64,000 nucleotides of DNA from Saccoglossus kowalevskii (Eukaryota; Hemichordata; Enteropneusta; Harrimaniidae). Below are positions 1 through 64,000 of this stretch, one piece after another. The position numbers were made by a program, and so were the translations under genes. Below the pieces are notes generated by a model. It was not told where the DNA came from. It worked only from the letters and a program-made list of their open reading frames with translations, and did not search any database. Where the stretch lies: contig NW_003135335.1 in the NCBI RefSeq assembly GCF_000003605.2, positions 76,007 to 140,006 of the forward strand, in the 5' to 3' direction. Every line of letters begins with the position of its first letter. The first letter of the stretch is position 1.

Positions 1-990
1 TACGGTAAAATAGACTAATTAAGACACAGATTTGCATTCCAATGCTAGATAAGTCATCGTGCAACTTGAAGGTTATCAAGGTTCACTTCAATCTTTCGTC
101 CACCAATCGCCGGTAATCGGCATTCTCTGGTATAATAACACGATCATTCCAATAACAACGCATGCCGCGCTGTTCCACGAAAAATTTCAGGGTTAATTTT
201 GTGAAATTTTGGAATTGTTGTGGGGTGTAAAAAACGTATTCCACTTCCCAAACATGTACGCGCGTACTGCGTCATCAAAAACCGATGCAGATGTTTTTTT
301 TATATTGCGAACTATTAGCTCAATTTTTATTTTTCAAGAAAATTCAATTTAAAAATACAACGTACAATGATACAACATACAACAATACAACATTTAAATT
401 TTTAGACTAAAGCAGTACGCTCGTACATGTTTGGGAAGTGCGCATGCTCGGGTCTCAGCTTCAAAATATCCGCGGAGATGGATTTGTCCTTTTTGCTCTG
501 GTATTTCTATTTTCACAGTTTTTAACCCGTTTTAGTTCGGAAAAGGTAATATAAGTCGATCGATAGTTTCTACCGATATCATGCATGAGTTTTGTGAAGC
601 GGATCGAAATATAATTTGGAAAATCGTGTTATTTTCGGGAAATTTCGATGTCATGGTGTCAACGCTTTCCTACCTTGTGTTATTATATGAGTGGTAGGGG
701 AATGTACCGGCGACTGACTAACTATGCCGATCCCACTTTAGGACATTTTTATTAGCCAAGAAACGTTCCGAGCGCCTGTGGTATGCAGTGGGCTACTGGT
801 TCTGAAGGATGCGATGGTGTTCTGCTTAGTTTATTTTGGTTGTCATAGAGAACTAACGCCATGTTGTGAAATTATAATTATGAAGATGAAAGAATGCCCT
901 TATTGTACCGTGCGGCATCGTCCGAATCGCACGGTCCCGTGTCTTCGACCTATAGGGGTCTACACGTTACCGTGCGAGATCGCATAGGCT

Positions 991-1258
991 AATTGCGTAT
1001 CTTAAGCAGTGAGATCTGATTGGGCGCGCCTCGAAACAAGGCGCCCAATCAGCTTGGACGTACCATATTATAAAACCACATTCCACTTCCTGTTTTTGTC
1101 GATATGAAGACAACCTTCCCACACAAAACTGCGTCGATTGCCTGTACCTGATGAGGCTTGAGGACACCAACACCAAAAACTTTCGCCATTTTGTTTAAAA
1201 TGAAACGCCAAAGAGGGATTTGTAACACGCAAACTGATTGGAAAATGATTAGCCGCAA
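991..1258 (-). pseudogene. RecQ-like helicase fragment
   Basis: The minus strand reads VGVLKPHQVQAIDAVLCGKV and VFISTKTGSGM. This is the RecQ-type motif 0/motif I region (K.HQ..A..A...GKDVF...TGSGKS). The Walker A lysine position is Met and the frame ends shortly afterwards, so it is a remnant. Many RecQ-like copies of this kind occur in marine invertebrate genomes. There is no continuation of the helicase core nearby. Confidence 0.6.
1017..1051. repeat. Strong GC-rich hairpin with inverted CCAAT boxes
   Basis: TGATTGGGC + GCCT on the left pairs with AGGC + GCCCAATCA on the right: 13 pairs, a two-base bulge and a seven-base loop. It sits at the 3' end of the RecQ-like fragment. GC content is far above its surroundings. 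Confidence 0.7.
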
Positions 1259-1289
1259 CTGACTAGCGGGGGCGCTGTTAGAATACGCA

Positions 1290-1469
1290 TACTGTAAAAT
1301 ACTTGCTTTATTTTAGCTGGAAAGACATTTTTCGTGTTCCGTATGGAATTTATTTTCACTGATTTTTGACGAGTTGAATGTAAAATATAGGAAAAACAGT
1401 ATATTCGCTGGATTTTATTTTTCACTGAATCATTCCTTCAGCAAAAATACCGTAAAGTATTTTACAGTA
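1290..1469. mobile_element. MITE, TACTGTAAAATACT family, copy 1
   Basis: Ends TACTGTAAAATACT...AGTATTTTACAGTA. The body carries TTTTAGCTGG, GGAATTTATTTTCACTGATT and TTCGCTGGATTTTATTTT. Other copies are at 12378, 27978 and 62731. Non-coding; TA at the tips suggests a Tc1/mariner-type relation. Confidence 0.75.
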
Positions 1470-1789
1470 TTTGATGGTCGTTCTGCCAAGGTCTGTTTAG
1501 AGGCTTGGCCGAATAAACTTAGATCTTGGCTAGCGAAGATGGCCGCACGGAGACTTCGCACCAACTGAACATTGGATACCTACTCCAAATGCAGATATTT
1601 CCAAATCTGTTCTCTCCCCATAACTTGCCCTACATGTGTAGACGAGGAAGACTGGGGGAGCCTGGCAGGGAAATTTGCCAGACCAACCTTTTTTGGTTAA
1701 TGTGTGTGCAGGTGGGGTGGGAGTGTTAGTGCAGATTTCAAAAATACGTGGCACAAAACGTAATCTATTCACAGAAAGAATTTTCACTT

Positions 1790-2130
1790 GTTTCTTATGT
1801 ATCATTCAACAGATTTCCATGAAACTTGGTACTTAGATGCTCTGGGATATTGCCCAGACCCGATTAGTTTTTGGTTGAAACCATGCATATTAATTAGCCA
1901 ATTTAAGCTTTTTCACTGATATCTCAATCAATTAGATTTCAATTAAACTTGGTACACAGGTGTAAGCTTTACGTTTAGGGTTAAATTATGTGCTTAGGTT
2001 AATTTAAGCAAATTAGGAAATTACTAACTAATTTACAGGTGTTCCACTCATCAAATTTCAATGAACTTTAGTAAATAGGTGTTTTGGGATCAAAATCCAT
2101 GTACTTACCTTATGTAAATGGGTTCCTATG
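1790..2130 (-). repeat. Diverged relative of the 150-bp tandem repeat of 51.8-53.3 kb
   Basis: Carries the phrase ATTTC..TGAAACTTGGTA followed by a TTAATTAGC/CTAATT..AAA segment two to three times, in the opposite orientation to the phrases of the main array (TACCAAGTTTCATTGAAATG). Confidence 0.5.
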
Positions 2131-2934
2131 ACCTCATATGTATATGCGTAATATCTCAAGCACTGTTGCAGATAACATGCAACTAGTGATATAATGAAGG
2201 CAGATAGCACTTGTCCATATAGAGTCATGTGACCTCAAAAATAAGCATAACTGTAATATCGTAAGTACTGTTGCAGATACATGCAACGAGCACTATAATT
2301 GTGTTGTCGGACAAGATGCATCACATCGTCATCTATGGTCATGATTTCAGCAATTATTTATAATTGTTATACCATAGCCACCTTGAACCACTCTATTACT
2401 GCTTGTAGTTATATTAATAAATGCTGTATTTGTTCTATTAAAAGCTCATCTGCTTAAATGTAATCGACAAGGTTGTCTGTGGTCAAAATACATACTTTAA
2501 AACAATTTTTACTTTATGATGTGCTTATAATATAGTAAATACAATATTTTTTGTTTGTACTTCATTGTCTTCAACACCCTTAACAGACAGTTCTTTACAA
2601 GCTTTGTTTTCATTTTGGTTTTATTTAAGTCGGAGCTTTATATATCAATTGAGGTTTCTGCTATTGAATATAGAGCCCTATATTTAAGTCAAAACGTAAA
2701 CTCATTAATGTGATAGTGCATCAAATGAGTTGACAATATGCAAACTATTATTCATGGTTTTATTATAAATTATGAACTAAACACTGCATGAATTAAACAA
2801 GAGCCGAAGAAAATTCACAATTGAATTTTTACCAAGACTAGACAAATCCGTCCAAGCATGTCTTAGATAAAATACTGGACATGTATTCTTTCAACATCAA
2901 GATCAACTACACTTCAAATTTGAACAGACATTAA

Positions 2935-3091
2935 AGCGGGGGTGTCGTCACCTGCGCATGCATCAGATGGCCATAGTGCATCACTGTTTACAAACAAGTG
3001 TCTACCCATGAGCCTTTGTGTTTTTAGCGTGTGTTGTTACTGTCGCTTGAGACTCAATTTCCGCACATGTGCAGGTGACGACCATCCCACT
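2935..3091. mobile_element. TTAA-flanked MITE, copy 1
   Basis: Flanked by TTAA on both sides (2931-2934, 3092-3095). Ends AGCGGGGGTGTCGTCACCTG and, inverted, AGTGGGATGGTCGTCACCTG. The interior includes TTTACAAACAAGTGTCTACC. A TTAA target is used by piggyBac and Kolobok transposons; no coding capacity. Confidence 0.8.
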
Positions 3092-3139
3092 TTAAATGCA
3101 TGAAATTGAATTAGGAAACTAATTTCTTCACCTGATTCT

Positions 3140-3379
3140 TCACCCTGAACTTAGGAAGCTTATAAGGGCATCCAACATACTACCAAATGCATGGTAAATA
3201 TTTTTCTTCCAGATGTGTTCCCTACTGAATTCTATGTGCTGTAACTGACTTACCATATATTTTAGACTGGCAAAGTCGGGACCTCTTTTTTGTTGACAAA
3301 AAGAAATATTCTTTTTAGCGTGATCTCGAAAACTAACGTGACCGTGAAAGAAAACCCGACTGGACACATCTGTGGGCAT
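3140..3379 (-). pseudogene. Fragment beside RecQ-like remnant, inverted relative to 3924-4075
   Basis: The minus strand reads DVSSRVFFHGHVSFRDHAKK and RGPDFASLKYMV. The plus strand at 3924-4075 reads DVSSRNFFRSHASFRDHVKK and RSPNFASL. The two are diverged copies in opposite orientation on either side of the helicase fragment. I do not recognise the family. Confidence 0.45.
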
Positions 3380-3397
3380 TTGACTGCTATTAATTAT

Positions 3398-3721
3398 TCA
3401 TGAGTGGGTGTGTGAAAGTAAACACATCAAACCCAAAAATTTGAGCTTCTGGACTTGTTCTTTCATTAACGCTATCAAAGCAGAAATAATCCCAACTATT
3501 GTCGCCGGTAAGTCTCTCAGCTTCCCCCGACGGCATTGATGTATCCAGAAAGGGACAACTTCGTACTTTAGTGATTGTCCGTTTCCCGTCGGAATGGCAA
3601 CAAACACGTCCTTACTGGAGTAATAACTTTCAATAATCTGTCTTTGATTCGATCGCAGAGATAGACACTTTAACTTTCTAAGCGCAAAGGCGATACTTTC
3701 ATGCATGTTTACTGAAAACAC
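3398..3721 (-). pseudogene. RecQ-like helicase N-terminal fragment
   Basis: 107 codons on the minus strand with SNQRQIIESYYSSKDVFVAI, PTGNGQSL and LIALMKEQVQKLKFLGL. These are motifs 0, I and Ia of RecQ-family ATPases. The Walker A GKS is GQS, so ATP binding is lost if it is expressed. Motifs II-VI (DEAH and helicase C) are missing. It is flanked by inverted related segments (3240-3379 minus, 3924-4075 plus). Confidence 0.7.
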
Positions 3722-3923
3722 ATCAATTTAAATGTCCGATGTATATGTATAGTAGTCTTTCAAATTCGCCAGGTTCTCAGAAGTGAAAGGTCACGTACAT
3801 TACCATAGATAAATTATTACGGACACAGCTGCACTCTGATGCAATGTCAAGTGCTAGTCAACAGCTTTTAATTAGCATAATCACCGGAGTGATTCCGCTC
3901 AGGTTTTTACTCCAATACAGGGG

Positions 3924-4075
3924 GTCGCCGGCAGATGTGTCCAGTCGGAATTTCTTTCGCAGTCACGCTAGTTTTCGCGATCACGTTAAAAAGGCTAAAT
4001 TGACAATTAATTATATTGTTTATGTAAAACAAAAAAGAAGTCCCAACTTTGCCAGTCTACATATATTTGAATTCC
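3924..4075 (+). repeat. Inverted partner of 3240-3379
   Basis: The nucleotide match begins at GATGTGTCCAGTCGG and extends through GCCAGTCTA with one insertion. With the minus-strand copy it makes an imperfect palindrome around the RecQ-like remnant. Confidence 0.6.
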
Positions 4076-4099
4076 AAAGGATTTGAATTTGAAGTACAA

Positions 4100-7000
4100 A
4101 GGCTTCCGGTTAATGTATACTGCCCTCAGTGGTATTTGATTGTAATGCAAATAACCCACCAGGCAACAGAGGGGAACGCAACAGTAGCAAAGCAGCATGG
4201 GATCGGAAATAACTCTGATCGTACAAGGCTAAAAACTGCACACTGGCTGTCAATGTAAATATTACCCCAGTAAATGGTACACAAGCATAAACACAAGATG
4301 AACAACTGCATGTAATATATTGACAAGCACTCACAGTACAAAAAACAAACACTCATACACAGACAAAGTTTACGTTTGAATGTATTAATTTACATGATTC
4401 ATTTAATTTCAATAAAGATATCATACAATGAAGTGAAAGGCAGGAATTACAGGTAAGGTAGATAGGGAGAGTCAAACTACAAAATTAAACACCAATAGAT
4501 ATGGTGTCACATCATGGTTAAGCCTACAGTCATACAGTAGTGTACTTAAAATAGAAAACTAGTTGGATGGAACTCAGATCAGAGAACACAATGAAGTAAA
4601 ATAGACTACAATCCACAAGGATGTATAGTAGGTGATACCATTTAAGATTGGAGAGGGAAGGTAGCTATTTGAGTATGAACGGCAGAAAGCAATGTTTCCA
4701 GTACTCTATCACCAAGTTGTTCTTAGATTACGAGCTAAGGGTAATAGTAGATGCAAACAACTCACCGATTTTAAATTTTCCTCAGACTGTCATAATGGAA
4801 ACCAGCAATTGTATGTGACCAAGATTTGGGGCATTTTATGTGAAAACACACAATCAGTATTGCATAACAAAAACGCATAATGTAAATTTTCTTTTCATAA
4901 TTTAAATATAATAATAAAAACTTTAAGAGTGTCATGGGCAAACAGGCAAATGCTAAAGTGAAAATTTCAGACAGTCCAGCAACCAATCGCGAGGAGCTTA
5001 CAACCCTCTTCACCCCTACTAAGAAATGGTATCACCTGACAGGTACTCATGATTATCAATCTGTATTGCAACAATGTAAGGCAAGGTACGGGCTGAAAAA
5101 TAGAATTGCACTGGTAATAAGCTGAAATATAATCATTCAAGAGAATTGTCAAATCTGAGTGGATATGTAGATAATGCTGGAGCACACATGGGTACACTTG
5201 GGATAGGTGGAGGTACTACGGTATGTTGACTGCATTTACATAGCTATGTACGAACCATAGACTTGGATAGCTTTATACAAAGCAGCGACAGTAAAAGTAC
5301 ACTGTTATAACTCAGTATACAAGCAAACCGACCTTGAACTGACCGAGGCGACATGGCAGGAAAATTCTGTGTTAATTTTTTTTTTTTTATAATAAAAGTA
5401 CACACGATTAAGGCAATGTGTTTATTTTAGTGCCATTCTTTTGACATTTGTATAATTTTTATCACTTTAATCATAAATGGGAATTATTTCGAATGAAAGA
5501 ATGTCATGTAAACTGTTTAGACTTGAAGCCCAAAAAGACTATTTGAAGTTGTTGCTTGTCCAATGTAGTAAAGAACAAGTTTTTGGCTTGTGTGCACTTC
5601 TATAGGAAATATGGTACTATTCATACAATGCTGCTGTCTGGCACCATGACACGTAATTAACAGCTCAGATGTTGCTTTTTATCTTCCACATAATCAAAAG
5701 GTATTTAATATTTCATCTATTAATATAAATTATGATGGTTGCAACATGTTGTCTAACTGCCACATAGTACAGTACTTGATTGGTACAAATCAATCAATCA
5801 ATCAATCCAAACAATTTTGCCGCAGTCGCAGTTCAAGGTCGTTTTGTTTTGGGGATATAACATCAGCGCACCAAGTCTAAAGCACAAAATTACAAAGAAA
5901 TTTACAGAACCTGGGCAATCTAAAATTACCAATCATTGAAAACACTAAGAATTGTAATTAAGAGTAATTATAATTGGAAGATTCCATTATTGCAATGACA
6001 TGGTATAGCCCCCTCAACACTGAACGGGCTACCACAGTTTCTATTAAAGATACCTAGGACACGCAGAGGTCAAAGTTCATTACTACAGGGTCACTTCTAA
6101 AATTTATTTTATAGTTTACCACACCAAAGACCTCTGTCGATTCTCAACACGGAGACAGACAGACAATCAAGTTTTCCTGCATATTACAACGTTACACTAC
6201 GTTACCACCACTACGAGAATGACACTGACCCCACTCGTATGTAGAGGGTCCCCTGCTATTCTGATTCAAATCGAGGCTCTGAGGCGTATTTATTATAAAT
6301 GGTCACAGAGAAATCAATTTCAACAATTCTAGGAATCAGACGAGCAAGGTGCGACTTGACACATAGAATAGGTATTTAAAACTTTTTAACGACCACAGGC
6401 TCACAAGGTCTAAAAAAACAAGTTTGTGCAGCAAGAATTTATTTTGCTGAAAAAATTAAAAAAATCACATTCTGCATAGTTGTATTCACGTCATGTAAAG
6501 TAATTTAAAATGCTGCTTTTAAGAATCCAAACATATCATCCAAATTTTCTCTAATTTAGATTTTTAAAATTTGTTTTCATTCAACATTTATTAAAATAGC
6601 ATCACTGGGGGAAAAAAAGGCAGTGAATTTATACATTGCTAATAACAGGGCAGCATGGAACAACAGCCCAAAGTCATCGGTAAAACATTTTCATTGTTTC
6701 TCACAGACTTGACAATCACTGGCAGTGAAGTATTCGCAACTTTTTTTATTGGGAAGGTGGTGAAATTGGGTGAAACTGTCATCCTCTTTGTGGCAAGCAG
6801 AAATACAGAACCAGTGCTTTCGATTCTATCTTGATTTAAGATAGTAGAAAAGTGGCCATTGTACTCACAATATTGCACTACAATATATTTTAGAATGAAC
6901 AAATTTTATCAGACCTACCCACCCCTGTCGAACAAATGGTTGATGCGACCATCATAACTACCATCATGTTAGTTTTGGTCATCTCGATTTGTATAAGGGG

Positions 7001-9286
7001 TGGGGATAGGCATGATTTGTAAGGGAGAAAATTATACTTAAAATTAAATTGGCACCTACCTCAAAGAGTGAGGCAGAGAGAAAATGCAAAGTCAGCCACA
7101 AATAAATAGGAAAAATGTGAAGAAATAATGCAACAATAACATCGTTTGGCAATGATGCAAAAAAAAAAAAAGTGTCTTTTTTAGGATAAATTAATAAATG
7201 GCTTCTGTTGGTAAAAAATTAAACTACAAATGTGTGAAAAAAAAACATTTGCACATCTCTTTAAACATAAATGGACAAATACAATGAAAATAAATATATT
7301 ATACAGATAACAAACAAGTGAAATCTCTTAAGGTAAAAAAAAAAAAAACAGTAATGAAACACTTTTTTATACATTATAATAGTAATAAAAATCTTTGGTA
7401 GGTATTATATTACTTTTCCACAATAATAGTATGGTGATGAAAAACAAGTCTACAATCTAAAATAAAATTACTATGTTTTCAAACTGCATAAAAAACATTC
7501 AGTGTATGCAGAAGTCTGTACATGCAGAAAGTTCTACTCAAAAACATTCTAAAATTCAGTTTAGTTTTTTTAAATTTTGTACTATACAAAATGTAAGAGT
7601 AATTTACACAAACATAATCTTGCCGACTATGATTTTACTTGATACTCTTTTAAGTCTTCTTTCTAATTTGTTTAGAATCCACTAGTCCCACCTTGAATTT
7701 TTTTTTTATCCAACTGCCAATAACCTTTTCTTTATCTAAATGAAACAGACATGGCGCCAATAACAACATACTTGTTCTGTTAAAAGCACCCATGCTTATG
7801 TAAAGTACAGTGTTAGAATCATATATACCGGTATATATTAATTAAAGTTCATAATTGCAAATTATTACAAAATAAATAAATAAATAATAACTTCAGTGTC
7901 GCCGTTATATTACGGGGAGTTGAACAGTTAGACTATCAGAGAACACTCAAACAAACGTGATTATATAATTTCAAATTTAGTCAAACCAGTATGTATGTGT
8001 AAAGTTTTTATGTGGAAACTCACAGCTGGTCGTTTAAAAAATTCCATTTGTGTTTTTGGATAATCATGGTTCTAGGGCCCCGAGATGTGTTTACATTTAG
8101 CAACCATACCCCAGAGTGATATGATTGACAGAATGCAAGCCCATACAAATCCTGTCTTAATTATAACTTGTATTTCTTATTAAAATATTGGTATGTAAAT
8201 TTCTTATACATACTCCAATTTTAGTGCATACTGTACTACCGGGGTAGTAGTTGCAATCACGGGTAGTGAATAATCTGCACCCTTTGTATGTTTATAAAAA
8301 AAAAAGTATTGGCAGATTGTCTATCCAAGTATACCTATCAACTTGGCTTCACAAATATATGTGTGAATATGTGTGACTGTTTTGAAGAATTTCACTGTTG
8401 TGACAAATGAGGTTATGACTAACGAGAGTGAAAATGTCTACAGTGTCATTGTCGTCTTGGAATCACACCAACCTAAATTCATTGGAGGAACAGTTGTAAA
8501 AATGCTTTGCATCATTTCGTACAGGAAGCTTCCAGTTAGCTAGGTAACTTGGACATAATAACGAGCGATCCAACAGTTGTACATTGTGTAGGAGTCAGTG
8601 GATTCATAATCAAATAAAAAATTGGTCGTAAAATCACAACACAACAACAGGACATATAAGCAAGACAGCACCATAATATTCGGCAAAATTTCACATCAAT
8701 TGCGTCAATAAAATCGCTACACTGTTACTATCTATATATATTAAAAAAATTTCTCTAAACTAGGCATTTCATTTCTCAACGTCTTCCCTGATGGTTATAT
8801 TAACACACATCCACAAAAACATGATTGCCACATATATTTGTTTGTTTTTTCTTTTCTTAAAAAATCTACTACACATGATTATCCCTGACGATCACACTCT
8901 AAACACTAATCATAAACAGTGATTCAATGAACCTGCAACTAATCACAACCACCAACCCCATTTTTAAAAACCTGACACCCCCAACAAAGAATGGTTTCAA
9001 CTGTTTTGCAGACAGTCTGGCAGCTTCCATCGACTTGACAGGGGGTTCAGAATGAGCTAATCGGCATGAACATAAAAACAACATGAGGTAGTTTACAGCA
9101 AAATGACATCACATGTACCTGCTAAGTTCACAATAGACATGAAAGGAACTAAGACTGAAAATACAGACGAAAATGCTTTCAGATTTCTTGTAGCAAGAGA
9201 AATAAGTGCTGAGGACATATCAAATTTGAATCAGATTTCACAATCGCTTTCTAAGACAATTTAAAACCACAACAAATGTTAAAATT
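4100..9286. other. Unique AT-rich stretch, partly distal 3' UTR of PR-PLAG gene
   Basis: No convincing coding exon on either strand; the short open frames lack composition or motifs of proteins. A short AATC run lies near 5790-5806 and several A-runs lie at 7150-7350. Repeats are sparser than elsewhere, which is what a long 3' UTR or conserved non-coding flank would look like. Confidence 0.4.
9084..9091 (-). promoter_or_regulatory. Candidate let-7 microRNA target site (8-mer)
   Basis: The minus-strand transcript reads CTACCTCA, a perfect let-7 seed match with the A opposite position 1, about 300 bases past the stop of the PR-PLAG gene. It lies beyond the proximal AATAAA, so only the longer 3' UTR form would carry it. 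One 8-mer can occur by chance. Confidence 0.3.
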
Positions 9287-9292
9287 TTTATT
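9287..9292 (-). terminator. Proximal polyadenylation signal of the PR-PLAG gene
   Basis: AATAAA on the minus strand about 95 bases after the stop codon. Vertebrate PLAG1 has a much longer 3' UTR, so more distal signals in 4.1-9.3 kb may also be used. Confidence 0.35.
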
Positions 9293-9387
9293 AAGGTTGG
9301 GAACGAGGTCCAAATGTTGAAATTCATGGCAGTCAACTGGTCAGATTGGAAATTCTTTGGTTGAATAGTTGGTTTGTAAATTATTTA

Positions 9388-11127
9388 CTATTGGAATGCT
9401 TGGTGGAACCTGGGTAGAGACTGGAGTGGTGTGGAGAAAGCTATCTGCGTCAGAGTAGCATTCTGTAACCGTTGTAAACCTCCGTCTGGACTTATCGGTT
9501 CACAGTCCTGGCTTATAGCCTGAGTTGAAAGCGTTAAGGTAGTGGGCGACATGCACGTTGTTTGGACCGGTATTGGCGGTGATGGTTGTGAGAGGGGCGG
9601 CGATGGCTGCTGAAGGGGAGGGGGTGACGGCTGCTGAAGTGTCGGCTGACCGGCATTAAGTGGCAAGAAACCCAACAACTGGCCGAGATCCACCGTGCTT
9701 GCATTGACAGGTTCCGTAATCACAGCAGGCCCCTTTGTATCATCCAAGTTGTTGGTCGTCTCCACAGACACTTCCAGCGCGACTTTAGGAGGTATAACAG
9801 GGGGTTTTACATCATAGATTTTAGTTGCAGCTTTAGTTGGAGGTCTGAGTTTGGTCTGCAGGGCATCAAAGGCGTTGATGCATTGTGTGGGATTAAGTGA
9901 GTTAATTGTATTAATAGTATTGATAGTGTCAATTGTGTTCATCGAGCTAGTAGAACAAATTGTATCTATGAAAGTTGTGTTAACAAAACTGTTTTGCATG
10001 GTACATGTAGGAGACTGTAAAAGCTTATTGAGCAGCTTTGGGGGAGGGGGAGGAGGTATCCTGATAGGAAGAGGTTGAAGTTGGAACTGTATTTGCTGAA
10101 GTTGTTGGGGGTGTGGTGGAGGAGGGTGTGACGGAGGAGGAGGAGGCGGTGGTGGTAGCGTTGTCTGTACTAACTGTGTGTCATTAGTACACGTTACAAC
10201 AGGCAGAAGGCTTTGTTGTAGGTTGATCGGTGTTAGTCGGTTTTTACCGGACTCTCCACTATGGCTTTTCCGACTGTGCCGAACTAAGTGATCTTTGCGT
10301 CCAAATCTTTGCCCGCATATCTGGCACAGGAAATCTTTCCTCCCGGTGTGCACAACGAGATGTCGTCTCACGTCTTTGCGAGTGTAAAAGCGCCGATCAC
10401 AGTGCTCACATTTGTGCTTCTTCTCCTTGACACCATTCGATTTACCAGAATGGACCTTGATGTGATTTAACAATATATCTGTACTCTCAAAATCTTTATT
10501 ACAAATCTTGCAAGTAAGGTCCCCAGCGGCGGCGGCGTGCAGCGCAATGTGTTTGCGAAAACCTGGTTTAGTGTTGTACACTTTGCCACATTCTTTGCAG
10601 TTGAATGATTCCTTATTAGGATCATGGGTATGCAGGTGGTTCTTGAGATGGTCTTTACGGTGAAATTTCTTGTCGCAGTAACTGCATGTATGTACTTTAA
10701 GGGGCGAATGTGTCGCCATGTGGCGCATCAGTTTATAATTAGAAACAAATGCCTTCTTACATTCTACATATGAACATTGAAATGGTCTTTCACCAGTATG
10801 GGTGTAAGTGTGTGTCTTCAGTTTCTCTGGATTCAGGAACACTTTGCCGCAAACTTCACAGCTGAACGTCTTCCTATCCGGCGTCAACCGTGAACTCTTA
10901 CCTTTGTTTTTCTTCAACTTTCGAACTTCTTTCTTTCGTTCCATTCGAAGCACCAACGAATTTCTGCCTCGCTTTAGTTTCCTTCCACGCCGCTTCGGCG
11001 GTTTCGAATCACAGACGTGCTCTTCTAAGAGTGCAAATGTACTGAATACGTGATTGCAGTTGGAGCACTTCCACGGATCTGAGCTGCCATTTGACGTTGT
11101 TGAATTTGTCTCCACACCGTTGAGGTT
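9388..11127 (-). CDS. PLAG1: PLAG1-like gene, last coding exon: seven-finger array and activation tail
   Basis: The acceptor is a pyrimidine-rich tract ending TTTGTGCAG at 11128-11136; translation enters in phase 0 with NLNGVE and stops at 9388. Seven zinc fingers begin with Cys at protein residues 309, 337, 367, 396, 425, 459 and 487. PLAG-specific signatures include [36 protein letters not shown], the AAAAGDLTC spacer, [19 protein letters not shown] and [19 protein letters not shown]. Downstream are two polyproline/glutamine tracts, a Thr/Asn-rich segment, [12 protein letters not shown] (similar to the DFSQLFNFIPLN region of PLAG1) and the terminal LPRFHQAFQ. Keeping the whole finger array and both ends of the tail on one exon matches vertebrate PLAG genes. 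There is no ATG between the acceptor and the isolated first finger; the first internal Met is residue 281. Confidence 0.97.
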
Positions 11128-14100
11128 CTGCACAAATCCAACATAAAAATCAAACTGAAAAGGTCAGTGAATATCTGAATCTTACACGAACAACAGATGG
11201 TGTTAGTCAAATGAAGTTAATCTACAGATGAAAAATTTGCAGAAAAAAATGTCTGTGAAACTGATTTTTCACAAAAGTAAAGCCAAATGGTGAAATTGAG
11301 TGAGTGTAAAACTAAACGGGTATTCAGAGATGATAAAAGTTTCAGAGTAACTTATGCATGACTGAAGGATATGGATAACTTTAAGAGACTATGACAAAGA
11401 ATTTTTTAAACATGCTTTTTTACATTTTTACTATAAATGACGCCCTCTAGTGACAAAGTGAAGTCTAAATGATGTATATGGTGAAAAGAAATATTGTTTA
11501 GAACAAACAACTGTTTGGTTGTGTAGATGTTCCTTCCTCGATAACAACCTTTATTGATGGACTACAGATTAAATTGATACTGTCACTAGAGGGCGAGATT
11601 TATTGGAAAGGTGTATTACATCCTTTCAATAAGGAGCACCTTCTTTGTTTAGTTATACAAACATTCTGTTTTTATAATACAGCCAAAAACGTATTTTTAA
11701 TGGGTGATTAAAATCAAAGCAGAGATGCGGTGAACATCCTTTGCACAGAAATATATTAAAGACGGGCACAACTTACAAAAATGGTGTACTACTTTGTTGA
11801 AAATCATGCTAAACTAATTTGAAGTCTACATAAAAAGTCTGGGCCAAATTATCATTTTAGTTGTTTTTACAGCACAAAGTCAAGAGATAATGAGCCATAG
11901 TTTATTTCCTTATAAAACAAACTTTTCTCCTGCACGAGGACTAGACCAAATATTTTCTATTGTAGTTCCTGTAACAGTACGCATATCGTAAATCACTAAA
12001 TCTCCAAGCGAGACAATGTCTGAAACTGTGTTGCTAGTAGCAACAGTGATTTATTACTATAACTATGAAATGAATCTGGTATGATGAAAACAGCTGCACA
12101 AACAGACATATAAGTAGACCTTCATATCAGCACTGAGCATTCTTTTAATGAAATATCACTTGGGACAATCCTGTAAGTGTGTTATATAATTTTAATGTAG
12201 CTATTTTTTTTTTATTCAAATACTTGTCCACTGAAACTCAATTACTATTATTTCAAGTTTGTTTAAAAATGAATTATCACAAGCCATGCACACATGCTCA
12301 TGTAGGTGACACAATACTGTATTTGCTCTACTAATAGCGTAGACACTTAAATAAAAGATAGAGGTGTGTCTATGATTATTGTAAAATATATTATTTTAGC
12401 TGGAATTAATTTTCGCTGAGAACACTTTTTGGGTGTTTTGCATGGAATTTATTTTCACAGATTTTTGATGAGTTGAATGTAAAGTATAGGAAAAAAAGGT
12501 AAAATTAGTTGCAAGCAAAAATAAAGGTGTTTACACTAAATAGACCCAGAATACAACAAATGTTATTTTTGTTTTATATGTGTGCTTTTAACTGAGCAAA
12601 TACAGTATTCTTCCTCACAAGATCAACCAAGTCTTAGCATTCCTATAGTATGAGGGCGCCAATATTTGATCATGAACATAGATTCATGACATACTGCCCT
12701 CTAGTGTTGATCACAAAAACTACACATGAAAGAGCACTATCTGTAGGTGGCCACAAAAACGCACTATAGACGCTCAAAATGTTGTCAGATCACTCTCCAA
12801 AGCATGAAGTAACTGCTATGGATGTCGATGGGATAACAAGATGATATAGGAATGTATCAGACTTCATGACACTTGTAAGGGGTACTTGTGAAACAAGAAA
12901 CTAACCTCTTTTATTTCCTTTGGAAGTGACAGTGTTGGCAGTGTTGTTAACGTAGTAACCGGTGGAAGCGGAAGAGGAGGTGGAGGAGGAGGGGGAGGAG
13001 ATGGTAATATTGACACTGGTTCTACAATTATATCACCTGTAATGGAAAAACCACATCATTAGTACATACATACAAGACGCATGTACCTGACTACCCTGAC
13101 AGTAGGCGTCATTTCATGGAAGTAAATTTTGTGTATAAGATTGTTTGCTGGTATTTATGATTGCTCATGAAAACTCAAATCAAGTTTACAATGTGCCGGC
13201 TGTAACTTATTTAGAATGAAATTTCACCCAAGTTACTGTGACTCCCTAGGACCCGAGTGAAAGTCACTGTGACTCCCTAGGACCCTAGTGAAAGTCACTG
13301 TGACTCCCTAGGACCCCAGCAAAAGTCACTCACAGCCATAATGAATCTAACAACATTTTCCCCATAACATAATTTACTATATTACAAGGCGATTGTCAAC
13401 TCCTATTTTAGCATTTTAGCATCAGAACTAGAAGTAAATTTTACATCTTTCTATTATGCTGTTAAGAACATATACTCTGTCAATGTTTCTTAAATAGCTT
13501 GCGATTTTACAAACCAAAGTTCATTTGAGAGGAATGAAAGAAATTCCAGCAGTGGTATCACAACATATCAAAACATTTCCTGAACAGAACCACAACATTG
13601 ACCAGTATAGTTGAAACAGTCATCACCACTAATCACAACAAAAGTTTGAGTTAAAAACAGCTCAGTGGTCAGGTTTTATTGACCTGCACTACATGACTGG
13701 ATATAATCAACAGGATCTGTTTCCAAACTCACTGTAGCAAACAACCCAACTGCTGCTTCAGTCATTCACGCTGCTCAAATGACTTAGTTTTTAAGTTTGT
13801 GTTTTTGATTGTTTTTAGTTGGAGCCTGTAATTGAATTTTTATTTTGGGTTTTCAGTGTCAGTTTACAGTTAGCGTAAATGAGTGATGTGTCTACAGTTA
13901 AAATAAGTTATCGGAATATTTGAAAGAATTTTAACTCAATACATGCCTTTATGAGAACAAATATAGTACATACACAGCACATAAAAAATCTTTCACCCAA
14001 ACATGACAGTCAATAGGGTGCAGGGACAAAAATGGCTGTCAGAAAACCATATTGAGATAAATCAACATTGATACAACACTGAACACAATGTAGTCTTTGG

Positions 14101-17100
14101 AAGATATATATCACAAGAAACATTTCCAAACAATTGGGTCACACAGATAGACGAACAGAACCAAATCTCACTTTTAGCACTGTAAAATCTGTATTAGAAG
14201 CCGTGGCTTCTATTAAAATGGTACAATGCAACAGAGGGGATGCGGCTACCATTAGAGTATCTACACATATGCAAAACAATGAATTTTTGATTCTCAATTG
14301 TTTAAAAAGAATAGGTACGACTTCTATTAGGTATGCGGCTTCTAATACAGATTTTATGGTATGTCTTGTTTATGGTTTAACAAAGTCAGTCAAATTAGAG
14401 TTGTTCAGGATTTATGCTTAGTAATCATTGCAACACATTGTTTGAATTAAATATAAGAACTGAATGCCAAGTCATCCCACAGAGCAGCTCTGGATACATA
14501 TCAGTAAAGTAGGCAATACATTTCATGCCACAACAATAAGGTCAGTCTTATTGGCAACACATTGTGCTTACCAAAGAGAGCCAGTAAAACGTATGAAGTC
14601 TTTTGGTAATGCATGCAAGACTGACAGTCTCATTTTAACAACCTTTTATTATTCACAGTTACACTGTAACCTCAATATAATGAACACCTTTATAATGAAT
14701 TTCTTGATATAATGAACACATAGCATGTCTCCCGCTCACAACAAACCCAATGTAGTACCGTTAAAGTCCTATTATAAACCGCGGTTTAAATTACAATGTA
14801 TCAATTTAAAAATTGGGATCAAAAGCTCAAGTTCGGGGTGCAGTTTCTATTACGTACATAAATGCAATCACTAAATGGGCGTGGTCATTTTTTGTCCACA
14901 ACACATGAACAAAACAAACAATACACCGTACAATCTCTTGAATAGGTGTCGGGGAAGAGTGAAAGGCCTTATTTTGGTTCTAAANNNNNNNNNNNNNNNN
15001 NNNNNNNNNNNNNNNNNNNNNNNNNNNNNNNNNNNNNNNNNNNNNNNNNNNNNNNNNNNNNNNNNNNNNNNNNNNNNNNNNNNNNNNNNNNNNNNNNNNN
15101 NNNNNNNNNNNNNNNNNNNNNNNNNNNNNNNNNNNNNNNNNNNNNNNNNNNNNNNNNNNNNNNNNNNNNNNNNNNNNNNNNNNNNNNNNNNNNNNNNNNN
15201 NNNNNNNNNNNNNNNNNNNNNNNNNNNNNNNNNNNNNNNNNNNNNNNNNNNNNNNNNNNNNNNNNNNNNNNNNNNNNNNNNNNNNNNNNNNNNNNNNNNN
15301 NNNNNNNNNNNNNNNNNNNNNNNNNNNNNNNNNNNNNNNNNNNNNNNNNNNNNNNNNNNNNNNNNNNNNNNNNNNNNNNNNNNNNNNNNNNNNNNNNNNN
15401 NNNNNNNNNNNNNNNNNNNNNNNNNNNNNNNNNNNNNNNNNNNNNNNNNNNNNNNNNNNNNNNNNNNNNNNNNNNNNNNNNNNNNNNNNNNNNNNNNNNN
15501 NNNNNNNNNNNNNNNNNNNNNNNNNNNNNNNNNNNNNNNNNNNNNNNNNNNNNNNNNNNNNNNNNNNNNNNNNNNNNNNNNNNNNNNNNNNNNNNNNNNN
15601 NNNNNNNNNNNNNNNNNNNNNNNNNNNNNNNNNNNNNNNNNNNNNNNNNNNNNNNNNNNNNNNNNNNNNNNNNNNNNNNNNNNNNNNNNNNNNNNNNNNN
15701 NNNNNNNNNNNNNNNNNNNTTGGGGGTGCGGTTAGTAATAGGTACTTTTCAAGTTTTCAATTTTTGTTAAGAACTCTTCAACCCTGAAGCCGGAATTGGG
15801 GGTGCGGTTACTATTACGTATGCGGTTTATATTAGGACTTTAACAGTATGTGCTTCATTATAGTGAACATTTCACTATAACAAACTAATTGTATGTCCCC
15901 CCCCAAAGAGTTTGTTATAACGAGGCTACAGAAGTGAATTTTTGGATTCGCCTCGATCAATATATTGAGAGAATTTGTTGCAGAAATGAGATCGTGGATT
16001 CTTGTCAATGTAAACAGTGGAAATTTGAAATCTCGCCCCCCAAATTGGTGAACATTTATATTCTTGGTAATGATGCAATTTGCATCGGTGAAAATATTAA
16101 AATTGACGTCGGTGAGAATAATATCAAGTCTTGTCAAACTGCAAAAAAGTGTCTGTTTCTTGCTCTAGTCTCGTACTTTTTACCAATAATGTATGTACAT
16201 ACATCTTTATTTTTAGTATGCGCCTTGCATATCTCAGGCTGCAATGTGAGATCATATCAGGCAAAACTAAATAGTTTGGAAAGACAACCACACTGAATTA
16301 TGAATTACAATAACTGTTTTGACTGAGAGTTTGTGACGATGCATTTTGTCGGGGCGAGATGCAAATCATAGGTGTGTTTGTTAATTGAGTTAAATTGTCT
16401 AGTTAGACATGAAAATGTTTTCTATAATAATTATTCCATTTGCATTATTTCTGTGCAGCAATAGCTTTGATGTTTAGTTTAGATTATTCGTATTTCTATT
16501 ATATCAAACAAATTGTATTTGACCTATGACGTTATTACCGCGATCAGTGATTGGTTTAGAACCGATCTATCACAACTTGAGTTTTGTGTCATGTGACACT
16601 TGAGGTCCTCGCACCATTGTTATCATTATTATTTTTACGTTTTGTTGTTGTTTCAAGCCGATGTCGATGTTTCCATTTCAAAGTTCAATCATTTCAAAAT
16701 GTCAATCCTGACCTATAGTATACAGTGGCTATACTTCGAGCCAAATCACAGCCACACATTTTGCTGTGAAAGTCACTGTAATTCTTAAGAACCCACACTG
16801 AAAGTAAAGCCTTTTTAATTTATATTGAATAGTGTTGATTTGTTAAAAAGCACAAAAATACCAGTGGTTCAGTGTTCTTAAATGAGTGTTTATTTTTGTT
16901 TGAACTGGTACCGTATTTATCCGGGTATAAGCCCAGGGTCTTGAACATGGAAAATTGCCCAAAAGAAGGGGTGGGCGTTTGCTAGGAGATCCCCGGCAAA
17001 AAAAAAGAAAATTCTTGAAAATTGACAACACGCAGTTCGATCGAACTGCGGCAGGGAATAGAACGGCAAATGAAAACATGCAACGGAAATAAATGAACAA

Positions 17101-20100
17101 TATGCAACACTAGAAATAGAACAAAAATAATGTATTGTTTATAATGTGACAAATAAACCAGAAATAATAAAAATACACAGTGAGGAATCATTTGAATTCG
17201 GATTTTCCCGCCGACAAACACGCGTGAACTCAAAATGAATTAAAATGTCAGGGGTTAAACTGCGTGAAATGCTTTCCGGTCTCGACAAATTACGCATCAA
17301 CCGTCATACAAGATCAATAATAATTTACAAATTTACACAGTAAAAATTATAAAAATTCATAGCTATTTGAAAAAAAACTTCTCAGATCTTTATTTGTACG
17401 TTCATTGCCATCTTCGTCAAACTCAAAACCCTCAAAGTCAAAGTCGGCGTCACTGTAGCCGTCGAACAAAATCCCTACAACTTATTCCTGAAGTTCGTCG
17501 ATATCGTCCCACACAATTTGGACTTAGCACTTTTAATCCACGGATTTTGCAGTCTGTCAGCTTGGCACTTTTCTTTCATGTCTAATCATAACAAGCTCAA
17601 TAAGATAGCTCCGCTGTAGCAATGCACATTTCAATTAAAGAACTGAGGACATCATTAGAAATGAACAATATGAATAGTATCAAAGCAATCGGACTTACAG
17701 TTTTTAACAAGAAGTCGAAAATATCACTTTTTACCAAAAATTACAAAAATATTCACCAAAATAAATTAATTAGAGAATTGAAGATATCATCACAAAATGG
17801 ACAAATCTGAGAGAGGTCCACATGTAGTACCTATATATGTAATATCAAAGCAATCGAACTTGCAGTTTTTAACAAGAAGTCGAAAATATCACTTTTTACC
17901 AAAAATATTCACCAAAATTAGAGAACTGAAGATATCATCACAAAATGAGCAAATCTGAGAAAGGTCTACATGTAGTATCTATATATGTAGTATCAAAGCA
18001 ATTGCACTTGCGGTTTTTAACAAGAAGTCGAAAATATCACTTTTTACCAAAAATGACAAAAATATTCACCAAAATTAGAGAATTAAAGATATCATTACAA
18101 AATGAACAAATCTGAGAGAGGTCCACATGTAGTACCTATATATGTAATATCAAAGCAATTGCACTTGCGGTTTTTAACAAGAAGTCGAAAATATCACTTT
18201 TTACCAAAAATTACAAAAATATTCACCAAAATTAGAGAATTGAAGATATCAACATGAAATGAACAAACCTAAGAGAGGTCTACCCAAGGTACATATACAC
18301 CAAGTATCAAAGCATTCAGGCTTGTAGTTTTCAAGAAGAAGTCGAAAAAGTAAAACATTGACACGGACGACGACGGACAATCACTCATATGATAAGCTCC
18401 GCTCGACAAAGTCGACAGCGGAGCTAATAAAGAGACAAGAAAAATGGAGTCGCTCTGCTGCGATGGCACACGAAGCTTTTGTTTACAGTCTAGCAATCAT
18501 CTTTGACCTTTATGCATCTGCTTTACTGATTGGCTAAGAATGACATCACTAGTAGTATTTCATCATAAAGGTCAAATCGTGACATTGCTTTTTTATCAGA
18601 CTCGACGCTTATTAATCATGGTGAAAGTTATCATTCAGCAAGTTCCGGCGGTAGGAATGTCTCACTATATGGATATCGCGGTGAACTTGAAATAGGAAGT
18701 TTTTTTTTTATCCAACGACAGAAGAATGTTTTTATGACGGTGATGAAAGATGGTAAAAAAGTTGGCAGGCAAACATTGCAAAATTGCTGACCCCAGTTAT
18801 TAATTCGCAAGCTGCTACAAAATATTTTATAAAGCCAAAATAACGTGATTTCAACCACTCTCCCAGGTACGGGTTGCTACAATATTGCAACATTGGTTTC
18901 ATTGTCGACGGCGCTAAAGCCGAACGAGTGCGACACTTGTGGCTCTCCTTATACGATTTGCCTGAATCGTTTCTAAGGAAGCACAACCCAAACGGCCAGC
19001 CATTTTTAGGGCCACGACATATTTCAAAAAGAGAACTACCGTTTCTGCTTTAATATATATTTTTATAAACTTGCTGACTGTTAGATTCAGAACGCGCTGC
19101 CCTGAAGGCAGAAAGCTGTCACAGCTATTTTGCGTTCACCCCTTGTTTTACGCAATTAACAATATTTATAAGTATCACGACAGTCTTCAAGAAAGCCAAC
19201 TGTTAGTGTTAGTGTTAATACAACCACAGTCAACGAATAGAAAATAGTTTTTTTTTTTTTTTGTGTAGAAAAAGACCCCTTGACCTCAACTCCTTTATTG
19301 TGTCAAAAGTGGGGGGTGGGCCTTTGCCCAGGCATGGGCTCTTACCCGGATAAGTACGGTAACTACCCAAAAGCATGCAGGATATGCAATTCCAAAAGTG
19401 ACAAAATGTTGTAAAAGTTGTGAAAATGTGCCTCGTGAAAAATTGAAGCAATATTAAATCCATCAACCAAGTCATTGTATGGTCGAATTACAGGAGAGCT
19501 CAAGCATAACTTTACTTTCCAAGGTGGCTCTAAGCTATTCTACAAAAAAATACAATTTCTAGAGTGTGTATTGTCGTGTGTATTTTAGCAAGCAAAGTTT
19601 TTAAGCTAGCTATAATTTAAGCTATGGTCAAATTACACTGCTTACCAAGAGGAAAGCTGTGCTGAAGGAGGATGTATGACTGGAGTTAATACTTACAGCA
19701 AGATTTGTCCAGTGTATCTATACACATGTATCTAGAGTACTCAGTTGCATACCAGACTTTCAATTCGCAGTGTGGAGGGATAGGCTACAGAAGAAAACAA
19801 ACACCAGTTGGTTAGTGTTGTTAGAACACACACAGACCAATAATACCAAAATCTGACAGAAAATCTCTGCAACAAACAAGCTGATTAAATAATTTAGTAC
19901 AATAAGCCAACTTTTATAGCTATTTCACTAGAAGCCCTATGACCTCATATCTCATTCCAAAAGTTTATCACAAGGCTCAAAGTTCAATGACCAAACAAAA
20001 TAGAGCACATGTCAACGTGGATATGTTTTGATTATTGTTGCACCTACCTTAATTGTTGTAAAGTAAATGTCATTTTTATGTTGATAAGCTACAACATTCT

Positions 20101-23100
20101 GGTCTTCAAAACTGGAAGCTGGTCTGACAAACATCATCCAGTTACAAGAAGATTCACTGGAAGTGTCTAGTATTAATGGTTCCATACCATTCTGGAAGAT
20201 CTGTTAAAAAAATGACAACAATGAGAGTCAGTCATCAGTCATGGCAGTAAACTATTTTTTGTTAACAAGACTGATGCCCTCGTACCCGTACTAGGGGGGG
20301 GGGGGGTGTCACATCACATCAATGCTGGGGCATGGTCCGAAGAAACAATTTATTGACGCAACCAGCAAGACTGATGGCCTGGCAGGGTTAGACAAGATAA
20401 CTGACCAATTTGGGTACTCTTCTTGGTGCCAGATCACACTGACATCTATTTTTCGAAGATTGCGATAATTCAAAAATCGAAATCCTTGACTCTGAATTTA
20501 TTAGATTTCTTAAATCAATATTTGTCTAAGTTAAGATCACAGACATATAACTGGAATTGATTTATAATAAGAATGCAAATAACAAATCCAAGACAAACTC
20601 TTCTTATTTTAATAACTTGCAAACAAACTGTGGAGAGTTCAGAAATATAGGATGAAGGCAATGCCAGAAATGGTTGTTCATAACATCTTGTCGCAAACAA
20701 ATGACCAGTCATGTTCTCCTATACTACAATTTTTAAAACACGTGTACCCCGCTACCTTGAACTCACATGATATAGTAGCATTTCATTGATAATTTTCGTA
20801 AAGTTTTTCCAGTTCATAGAACACCAAATGACATATCCATTCTAAATATAACACAATATAATGTGTACTATGATACAGTTCCTTGTTACGAGGTCAATGC
20901 ATTAATAGGCAAAAAAAATTTTGTATGAATGAGAATATTCATTATTTTTTCTACATTTGTTTAAATAACACACTACAAGTTCTTTCAATTGAAATTCAGG
21001 TCATTTAAATATAGAAAATTATTTTCGAACGTGTTTTCTTATGTTGTTTGCTCGTAACATTTCACACACAAATGAAATACAAGCAAGTCTGATGACCCCT
21101 GCACGCCACTTCATAATTTTTACATTTATTAAAATATTTTTCCATTATTTAAGTAAACATCCTCTGCCTTAAATGGAATCTGTTATTGTATAAATAAAGG
21201 TAATAACAATTGTTTAGATTTCAAAAAAGCACATACATGTACAACCAATTAAGGTAATAATGTAATCTCACACTGAAAGAAAAGTAAATTACACTGTATT
21301 TCTCTACCATGCATGTACAACTATGCCATGCAGTATGTACGAGTCCAAAGATTCTCGCAACTGATTATAAAATGAGATGTACGTCTGTAGGCATGGAAAA
21401 TAATTACATGCTGAGTATTCCTGAAACGCATTTTACCAGCGATCTAGACATCTCCTTAATGGACAAAACCACTTGACAACCATTACTGATTTTTAGCATT
21501 ATTCCAATAAGTACTGATTTAATCATTACTTTTCTGTCAAGGCCACAGACTCCCCTCTGAATGTATTTGAGTACTGTATTCATTATGTTGGTATAGAACC
21601 CAGAAAAGATACAACTATCAGGTATTATTATCCAATCAGTGCTTGATTGCCTCTCACTGCAGGGATGCTGCCACAAGTCTTTTATAAAAAAAAACAAAAA
21701 AAAAAAAACACAGGTCTTACCTTGAATTGCAACTTAGTGTTGTCATATCTCCTTTCGTATTTCGCTATCCTCGGCGCTAAGAAGGGACCAAATTGGGTCC
21801 TTTTCTGAATTAATTTCCTGGCATAAATACCTAAAACTAAAACAGAATAGAAGTTATCAGAGAAAAGGAAAGTTACCCGCTATGATTGATCCTAGAGGCA
21901 TGAACAATAATACCCAAGTTGCTCTTATTAGTAGCGCATGAGCTTTATGTAAAGTGTGTGTTTTATTTCATATTTTAAAATGTGATTTTTGGTATACATG
22001 CGCTTCTATTGGAGCTGCTCTTCTAATAGAGGAAATACAGTATGATCTTTAATATTAGGCTTTACATTTTAAAAGTTAGTTTGTTAAATAATCCATGTTT
22101 GATCTGCTTATCAAAAGTCTGAGATCTGAGCAACTACTTGATTGATCTCAAAGTATTCTACACTGAAATGATCCAATCATAACCATTATCTTGGTGACTC
22201 CAATGAGCCAAAAGAAATACAACCAGAAATACAACAAAAGAAAGAACCACTTAATGCATTCATGTCTTACAACGCCATGCAAATGTTGACATTCCCAAGT
22301 GGACCCAGAATCGGTTTTCTAGCTTATAGGAGAATGAATGCTGTAAATCGCCAGGGCTTTGCATATATTGATAATTCAAGGATATATAAAAATATTTTAT
22401 ACAGGTCATTTCCTGTCAAAATGTCCTGATTCGTTCCTCAACTCGTGAAAATTAGTCTCTCATGAAATTAAATCAGTACAAAACGTTCTCATTTTTACTA
22501 ACTGAATTTTAAAATAATCATTTATCAACTTAAAATGACAGTCACCAAGTAATCATGTTGTGTTCATGTACCATGTGACCAACAACAAACTTGATGCGGT
22601 AATAATATGGACAAAATGGAGATATCATCCTCTTCCGCCAAGGGTACTCAACTCTAAAAATTATGTGTTTTTTTTTGGGGGGGGCGCTTAGTCGAACAAC
22701 CCTTTTGAAAGAACATACAAATAATAATTTTAGTTCATCATAGGCCAGATTAAGAAAATTATTAACCAATCAGAATACTGTTTGTATCAACATTATTCCC
22801 TGGGAATTCTTCAAGGCGCAAACACTACTCATACATGTATGAGTTTAATTTTCGCTGCTAGAATATTTTTGTGAATTCACGTTTTTAAAGCTTTCATGAA
22901 AGCAAAAATATGTGGCAATCACTGACACCAAAGACTGTTTGACCCTATAGAAATTTACACTGAGTGGGCATTACAAAATTTTGTGATATTTCTTCTGCAA
23001 AATTATAGCAGTTTACAGTAATCTTTCATTGCCTACAGGTCAGTTTCACAATTTTGTGAAAGGTGTTATGCAACGTTTGACATTCAATGAATAAAAATAC

Positions 23101-25072
23101 CTTCCAGTGGTATTTATATATAGCACATTGACTATTAAGATTAATTCTAAATTTGGATACCCCATTAAGTGAATAGCAAAGGATCTGCAACATTAATTGG
23201 TAAATGATATTGTCAACCTATCATACAATAAGCATTCTGGTATAATTTTTTTCAGTGTAAAATACTGTAAAATGCCTAAAAGACTGTACAATTTCACATT
23301 TTCATGATTTTTCCAAGTCAGTGATAATCGTGAAATTTTGTAGCATTGTAGCAGTTGTATGACACAGGGTGTCAGCGACTTTTGCAAAAATTTCTAATTA
23401 CGAACACCATAAAATCGTCAAATCAAGAAAATTTCTTTCAGTGAAAAATAATCAAATAAAGAGAGTAAATAACAGCACAAGGAATTACATTTTCATATTG
23501 AATGTCTTTAATGTCTAATGTATACATACAGCTGCAAGTGAAAATGTAAAATGAAACTATACCGCAAGGAAATCTAATACAATGCCTTCTGGGTAATAAT
23601 GAATGTGAAAAGATACTCGTTTAAATAATTCAAAGAAACCAAAATTTCAATCAAGTAACATTCAACATGCTGATTTGTTTTCAACATACATGTTCAACAA
23701 TCAACACCTTGGAGCTAAATGTTAAAGATTCAAAGGTCAAATGTCAAGGGTCATCATCATCATCATCATCAAAAGGTTTGTATTATCTATTACGCATGAT
23801 CGATATTCATCATTTTTTTTCTGTGTGTTTATCCACAGAAGTTGATGTACAATCAAAAGGAACACCACTCATGAAAAAAACTGCCTGTTCCTTTGTTGTG
23901 GTTAAAATGATATACATTTATTTTCACATTTCATTATTGATCATCAAAAATCCTGTACCATTATTCCAAATCACAAAGTGAATGTTTTTTTATGAAAATG
24001 ATGACTACCCGGTAACAATTATACTGTATCAACATCTGATTTTAATCCAATGTGAGTTAGCGAGATGATAATTCAGCAATATGGATTTATAGTTGAAAAT
24101 TCAGTTATTTAGAACGATTCTACATAGGTAAAATACCAATGCAACTACCATTTAAAGAAATATTGTAACATAAAAATTGAAGATAGATATTACAACAACA
24201 AAATCTGCATATGTTGTTTATATGTAAACATTCAATAACTGACTTGGATAGGCACACATGCTGGCAAGCATAGGGCCAACTCATTGTAGATATTTATTAT
24301 CCGCAGAAAAAAAATCTAGTTCTGCAGTTGAGTTTAAGCATTTATACAAGACATCATTTGATTGGTTCAAAGAACCTATTGATCAAATAAGCTGCTTTCT
24401 GATTGGATTGACTGTAAGGTGTTTGGTTGTGTGGCCAATCATACACCAGGTTAATCTCTCTTTTTTCAACTGTAGGTTAAAATTAATTTGAACCTTGCAT
24501 TTTGGTACACCGATGAGCACTGTACATTAAAATACCACTTTTTACCAAAAAGGACAAAAATATTCCTCAAAATCAGAGAATTAAAATTAAAGATATCATG
24601 ACGAAAAGAACAAATCTCAGAGAGGTCCACTCAAGGTACATATAAACCAAGTATCAAAGCAATAGGACTTGCGGTTTTCAAGAAAAAGTAAAAAATGTAA
24701 GAAGTTGAGACAGACGCAGGTCCATCAGTAATATGATTTGCTCTGCTCGACTTCGTCAAAAGTCAACAAGGGAGCTAATTATATGCTTGAGTATGTTTCA
24801 TATCAGTAACATAGATAAATGCTTTAAGGAATAAGTTGAAATTAACGAATGAGAACTCGCTTTAAAAATTATATGTTCTATGAAAAGGGAAAGCCAGCTT
24901 TATGTGTGCTTTTTATTGGAGATGCTCTTCTAATAGAGTAAATACTGTATACAGAAATAAGCTTTCGGGACAACGTAAGTGCTTCTTATATAGCAAATGT
25001 GGAATTTTTATTTTTGAGTACCGATAGGCTTCTAAAAGACAGGGAAATTATTTCCGCGTCAATAGCAGCAAA

Positions 25073-25120
<48 letters not shown>

Positions 25121-28100
25121 AGCAAAAAATAAAGACAAACTTTGTACATAAGAAAATAAAATCCAATATATGTATTATTTTGTGACCTGACCAGTCACAT
25201 TTGTCAAAGACAGCAAAACTGACCTTTAAAATACGCAATTAACAAGGATATTAAATGAACTATTAAATGAACCGGATATTTGTTCAATTCATCCACTCAT
25301 CTAACTAGATTAAGAGAGGCTTGTTTCAATGATAAAACTGAACTCAAACACTTAAACATTACAATTTGTAAAGCAGACTTTGCATTACGGTAATATATGT
25401 AAAGATACAGTGTACAGGGGAGAGCTGTACGTATAAAGTCTGTATGCTCCGTACAGAGTAGGTTTTATTATAGTCATCCAGATGCTAGTCTTTGAATAAC
25501 AATATTACTAATAGGAAGATTATGAAATGTTCGTATAATATGAAAAAAGTCTATTTAATAATCATTAAATCACAGAATTGATGAATTTTTATTATCGGTA
25601 TCCATACATACATACATTCCTGGGATGTGGAGGGGAAACGCCGTGGAGCTTTATAACCGGAAAGATTGCAGAAACAGCAGCAATCAGTTTTATGGGGAAC
25701 TGATCATAAAATCACCCCCCTTTTTATCATGAAATCGCATAGCAACGAGAGAACTCTAAAATTAGTCTATTAAAATGCCATAAAATACAACTACATCAAA
25801 AAATAAGGTAAAAAATAGGAACTCTGCATAAATCTTGAAAATGGTACACTAAAATGCTCAAGTAAAACAGAAATCATAATTTCAGTATAAATATATTAGT
25901 AGCTGAAGTATCTGATGGCTGAAAATCCATAATCTATGGAGGCGATGAATATAGAAGGTAACTGTAATGGGGTGCGTGATGTAAATTATACAATTATAGC
26001 ATCAAACACAGAACAGGTTTACTTATGATTTACTACAGGAAGTAGCAATGTACAAACTTCAATATTACATCAAACGAGAAATAATAGGGTTGAAGGTCGA
26101 CACTTGAGTGACTACATGGATTTTTTTTTTAAAATGTAAATGGATGCTCATGAGTAGGTGGTGCATAGGGTGGTTGGTATTTTATAAATAAAGAAAATGA
26201 GAGATTAAATTAGTTATTACAAAACAATAATCCCTCTCCTGTCGATTCAGCAGAACCACTGCTTATAATAATCATACGATGAATATTTAAAAACATTTTA
26301 AATGTCAAAATGCCGTGTTGTTTGAATGGTGTTTATTCATTCCTTTTGTGCAGGAATAAACCTTCTACTTTAAGTGTTTTTTTTGTTTTCACATTTAGTT
26401 GATTGTAGTAATGCTTCCCTCTGAATTTTGACGGACCTGGGTTGGGGAGAGTAAACTACATTTGTATTGTGTAATTTAGCTTGCAAGAGCGCAGTCATGT
26501 GACTCATTTATGTATTTAAACGTTGAAATATTATGTTGCATTGAGTGAACAAACATCAGATTAAATTAACCCATTTGTGTGGTTATTTGCTTTATTAGCA
26601 GTGTATGCGCGGACATAGAAATGACAGAGGTGTGTCTATGGTTAAAATTTACTGATTTAGTATTACATGTACCAGACAATACATGTAGTTCCACTTTCAA
26701 CACTATCGCTTCACTTTTTATGACGTAAAAATGTAATAAATAAATAAACAAGCAGCCTATCGGCTGAGATAGCTCCGCTGTTAGCAATGCACATTTCAAT
26801 TAAAGAACTGAAGACATCATTAGAAAATGAACAATATGTATAGTATCAAAGCAATCGGACTTACAGTTTTTAACAAGAAGTCGAAAATATCACTTTTTAC
26901 CAAAAATGACAAAAATATTCACCAAAATTAGAGAATTAAAGATATCATCACAAAATGAACAAACCTAAGAGAGGTCCACATGTAGTACCAATATATATAA
27001 TATCAAAGCAATTGGACTTGCGGTTTTTAACAAGAAGTTGAAAATATCACTTTTTACCAAAAATGACAAAAATATTCACCAAAATTAGAGAATTAAAGAT
27101 ATCATCACAAAATGAACAAACCTAAGAGAGGTCCACATGTAGTACCAATATATATAATATCAAAGCAATTGGACTTGCGGTTTTTAACAAGAAGTCAAAA
27201 ATATCACTTTTTACCAAAAATGACAAAAATATTCACCAAAATTAGAGAATTAAAGATATCATCACGAAATGAACAAACCTGAGAGAGGTCTACCCAAGGT
27301 ACATATACACGAAGTATCCAAGCATTCAGGCTTGTAGTTTTCAAGAAGAAGTCAAGAAAGTAAAACATTGACACGGACGACGACGGACAATCACTCATAT
27401 GATAAGCTCCGCTCGACAAAGTCGACAGCGGAGCTAATAATTAAATAGATAAATAACCTCATGATATTTTCAATGGCTCAGATTGAAACAACACTCTGGC
27501 AGTAATCACTTGTGTTTGCTACATCAACATGAAAATATCAAGGAACTATATATAATTATTATGCTGTGAGGTGATAAGATTATTATATTTTTATTGTCAG
27601 TATTCTTTTCAAGATATATTCTGAAAATTGGTAATTGTTGTATTACAATATACTGTAAATGCATTATTTACTGAGTTTTGATTTCCCTATTTTGGCAGAT
27701 GAGTATAATCCGCTTAAACATGAAAAAAACAAACAGAACTCAATGTTTCACTGGTTCAAATACTGTAAAATACTGTAAAACATGTCTTTTTCGCGAATGT
27801 AGTAAGAGAACTGATTCGCTAATTCAAGACGTCACTAATGACTTTATTATCAATTCAAAATGGCCGCCAAACAAAGAAATCAACAATGACAAGAGAGATT
27901 TGCTAAATCAACATTTTGCTATTACGTTATTTTACCACAATTTGCTAAAATTGCATGCCGCTTTTTCAACATGTTTCACAGTACTTTATTTTAGCTGGAA
28001 TTAATTTTCGCTGAAATTATCTTTTGGCTGATTTGCATGGAGTTTATTTTCACTGATTTTTAATGAATTGTATCCAAAATATAGGAACAACGATATATTC

Positions 28101-31100
28101 ACTGGATTTTATTTTCACTGAATCATCCCTTCACCGAAAACAAAGTATTTTACAGTATGCTCAAAACATCAAAATAGAGAAATTAAATGTTTGTGAAAAT
28201 AAATCATGATTTTACAGTGATCAGACATTTTGGACAGTGGTTCGATTGATAAAGAACCATTACCATAATTTAAGATTATAATAACTATTCACCAATTTTA
28301 TTTGTATTATATTTATTGATCCTATCCTATCCTAGCTTTCTGTTATTTTCAATCTATATGTACATTGTAATGTCATGATTCATTATACTTATGAATACGA
28401 ATTTGTACTTCTTGATCTTTGGTGACCCCTTGTGACCCAACACATGTAAGTATTCAAAAATTTACCTTGAAAACTATCAGGATCATGATTTGCATGGAAG
28501 TCACTTTAAACTCTCTGGGGGCTGGAACAAAACTTTCATTTTTAAGTGACCTTCTGAGTTCTGGGTACATGTTTTTAACCTTTTAATATCAGATCTAGTT
28601 TATATGGATTTACGTTGTATGAAAACAGGTTTATGGTAAGTTGGAAAATCTGACACAAAAGGATCAGGTGTTTGTCGTAACACTTGCTTCCAAGTGAATG
28701 ATGCTTCGATGTTGAATTCATCCATCCTGTATGCTTTTTAAAGAAAGAATGGAAATCTGCTGTGACTGTGATACAATTAATAATGTACCAAACAGGCGTG
28801 TATGCAATTGCTAAATTGATTTCATTTTAAAGATTTTATAATTTATTAAAATCTATGTTTTTCTTCAGCACAAATTTCGACAAGTCAGATCTCAACTTTA
28901 ACATTAAAAAAGATTTAGACTGCTATTGCTTTAGTATTTGAGAATTTTTCTACTAACTACTGGTAGACATAACTATCAACTACCTCAACCTCACAGTTAA
29001 ATAAGCAATATTCAATTTTATTTTTACAAAATCTAAATTATTCTCGAGGCGATTTTTCAAAACTGTCAATTATATTAGAGAAAAAAGTAGGATTCCAATA
29101 AAATTATGTGAATGTTTAACCTAAAGTGAATTTAATTCAATAATTGAAAAAGCTATTAATTATGTAACACTAGAATATTGTGACAGTTCCTGAAATGCGC
29201 ATGATAAAAAACTATGACAGCTTTGTGAATATTTTAGCGAGATAATAGCAGTCACGTTTCACTGTAACATCATGGGATGAAAAAGAGCCATTGTTGTAAT
29301 AAATACGTCACATCTCAAAATTTTAAATGTCAGTTCTTTGACTGGATCTATAAATTACGTAACATCTCAAGGACACGCGTAGTATTGATGTAGTTACAAT
29401 TTTCCCAAAAGAAATCATTGACTACTTGAAAGCTGTCTTCAAGCATGACATATCGGCAATTTGTTTCACACCTCTCCACAATTGCATTCATCATCACTGA
29501 ATGGAGGGATTCAAATCCACACGCTAGGAGTCGTAATTGCAACCACAGTTCACTATAGAACTGGCCAAAATGAGAAAATCAAACAATACGACGCTGCGTC
29601 AACAAAATAAAACGCATAGAAATTATACACGAGAAGCTGATATCCTTCATTTATATGACAAATGATCGTCAGCTCTTGTCAGAATACAGCGAGAAAAAAA
29701 AAATCAGGCCAGTATATACTCAGTTGAGAACACCAGAATAATGCGAACAATTTACAAAAATACTTTATATAATTTTAGAAATGCAACTCAGCTGATTAAA
29801 TTTAATATCAATAATGAAGCAGTGTGCACATGACCTTGACCACATGCAAGCTTTGATGCACATACATATATCTGCCTCTTGACAGCATATTTTTATTCGG
29901 AAGGTGATCATTCATAAACAATCAATAATTAAATCATCCAATAATTAATATTGTAATCTACTAGTATTTGCAAAGCGAGTAGATGCAGGAAGGATCTACA
30001 CATCTTGAAAAATTAAACATGAGAAAATATGAACTCATGGGCAGAGAAGACAATGTAGACATTTGACACAACTGAGCACACAGACAAGTCAAACACTGCA
30101 GTATGTATTGTGTTGGGGAAAACACAATGCAAATACGTAGACGTGCTTAGAAATATGATTTCCTTATAAGTACACGTATATGAAAATTAGGGTATAGTAA
30201 GAAAAAATATAATCTGTAATTCGAATTTGTAATGTCGGACTGAAAGTTGGTTAATGCTAATTTAGCAAAATGGAAGGAAAAAAAAAAGCAATAATACATT
30301 GTAATCGACTTTTATTTGGGGAGAAGGAATCCCAGGCGATATGGAACACAAGAACTGAAGTACAGTACATAGGAAAATGAATATAAAAAGGCTTTTTCAT
30401 ACTCACTTTGTTGATTGCCTGCTCTAAGTTCTATTTCTTTAAGTGCTAAGTAGTGTGGTATGGTAAGCCTGGCGTGGCTGGGTATAACTTTATCTTTTAC
30501 ACGAATCAGTGGACCATGTGTGGTACATTCTCCTGGGTGGCATTTTGCACAGTCCTCACACCCTGCAAGAAAAATAAATAAATAAATATAATTAAAAGTT
30601 CACATATAATATCTTGAATAATTTACGGGTATCTACGAAATGCCAGGGCTTTTCTTAAATAAATGATTTTTCCATTACTGACATTTGCATGTACTGGTAT
30701 AATATATTGTTGACCATAGCTGCTTTATTATAAGCGCATCTCTAATAAAGTGCACATAAACCACAACCCATAAATTTTACCTGTCATTTACCTATAGGGC
30801 ATGTGTTACAAATAAAACAAATACAGCTTGGGTAAATGACAGGTGTTTCTATGGTTAAATTAAATCAAGCATATATAATAAATCCAATTTTCAGTTTATA
30901 TATGCTTCTATTAGGAATGTGCTTTAAATAGAGCATATACGATAATAATTTATTTAAACAAAATTTCGGTTAAATTGTGCTAGTATTTACTTTGAATACT
31001 GTAGTTTTAAATAAGACAAAATAAAATAGATATTTTTTCCACTTCACATTTTAAACAGGAACATTTTATTTGACAGGCTAAATTTCTACAAACCTGTCCA

Positions 31101-34100
31101 GTTTTGAGAGAATACTTTCTGTAATTTACAAAATAATCAAAAAAAAAATATACCAATACAGTCTGTTGATACTGACTAGCAACTTCTATCTTTCACAGTA
31201 TTATAGTTTTAGACATACACATTTCATTTTCTGACTAGAACCCTGGCAGGATGCTGTGGGGCATGTCTGGTCCATACTGTTATACAGGAGCATTCAGCAA
31301 ATAACATTTTCATATTACATGATGATCTACGTGTATTAGCTGACATTTTTAAGTGAATACTTTGTGAGGAAGTAAGAAGCTTCCAAATCCAATGGTCATT
31401 TTCAAATTTGCCCCCCAAAACAATCTAGGGTAGGATTACTAAACACACATACATATGTATCTTATTTTTATTTGGCCTAAAAATTATTTCTGCTGCGATT
31501 GGCAATATGTAAAATAAACTATTTTAACCGGTGAGAAGAACTCCTATGAATCTTGGGGAAATATAGAAGCAATGAGCATTTTCCGAAGTCAGGGAGTCAT
31601 CATGAACATGTACACTTAAGGTAGAATGCTACTCACATGGTGAGACAATATTTGCATCAATATTTTTCTACAATTAATACATTTTAGTATCAGGTAACAG
31701 GATGTATCAGTAATTTTGTTTCCTCATTTTCAATCTGTTTTTCAATTATCATACTTGCTAGGTGTTTGTTTCTGAGCACTAAATGAGTTCAGACACATGA
31801 ATGTTCGTCTGCATCAAGTGGCTTTTAGCACATGCTGAGATTTAAATTCATCTCAATTCGGATCATGTTCACGGTTTTTGTTCACCAGTGAGTTTTATGA
31901 ATTATTTGAAAGAAGCAAACTGAATATGAAAGACATTAATGCAATTTGACCACATATCTACTACATGTGTATTCAAACACTGTTTGACAGGAAACACATT
32001 GCAAGCTACATCCACAGCCAGCCGACCTATGACCCCAGAACAGTCAGTGATCTCAAACTTACCAGTACTATCAATCAGTGTTGTTCAAATGGGTTTCTAG
32101 TGTGGATTTAGTTCTATGAACAGATTAAACTGTTAATCCAGAGTTGGGCATGAATGGCAGTTAGATTAAACTTGTGTATAAACACATGTATAAATCACCA
32201 TCATGGATATCAATGACCTATCAGCACAAGCAATTTTCTACTGTTGATAGAAAACAGTGCATTTTTCAATCACCCCTATGACCTTTAATGTTTATTTTAG
32301 GCTAAATAAGCACTTATAAATACCAGTTTTGCTTCTAAAATAGACACCATAAATGCTTACACATGATTGTTTCAATAAAAGAAAAATTAAAAGCAGATTT
32401 CTTTTTGTAGACAGGGACAATTCAAACTGAATATGACCTTACATGAACAATAAATACATTTTTCTCATCTCTCATATGTCAAAAAATGTTAGCCATGCTG
32501 ACCTCAATTGACCTTTACACAAAGTAGACTGTCAATTGAATGATAATTTCAAGCAAGGTCAATGTGATTTGAGCAATTTCAAAAGACCAGATTTTTAGAT
32601 GATACAAGGTTATTGACAAGCAAGCAGTCAAGCACAATCCTTCCAGATGTACACATTTTTAAACTACACTCAGATCTCTAAAAGATGGAAAGAAAACACA
32701 GGCAAACAACAACAAAAAATAAAAATAGATTTTTGCTGTACCATCTTGCCATGTAATCCGTGTACTTTATAACTGGATTACTGGTAACTGAGGTTAAACA
32801 AAAACACAATGTGCAGTGAAACAGAGATTGTAACAACAAAATCTGTTAGTCCCAATTTTGATATAGATTGAAAAAACAAGTAATGTAATATTACATCAAA
32901 GAAAATGCATGTTTCTTATCCCTCTTCTAGAATAATATTTACTAAATATTTTATACTTTACAATCTGAAAACTTTTCATCATCCAAACCATGCTTTTAAC
33001 ATTTTTTAAGATTATTATAACTAATTCTAAGCTCTTTATTGCTATTTGATTTTTATTAAGGAGCATTTTATTGTATAAATATGAGCAAATTTTTAATATG
33101 TACCAAAATTGCTCTATTACAGTAAAATAGTGCGTTTTTACATAGAAGAAGTGGTCACTCAAAATATATCATAATTCAGCGCATGCACAATCCATGCAAT
33201 ATTGGATTCATGCAAGCATCCATTAGAAAAATGCGACTAATAGAGAGAATACAGTACACCAGTCACCAAAATTTGATTCTCAACAATGTGTCAGAATATG
33301 GATGATTAAATTTGCCTATTTAAGCTGTTTGAAACTTCTTTGTAAAAGGTTTATTGATTATAGCAGCAGTTCATGACAATAACAGCAGCCCCTGTTTTAC
33401 ATGTACAGTCTTACTACATGGCTGATTACTTTTGAACATTATGATTGTACATAGATTCATTTGGTTTACAAATTCCTGCTGTCCAGAATATTAAGGTCAA
33501 GGTATATAATTATATGTCAAATCACACAAGAAACAATAGCATTCAATTTCCAATGCTATCATTAAATACTTTAAAATCTAAAAACGAATTTTAACAAAAT
33601 TCACAAGCTCTGGAAAGTCACAAAAATTCACTTTTATATGCAGATCTCACCAAAGAAACCAGAGAACACAACTCAATAATACAAACAACAGATGTACATT
33701 TGATTTTATGGCCTTTGGTGGCATATCTAGAGAGTAAATAAAGAGCTTTGTTATTGCCAAAACAGCAGGACAGCTCATAATACATAGCACTAATCACTGA
33801 CACACACAACACAGATTTATAGGGTAGTATGTACATGATATTGACACAAAAGCAGATATTAGAATTGGAGTGAAAAAGTAAACATTCCTAATGTTGCATA
33901 TTTTGGTGGAAGATGAGTGGAAATGTTGATATATTACCCGTAATAATGTACATCACTAACCTTCCCTGGTTTCATATTCCCAAATAAATATTATTCCTAT
34001 TCCTGGTTCACACAAAAAGTCAGTGAATGTATACGTGACTAATATGAGTGTAGTGTATTATTACAGTTTGAAAATAGCAGTAGCAAGACACACACTCTAC

Positions 34101-37100
34101 CAATTCTTGTCCTAGGGTGACCATTTTACAAATGCAGCAGCTCAAATGGAGTATTAGAGATTTACAAAATAATTACATGTACACTTTGTTTTTACATTAA
34201 CCGGTATGTTTTTAAAGTCATGGGTATCCCACACAAACTAAGCAATGTGATACAGTGTTCTCCCCAAAGCGTTTTAGCGTAGCGGGGCCGCTACTCTATT
34301 ATTTATGCCGCTACTCTGAGAGATTGCCCGCTACTCTGAGAGATTGCCCGCTACTCTGTGGCATTTCCTGTTACTCTTTGTTTTAGCTTGTACATACACG
34401 TGCGAATCTGTGAGTCAGCGTCATCAGCGTCCGGTACTGTGAGCCAAATCAGGTGTGAATGGAAACATGTCAGTAATTACGCAAAGACAATGGACATCCG
34501 ACTAATACAGCTTCGTACTTCGACAATAAACACTTTCGCCCTATTTAATTGAGGTAATAGCGAGTATTTTCTCAGTAGCATATTCGGTTGGAAGAAGCAA
34601 CGATGTCAAACAGCAGAAATATTACGTCGTGGTTCCGCGTAGAACGCCCTGCTGGGCCCCTGGTTGCGAGCGATAAACCCACCAGCAACGCGGTCACCGG
34701 TACCCCTGTCGGCAGTGGTACAAGATGATGTTACAACGAAAGGTGCAAAAAAATAAACTCTGGATTTGATGCACAATGGACAACAAAATATACGTGGCTG
34801 AGAGAAACATCCGATGGCAAAGGTAAAAAAAGTATTTATTTGTAGTGTTTTACTTGGAAGCGTATTTTGACCTAGTTTAGTAAACTTTTGTATGGCTTCA
34901 TTTTTTGCCGATCGTCGAAACATTTTTTTGGAAACGACTTTCTTTCTGGAAGTTCAAAAATTGTTGGCTACGATTTATCAAATAACTACCGGTAATACCG
35001 GTACTAGTATTGTGTTTTGAAATAGTTAGGGTAAATTTTATCGTGGCAATTTTTTTAGTTTGGCGACTTTTCAAAATGGCGGCAATTTGTTTATTTTCGT
35101 GTTGATCGTGACAATGTTTTTTAAATACAAGTATTGATTCGCTCCTATTTCTTATCTTTTAGGATTGCTGTGTCACATATGTGGAAAATTCAACTTAAAA
35201 ACATCCAGAAATAGTTCTTTGGTATGGAATTGTATGCCATGTATAAATATTACGAAATATGCTATAGATAAACACGCACACTCGGAGATGCACAAGAAGG
35301 CCATGTCATTAGAAGTGGGAAGCAAAGAAAATCACGGCGTTCTCAAAAGCTGCAGACCACTGGGCTTCCATGAAAGTCCGAAGAATCAACATTACATAGA
35401 AATCACACAGCAGCAGATTCATTTAATCTTCTACATAATTTTGTTAAAAAATAAAGACACAATTTCATCCATGCAAGCCTTCATTATTGTTTTCTTTATC
35501 TCCAGACATATGCTAATGGTATGTAAATTATATGCAAATTAGCCGCCACTCTGATACATTTTTCTGGGGAGAACACTGTGATATCTATTTTATTTGTGTT
35601 TTTTTGCAAGACTTTTAGCTTCTACTAATCTGATGCAGTACCCACCATGAAACTACAGACTTTTTAAAATTTATAGACCACAATACTTTCAAGAAGTTTA
35701 AGTTTATTTTGAGCCCTGGTGATTCATGATGATGTACATCAATACCATCCTAAGAAGAAATAAATGTAATGTGAAAACAGAATTATTCACTTGGTTCAAT
35801 ATTAGCAGATTTACTATGCTGGTTTGTGAAGGGTAGTCATATTCACTGGGATTTAATTTGGAACATTCAACCAAAGACAATAGAGAATCTCATTCCATTG
35901 TCTTCAACAATCAGCAATTATCAGTAGGTGACAATAAAACCTAACTAATAATTGTACGTTTTGTATTACTATTAGGTTAAGTGGAATGAGTAAGATTTGA
36001 TCAACGATTTAAAAAAAAAAAGACTATTTCACAATAAATTTACTTAAGAAGAATTGAAAATATAATCTTCTTTATGTTTTCATCATCCTGGGTTGATGCT
36101 ATCAGGATACCGAAAATGGAAAAAAAAATATTTAAATTTATTGTTTTCAACTCTTATGAGACAAATGGCAATTTATAAATGAATGAAAATTCAACAAAAC
36201 AAATTTATATTAAATATTTGACACTAAATTATTTTATAACAGGCATTTCATGAACATGCATTTAAAGACACTATCTCCATTATAAAGGGAACAAAACAGT
36301 TCCTATCTTAAGTTCCACATGAATGGGTACATTATGTAATCGTCTCATACAATGTACTTTCGAAACTGACCCACATATTTGTTCTCTAGTAAGAGCACTG
36401 CTTATAATATTACAGTCAGAAACTATACAGCAAATGATATCCCACAATGCAATCTCAGGAATTGATTTCTAGTTCTACAAAATAAAATTGTTGTCCCTAG
36501 TAATCATAGTTACTATGGTAGTACATATTCCGGCCTTGGGGTACAGACACAAATAAAAACTAGGGCTTCAATCTACTGATAACAAATTTACAAAATAAAT
36601 ATTCAGGATAAAACGAATTACTGAGTATCAACAAAAGCCATTTCATACTGCCATTATTAGACATTCACAACTTGCACATTAATATATTATTTCCAAGGAC
36701 GAAGCACAGAAGGTAGATAATGTAGTAAGACCGGTTTAGATTAATGTAATGTTTATCTCAAAGGGAACATGCTATATTACTTTGTACTTGTACAAATCAT
36801 TAAAGTCATGTGTCTGTAATGTTTAGAAAGCTGTTTCAACTTTTAAATTTGTGATATTTGAGGTAAAGTCTGTTTTTTCACACTAATAGATTATTTTCCG
36901 TTCTGCAAGACCGCGTTATGCTCGATAATGATTGTAAAAAAAGGACAAACAAAGGTCATAGCGTTGTAGTGGCATCTAGCATCGCATGGGATTTGACAAA
37001 CGCATAGGTATTTTGGTGGATACATTGTATTTTCATGCTTAATAATGTACTGTACACATTTGATGATGGTCAATTTCGATGAAGTAAGGATATTTAAACG

Positions 37101-38280
37101 CAACATTCCCCTGTCAAAAATCGGTCTTTTGGTGTGAGCTATGAAATAAAGAAATTTAAGATCAAAATCAAATCGTTTGATTTTTGCGACTGACGTTCAG
37201 CGCGCATCTTTTACGCGAGATCTTACAGTTGAACAGAGAATCATCTATCATAACACATCAGTTAATAACTGTGCAACTCCTAGAATTAATTTTATAGCTA
37301 GAATCCCTTTTTATGTGATATGAAAACATGTAAACATATCGGTGTTTCATCACAAACTCACAACCTTTCACTGATTTACAAAACAAATAATCCAAATGAG
37401 AACAATCAACTGGATGTTGTAAAAAAAAAAAAATCATTAATAGAACAGAACAGCTGTACACAGGGAGGCAGGAAATGGTTTTACTGAAATGCAAGCTGGT
37501 TCAAACATACTCAAAGACCATCTGTCTTGAATCAAGGAATACCAAGGTCAAACTTAGTAAGACACTCACTCACTCTTTCATTCATGAAGGATAAGTGAGA
37601 AGCTGATAACCATAATCAGAAGAAAATATCATGGCAAAAATAACAAACAAGTGGTGTTCCACATGTTTCTCAAACAAGTTCTTGTGCACCAGTGGTACAT
37701 CTGCTATGCAAATTGTATGGGTGATTATAAGTACCTCAAAATTAGTCTGAATTTTTGTTATATCATCAATGAAGAAAATAAAAAAGACATCCCAAGTGAC
37801 AACTAAAGACAGACTTTTATCTCCATGTACAAAAGTTTCTGCCAGTCCCTAACTAGAAATGAGCACACTTGAGATAACAAGTTTTAAGTTTAGCGAGTAT
37901 TGATTCAGCTTAGACAAATCCTACTGTAATAACAACATCTGGTTTGCAGTACATACACTATGGATGGATGAATATTTTCAGAAATTAGCCAGATGACAAC
38001 TCAAGATGAATATATTATTTATTAATCCATTCTAGCAAAGGGTATATGGTTCTAACAATGAATGATTTTTTTGGAGAGGTTGAATTACTTTTTGACACTC
38101 ACCAGTTTACAAATCTGAAAGAATTGAGGTCACAGGTCTCACCAACTTGGCTCAATTTATACATACGTTTACTATGTAATGTGTAAATATACAATTAAAT
38201 GTAATGTGTAAATCACAATTATATTGACAGTATTAAAATTGCACTCATGCAGTGTACTTACAAAGAAGGTCTTTGGACAT
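9388..38280 (-). CDS. PLAG1: PR/SET-domain PLAG1-like zinc-finger transcription factor (7 coding exons)
   Basis: Join, in transcript order: 38280-38262, 30562-30407, 21830-21721, 20200-20048, 19784-19697, 13036-12906, 11127-9388. This gives 2397 nt and 798 residues; every junction is GT-AG and in phase. Seen in the product: a zinc knuckle at residues 7-24 ([16 protein letters not shown]); a PR/SET domain at about 28-160 with [18 protein letters not shown] (115-123) and ELKVWYA (153-159); a polyproline linker (about 186-200); an isolated Cys-rich finger (240-258); a basic stretch (262-297); seven zinc fingers (309-508); a proline/glutamine-rich tail; and the terminus LPRFHQAFQ. The seven fingers and the terminus are those of PLAG1/PLAGL2, nuclear activators that bind GC-rich cluster-plus-core sites and drive growth genes such as IGF2. 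The PR domain resembles PRDM10/PRDM4 as I remember them. It lacks the NHxC motif of active SET enzymes, so methyltransferase activity is doubtful. The neighbour CHCHD7 supports PLAG1 orthology. The fusion is inferred from splicing signals and phase, not from a transcript. Confidence 0.9.
11441..11595. mobile_element. Candidate MITE with CTCF-like termini
   Basis: A 15-base perfect inverted repeat, CGCCCTCTAGTGACA at the left and TGTCACTAGAGGGCG at the right, brackets about 125 bases in the intron just upstream of the zinc-finger exon. CACTAGAGGGCG also matches the CTCF core. The same word occurs once more at 12695-12706. No clear target duplication. Confidence 0.45.
12378..12500. mobile_element. 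MITE, TACTGTAAAATACT family, 3'-truncated copy
   Basis: Matches the left two thirds of the 1290 copy (TTTTAGCTGGAATTAATTTT, GATTTTTGATGAGTTGAATG, AAAGTATAGGAAAAA). The right terminal repeat is not recognisable. Confidence 0.6.
12906..13036 (-). CDS. PLAG1: PR-PLAG gene exon 6: proline-rich linker
   Basis: Only one frame is open, reading DIIVEPV, a run of eight prolines, then LPLPPVTT and LSLPKEIKE. The acceptor is TTCCATTACAG and the donor GAG|GTTAGT. It begins with two bases of a split Cys codon and ends in phase 0, matching both neighbouring exons. The linker has no domain of its own. It is the piece that joins the PR half to the PLAG half, so it is the key exon to confirm in a transcript. 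Confidence 0.85.
13231..13328. repeat. Three-copy 31-bp tandem repeat
   Basis: Unit AGTCACTGTGACTCCCTAGG followed by ACCC.AGTGAA, three copies plus a partial. Each unit holds the inverted repeat AGTCACTGTGACT and the palindrome CCTAGG. Located in the intron 0.2 kb upstream of exon 6 of the PR-PLAG gene. Confidence 0.85.
14758..15846. mobile_element. TA-flanked inverted-repeat element containing an assembly gap
   Basis: Left end CCGTTAAAGTCCTATTATAA, right end inverted CTGTTAAAGTCCTAATATAA, both then ACCGC; TA on each flank (14756-14757, 15847-15848). Consistent with a Tc1/mariner-type insertion. The interior is mostly N (14985-15719), so coding content is unknown. It has inserted into an older repeat with TATAATGAACAC phrases. 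Confidence 0.75.
14985..15719. other. Assembly gap (735 N)
   Basis: Run of N inside the inverted-repeat element. Any open frame crossing it is artificial. Confidence 1.
16911..19359. mobile_element. Decayed Tigger/pogo-like transposon with nested array
   Basis: Ends CCGTATTTATCCGGGTATAA and, inverted, CCGTACTTATCCGGGTAAGA, flanked by TA; the next bases on both sides spell GCCCA.GG...GGGTGGGC. On the minus strand at about 17400-17545 there are traces of an acidic tail ([10 protein letters not shown]...[10 protein letters not shown]), as at the C-terminus of Tigger transposases. The rest of the transposase is not readable. A gctccgct-type element (17606-18426) is inserted inside. Confidence 0.6.
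17606..18426. mobile_element. TAGCTCCGC element, copy 1, with internal 155-bp tandem units
   Basis: Begins TAGCTCCGCTGT and ends ACAGCGGAGCTA. Inside are about five tandem units of about 155 bases, each with CAAAGCAAT, TTTTTAACAAGAAGTCGAAA, ATATCACTTTTTACCAAAAA, ATATTCACCAAAATTAGAGA and GATATCAT. The 3' end folds: AAGCTCCGCTCGAC, AAA, then GTCGACAGCGGAGCT. Non-coding. Confidence 0.85.
19697..19784 (-). CDS. PLAG1: PR-PLAG gene exon 5: C-terminal end of PR/SET domain
   Basis: Reads [20 protein letters not shown] and on to DKSC. The motif ELKVWYA..Y is the last conserved strand of PRDM PR domains. The acceptor is TTTTCTTCTGTAG and the donor T|GTAAGT. It leaves in phase 1, completed by the first two bases of the next exon to give Cys176. 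Confidence 0.92.
20048..20200 (-). CDS. PLAG1: PR-PLAG gene exon 4: core of PR/SET domain
   Basis: Encodes 51 codons, starting IFQNG and containing [22 protein letters not shown] and DIYFTTIK. The NWM.FVRPA and QN.VAYQ motifs are diagnostic of PRDM PR domains. In enzymatically active SET domains this position carries NHxC, which is absent here. The acceptor is TTTTTTTAACAG and the donor AAG|GTAGGT; both ends are phase 0. Confidence 0.95.
21721..21830 (-). CDS. PLAG1: PR-PLAG gene exon 3: N-terminal strands of PR/SET domain
   Basis: Reads [20 protein letters not shown] and on to NTKLQFK. The G/S-x-x-A-x-x-x-I-x-x-x-T-x-F-G-P pattern is the first conserved block of PR domains (compare the GVWA...IPKGTRFGP type). 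The acceptor is TTTTAGTTTTAG and the donor AAG|GTAAGA. It enters with two bases completing Ser59 and exits in phase 0. Confidence 0.93.
23749..23772. repeat. (TCA)n microsatellite
   Basis: About seven TCA units, intronic. Confidence 0.9.
24529..24777. mobile_element. TAGCTCCGC element, 5'-truncated copy
   Basis: One internal unit (CACTTTTTACCAAAAAGGAC, GATATCATGACGAAA) and a degenerate terminal hairpin ending GGGAGCTAATT. Left end missing. Confidence 0.7.
25074..25118. repeat. (CA)n microsatellite
   Basis: About 22 perfect CA units in the intron between exons 2 and 3 of the PR-PLAG gene. Confidence 0.98.
26770..27436. mobile_element. TAGCTCCGC element, copy 2
   Basis: Starts TAGCTCCGCTGTTAGCAATG and ends GACAGCGGAGCTA with the same terminal hairpin as copy 1. 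Contains about four 155-bp internal units. The array length differs from copy 1, showing unit gain or loss. Confidence 0.85.
27978..28157. mobile_element. MITE, TACTGTAAAATACT family, copy 3
   Basis: Left end CAGTACTTTATTTTAGCTGG, right end AAAGTATTTTACAGTA, with the same body words as copy 1. Same orientation as copy 1. Confidence 0.7.
30407..30562 (-). CDS. PLAG1: PR-PLAG gene exon 2: zinc knuckle before the PR domain
   Basis: Reads [20 protein letters not shown], then [11 protein letters not shown] and LRAGNQQ. A C-x2-C...GEC..HGP knuckle directly before the PR domain is typical of several PRDM proteins. The acceptor is TTTTTCTTGCAG and the donor A|GTGAGT. It starts with GG, completing a TGG Trp codon from the upstream exon, and ends with one base of Ser59. 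Confidence 0.92.
34253..35578 (+). mobile_element. hAT-like transposon remnant with 5-bp target duplication
   Basis: Ends CAGTGTTCTCCCCA and TGGGGAGAACACTG. TGATA abuts both ends (34248-34252 and 35579-35583), a 5-bp duplication. Inside, plus strand, is a start-like segment ([20 protein letters not shown], from 34602), then [20 protein letters not shown], and after a TTTTAG acceptor [10 protein letters not shown]...[14 protein letters not shown]. That is the BED/TTF-type zinc finger found at the N-terminus of many hAT transposases and their ZNF862-like relatives. The catalytic region is absent, so the element is non-autonomous. The multi-copy GCCGCTACTC phrase near the left end occurs three to four times. 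Confidence 0.75.
36884..37252. mobile_element. Inverted-repeat element (TAATAG..ATTTTCCG), copy 1
   Basis: Shares about 370 bases with 48969-49340, including GGACAAACAAAGGTCATAGC, TTCATGCTTAATAATGT and CAAATCGTTTGATTTTTGCG. Ends are TAATAGATTATTTTCCG and an inverted, weaker TATGATAGATGATTCTCTG. Confidence 0.75.
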
Positions 38281-38307
38281 TATGGTGCAGTGGCTACAGT
38301 GGAATAA
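38262..38307 (-). CDS. PLAG1: PR-PLAG gene exon with start codon
   Basis: The coding part is 38280-38262, MSKDLL plus the T of a split Trp; 38307-38281 is 5' UTR. The donor T|GTAAGT fits the phase of exon 2, and the joined product reads LLWCEDC, where Trp before the knuckle is what PRDM proteins usually show. The likely acceptor is CCTGTGCAG at 38308-38316. A second AG lies 12 bases further in. The start was chosen because it is the only ATG in frame and in the right phase. The exon is small, so it is supported mainly by its fit to exon 2. Confidence 0.75.
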
Positions 38308-40014
38308 CTGCACAGGCCTGTTGTAGAAAAACAAAAATACAGAATGAAAAGGTTATTACCAAAGATAATAGACCAGAAAGGCAACAACAAATAAATCCTA
38401 GATTTTTCAAACTTCATCATACATGTACATGTATGCAATGAAAACACTGACTGGGCTAGATTATTATTAGTATTGCTTTCAAGCACAGTTATATTGACCA
38501 CCCACTGATTGTAAAATGCATACACATTGTGGAATTAATTTATAAAAAATACCAGGTCAAAAAGAAGTGGCAAAAAATATTATTTACAATGAAAGCTTTC
38601 CTTTAACATTTTTTTCTTTTTCACTAAGAAAAAATAATAACCATCGTCAACATGTCTGAACAATGTCAATGGAGATGAGCATTTGTGAGCAACTCTTGGT
38701 AAAGGTCAAGGAAAGACACATAAAAAATATAAATAGTCATCATTACAGAAGATTTCAAAATTGTACAACTACATAGCTAGCGGGATATTTGAGAAACAGT
38801 TTCTGTATTTAGGGATTTCGTTATAGTTCGATAATTTCCACCGATGAAATATTTAACATATTAACCTATATAAACCTTTATTAATTCAATTTAATTAATG
38901 TGACATTAAATGTCAAAAATAAAATTTTGTGAATTGCATAAATCCTGAAAAAAAAAAACATTCTTAATACCATTGAGTGTGTTTATGATTGTTTAATTGA
39001 TGGGAATTGCATCAAAAAAGTGTCCATTTAATGAAATGGATAATGGCATGACAAAGTGGTTTTCAAATCTAGCACAAATTAATCAATAATATACTGAACA
39101 AATGTTCTGGTGGTCTAATAGAACAGCAGTACAATGGCGTACTTGGATTTCTGACAGGGAAATATAATATTATACATACATTTCAAATGGAACAAAACAA
39201 TGGTTTTCATGGAAGTTCAGTTCACTGTAGGACATGCCAATGACTCAATTAAAAAGTCGCGTTTGATTGCTTTCGTTCATTCATTTTTTTGTGATGCAAA
39301 TTAACTTTTATTTGCATGAATTTATAACAAAGACGTACATTTTCATTACGATTTGTCGGTTTCTTTGTTCACAAAATAACAAAAAATATTAGAGCGAATG
39401 TTCAACAAAAAAAAAGTGGTGATCTTCCAAAATATTCAAAAATGTTGCACTCGATGCATCATCTACAAAATTGTTTTGATCGTCCGCCTACAAACGAAAA
39501 AAAAGACGCAAATTTACGAGTTGAGATATTAACTCAAAACCAATTAAATCCGTTTAGTTTTGGCGATCACACGATTGTTTTCCACTGCGACATGCGATCA
39601 AGAGATGGCTTGTCATGGCGATGAGGGGATCACTCGCTAGCTCAGCGTTGCTGTCCGAGATCAAGCCAGCTGTCTCGGAGAGATGGTGGCGAATCTTTTG
39701 ACAGTTCCAATGTCGACTGCAGTCAGCTCCGAAGACAATGCGACACAAACGATCACCGGCAAAATAATTCTGTGCGTATACGCGTAATGACAAGCCACGA
39801 ACAGTAGCAATACTTCGGTGTCATCCAGAACACACAGACAAACGCAATTTGTTACTAAATCTAAGAAATTGCGTTGGAATGTATGCAGTCATGTTGAAGT
39901 ATGCAGGAGGTACAAAAAGGGTGTGCACAAAAGATATCATTTCATTCCATATTTCTCGACAGAATTTCCTCAAACTAGCCGTCACCCGGTATATATGAGT
40001 AAATAAATACATAC

Positions 40015-40140
40015 CTTATACCACTCTCCACCGCAACAGCCGATCTTTGAAATATCGCTGCTGATCCAGAAAGTAATTCTTGATTTTCATTGAATTTTTA
40101 AATGATTTTCGGCAAAACGTCGGCCATGTTGATATTTATA
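40015..40140 (-). other. PLAG1: Probable first, non-coding exon of the PR-PLAG gene
   Basis: A strong donor (AAG|GTATGT) lies at 40014 on the minus strand, just inside the head-to-head spacer with CHCHD7. The upstream 126 or more bases contain ATGGCCGAC, opening a nine-codon uORF (start about 40128), and a second short uORF. Neither is in frame with the main protein after splicing to 38307, so the exon would be 5' UTR. Vertebrate PLAG1 also has non-coding 5' exons. The transcription start is not visible; the upper limit given is approximate. Confidence 0.5.
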
Positions 40141-40553
40141 CGTAAGGCATTGTGGGTAATTCAATGACGTATTCCTACCCCATTCAGTGATGGATAATTT
40201 CACCCATCGGTCAATCCTGAAGTGAATTTTGACTAATATATGACGTAGTTTTGCACCAAATTGCAAAAGGTACTTGTTTCAGATTATAAATAATATCTCG
40301 TAATTGAGAAAACCGCTGATGACATCTTATAATTTTCAACAACGTGTTGTTTGTATTTGCCGGAGCTCGACGTGCAAGTACAAGGTAAACGGGGAAACAC
40401 CTGTAGTTTTCTCCCGTCATATGTAAAGCACCAGTGACACAGTGACAGCAAGATCACGACAGTCACCAAGCAAAGTTCATGTCGGTAAATATCGGTCATT
40501 GTCCCCAGTGAGCCTTGATGACCTAGACAATTTCCATATTCACCCAAAGTAAT
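40141..40553. promoter_or_regulatory. Putative bidirectional promoter between PR-PLAG and CHCHD7
   Basis: About 0.4 kb separates the putative first exon of the minus-strand gene from the ATG of CHCHD7 on the plus strand. There is no TATA box at a convincing place on either side. At 40147-40160 the minus strand reads TTACCCACAATGC, close to the ZNF143/THAP11-type CCCAGAATGC element of housekeeping promoters, followed by TGACGT (40165-40170), a CRE half-site. ATGGCC at the edge resembles a YY1 site. These are motif resemblances only. The spacer also includes the CHCHD7 5' UTR, whose start is unknown. Confidence 0.5.
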
Positions 40554-40670
40554 ATGTCGTACGAGGGATCTGACGGACCGCCTGAATCCGGGATACCAAA
40601 TAGAAAGGCAAGGGGACCAAACAAAAAAGCCAAAAGACTGTTGGATGAAGAGAACAATCCCTGTCTTTCG
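40554..40670 (+). CDS. CHCHD7: CHCHD7 exon 1
   Basis: MSYEGSDGPP through a lysine/arginine-rich stretch to ENNPCLS, donor TCG|GTATGT. It holds the first Cys of the first CX9C pair. No in-frame ATG lies upstream before a stop. Phase 0 exit. Confidence 0.9.
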
Positions 40671-43600
40671 GTATGTATTTGTCAATAGCTGCGGCGTGCT
40701 AGCTCCCTGTCGGCTTTTGGACTATAAAGTGTTGGTGTGTTCGTGCACATGGCCCGAGACTATCACATATTTCCGAATAACGTTGCAGCACACCGTTCGA
40801 GATCGGAAAATCTCACCTGGCGAATTCTTGACCTTATTTCCATACACCGACGAGTCTGACCTACATACATACCTAAATACACACGTGACTGGTCAAAGTT
40901 TTTATTTATACACACCCCTTCTAAAAGTCACAGATATACAGCAATTCAATGAAGCCCTCAGATTTTAGGTCCATGAGATTTCTAGATTTTCTCTTTATAA
41001 GAATTTTGTTAACAACTTTATGTTGATAGTGTCAACACAGCAAACTCCTTCCGTTAATTTTTATGAATATCTTTAAATTTCACAATTCAAACTGAAACAA
41101 GAGGTTTTTCTGTTGGCCAATGGAATAACATTTGTAAATGACACCATTGGGCACTAATGAAACAATAAAAAATCAACAGGAGGATCATTGTATATTGTTC
41201 AATTATAACAAACTAAATCCATAAGAAACGCCAATATATGAATCCTACAACCTATTTTTTCTACAGACTAGCAGGGTTTTTTCTAGAGAACAAATTTATG
41301 AGGGGGTAAACTTTGGTTATTAACGCTCTATATTTGTTATCACAACTTACTAACTGTTCCAGGTTCAATAACTAGGCGCAAGCCCAGGGTATGAGGGCGC
41401 TGTGCTCCTGTTCCCTTGTCTGGAAGAACCCTCTGGGCTAGTGTTGAAACGGAGTTGCTATGAGCGATAACTCTATTTGGGTATATTCACTGAGGCCAAC
41501 TAAGGCATGTACCTGATGAAACATTCATAAATCAAAATTTTTATACCGTACTCAACCACGTTAGTGCCCAGGGTCCTCAACTCATAAATTCGTGATTTTT
41601 TACGGGTGGGCGCTTACCCGAGCACCCCCCTCAGAAAAAAGTGCAAATGGCAATTTTAATTCACCATGTGACAGATTGAAGGGGATATTACGCCTTTGAG
41701 GGAAAATACAATTATAAAATTAGGTGCGTCGTCATTGACTCTTAACAATGAAGGAACAGAAATGTTCAAATATGCACATTTTATTATAATATTAATTACA
41801 AACCATCCAAATTTATGAGATTAAAAATTTTAGAGTCTGTTAGAACACAGTTGAAGTCAAAATCTTCTTCATTATTGCCACTGACGAATGTGTTGGTTCG
41901 TACGCAAACTCTCAATAAAAAGCACTTTCCACCATGATGTATTTGCATTTAACCTTTTAACAATGTCCTTTGACCTAATGGGTCAAGTCTGTTATTAACC
42001 AATCAGAATACTGTGTTGTACGAACGCAATTCTTCAGAAATTCCCGAAGACTTTCTGGTAACGCAATGCAGAAGTAAATTATCAATGTTGAAGTACGATC
42101 TGTTGAAATTGATTTTGGCAAATAAACGACATGGTTTTTAAAAAAAAAATGGTAACTAGCAATTTTTTATAGGTAAACTGAATACGACAAGAAATATTTA
42201 TAGCATTTTACTTTTATTAACAGGCCATTGTCGAAGTGTAGTTTACGCACGGTTACCACGGTCTACGCATTCACAACATATTCACGGCGGTCGATATCCA
42301 CGCTGTATCATGATATAAAACCGATTACCAAATATAAAGATTGCTCAAAAGTGGGGGGTGGGTGCTTGACCGGGCATGGGTTCTAATACGGTCGAGTACG
42401 ATGAACTCAAACAACAGTTACCCATTGTATAACTTCAGTCCCACAGTGGCATCTGTTGTAAGCCGTTCTATTTTATATGTGAGGGTGGCATGGAAAGGGA
42501 AAAGAGGGAGCACAACTTTGTTACCATTGGTAATACTCTTATATTTGTTATAACTGATCATAATCTACTGACTGTTCTAGGTTTGGTAAGAGGGCACAAG
42601 CCCGGGGTATGAGGGCACTGCGCCCTGTTCCCCTGTCTGGAAGAACCCCTTGGAATGTGTACTAACTGAGCCAATCCAATCATCCGATTTAGATTTTAAT
42701 TAATGAAAACAATTTCCAAAAAAAACCTGTTTTGGTTAAATATAAGTATAACATGCCTTTCTTGACTTCAGTTTAGATGTTCATCACTGTGAATGTAGTA
42801 AATCTTAAACACATTATATATATTCACATTTATTGAATATATAGGTGATCAGTCAGTCATATAAATGGCCGTCCTTCCACCCTATTACATCACTGAAGGG
42901 TGTGACTTTCAGCAAAGAATTGCTCAAATATTACTTAAGGTCTGATGCCACTAATTAGCCTATTAGCGTTCATACATGTAGCCCTCAAATCTTGTGGTTG
43001 TTGTAAGCCAATGTGTTTTCTTTCACTATGTTTTATCTGAAATGCGATGTATGAGGACATACGTCAATCAGCAGTTAAACTTGTGTGTGTATAAGCTTAG
43101 TTTATTGTTATTAAACGGTACTGATGACTTGGATCTGGGCAACTCTTGATTAGACATTTTCAAACTGGCTGTGTTTCTGAGAATATTGAAGGTAGAAATA
43201 CTGGCAAATCTGTTTGTTTTGTTTACATCCATTTTGTAGGAATTTGAGCTGGCCAACATGTGTTTTTCTGGCCAGAATTCTATTACATACATGTAGTTTC
43301 AACAAATTAAAACAATATTTTGATCTTTGTAACCTTTTTTTTTTCTTTTGAGAAATTCACCCAATCGCTAACATTGTTGTCTATGCAGTTCTAATTAGTG
43401 GTATGAGCCCTTGAGAGAATATGCAGGGCTTTGAACTTCGGTATAACAGGCACCCAATTTCAAGGTCAAATTATTCAAATGTTAACACTATTTTGAAATT
43501 TTTTTTTCTATAATTTCTTTGTTAATTTAGAAATTGTAGAAAGGACAGAAGTGTGATTATGGTAAAAATATATCTTAGGTGAATGATTCAGCATACAGTA

Positions 43601-46600
43601 CTTAATTGTGTTCTGTCAGAAGCACATGTCCAACAGAAGCTCGTACAACAATTGTAGTTATAACCAGATACCAGACCACTAATAAAACATGACTTACTGG
43701 TATTTCACAGACCTTAGAAAACAGGGATATGCAACTACAGAGACTTAAAAAAGAAAATCCAACTTCCTGTGTACAAAGTTTTTAATCTCCAGTACAGTTA
43801 ATCTGATCAATGCATATAAATGGTACATATAAATGTATGGTAGATTTAACATCTGTTTTAGTTCAAATGTTTAGGCTTTCTTTTATAGGTTATGCAGCGT
43901 TGCTGTGTCAATATTCACATTCATAGTGGAACATGTGGACTAGGCTGGTGGTAATTGGTAAAATAGTGTCACAATGTTTACGGATTTGTATCTAAATGGC
44001 TGCATTTATGAAACTGTGTATTTGTTTATGTACTGGCAGTTTCTAAGTCATTTCTAAACACAAAAGTGAATTCCATAAATTCCTCTTTGATAGATTAAAC
44101 AAACACTTTTCATGAACTTGACCGATTTGTTGACCTGGGAGTCGTAATGGCAACACTAGCAAACAAATCTGTTTTCTATTTTCATTGAGGCTCTTTATGC
44201 TGCAACTTTATTATATTCCAAAATGGCTTGTTTTTTTAAAAACCACTATAACACATGATATTTGTAAATTAGGCAGGCCGAAGCAATTGGCATATTATTA
44301 TTATATTCAATTAACTGTTAGAGAAGGAAATTTGATATCACAGCGCCCTCAGTGTCCGAACTATGTAAGGTTGGAATAAATCAAAGACACTCTTTTTCTA
44401 GTGTCTTTGAATAAATTTACTCTGGGAAATTTTTTAAATATTTTTTTTGTCAGGTGCTCCCTGTTTGAGGGCGTAATCACCTGGGTCAGAGGTGAGACCA
44501 ACATGTGGTCTTTTGTTTACTACTTAGCGGCTGTGTACCTGTGGATTTATTCTGTGTGTATTTGGATGTTCTAATCTTGGTGTTTTTCCAGTGATTTCTC
44601 CTGGTGCAATCCAAATACAGTCGGTGTGTCTTGTTTACCTGAGATTTGCAAGAGTTTTTTAAAAACCTCTATAACACATATATTTGTAAATCAGGCCAAC
44701 ATGTTTTTCATATGGTTGATTACTGGCATGTTGATTTCCCATTTTTGAGCCATGTTTTTAACTTTCTTCATCATTTTCATATAGCAATCTCGTCATATGT
44801 TAACATTATCGTCTATGGAAATTCAATTAGTGGTATGAGCCCTATACGACATTCACTGCTAAGTCTGTTGGTGCAAAAAAATTTTTCTTTTTATTTTATA
44901 TTGCAAAATTTTTTAATTATATACAACTTTTTTTTTATTGCTTTTTTGAACAAACAATTTGACATTTCTTACTAGTTTTGTTATCTATATTCACTTCAAG
45001 TTATTTACAGAGGTATGGCATATTCATGTATTAAACATAGATATTATTTTGGGAATTTTGTTTTCATATTGCCTCCTTGTTCATTGATGGAAATAGTATT
45101 ATTTGATTAAGTTGTTGTTCGTATAATTGACGTGTATAGTTCCAGGTATTGAAATTACGACCTGTCCACCTGTCCCAGGATGGTAGATTTTTAGCTGGGA
45201 CAGGTAAATATAGAAATTGGCTGTCCCTATGGACAGGTAACTAAATATATCAAGTTTTTACTAACTGGTCCAGTGTGAAAAACCCCAAATGCCTATGATG
45301 TATCTATGAAAAATGTATGATGAACCAAAATATTTATTTCAAATGATATATTAATATTTCTTGCCAGGGACAGGGTAAGCACATTTATTCTCCAACCTGT
45401 CCAATGAACTGTTAACTTTATTTTTTAATTTCATACCTTGAGTTCAAAACTATGATTATTGCTTGTGCTTGAATAATTACCAAATTATTGATGGGAAAAA
45501 AAAGATGAAAGATCTATATTTTTATTACCTTGACTTCCATTTTAAATGTTTCTGTATTCTGTGCGGTAACACGCTGCACAAAGATCTGAACCGAGTAACC
45601 ATGAACATCTAAAAATTGGTAGTGTGGAGGTCATCAATGTTACTGAGCCCTCGCTGACAAATAGTATGACAATCCACTAAGAGTGCATTGTAACATTAAT
45701 CTATATTCTTTTATTGTTTTTTTTTCCAGGAGGCCAATGCGTCGTATAAATGTCTTCGTGATACTAACTATGAGAGAGATCTATGTTATCATGAGTTTGT
45801 AACTTATAAAAATTGTAAAAAATTCTGGGTGAGTGATAAGTACAAGAAGATTATGTTAGTTTATTCATAGACATTTTCTAAGGTCTATGGTTTATTATAC
45901 ATGTACCGGTATTGGGAAGTTGACTTTTTGTCATGTTGTTGGTCACAGCAAGGACTATAGAGTCTTTAGAGTCTACAGTCTTTGTCACAGTGCATTCACC
46001 TTCCACACAGAGGGCGTTTCCTCCCAGCATGCTACACTATGCAAATTCATGTGTGGCAGAGATACGTGTAAATGAAGCAAACACCATCTGTGTGGAGAGT
46101 GTTGCACATTGTGGCCGGATAGGTTTAATTCACTCTAATTAACAACTAATATCATAATGTAATACATTATGAATTCAATTACCAGTATTATCAGTAATTC
46201 AATTCATATTTATTAATCATGATTATTAAATTCAATGTAAACATTAAATCATCATAACAACAATTCAAATTAAATTAACCTTATTTTGTCCAGTTCCCTC
46301 TTTTCATAACAATTTCACGAAATAGTTCTGTTTATAGTCTTCAAAAGATTGAGACAAATATAGCCATATATTTTGAGTAAAAACTGAAAGTTGACTCAAA
46401 TTTTGTCTCTCGGCTCCAAAATTAGGGTTCGTTTCCAGGAATATTGAAAAATATAAGAAAAAAAGTGCAGAAAAAATTGGGCGGGAAAATCTGGTGGTAA
46501 AAATGTACACCGATAAAATAATATTATTTGAGTGCTAACATTACCTAAAAACTATCACTTCTGCGTTTCTTGTATATGCTTGTAAATTGTTTTAGTTTCA

Positions 46601-47959
46601 AACTATATGCAATCGTTTGCTTTTGATGCATGTCATTTTCTTTTTCAATCTAGTTTGAAATGGCCGACTGGCAGCTATAGTATTTTCAACCAATTATGCT
46701 TGTATTTCATCGATAGTACATCATTATGTAGGACATATGGAACACTCGGGACGTATGAAATTGTGTAGTTATAAAACATTCAACTTTATTACTAAAGGCA
46801 CAGATAACAAGTTGCTATACTATGTGGCTGATTTGTGTATCATGCAATCTTGCATGTCAACAGAGTACCATCAAAAACCTCTCATTTCACAATTTCAATC
46901 AACAAGTTGCAACATGCATAACACATTGAAAACACTTTGTCAACATCGTACATGGCATGATACACAATACAATTTTGTCAAACAAATGTGCTCATTATGT
47001 GTATTCAGCAATAAAATAATAATTGGTATTGTTTGAGTGTTTTAAGATGATTTCACTGAGGTGACTTCACCAAGATGTGACTAATGAAATCATTTCATTT
47101 AATTTCAATGCTTTTTAAAATATTTTTAAAATCCAAAATCAATTGTTTTTTCTCCCAATTCCACATTCATGGCATTACAGCAAGTGTAAATTTTTTCACT
47201 ATCATTTTACCCACGTCTGCATGCATAAATGTGCCTTCATATGACAATTCTACTGAAACAAATCCAAGATCAATAATCTTGGATATTGTGTATTATTATA
47301 CATCTGTCACCGTAATGCCATAAGTTACAGCATGCCGTAATTTTGCAGTATTTTACGGGGTATTTTCATCCTTCCATAAGTAAATGCAAGTTATTAGGCG
47401 TGTAAGCATTCTCTAATAATAAAAACAAACATGGCTGCCATCAGGGTTTGGCCGGACTCCACACAAAGAAGTTTGCTGATTCTGTTCTAAACTTTTGGAT
47501 TTTGGCATTCCCATGATGTATCCTTCGAAAGAAAAGATGTATAATAATGAGGTTAATACGAGAATACCTCAAAGTATGCATTCAGACAGTAACGCTGTGC
47601 ATCCACCTCCGCTGCATGTTGGTCAATACTCCAGCTGTACCGTCTTCAGGCATACTTTGAGGTATTTTCGTAATAACCTTATATTATTCTTTGCTCAGGG
47701 TGGCATATTTAGCCCAACAATGTGTTAGCAATCATAGTCACACAATTAACAGTTCTACATCTATTTTTTAAATTAGCAGTCAGTATAAATTAGAAACACG
47801 AATGCAAATCATCATTCAATTTAACTTCGATTATTTTTTCTCTAATTCTTACAGAACAATGTAATGATAAATCGTCGGCGAAAAGGAATCAAACCACCAC
47901 TTCCACCACCAGAAGATAGAGATCAAATCAGAAACGGAATTGATTATAATAATCAATAA
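40554..47959 (+). CDS. CHCHD7: CHCHD7, twin CX9C mitochondrial protein (3 exons)
   Basis: Join 40554-40670, 45730-45828, 47855-47959: 321 nt, 106 residues. The two CX9C pairs are CLSEANASYKC (residues 37-47) and CYHEFVTYKNC (58-68). The flanking words NPCLS, RDTNYERD, NCKKFW and RRRKGIKP match vertebrate CHCHD7 (NPCLS, DENNYDRE, NCRRFW, RRKNGVKP). Such small twin CX9C proteins fold in the intermembrane space through Mia40-dependent disulfides; the exact job of CHCHD7 is poorly known. The N-terminus is longer and more basic than the human one (about 37 residues before the first Cys against 16). Donors are GTATGT and GTGAGT, acceptors TTTCCAG and TTCTTACAG. It lies head-to-head with the PLAG1-like gene, as in human. 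A polyadenylation signal AATAAA follows at 48073. Confidence 0.95.
41335..41445 (+). repeat. Left direct repeat flanking a TIR element
   Basis: CTATATTTGTTATCACAACT through GCAAGCCCAGGGTATGAGGG to TTGTCTGGAAGAACCC. A second copy lies at 42535-42655 in the same orientation. Confidence 0.7.
41546..42400. mobile_element. Short relative of the 16911-19359 Tigger-like element
   Basis: Left end CCGTACTCAACCACGTTAGT then GCCCAGGG; right end inverted CGTACTCGACCGTATTAGAA then CCCATGCCCGG; GTGGGCGC / GGGTGGGTGC phrases inside both ends. 855 bases, no coding capacity. Located in CHCHD7 intron 1. Confidence 0.6.
42535..42655 (+). repeat. Right direct repeat flanking a TIR element
   Basis: CTTATATTTGTTATAACTGA through GCACAAGCCCGGGGTATGAG to CTGTCTGGAAGAACCCC; partner of 41335-41445. 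Confidence 0.7.
43372..44850 (+). repeat. Dispersed duplicate phrases in CHCHD7 intron 1
   Basis: AATTAGTGGTATGAGCCCT occurs at about 43394 and 44827. TTTTTTAAAAACC.CTATAAC with a following ATTTGTAAAT.AGGC occurs at about 44232 and 44656. Diverged copies of at least one unnamed repeat family. Confidence 0.5.
45142..45440. mobile_element. Candidate MITE with CCAGGTATTGAAATTA ends
   Basis: Left end CCAGGTATTGAAATTACGAC, right end inverted CAAGGTATGAAATTAAAAAA. Interior has repeated ACCTGTCC/GGACAGGT words in both orientations. Lies 290 bases before CHCHD7 exon 2. Confidence 0.5.
45730..45828 (+). CDS. CHCHD7: CHCHD7 exon 2
   Basis: 33 codons, EANASYKC to CKKFW, holding the remaining three cysteines. 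The acceptor is a T-rich tract plus CCAG at 45726-45729 and the donor TGG|GTGAGT. Phase 0 at both ends. Confidence 0.96.
47540..47689. repeat. Long imperfect hairpin in CHCHD7 intron 2
   Basis: Arms of about 39 bases: left contains GAGAATACCTCAAAGTATGC, right contains GCATACTTTGAGGTATTTTC, then matching TAATAACCTTATATTATT. About five to six mismatches and a loop of about 70 bases. Ends 165 bases upstream of exon 3. Confidence 0.75.
47855..47959 (+). CDS. CHCHD7: CHCHD7 exon 3 with stop
   Basis: 34 codons, NNVMINRRRKGIKPPLPPPE to a TAA stop. The acceptor is TCTAATTCTTACAG. The basic RRRKGIKP segment corresponds to the post-helix tail of vertebrate CHCHD7. Confidence 0.93.
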   Translation, partial: NNVMINRRRKGIKPPLPPPEDRDQIRNGIDYNNQ

Positions 47960-48072
47960 TATTCAAAATCCATCATGTATTCAATGTAATTGACAATAGA
48001 GTTTGGGGGTCATAGGTCAAGCGATACAAGTTTTATTGTACAGTTATAAGAATTCGTGAAAATATTTTTCAT

Positions 48073-48078
48073 AATAAA
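48073..48078 (+). terminator. CHCHD7 polyadenylation signal
   Basis: AATAAA, 114 bases after the CHCHD7 stop codon. The only canonical hexamer I see in the first 150 bases of the 3' UTR. Confidence 0.5.
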
Positions 48079-48968
48079 AATCAAAGGTAGCAATGAATTA
48101 TGAGCGATTCAAGTGATGATAATTAACTACACCATTGTAACTAATTTCAGGAATTCACAGCCTCCATTACTTAGGTGTATGGATTTTAGTGTTGTAGTGA
48201 TACTTTTGAATTTTATGATATACCTGAAATTTATGGGTACTAAATATGCTGGTGCTGACTGTATGTATTTCAGGAACACAGTGAAATTGCCCATGACTAT
48301 TCTGATGTTGTTAATTGCTTGTTAATTGAGTGAGTTTTACATAATTCACAGACTTTTTTTTACAGGATTAAATAATCCTGCAGATTTGAACATTCCCTTT
48401 TTCTTCATCTTTTCCATCTCAGTGTGCATATTAGATGTGTTTTGAGTTGTCAGGTTGCTATGTTACTGAGTGTGCAGTGTAGATGCAATGATGGAAATGA
48501 TGTCAACCAGTATTTTGTATATACCTGTATTCATATTATTTTACAAACAAGTTTCTACAGCAACCTGTATGTCTACAGTACAAAATCAACATAACTAGTA
48601 CTAAACTGAAACACTCAAATTTCTGTTAAAACTGCTTATTTTTATTTACTGAAACTGCAAAATTTCATTGGAGATAATTTTGTAGCAGTGAAATTTTCGT
48701 TGGGGTCCTACAACACAGTGTGAGCAATTTCTCAAAATATATTTCTTTATGAAACCATACAATTCTGAAATCATGAACATTTCTAGCAGTGGAAATTAAA
48801 CAATTTGTAGTAGTAACTGCTCTGCTTGTGATTTAGACATTGTCACATACATGGTAGCAACTGGAAAACACAGAACTGCTATTGTGAACAAACGGGGCAT
48901 TAAGTATTGCTGTTTCATTTCATCAATACATGTACTGTTATTTTGATGTGAGGCTTGAAACAATTTTC

Positions 48969-49340
48969 TAATAGACCATTTTCCGTACACTGCGAGAATC
49001 ACGCGTTATGCGTGAAATCGAACGTAAAAACAGGACAAACAAAAGGTCATAGCGTCGTAGTCGCGTCAAACATCGCGTGGGATTCGACTAACGCGAAAGT
49101 ATTTCGGGGACATTTCCATGCTTAATAATGTGCTGTCCACATTTGATGATAGGCAATTTCGATTAAGTGAGGGTATTCGGAAGCAATATTCCTCTGTCCA
49201 AGATCGGCCGGTCAATGTAAGCTGCGAAATAAAAAAATTCTAGTTGAAAATCAAATCGTTCGATTTTTGCGGCAGACGTTCGACGCGCGTCTTTCATGCA
49301 TCTCGCGAGATCTCGCAATTGTTCGGAAAATCACCTATTA
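48969..49340. mobile_element. Inverted-repeat element (TAATAG..ATTTTCCG), copy 2
   Basis: Same body as 36884-37252 but richer in CpG, so probably younger or less decayed. Ends TAATAGACCATTTTCCG and, inverted, TAATAGGTGATTTTCCG. Confidence 0.75.
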
Positions 49341-49361
49341 TGACTACCTATACTGAATTAA

Positions 49362-49510
49362 AGCGGGGAGTCGTCACCTGCACATGCGTCAGATGGTCAT
49401 AGCGTGTCATTGTTTACAAACAAGCATCTACCCATGAGCCTTTGCGTTTTTAGCGTGTGTTGTTATCGTCACTTGGGACTCAATTTCCACGCAGGTGACA
49501 CCGTCCCACT
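49362..49510. mobile_element. TTAA-flanked MITE, copy 2
   Basis: TTAA at 49358-49361 and 49511-49514. Same ends and interior (TTTACAAACAAGCATCTACC) as copy 1, same orientation. It lies 20 bases from the 48969-49340 repeat. Confidence 0.8.
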
Positions 49511-50472
49511 TTAACTAAACATGATGATTTGGTTTTTTGTGTGTTTGATGAAATAATATTTCAAGACATGGATTTAATTATTCTATGGAAATAAATATGT
49601 TTTAATAGAAATATCACATATATTCTTATCACAATAATAGACAAGACATTTTTTTAACAAAATTTTTAAGATGCAATACGTTTGAAATCATATTTTTCAA
49701 TATTGTTCATTACTCTATACTTTAGAACAAATTGGAGTATAATTTGTCATAAATTAAAAATGTGAAGACTTTGCAGGACACACATTAATGTTCGTTAGAT
49801 GAAAAATCAGAAACACTAATGGAATGTACGGTGTATGTGCATATTAGAAAATGTCATTGTTACATCAAACAAAAACTCACTAGGTTTTTTGAAGTGTTAG
49901 TAAAATTCATAATTGAGAAAGCAGGGTTCATAGCAAGAGCCAAATGATTTCCAAGACTTTTCCAGACATTTTCCCAAACTTTCTTTTGCATTTTTTCTAA
50001 GACATTTTGACCCTTAATTCGAGCCAACATCATCACCAAAGCTCAAAATTCTGAGGATATGTTAGTTCCCTGGAGAAAATGGGCCTTTCTAAAATGAATT
50101 AATAACTATGAAGAAATGTAAAGACCTTTCAAAGGTTTTTTATTTTTCCTGTAATTTAAAGACAACTCAAAGACTTTCCAGACCTCAAAAAATCCAAAGA
50201 CTTTCAAAGGATTTTCCTAATGCTATGGACTCTGGAAGGGAAAGCAAGAAATACCAAACTTTTTCCATATACATACTAATGTTAATTTTGAACAAAAATT
50301 CTTAATTTCCCCATAACAGAGAGAGCACAGATTGTGAAGGGGTCAATGGAGAATGGCTTATGAATCGGTCTTTGAGTCTTCTTCAAGAAACTTTACTTGT
50401 GTAAACAAAGGGTACCTAGTTTTAATATACAGGTACTGCAGGTAATTAGGTTTATCTGATTTTAACAATTTT

Positions 50473-50743
50473 TAAACCCCCAAACCAGTATCATTTTTCA
50501 GAAAATCTTTCGTGATGACATTTTTATAACGCATTCCCCTAGCAACTGAATAAATCAAAATCTAAACCCCAAACCAGTATCATTTTTCAGAAAATCCTTC
50601 GTGATGACATTTTTATAACGCATTCCTCTAGCAACTGAATAAATCAAAATCTAAACCTCCAAACCAGTACCATTTTTCAGAAAATCCTTCGTGATGACAT
50701 TTTTATAACACATTCCTCTAGCAACTGAATAAATCAAAATCTA
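50473..50743. repeat. Three-copy 90-bp tandem repeat
   Basis: Unit starts TAAACCCCCAAACCAGTATC and ends GCAACTGAATAAATCAAAATC. The copies differ at only a few positions, so the duplication is recent. Confidence 0.95.
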
Positions 50744-51769
50744 AATTTGTACCCCAGAACTGTTCCAATAGTTCTTCTAAATATTACAACCTTCTAAAGA
50801 TTGGGCTGTTTTATGTTTTATAAGCTTTTTAGTCCCCCTTCCCACCCACAACTATAAATCATAACTTCGCCTCTCCCTCAATTTAATTGAATATGCGCTG
50901 GAGTGTTAGGGGTGGGGGCCTTAGAAAACTCTTTCCGCTTTTGGTGAGACTACTTTCAGTGACAATCCCCCATTCAACACCAATACTACCCAAGTCTTCT
51001 ATGTCAGGTCATCTTTTTGTGAGTGGCATGCAGTCGGCCATATCCCATATAAGCGATGATAAAAAAACATTCTCATAAAATAGTTTTATTGCGTAGTGAG
51101 CACTATATGAAACCTCATTCCATACATTATAACCTTGACTTTTTTTTATTCGTGTCAATGTGACATTAGCGCATCTTCAATAAAAACGTATATAAACCCA
51201 AAATCATATGTGCTATATACTGATTCATTAAAATATTACTTATTTTGACCATAAACAATAACGCTGTAATTTATATGTACATGAACACTGATAGAGATTA
51301 CATGGCTTTTTTATTGAGATGGCCAATTATTAGTTTGATGTATAAAAAAATAAAATAAATTAAAATATAATTCTGGATCCCCCTCTGAACCAAACTAAGA
51401 ATTTGATTTGGTTTTCTGGAACGTTGACATTATATATTATATATAAATTTTTATTGCTGTGAACATTATTTTGCTTCATAATTGTTCACAGCATAATGTC
51501 ATAAGATTTTTGTCTTGCAATGTCTTTAGGGAGACGGCACCAAGATTGTGGTCAAAGCGCCCTCACAGGTCACGCTACTCACTTTAGTCTAAAAACCTCA
51601 TTACAGTAGGTGACAATCATCTCAGTATTACATTGTTACCGGGGTAAAAGATTCTGTGTGCAAATATTGGTACACCATTGATTGTAAACCTAAATTAAAT
51701 CAAAGAAAGCTTAGAACTCCTGTGTGCTGAGAGTATTGAAGACACATTAAAAATTAATTCAAAATTACT

Positions 51770-53290
51770 TGAGATATTGATGGAATAGCTGAAAACTAAT
51801 TATGTTAATCAGGTAACTGATATGAACAGATACGAGTATAAAACTAACAAGGCCTGCGTAATGTAATATCTTTGTACCAAATTTCATTGAAATGTGATTA
51901 GAACAAAAAAAACTATGAATTATTAATAGAGAATTAATATGAACAAATTTCAACCCAAAATTAATCGGGCCCGTCTATTGTCCTAAAGCATTTATGTACC
52001 AAATTTTATTCAAATGAGATGATCAGTAATTGAGATATCAGTGTTAATTAATTATTTTAATTAGATGATTAATAAGTATAAATAACTATTTACAAAAACC
52101 AAAAACTAATTGGGTCTCTGCTTAGTCCAAGGTTCATTGAAATGTGATGATGAATACTCTTTAAAAGTTTCATTAACATCCAATTAGTGGTTCTTTATAT
52201 ATCAGTGGAACATTCATGGAAAAAATAACTAATTATGCAAATTAGGTAATTAATATGCACAAATATTTACCCCAAAACTAATCAGGTCTCTGCACAGTCC
52301 TTAAGTAACTATGTACCAAGTTTCATTGAAATGTGATGATTACTACTTGAAATATCAAAAGCTGAAAATTAATTAATTATGCAAATTAGGTAATTAATAT
52401 GTACTGATATTACCCTAATAACTATCAGGTCTGTGCAGTGTCCTATGACATCTATGTACCAAGTTTCATTGAAATATGATTACTACTTGAAATATCAAAA
52501 GCTAAAAATTATTTAATTATGCAAATTTGGTAATTAATATGTACTGATATTACCCTAACAACTATCAGGTCTGTGCAGTGTCCTATGACATCTATCTACC
52601 AAGTTTTATTGAAATGTGGTGATTACTACTTGAAATATCAAAAGCTGAAAACTAATTAATTATGCAAATTAGGTAATTAATATGTACTGATGTTACCCTA
52701 ATAACTATCAGGTCTGTGCAGTGTCTGATGACATCTGTGTACCAAGTTTTATTGAAATATGATGATTACTACTTGAAATATCAAAAGCTGAAAATTAATT
52801 AATTATGCAAATTAGGTAATTATTATGTACTGATATTACCCTAAAAACTATCAGGTCTGTGCAGTGTCCTATGATATATATGTGCCAAGTTTTATTGAAA
52901 TGTGATGATTAGTACTTGAGATATCAGTGGAAAAGCCAAAAATTGATTAATCATTATGCAAATTAGGTAATTAATATTGCACAGATTTTTACCCAAAACT
53001 GATCAAATCTGCACATTAGTTTAGAGCATCTATGTGCCAAGTTTTCTCAAAATCCAATGAGTGGTTCTTTAGATATCAGTGGAACAGTCATGGAACAGCT
53101 AAAAATCAGCTAATTATCATGCAAATTAGGTGATTAATATGCATGGATTTTTACCAAAACCTAATCAAATCTGCGCATTGGCCCAGACCATCTATGCACC
53201 AAGTTTCATCAAAGACCAATGTATGGTTCTTGAGATAGAAGTGGAACAGACACACTAACTGCAAAGACTCCCTATTTGTGCTTCGCACAC
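51770..53290 (+). repeat. Array of diverged ~150-bp units
   Basis: About ten units, each with AATTATGCAAATTAGGTAAT, a CTATCAGGTCTGTGCAGTGT or CTAATCAGGTCT-type phrase, TATGTACCAAGTTTCATTGA and TTGAGATATCA. The four middle units (about 52370-52930) are most alike; the outer ones are more diverged. Non-coding. Confidence 0.9.
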
Positions 53291-53345
53291 GAGTCAAAAA
53301 GTGTATTTGAAATCAATCAAGTACCTTGATATTATCTACATTTAA

Positions 53346-53497
53346 GCGGGGGGAGTCATCAGCGGCACATGCGTCAGATGACGATAGCGTGTCATTTACA
53401 AATAAGTGTCTACCCACGAGTGTTTGAATTTGTTAACGTGCGTTATCGTCGCTTGGGACTAAATTCCCACATGTGCGCAGGCGACAACCCTCGCGCT
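53346..53497. mobile_element. TTAA-flanked MITE, copy 3
   Basis: TTAA at 53342-53345 and 53498-53501. Diverged interior (TTTACAAATAAGTGTCTACC). It directly follows the end of the 150-bp tandem array. Confidence 0.75.
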
Positions 53498-54250
53498 TTA
53501 AATGAAATCACAAGATTTCAGATTTAACAAAAATGCAAGTTGCATCAATGATTTATTCGAGGACTCTGAATTCGTGCAATTCATCAGAGTATAAATTTGA
53601 TCGTTACATTTGGGCACACTGAAATTGCACCCTTCTACCTTAGGTAATATATATCCCAATGTCAATAAATCAAATATGGAATATCTTTAGAGAATGTCTC
53701 TTACTAGTAATGGGGTAACAAGTTAGTAAACTTGCTCACAAATTGGCCAAGTACTGTTCCTGGGCCCTTCAGCATAGTTTTGAAATTTCACCTTTGTCAG
53801 TTTTGTGGAACTATCCGGAAATGTTTGTACAACACAGTGACTGTAAATAAGGCACGTTTCAGGGTATAAGCTTAACCTCATTTCAAAAGCCAAGAATGAT
53901 TTTAATATTTCTGCACAGATCAATCACCCCATGGATGTTGGAGCAAGTCAGATTGGATGCTTTCAAACCATGGAATCGAGGATTCTGGTTGTACATGCAG
54001 CTGACATAATGCACATCAGAATGGCCATTTTTTTTATAATACTACATTTTAGTGACCAAGCATGGTAAAACCAGTATTTAAAATTACCTGGAGAGAACAT
54101 TGTTAATGCCATACCCACTGCAGGCACCCAACCCCCTTTTCCTTAAATCTTGATTTTGCCCAATACCCAAAAGAGTACACACAGTCACAGAACACCTAGC
54201 CAAGAACTTAACAGAAAGAAACTCCAGTTACATTTGATATCTGGTAAATT

Positions 54251-54256
54251 TTTATT
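54251..54256 (-). terminator. Possible COX5B polyadenylation signal
   Basis: TTTATT on the plus strand is AATAAA on the minus strand, about 730 bases past the stop. Nearer canonical signals were not noticed. Tentative. Confidence 0.3.
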
Positions 54257-54988
54257 CAGATTACATTTTACAAACACAGTATCATAAAATCTGTCAACAG
54301 CCAAACACAAATGTGACATCAGGCTGTGAGGTTCATGAATAATGTTAATAATTTTATAAACTCCTTCAGTAATTATTATGAATTAACTTAATACAAATCT
54401 CACTTGAAATGACAGCAGGGCGAGTAGATGCAGATACAATTGAAATCTGAGCAGTTTCATGTCTGGAGCATAACCACAGAAATGTTTGCATGAATAAGCT
54501 TTTCTGATACTGAAGAGGTCTTTAATGGTGACAACCTGGTACAATACAATATTGTACCAGTGAACAAGCCAAGCAAATTTAAAAATGTTTGAGAGGTTTC
54601 CCAATAAACTTGATGCAAATAGCAGCAGAGACCTTGTTGAGAGTGAGAGAGCCACTCAATTTGTTTCTGCCCCTCAGCGTTTCATTCTCTTTGGTTGATT
54701 GCCTTCCCTTTTCTACATGCATGTAACCATGGTAATTGGGGAGCAGGGAACGTGATGATAGAGCATGAGACACTATTTGCAGCTCTCAACAAGATCTCTG
54801 CGACGCTTTGCATCCAAGGTGTATAATTGATTGCAAATCTATTGTTGAAGGGTTGAAGTGACACTGAGATCAACAGTTCATGCTGGAAATAAAGAGCTAA
54901 CTGCACACGGTAAATCCATCCAGAAACCCAATAAAATAATGACTTATATATAATCTACTCAATTGAGATTGATGTTGTCAGTACTGAT

Positions 54989-55113
54989 TCAAACTCTCTG
55001 TACAGGCTGTAGAGGTGCTGCTTCTGTTAATTGGAAAAAATGGCCACATTCACAGCGCTGTACACCGCCTTTCTCAAGCCACATCCAATTGACTACGGTA
55101 GCTTCTTCCTCAC
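54989..55113 (-). CDS. COX5B: COX5B last exon
   Basis: Begins with two bases completing Cys, then EEEATVVNWMWLEKGGVQRC and ECGHFFQL, ending PVQRV and TGA. The acceptor is CACCTACAGG read on the minus strand (CCTGTAG). Confidence 0.95.
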
Positions 55114-56971
55114 CTACAGGCAGAAAAAAAGGAAATATTAAGCCAGAAATAATAATGTCAAAAATATGCTAAAAAGATGATTTTTTGGCATTTTTGACAA
55201 AACAAGAAAAATAATAAACTGTTGTGTGTCAAATTTAATAGTTGTCTATCAGGTTGAAGTGTGCATGAACATTTTCGACAGCTTGTCAAATACAATATGG
55301 CGTTCTGCAATTAAGCCAGTCTGATATACAAAGCTTTTCTCTGGCTCAGGAAATCTTTGTAGACAAGCCGAGTTAGAGAACACAAGAAATTCTCCAATTA
55401 ATCAAAATAAAAACAAGCCAATGTATTGGTAGGCATACAGACTACAGTAAAAACTGATTTACTTACAAACACAGCCAACCATGCGCTTCTCAAAAATTGA
55501 AGGTACTAGTGTTGGACTCTCCCTGGTTCCTGGTACTACATTTTTGACTTTCAGATCAAAAGGATCCTAAAAACAATCAAGGAAAAGTGTTATTGTTGAC
55601 AGATGAATTATTGTCCTGATACAAAAACAAAATCAAGTAATTGAGAATTTATTGGAGGTTGAGTAAAAAACTTCTAAAAAATGCCAGTCTCATTGTATTA
55701 GAAATGCCTGCGTATTTCATGTCCCACGACACGCAAGTCCAACTCTAAGTGACTTCAGTGTCCTACCTTACACACTATTCTCCAATGTATTGTTGGCAAA
55801 ATTCTGAGTAATTATGAATAACTTGTTCTGCCCAGCCTGACTTGGGGGCTGGTTGCTAATTTAAACAAGAATGTGGCAGCTTGTGTACCTCAATTAATAC
55901 AAATGTACCCAGAATGTGATATTTCAGTTGTCTCGACATAACATTATGATTAGAGTGCCCTCAACGACAAATAGGCTACAGTCTGTGAATAAGATAGGCC
56001 AAAAGGTCACCTGCCATAATGGAGTTTGATCTTTTTGACATCAAAATTTCATGGGCCTTGCATGAAGTCTGCAATGATTTTTTTGATTTCACTGATGTTT
56101 TAATCATTAGTACTTTCATTTTTGTTTTCAAATCTTACATCAGTTGTGGTGTGATCGGGTATGGTAGCATACAGACTGAATTTGTGATGTTTCACAGATT
56201 CCTATAAACCAGTTACAATGGAAAAGCATGTTTAACATTTTCTCCCTATTTTCATTTTTCTTAATTTCATTAACGATTTAAATTTTTAACATTACAATAA
56301 TCTTTTGACATCAGCTATGGCGTGATCAGTGAATTGCGCAAATAGACCAGAACTTTCAATGTGTACATGCCGACCCAAATAAACTTCGCAGCCTTTAGAC
56401 ATCCGTTTCATTAGTTATTATTGTTTATGGTCGTTTATGAAGAGCGAGGAAATCCTAGCTTGACGACAATGATTTTGCCATGCAGTTTGTTTCCTGGGGA
56501 GACTACTGCAGCATTTATCAGCTTTACCATACTGATCGATATACGCCAAGACAATTCTCACCATACAAATTCTGAAGTATGGGACCCCAAAGGTGCTAGA
56601 TTATCAATCACAAATTAATTTGTGAAAATGCTTGTTAATTTTCAATTATTGCTGACTTGCACATATAATTACTGTTAGACCAAACCACTATTTTGATTAT
56701 ATTCACTGGGGGTTGAGAGTTCATAAATTTGCCACTGAAACAATGTTTTCTATTGTAATATGACATTCAGCGGCATTTACCCATCAGCAAAAACAGCTAA
56801 ATTAAAACCCAGTGAATTATTAATGCATTTACATTATTATTTTTTATTATGCATCTTACTTGACATCCAAAAAGCTTCAAATTTAAATAACACAAACCTC
56901 TAACCCAGCCTCTTTCATGTCCATTTCCAATTTTTCCATACCAGTAGCATGATCCACATTTAGAGGTATAC
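54989..56971 (-). CDS. COX5B: COX5B, cytochrome c oxidase subunit Vb (3' three exons; start exon not found)
   Basis: Join in transcript order 56971-56898, 55566-55467, 55113-54989. The product runs GIPLNVDHATGMEKLE..., DPFDLKVKNVVPGTRESP, TLVPSIFEKRMVGCVCEEEA, TVVNWMWLEKGG, VQRCECGHFFQL and a stop at 54989. DPFDL, LVPSIFEKR, VGC.CEE and the C-terminal RC.CG are hallmarks of COX5B, the zinc-binding, matrix-facing nuclear subunit of complex IV. The zinc ligands are CVC and CEC; the second pair is CxC rather than the CxxC of mammals, a form I recall from insects. Junctions are GT-AG and in phase (1, 0). The gene enters at 56971 in phase 1, so a presequence exon must lie upstream, in 57-64 kb or beyond the window. 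Convergent with CHCHD7. Confidence 0.95.
55467..55566 (-). CDS. COX5B: COX5B penultimate exon
   Basis: DPFDLKVKNVVPGTRESPTL to KRMVGCV plus one base. The acceptor is GTTTTTAG and the donor T|GTAAGT. It contains the first cysteine of the zinc site. Confidence 0.96.
56898..56971 (-). CDS. COX5B: COX5B upstream exon
   Basis: IPLNVDHATGMEKLEMDMKE and AGLE. The acceptor is TTCTCTACAG and the donor GAG|GTTTGT. The ATG.E.E word matches the mature N-terminus of COX5B (EQATGLE in human). Confidence 0.9.
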
Positions 56972-57005
56972 CTGTAGAGAAGTGAGAAACAAACTTTAAC
57001 CTTAA

Positions 57006-57318
57006 AGTGCCTGTGCAATGCCCACCCCGACGTTTCCCATTTTAGATCTGTGTCCCACTGAAAAGGGTAGTTATTGATTTTTTTTTGCTGAAAATGATTA
57101 CTCGTATCCAAGTAAATTTGGGATATTTCTCGTGTTGTAGCCACGCCCACCTATCGTGAAACGGTTGACTGTTTCCGGATTTCCGACTCTCGCCGAAAGT
57201 GCGCCACCAAATGACAAAATGTGAGAGGAGGTCATACCCCTGAGCCGTAATAACACTGGTCGTTCAGTATACTTTTAAACGATGTACATTTTTCGGTCGG
57301 CGTTTTATTTTTTTTTTG

Positions 57319-57361
<43 letters not shown>

Positions 57362-58732
57362 GAGAGTTTTTAGATGTTGTGTTGTGGGCAGTTGCAGTGA
57401 AACGTATAGCCATAGTGTATGTATTCACACGTTTCTAATCGATCCGAAGGTGCGACATCAGTTAACCTTAAACCTGGCGCAACACTTTTGAAAGAAATAG
57501 ATTCCGGACCAGCCCATGATCCCCGAGGCGGATTTCAGAAGAGAGAGAGAGACGTCCGGCAAGTGTTTCAAATCAGTTGACTTTTTTTGCGATCCTGATT
57601 ATCGTTTTATAGAGACCATTTAGTTCCTGTTAAGTAAAAGGTAGCAATAATTTTGACAGTGTCACAAAAACGAAGCGTCGGACAAACAGGTAATTACACA
57701 GCCCTTACACACTGCTAACTGTTTTCATTTTCGAAGGCTAAAAGTTTCTGAATTGTTTGGTGATTGGTGTTGAATATCGAATTCACACCTGTTTTTTTTT
57801 TTTACCTCCATGCTTGCAGCTTGATCTGCGTAATAATTTATGAAATAAGAATCAGGGCTTGGACAATGTGTTTCCACCAAATAAAGTTTTAATACAATGT
57901 TATAATTATGACAATCACGCCATGGATCAAGCTAACTCGGATCCACTCTGAATTTATCTGTACGTGTGTCTATCTCGATTATTTTTGTTATCCAATTAAA
58001 CGCCGCTTTTAACGCACTTGCTCTTGCCGTGACCCGTCGCGTTCACCTATTTCAACAAAATGTCAATTTATTTCCACGCGGCTGTCATTTATTTAGTATT
58101 TAACTGTGATTTGTCGTTTTTTTAATTATTTTATAGTGATCACTATAGTCTAATGTTTAGAATATCAAAATATGTTCTCTTTTATTTTAATTTTGAAAGT
58201 TTTACTCAGACGATCGATGAAATAAAACAGTGTAGTGACGTGCTTAGTAACCTGCTAAATAACGAGATAATTCCGACGTCAAATTCTATTTTGTCCAGCA
58301 ACAGTGTACAAACGTGCGCCGGTGTCGGTGACAATTGGACATATTTCGCATCTAACTCAACCCCATGCAACAAAAATTGATACTATGTGTTCATTATGGT
58401 CCATTCTTCCTCGACGAACAAGTACATAAGCGACAATATAGTCAAAGACGAGAAAACTGCACAAGAAATTTGCCTTATTTACACGTATTGGCAATGCAAG
58501 CTGCCATGCGACTTCCCCTTCTGACGTCACAAGGGGAATTTCTGTATGCAAATGAGAAGCTAATAAGGAGCCTCGTTTTAAAATACACAAAAATAAAGTT
58601 GCCATAGACTGAGTTTAAAACACATTTTTTCACTTAAAAAAATAATTCATGCTTAGAAACATAAAAATTAATAATATTTATGTATCAATTGATAATTTTA
58701 GACGTGAAAATAGCAGCCATTTCACAGGCACT
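57006..58732. mobile_element. TTAA-flanked transposon with THAP-like remnant (Kolobok-type)
   Basis: TTAA at 57002-57005 and 58733-58736. Ends AGTGCCTGTGCAATG and, inverted, AGTGCCTGTGAAATGG. On the plus strand near 57375-57460 the frame reads CCVVGSCSETYSHSVCIHTF then DPKVRHQ, resembling the start of a THAP zinc finger. Kolobok elements combine a TTAA target and a THAP domain. A 38-base T run precedes it. No DDE core is readable. Lies upstream of the COX5B exon at 56971, probably in its first intron. Confidence 0.6.
57321..57358. repeat. Poly-T tract (38 T)
   Basis: Uninterrupted T run inside the Kolobok-type element; length in the assembly may be unreliable. Confidence 0.95.
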
Positions 58733-58788
58733 TTAATCTATACAAATTTAACTAAGAAAACATGATAGCAATGGGTGTGTGTACAACA

Positions 58789-61099
58789 CAGTGTTCTCCA
58801 CAAGGGGTTTTAGGCGGGCGGCCCGCCCATCAAGTTTTACGGCCGCCCAGTATATCAACACCCGCCCACCAACGTACATCCAGCTGAAATTATTTGTAAA
58901 AAGCTTGCATTGTTCTTCCCAAGCCTAAACAAAAGGGTAGTTGCCCAACCCTTTATTTTGCTATTGTTTCAACAGTCCAAACATAAACAATGTCCATTGG
59001 AAGTCTGCAAGCAGTTATCAAGTGTATTCATGGCAATGTGTCAATCGCTTGAATTCATTGTTGCCCGACATTGTTGCCACTTATTGCTCACGATACGCAA
59101 CTACAGTGGTTTCAATTTACAGCTGTATTTTTAATAATCGTCTTCCGATCACGAAAGAAAGAAGTAAGTACGAACGAAATGTATATGCACAGAAAATAAA
59201 CAAATATATTACCAGATTGCATGTAAACTCAAACAAAAATTTAAATTCTAGCCGTATTTACGTTCGCTCGATTTTCATTGTGAAAACAGCATGGAGAAGG
59301 CAAACTGATGACCTTTTGGCCTACCCCATTCAACGACCGTCTGCTACCCACCGCTGTTGGCGCTGTAACGATTTAGTATCTAAGTTGCATAGGGGAACAG
59401 CGCATTCTGGGTGTTCGTGTACTGAATTCGGAAAGCGGTAATAAACATCAAACATGCCTGCTGGATTAGTTTACCGCGAGTATTTGTAATTGAATAATAT
59501 TTTAGTTATCTTTTCCACGTACTTTTTTCAATTTATCTATTTTTTATGTCTAATCTTTCGAGAACATATGAGATTCTTTTATTTTGCCGATTGCTAGCAT
59601 TTTTTTCTTGAATTTCAAAACAATGTGTGAAAACGCAACGTATCGTGGTCGTACATGCGTAAATGCATCTAACCGTCCGTCGGCACGGGTGAGTACTGAT
59701 GCCACAAATAAAAATGTTATGGATTTTGTTTTAACAAATTGTCCGTTTTGGCTTCGTGGGCAAATCATCTCGTATATTTTCTACATTATAACTCAATTAT
59801 GTTTTGTACTTGCTCTTGGTTACTCGAATTGCATTTCATGAACGCAGAATAATTTGCGAACGCATAAATCACCGATTTCAAACTTTTTGCATTTCGCAAA
59901 TATTGATAGTGACCAATCTGTTTGTATTTCAAAACATTGTAACATGTTTCAATTAAATTAAATTAAAAAGAGAATAGTAAATAACTTAGTGTGTATTGCA
60001 GTTCATGTCATAAATGCGAGAATGCTGTATGTAAATGATATGCAAATTAATATGCTAATTAGGCCGCCCACCAGCTAATTTGGATTGTGGAGAACACTGA
60101 TCATAGTCAAGCATGAGCTTCTGGATCCATAGCTCTGACATATTTATGTTCCAACTATATTACTATAAACAAACTGAGGTTGTGTGGCCGAGGGCAGCAG
60201 GAGCTGTATCCAGTCCATAAAGGTTTTATCATATACCTTATACAAGGTTTTTAAAAATAGTGTTTCGATTTGGTAGTTAGATGTATGAATGTAGCATTAT
60301 TCGACAGCCAAACATTGAGACAAATCAGGTTGCACTCTTTATAATTTTAACCAAAATGTGATCACATTGTAACACTTCTTTTACTTGGCGTCTTTACTAC
60401 AAACTCCGTGGACAAGAAAGCCCGATCGTGCCCGCTGTTCAAGTCAGTGTTTCAGATTCTGATGTAATNNNNNNNNNNNNNNNNNNNNNNNNNNNNNNNN
60501 NNNNNNNNNNNNNNNNNNTTTTCAATTTATCTATTTTTTAGGTCTAATCTTTGAGAACATATCAGATTCTTTTATTTTGCCGATTGCTAGCATTTTTTTC
60601 TTGAATTCCAAAACAATGTGTGAAAACGCAACGTATCGTGGCCGTACATGTGTAAATGCATCTTACCGTCTGTCGGCACGGGCGAGTACTGATGCCACAA
60701 ATAAAAATGTTATGGATTTTGTTTTGACAAATTGTTTTGGCTTCGTGGGCAAATCATCTCGTATATTTTCTACATTATAACTCAATTATGTTTTGTACTT
60801 GCTCTTGGTTACTCGAATTGCATTTCATGAACGCAGAATAATTTGCGAACGCATAAATCACCGATTTCAAACTTTTTGCATTTCGTAAATATTGATAGTG
60901 ACCAATCTGTTTGTATTTAAAAAAATTGTAACATGTTCCAATTAAATTAAATAAAAAAAGAGAATAGTAAATAACTTAGTGTGTATTGCAGTTCATGTCA
61001 TAAATGCGAGAATTCTGTATGTAAATGATATGCAAATGAATATGCAAATTTATGCTAATTAGACCACCCACCAGCTAATTTGGATTGTGGAGAACACTG
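58789..61099. mobile_element. hAT-like element with 5-bp TSD and internal duplication across a gap
   Basis: Left end CAGTGTTCTCCACAA at 58789, right end TTGTGGAGAACACTG at 61099. CAACA abuts both outer ends (58784-58788, 61100-61104). The segment 59520-60099 recurs at 60519-61099 with about 95% visual identity, and 60099 is itself a right terminus followed by unrelated sequence and a 50-N gap. Same terminal family as 34253-35578. GGGCGGCCCGCCCA near the left end is palindromic. No transposase domain recognised. Confidence 0.7.
60469..60518. other. Assembly gap (50 N)
   Basis: Lies between the two copies of the duplicated segment of the hAT-like element. Confidence 1.
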
Positions 61100-61129
61100 C
61101 AACAGGAGTGGGGAATTTTGTATACATTG

Positions 61130-62620
61130 CAGTGATCTCCCCAGGATGTAAACAGCGTGGTGGTCCCGCCACAGTGCTTTGATTTGTCGCTACACCGGTC
61201 TGACACCACCACCACAGTGCTTTTTTTCATTGGGGATCTCGTCATGCTGGTCGGCCTGACCGGTACTCAAAATTAGCGACCACCACGGAAACGCTTCCGA
61301 TCAGGACTATTGTGATATTGTTATTATACTAACGTACCGACCGACATGCATCCTGCCAGTAGTGGATAATAATTTGTAAACAATAGACATAGCCGCACAA
61401 TGTGGTAGCGACTTTAAACAATACAAGTCAATTTTGTAAAATTAGCACCTCTTTGTAAGTAAATACTTTCTGGCAATAGACTCAGTCTTTAGATTGAAAG
61501 CTAAAATTCTTTCAAAATCAATTCCACCCCGAAGTAACATGGGCTAAACGGAGTTCACGATCAGTTTACGCTACTCAAGAAAAAACAACACGTTTATCGC
61601 GTGATTGGGTAAAATACATTTGAACTGTTATCATCGTGAATCATGTAAAAACTCTTCTTTCAGGACTTCTTTTACCTTTTAAAAATTGCTAATCACCTCT
61701 TTCGAAAACAATCATGCAGTTTTCATCTGAAATCCATACCAACACATCGTGCTACGACATCGCTTTACCTCCGCAATGTAATTTTTATGATCATTACCAT
61801 TCGAAAAACTTCGGGTTCTATCGGCATTACTATGCGGCATTTTGATTGGGTAATGGCGTTTTTGACTCATGGGGTCAAAGGACACATGCTGGTCAACTGA
61901 TGCTTCACAACTATCATGGCGGGTCTGTGTTTTTCACCGAAGTGACCGAGTGATCAAAAATAATTGCTCCCGATAAAACTAATTCAAACTTTACGTACGT
62001 TTTTTTTCATAAAAAAAAAAAAGTAACATTTTTTGCATGGCATCATGACCGAATAAGAGGAATTATTTATATAACCGGTAGTATAACATCACGAAGTAAG
62101 TTATGTCACGTCGTAACTTTGATGATTGCTTGGAAGTGTTATTTGTTCATACCTGTAAATGTAAACGTTGTAGAAGCTGATGGTCGGAATAACCAGCAAT
62201 CCGCCAAATAACGTGGTTGATTTTTTGAAGGAGAATTTTGTAGCAAATAAGATCATGAAAGTCGTGAACATAATCCTGGCTGAAACGTTTCAATGGGTTT
62301 CATTTAACCTTTTACAATTTATTTGTTTCTTTTCAGTCTGCAGCATTTGCATTTCGAGAGTGTTTCATTTTTAAATTCTAACTCTTCTAACTTGTGAAAC
62401 GTAAAATTTTGACTCCAATAAAAAAATATTTCCACTGTGATCGAGCTTATTAATATTACAAAAGTGTCCAAAATAAAGCAAATAAATATCTGCCACTTTG
62501 TTTTTGAAAATATGTTGTTCATTGTTTGGGTGTAAATGTGCTTTGGTAAATTTCTATTATTATGTAAATGATATGCAAATTAGGCCACCACAGTGGTTTA
62601 AATTCCTGGGTAGATTTTGC
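61130..62620. mobile_element. Older relative of the CAGTGTTCTCC hAT-like family
   Basis: Left end CAGTGATCTCCCCAGGATGT then GTGGTGGTCCCGCCACAGTG. Right end GGCCACCACAGTGGTTTAAA then TTCCTGGGTAGATTTTG, an inverted match. It shares TATGCAAATTAG just inside the right end with 35526 and 60040. No coding remnant recognised; no clear duplication. Confidence 0.5.
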
Positions 62621-62730
62621 CATGTTGAAACTCAAAACATGCTTTCAATACATGGACATAAAACCTACCCCAACACTATTTTAGTCTGAAAACTGTGCAA
62701 TTTAAAAAAATGATGCACTAGTGTTTTGGG

Positions 62731-62932
62731 TACTGTAGAATACTTTATTTTCGCTTGGAATTTATTTTCGCTGAAGGGATGATTCCGTGAAAATAAAATC
62801 CAGCGAATATACTTTTTTTCTATATTTCACATTAAACTCACCAAAAATCAGTGAAAATAAATTCCAAGCAAAACGCCCAAAAAGCCTTTTCAGTGAAAAT
62901 TTATTCCAGCGAAAATAAAGTATTCCACAGTA
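62731..62932. mobile_element. MITE, TACTGTAAAATACT family, copy 4, inverted
   Basis: Ends TACTGTAGAATACTTTATTT and AAATAAAGTATTCCACAGTA. The body reads as the reverse complement of copies 1 and 3. Confidence 0.75.
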
Positions 62933-62999
62933 ATTAAAAATGGCATTTCTATGACCACAGAAGCTCAGACTGTTTTTGTGATAGTCTATCTGGAGGCTG

Positions 63000-64000
63000 A
63001 AGGATGACAACCAACGAACAAAATTGTCTTCTTGTGGTACGCAAGTTGTCTCCAGCAGATAAACTATCAGAACTTCTGTGCCTGTGACAAGGATATCATG
63101 CACTTTTAATACACTTTACTGACATTGCTAAATGCCAACAACAGTAAAACATTAATAAATCTATCAAAGTATCAGCTGCTTCGAGAATGAACAGTAAAGG
63201 CCAAACACTTACCACCACCAAAAATAAATAAATAATACATTCTGAACTTTGTACTATAACTGTACTATCATAGTGTGGATCACGAATAGAACATTGTTTA
63301 ACGCACGCGACAATACAAACGCGTGCAGGCAACACGTGAATATGATAAGTGGTGTTTTTAATCCCAACTGCGTCCCTTGCAGCTTTTGAGTGATTTGTTG
63401 CGAATCTCATGCAATCTCATGTCCTTATAATTATTTGAATGCCACATCCAAATAACAACACATGTCACTATTCTATTTGTTTAATGAATTCAGTTGTTTG
63501 TATCTATGTTCAGATCTTACATGTAGAACTTTATATATAAACTTTATATTTTTAGTTAATGCCAGAAGATACAATGCCTGTAGTGAAGGTCAAACTGATT
63601 TTCCGAAGAAAAAAAATTAACACTGATTATTTTTGTGCATCATATTACATAAATATATACATGTGCCGTATATTAATGTATTCTTTACTCAATCAAATTG
63701 AATTCCTGTCCAGGTCACAAACCATTAATAATTCACAGTCGTAATCATTGCTTATTGACGCAGATATACTGGGATAAGAAGACAAATCAATGTCAGATTT
63801 TACGATCACCAGATAATCTATCAGTCAACAAATTAGACACTTTCTCAAGAACACGTAAATTTGAACGACATCAGAAATTTGTCATAAATATAATAATATT
63901 CGTTGCACGACAACTACACACACCAATAAAAATGAACTTGTATCCGCCATCTTGGAAACGCCGGTGTGCACGATGTACATCTCGTGGCAATAACATGGTA
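63000..64000. other. Right edge, no firm feature
   Basis: No recognisable exon. On the minus strand at about 63950 CCAAGATGGCGGATAC resembles a YY1-type promoter element, as seen near starts of genes for mitochondrial proteins; COX5B could begin near here or past the edge. Confidence 0.3.

Follow-up and report, generated by a model that had tools for sequence, protein, structure and literature searches.

The sole PLAG gene found in the Saccoglossus kowalevskii assembly appears to carry a PR/SET domain

PLAG1 influences growth and stature, and also acts as an oncogene when activated through promoter swapping. The vertebrate PLAG proteins are not known to possess a PR domain, a zinc knuckle or an isolated finger. 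In mammals, CHCHD7 and PLAG1 are described as lying head-to-head approximately 500 bp apart (PMC9405559), and in cattle the two genes are reported to share a bidirectional promoter (PMC5359603). For the PRDM genes, an early metazoan survey gives seven putative orthologs in the sea urchin, and the word PLAG is absent from its main text (PMC2082429). Among the journal papers listed by literature searches, judged by titles and abstract openings, none was recognised as describing a PR domain combined with PLAG fingers; PMC7535936 and PMC7854572 likewise offered nothing relevant.

The window analysed here is a stretch of 64,000 nucleotides from the hemichordate Saccoglossus kowalevskii. Its minus strand holds a gene of seven exons (38317 to 9388), in which the in-frame combination of a PR/SET domain and PLAG fingers is well supported as a gene model drawn from the sequence. 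The sole PLAG gene found in this genome thus appears to carry a PR/SET chromatin domain. The explanation considered best, and judged probable, is that one gene at the ancestral PLAG locus encodes a PRDM15-type PR domain, a basic linker and the seven PLAG fingers. The features of the locus are as follows.

38262..38317, minus strand: exon 1, with its ATG at 38280, encoding MSKDLL and the first base of a Trp codon; donor gtaagt, and an acceptor cag before 38317
30407..30562, minus strand: exon 2, a zinc-knuckle-like CxxC..C..HGP segment (PF18445, E 0.0089, below the cut-off) and the start of the PR region
21721..21830, minus strand: exon 3, PR domain with an RTQFGPF motif
20048..20200, minus strand: exon 4, core of the PR domain (...YFTTIK)
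19697..19784, minus strand: exon 5, end of the PR domain
14985..15719, no strand: assembly gap (N) of 735 bases inside intron 5, between the PR exons and exon 6
12906..13036, minus strand: exon 6, a proline-rich adaptor from phase 1 to phase 0, required for the in-frame join
9388..11127, minus strand: exon 7, a degenerate isolated finger, basic linker, seven PLAG fingers, proline-rich C-terminal part and LPRFHQAFQ tail; stop at 9390-9388
11011..11073, minus strand: isolated degenerate C2H-type finger of exon 7, from reading of the sequence
10873..11010, minus strand: basic linker between the isolated finger and the array, from reading of the sequence
10252..10872, minus strand: seven PLAG zinc fingers, from motif scan, genome search and identity
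40554..40670, plus strand: CHCHD7-like exon 1, start codon at 40554; head-to-head neighbour
45730..45828, plus strand: CHCHD7-like exon 2, with a CHCH motif (weak match, E 1.5e-4, 22.2 bits against a cut-off of 27.2)
47855..47959, plus strand: CHCHD7-like exon 3, stop at 47957-47959

As originally predicted, the seven exons lie on the minus strand with matching phases: every internal exon boundary is AG/GT and the intron phases are 1,1,0,0,1,0. The coding part of exon 1 is 38280-38262, exons 2 to 7 are coding over the whole of their listed intervals, and exons 2-7 when joined form an open frame up to the stop at 9388. All splicing was deduced from the sequence, with exon 1 read by eye. The splice sites had been described as consensus, which holds for the internal AG/GT ends but less well for the exon 1 donor (0.0) and the exon 7 acceptor (0.4), both of which are weak under a rough splice score whose weights are approximate consensus values. 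The exon 1 donor is in phase 1, and TGG (Trp) is restored when exon 1 is joined to exon 2; a provisional human PRDM15 sequence, used for comparison throughout, has a Trp at the same place. Identity is weakest for exon 1 among the coding exons. A possible non-coding first exon ends at 40015, approximately 540 bases from the CHCHD7 start codon.

The join between the PR exons and the finger exon hinges on exon 6, a short proline-rich exon without homology support. Exon 6 is needed because the end of exon 5 (phase 1) does not fit the start of exon 7 (phase 0); if exon 5 is joined straight to exon 7, the junction codon is a stop. Exon 6 tops the three phase-correct exons available between exons 5 and 7, scoring 8.2 against 4.9 and 2.8 (rough splice score, thresholds 0). 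A stricter ranking with thresholds of 3 left 11 acceptors and two donors and admitted no exons; exon 6, whose donor scores 3.0, was also excluded. The PR frame would thus end at the junction whenever exon 6 is skipped, and exon 7 holds an in-frame Met after the isolated finger and before the PLAG fingers. Both observations would suit two overlapping genes, an upstream PR-only gene and an ordinary PLAG gene starting at or near exon 7, with no functional joint message. This arrangement is nonetheless considered unlikely. The phases agree at all six joins, and the PR exons are downstream of the promoter region on the CHCHD7 side. Upstream of the Met, the isolated finger and linker are open in frame and would go unused. 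Furthermore, besides the seven PLAG fingers, a six-frame scan for C2H2 motifs returned three matches, all of them outside the interval from exon 5 to exon 7 (where the 735 N are unreadable), so no array was seen there that could serve a separate PRDM gene.

Elsewhere in the window, a single C2H2-like motif occurs in a 134-residue open frame at 35138-35542 (plus strand), opposite to the PR-PLAG gene and within the intron between exons 1 and 2; it may belong to a transposon or a small gene. Diverged repeat units of approximately 150 bases, with reading frames that repeat one theme, are found at 17604-18257 and 27097-27282 (both plus strand) and look like a dispersed repeat family.

The assembly gap in intron 5 and the CHCHD7 neighbour are both additions to the original prediction. 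As the gap separates exon 5 from exon 6, a misassembly across it could have placed the 5' end of a PRDM15 gene beside a PLAG gene. Inverted arms of 27 bases, 93% complementary, flank the N gap at 14756-14782 and 15822-15848 and look like one repeat element; the near-complementary arms on both sides lend modest support to the join across the gap. CHCHD7 and the PLAG fingers, which form an adjacent pair in mammals, are on opposite sides of the gap, CHCHD7 being on the side of the PR exons, and the isolated finger and basic linker are on the PLAG side. Misassembly is therefore regarded as very improbable.

The plus-strand gene of three exons at 40554-47959, which is taken to be CHCHD7-like, stands head-to-head upstream of the PR exons. 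A CHCHD7 query against the genome gave four matches, three of which are its own exons and the fourth of which has an E of 0.45. This position indicates that the PR exons are inside the PLAG locus, with the expected promoter on one side and the finger exon on the other. Fusion by simple translocation is disfavoured, because such a fusion would have parted CHCHD7 from the gene. The arrangement also suggests that the head-to-head pair of PLAG1 and CHCHD7, known from mammals, is older than vertebrates. Beyond the right end of the window, an exon on the same strand as CHCHD7 (L042:1849-2214, flanks partly N) presumably resembles the carbamoyl-phosphate synthase part of CAD, a gene that is not known to lie beside PLAG1. 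To the left of the window are a cysteine-rich exon (L039:4423-4788), which we take to be TNF-receptor-like, and a further fragment (L040:1130-1933), presumably of a LINE reverse transcriptase.

The PR/SET domain is present as predicted, with a match to the Pfam profile PF21549 (E 5.3e-35, 120.3 bits against a cut-off of 27) that is not due to chance. The zinc knuckle is less firm: a knuckle-like segment does precede the PR domain, but its match to PF18445 reaches 16.3 bits against a cut-off of 25.8. The nearest PDB chains to the PR domain are PRDM4 (3db5, 2.7e-24) and PRDM10 (5e-24). When the domain is aligned with PRDM9, one of the three catalytic tyrosines is kept (357), while 276 and 341 face Phe. 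PRDM15 is described as keeping only Y357, with a single transfer predicted, and is treated as a possible methyltransferase (PMC9861158). Because one of the three tyrosines is kept in the pattern reported for PRDM15, a binding role seems likelier for this PR domain than strong enzyme activity; weak or mono-methylation may still occur.

Exon 7 carries the seven PLAG fingers and the LPRFHQAFQ tail, both as predicted; the tail is a PLAG family feature. The fingers, identified by the motif scan, are 72% identical over 208 positions to those of human PLAG1 (provisional sequence), and the array is 31% identical to the provisional PRDM15 array and likewise 31% to the array of a PRDM10-like gene on another contig (C304). 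A second PLAG-type array was not found in the genome, where the window scored 478.4 bits and the next place 104.1 (231 matches; best 150 of 500 candidates scored). An isolated finger had been predicted after the PR domain and is there, though not intact; it reads C-x2-C-x12-H without a fourth ligand at the usual distance, and is degenerate. The isolated finger was also considered as proof of kinship with PRDM10/15 and rejected, since it is not distinctive by itself: with this query the isolated finger of PRDM10 scores 43 and ranks joint seventh of 186, the query itself being first. A genome search with the isolated finger and linker returned the query itself only (one candidate scored). Wider scans gave no relatives in genome contigs (0 of 64 candidates) and one viral contig locus among 24 candidates, a 34-residue match at 44% confined to a single finger, which is no sign of PLAG; it was rejected as a relative.

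The genome searched is an assembly of 572 Mb in 4830 contigs, partly gaps. A PR family search, in which all 36 candidates were scored, found 14 exon matches at 10 loci, one of them in the window. The nine other loci are putatively PRDM1 (C126), PRDM10 (C304), two PRDM14 (C2734 and C3463), two PRDM9/11-like (C647), PRDM8/13-like (C3862), MECOM/PRDM16-like (C2733) and PRDM4-like (C1838). The last name, given for its fingers, is unsure, as its PR domain is not grouped with human PRDM4 in the tree. The two putative PRDM14-like loci (L002 and L004), being on different contigs, may be duplicate genes or separate haplotypes, and the two putative PRDM9/11-like loci (L006 and L008) are approximately 130 kb apart on their contig. 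In addition, the mitochondrial contig (C4830, L009) has COX1 on the strand opposite to ND1 and COX2, which is either an unusual order or a feature of the assembly. TGA reads as Trp in this contig, and in the parts of COX1, COX2 and ND1 covered, ATA occurs at expected Ile positions of other animals, AAA at expected Lys positions and one of only two AGA codons at an expected Ser position. An echinoderm origin was rejected on these grounds, the pattern fitting a hemichordate code.

The original prediction had suggested that the N-terminal half comes from a PRDM10-like gene, and had proposed a phylogeny of the PR domain against PRDM10, PRDM4 and PRDM15. The kind of gene was well chosen. The PRDM10-like gene on C304 has the same layout: after its PR exons, a single exon holds isolated finger, basic linker and array together. 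Within the PR domain, the two introns that were compared match between the genes in both place and phase. This is supportive only, because such introns also occur in other PRDM genes here. A genome search with the window PR domain gave C304 (44%) and then C126 (37%) as the closest places outside the window (12 matches; 13 of 13 candidates scored). PRDM10 itself did not hold up as the source. In a tree of 12 rows, in which the PRDM15 row is the provisional human sequence and two of nine inner branches are starred, the window PR domain pairs with PRDM15 at 87/80 on a branch that is not starred. C304 pairs with human PRDM10 at 96/95, and these four form a clade at 92/91. By identity, the provisional PRDM15 is about equally close to the window PR domain (46% over 160 positions) and to the two PRDM10 rows (48% over 103 and 45% over 145). 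By the tree, the window PR domain is probably nearer to PRDM15 (provisional sequence) than to PRDM10 (87/80). PRDM10 was rejected as the N-terminal source, as a separate PRDM10-like gene exists at C304 and groups with human PRDM10 and not with the window.

The closeness to PRDM15 agrees with a gain in this lineage, in which PR exons, isolated finger and linker, together the 5' half of a PRDM15 gene, came by insertion to lie between PLAG promoter and fingers, the remainder of PRDM15 being lost. A separate PRDM15 gene would indeed seem to be missing from this genome, given the gaps, the stretches outside the search, the provisional query and the 88 of 336 array candidates scored. No other PRDM15-type PR domain was found with the window PR query (12 matches). 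The provisional PRDM15 array found generic fingers (best 113.7 bits; 219 matches), with none among the matches listed within its first 214 of 482 residues. A bivalve is listed with eleven PRDM genes, including a PRDM15 of 20 fingers and none with 8 fingers (PMC10451705); as a 20-finger PRDM15 is on that list, PRDM15 is probably older than the PR-PLAG gene. However, such a gain requires that one junction of the insertion fell within a coding exon and that CHCHD7 kept its place, the similarity of the isolated finger alone is weak, the PRDM15 queries are provisional, and the assembly is partly gaps. The lineage gain is accordingly given somewhat less than an even chance.

The converse is that PLAG is a PRDM10/15-type gene by descent, and that vertebrates lost the PR exons and kept the CHCHD7-side promoter and the finger exon. 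The retention of CHCHD7 head-to-head fits this history and disfavours a simple translocation fusion, and the exon layout equals that of the PRDM10-like gene on C304. Finger 7 (RKDFLC..CG..F.RKD) is closest to a PRDM10 finger, scoring 72, where the best of 144 background fingers reaches 64. However, the best PRDM10 finger is equalled or exceeded by 1, 34, 4, 10, 6 and 62 of these background fingers for PLAG fingers 1 to 6, respectively, and a search with fingers 6-7 ranks C304 30th of 165 matches (best 150 of 971 candidates scored). Ancestral presence is also at odds with the bivalve list, and the missing separate PRDM15 in this genome would need a second loss. This history can be held only tentatively. 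In its strongest form, the vertebrate PLAG family would be a headless PRDM gene, which dropped an ancestral PRDM10/15-type PR domain downstream of the promoter shared with CHCHD7 while this genome keeps the original form; we hold this to be possible, though doubtful. Overall, the balance leans slightly to a PRDM15-like 5' half inserted in this lineage, but ancestral presence followed by loss in vertebrates is almost equally likely. As a separate candidate, an origin of the PLAG array in that of PRDM10 was rejected, with only finger 7 of the seven standing out.

In the proposed working of the single PR-PLAG gene, its message would arise from a promoter region common to CHCHD7, assuming transcription as one message and promoter sharing. 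The seven fingers would bring the protein to PLAG-type GC-rich sites, as expected from family knowledge and the high finger identity, and the PR domain would serve chiefly to bind proteins, recruiting chromatin cofactors to these sites. The activation of growth genes by the PLAG part would thereby be coupled to chromatin control. Omission of exon 6 is predicted to yield a PR-only product that lacks the fingers, and translation from the first Met of exon 7 could produce a PLAG protein of vertebrate type that lacks the PR domain. The balance of full, PR-only and PLAG-only forms may therefore be a switch.

A PLAG gene that bears a PR/SET domain would be a direct evolutionary link of PLAG to the PRDM10/15 chromatin regulators, and the origin of the PLAG family becomes testable in public invertebrate genomes. 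It also predicts cofactors on which PLAG proteins may still rely, or for which they may have needed replacements, and hints that vertebrate PLAG genes either lost a PR domain or never received one. If the headless PRDM reading is true, the original form has a chromatin module regulating a growth-promoting factor within one protein.

In comparison with known systems, PRDM4 offers the nearest solved PR domain (3db5, 2.7e-24), but its finger array differs. PRDM10 resembles the window gene in its exon order (PR exons, then a single exon for isolated finger, linker and array) and in the same two PR introns, but is unlike it in its other array fingers and its Q-rich end, features that are present at the separate C304 gene. 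PRDM15 has the nearest PR domain (46%, provisional human sequence) and the same pattern of one tyrosine in three, and an isolated finger with a basic linker follows the PR domain in PRDM15 as in the window gene. PRDM15 differs in its long array, listed as 20 fingers in the bivalve (PMC10451705), whereas the PLAG array has seven. PLAG1, PLAGL1 and PLAGL2 resemble the window gene in their seven C2H2 fingers (72% to the provisional human PLAG1), in the LPRFHQAFQ tail and, at the PLAG1 locus, in the head-to-head placement of CHCHD7.
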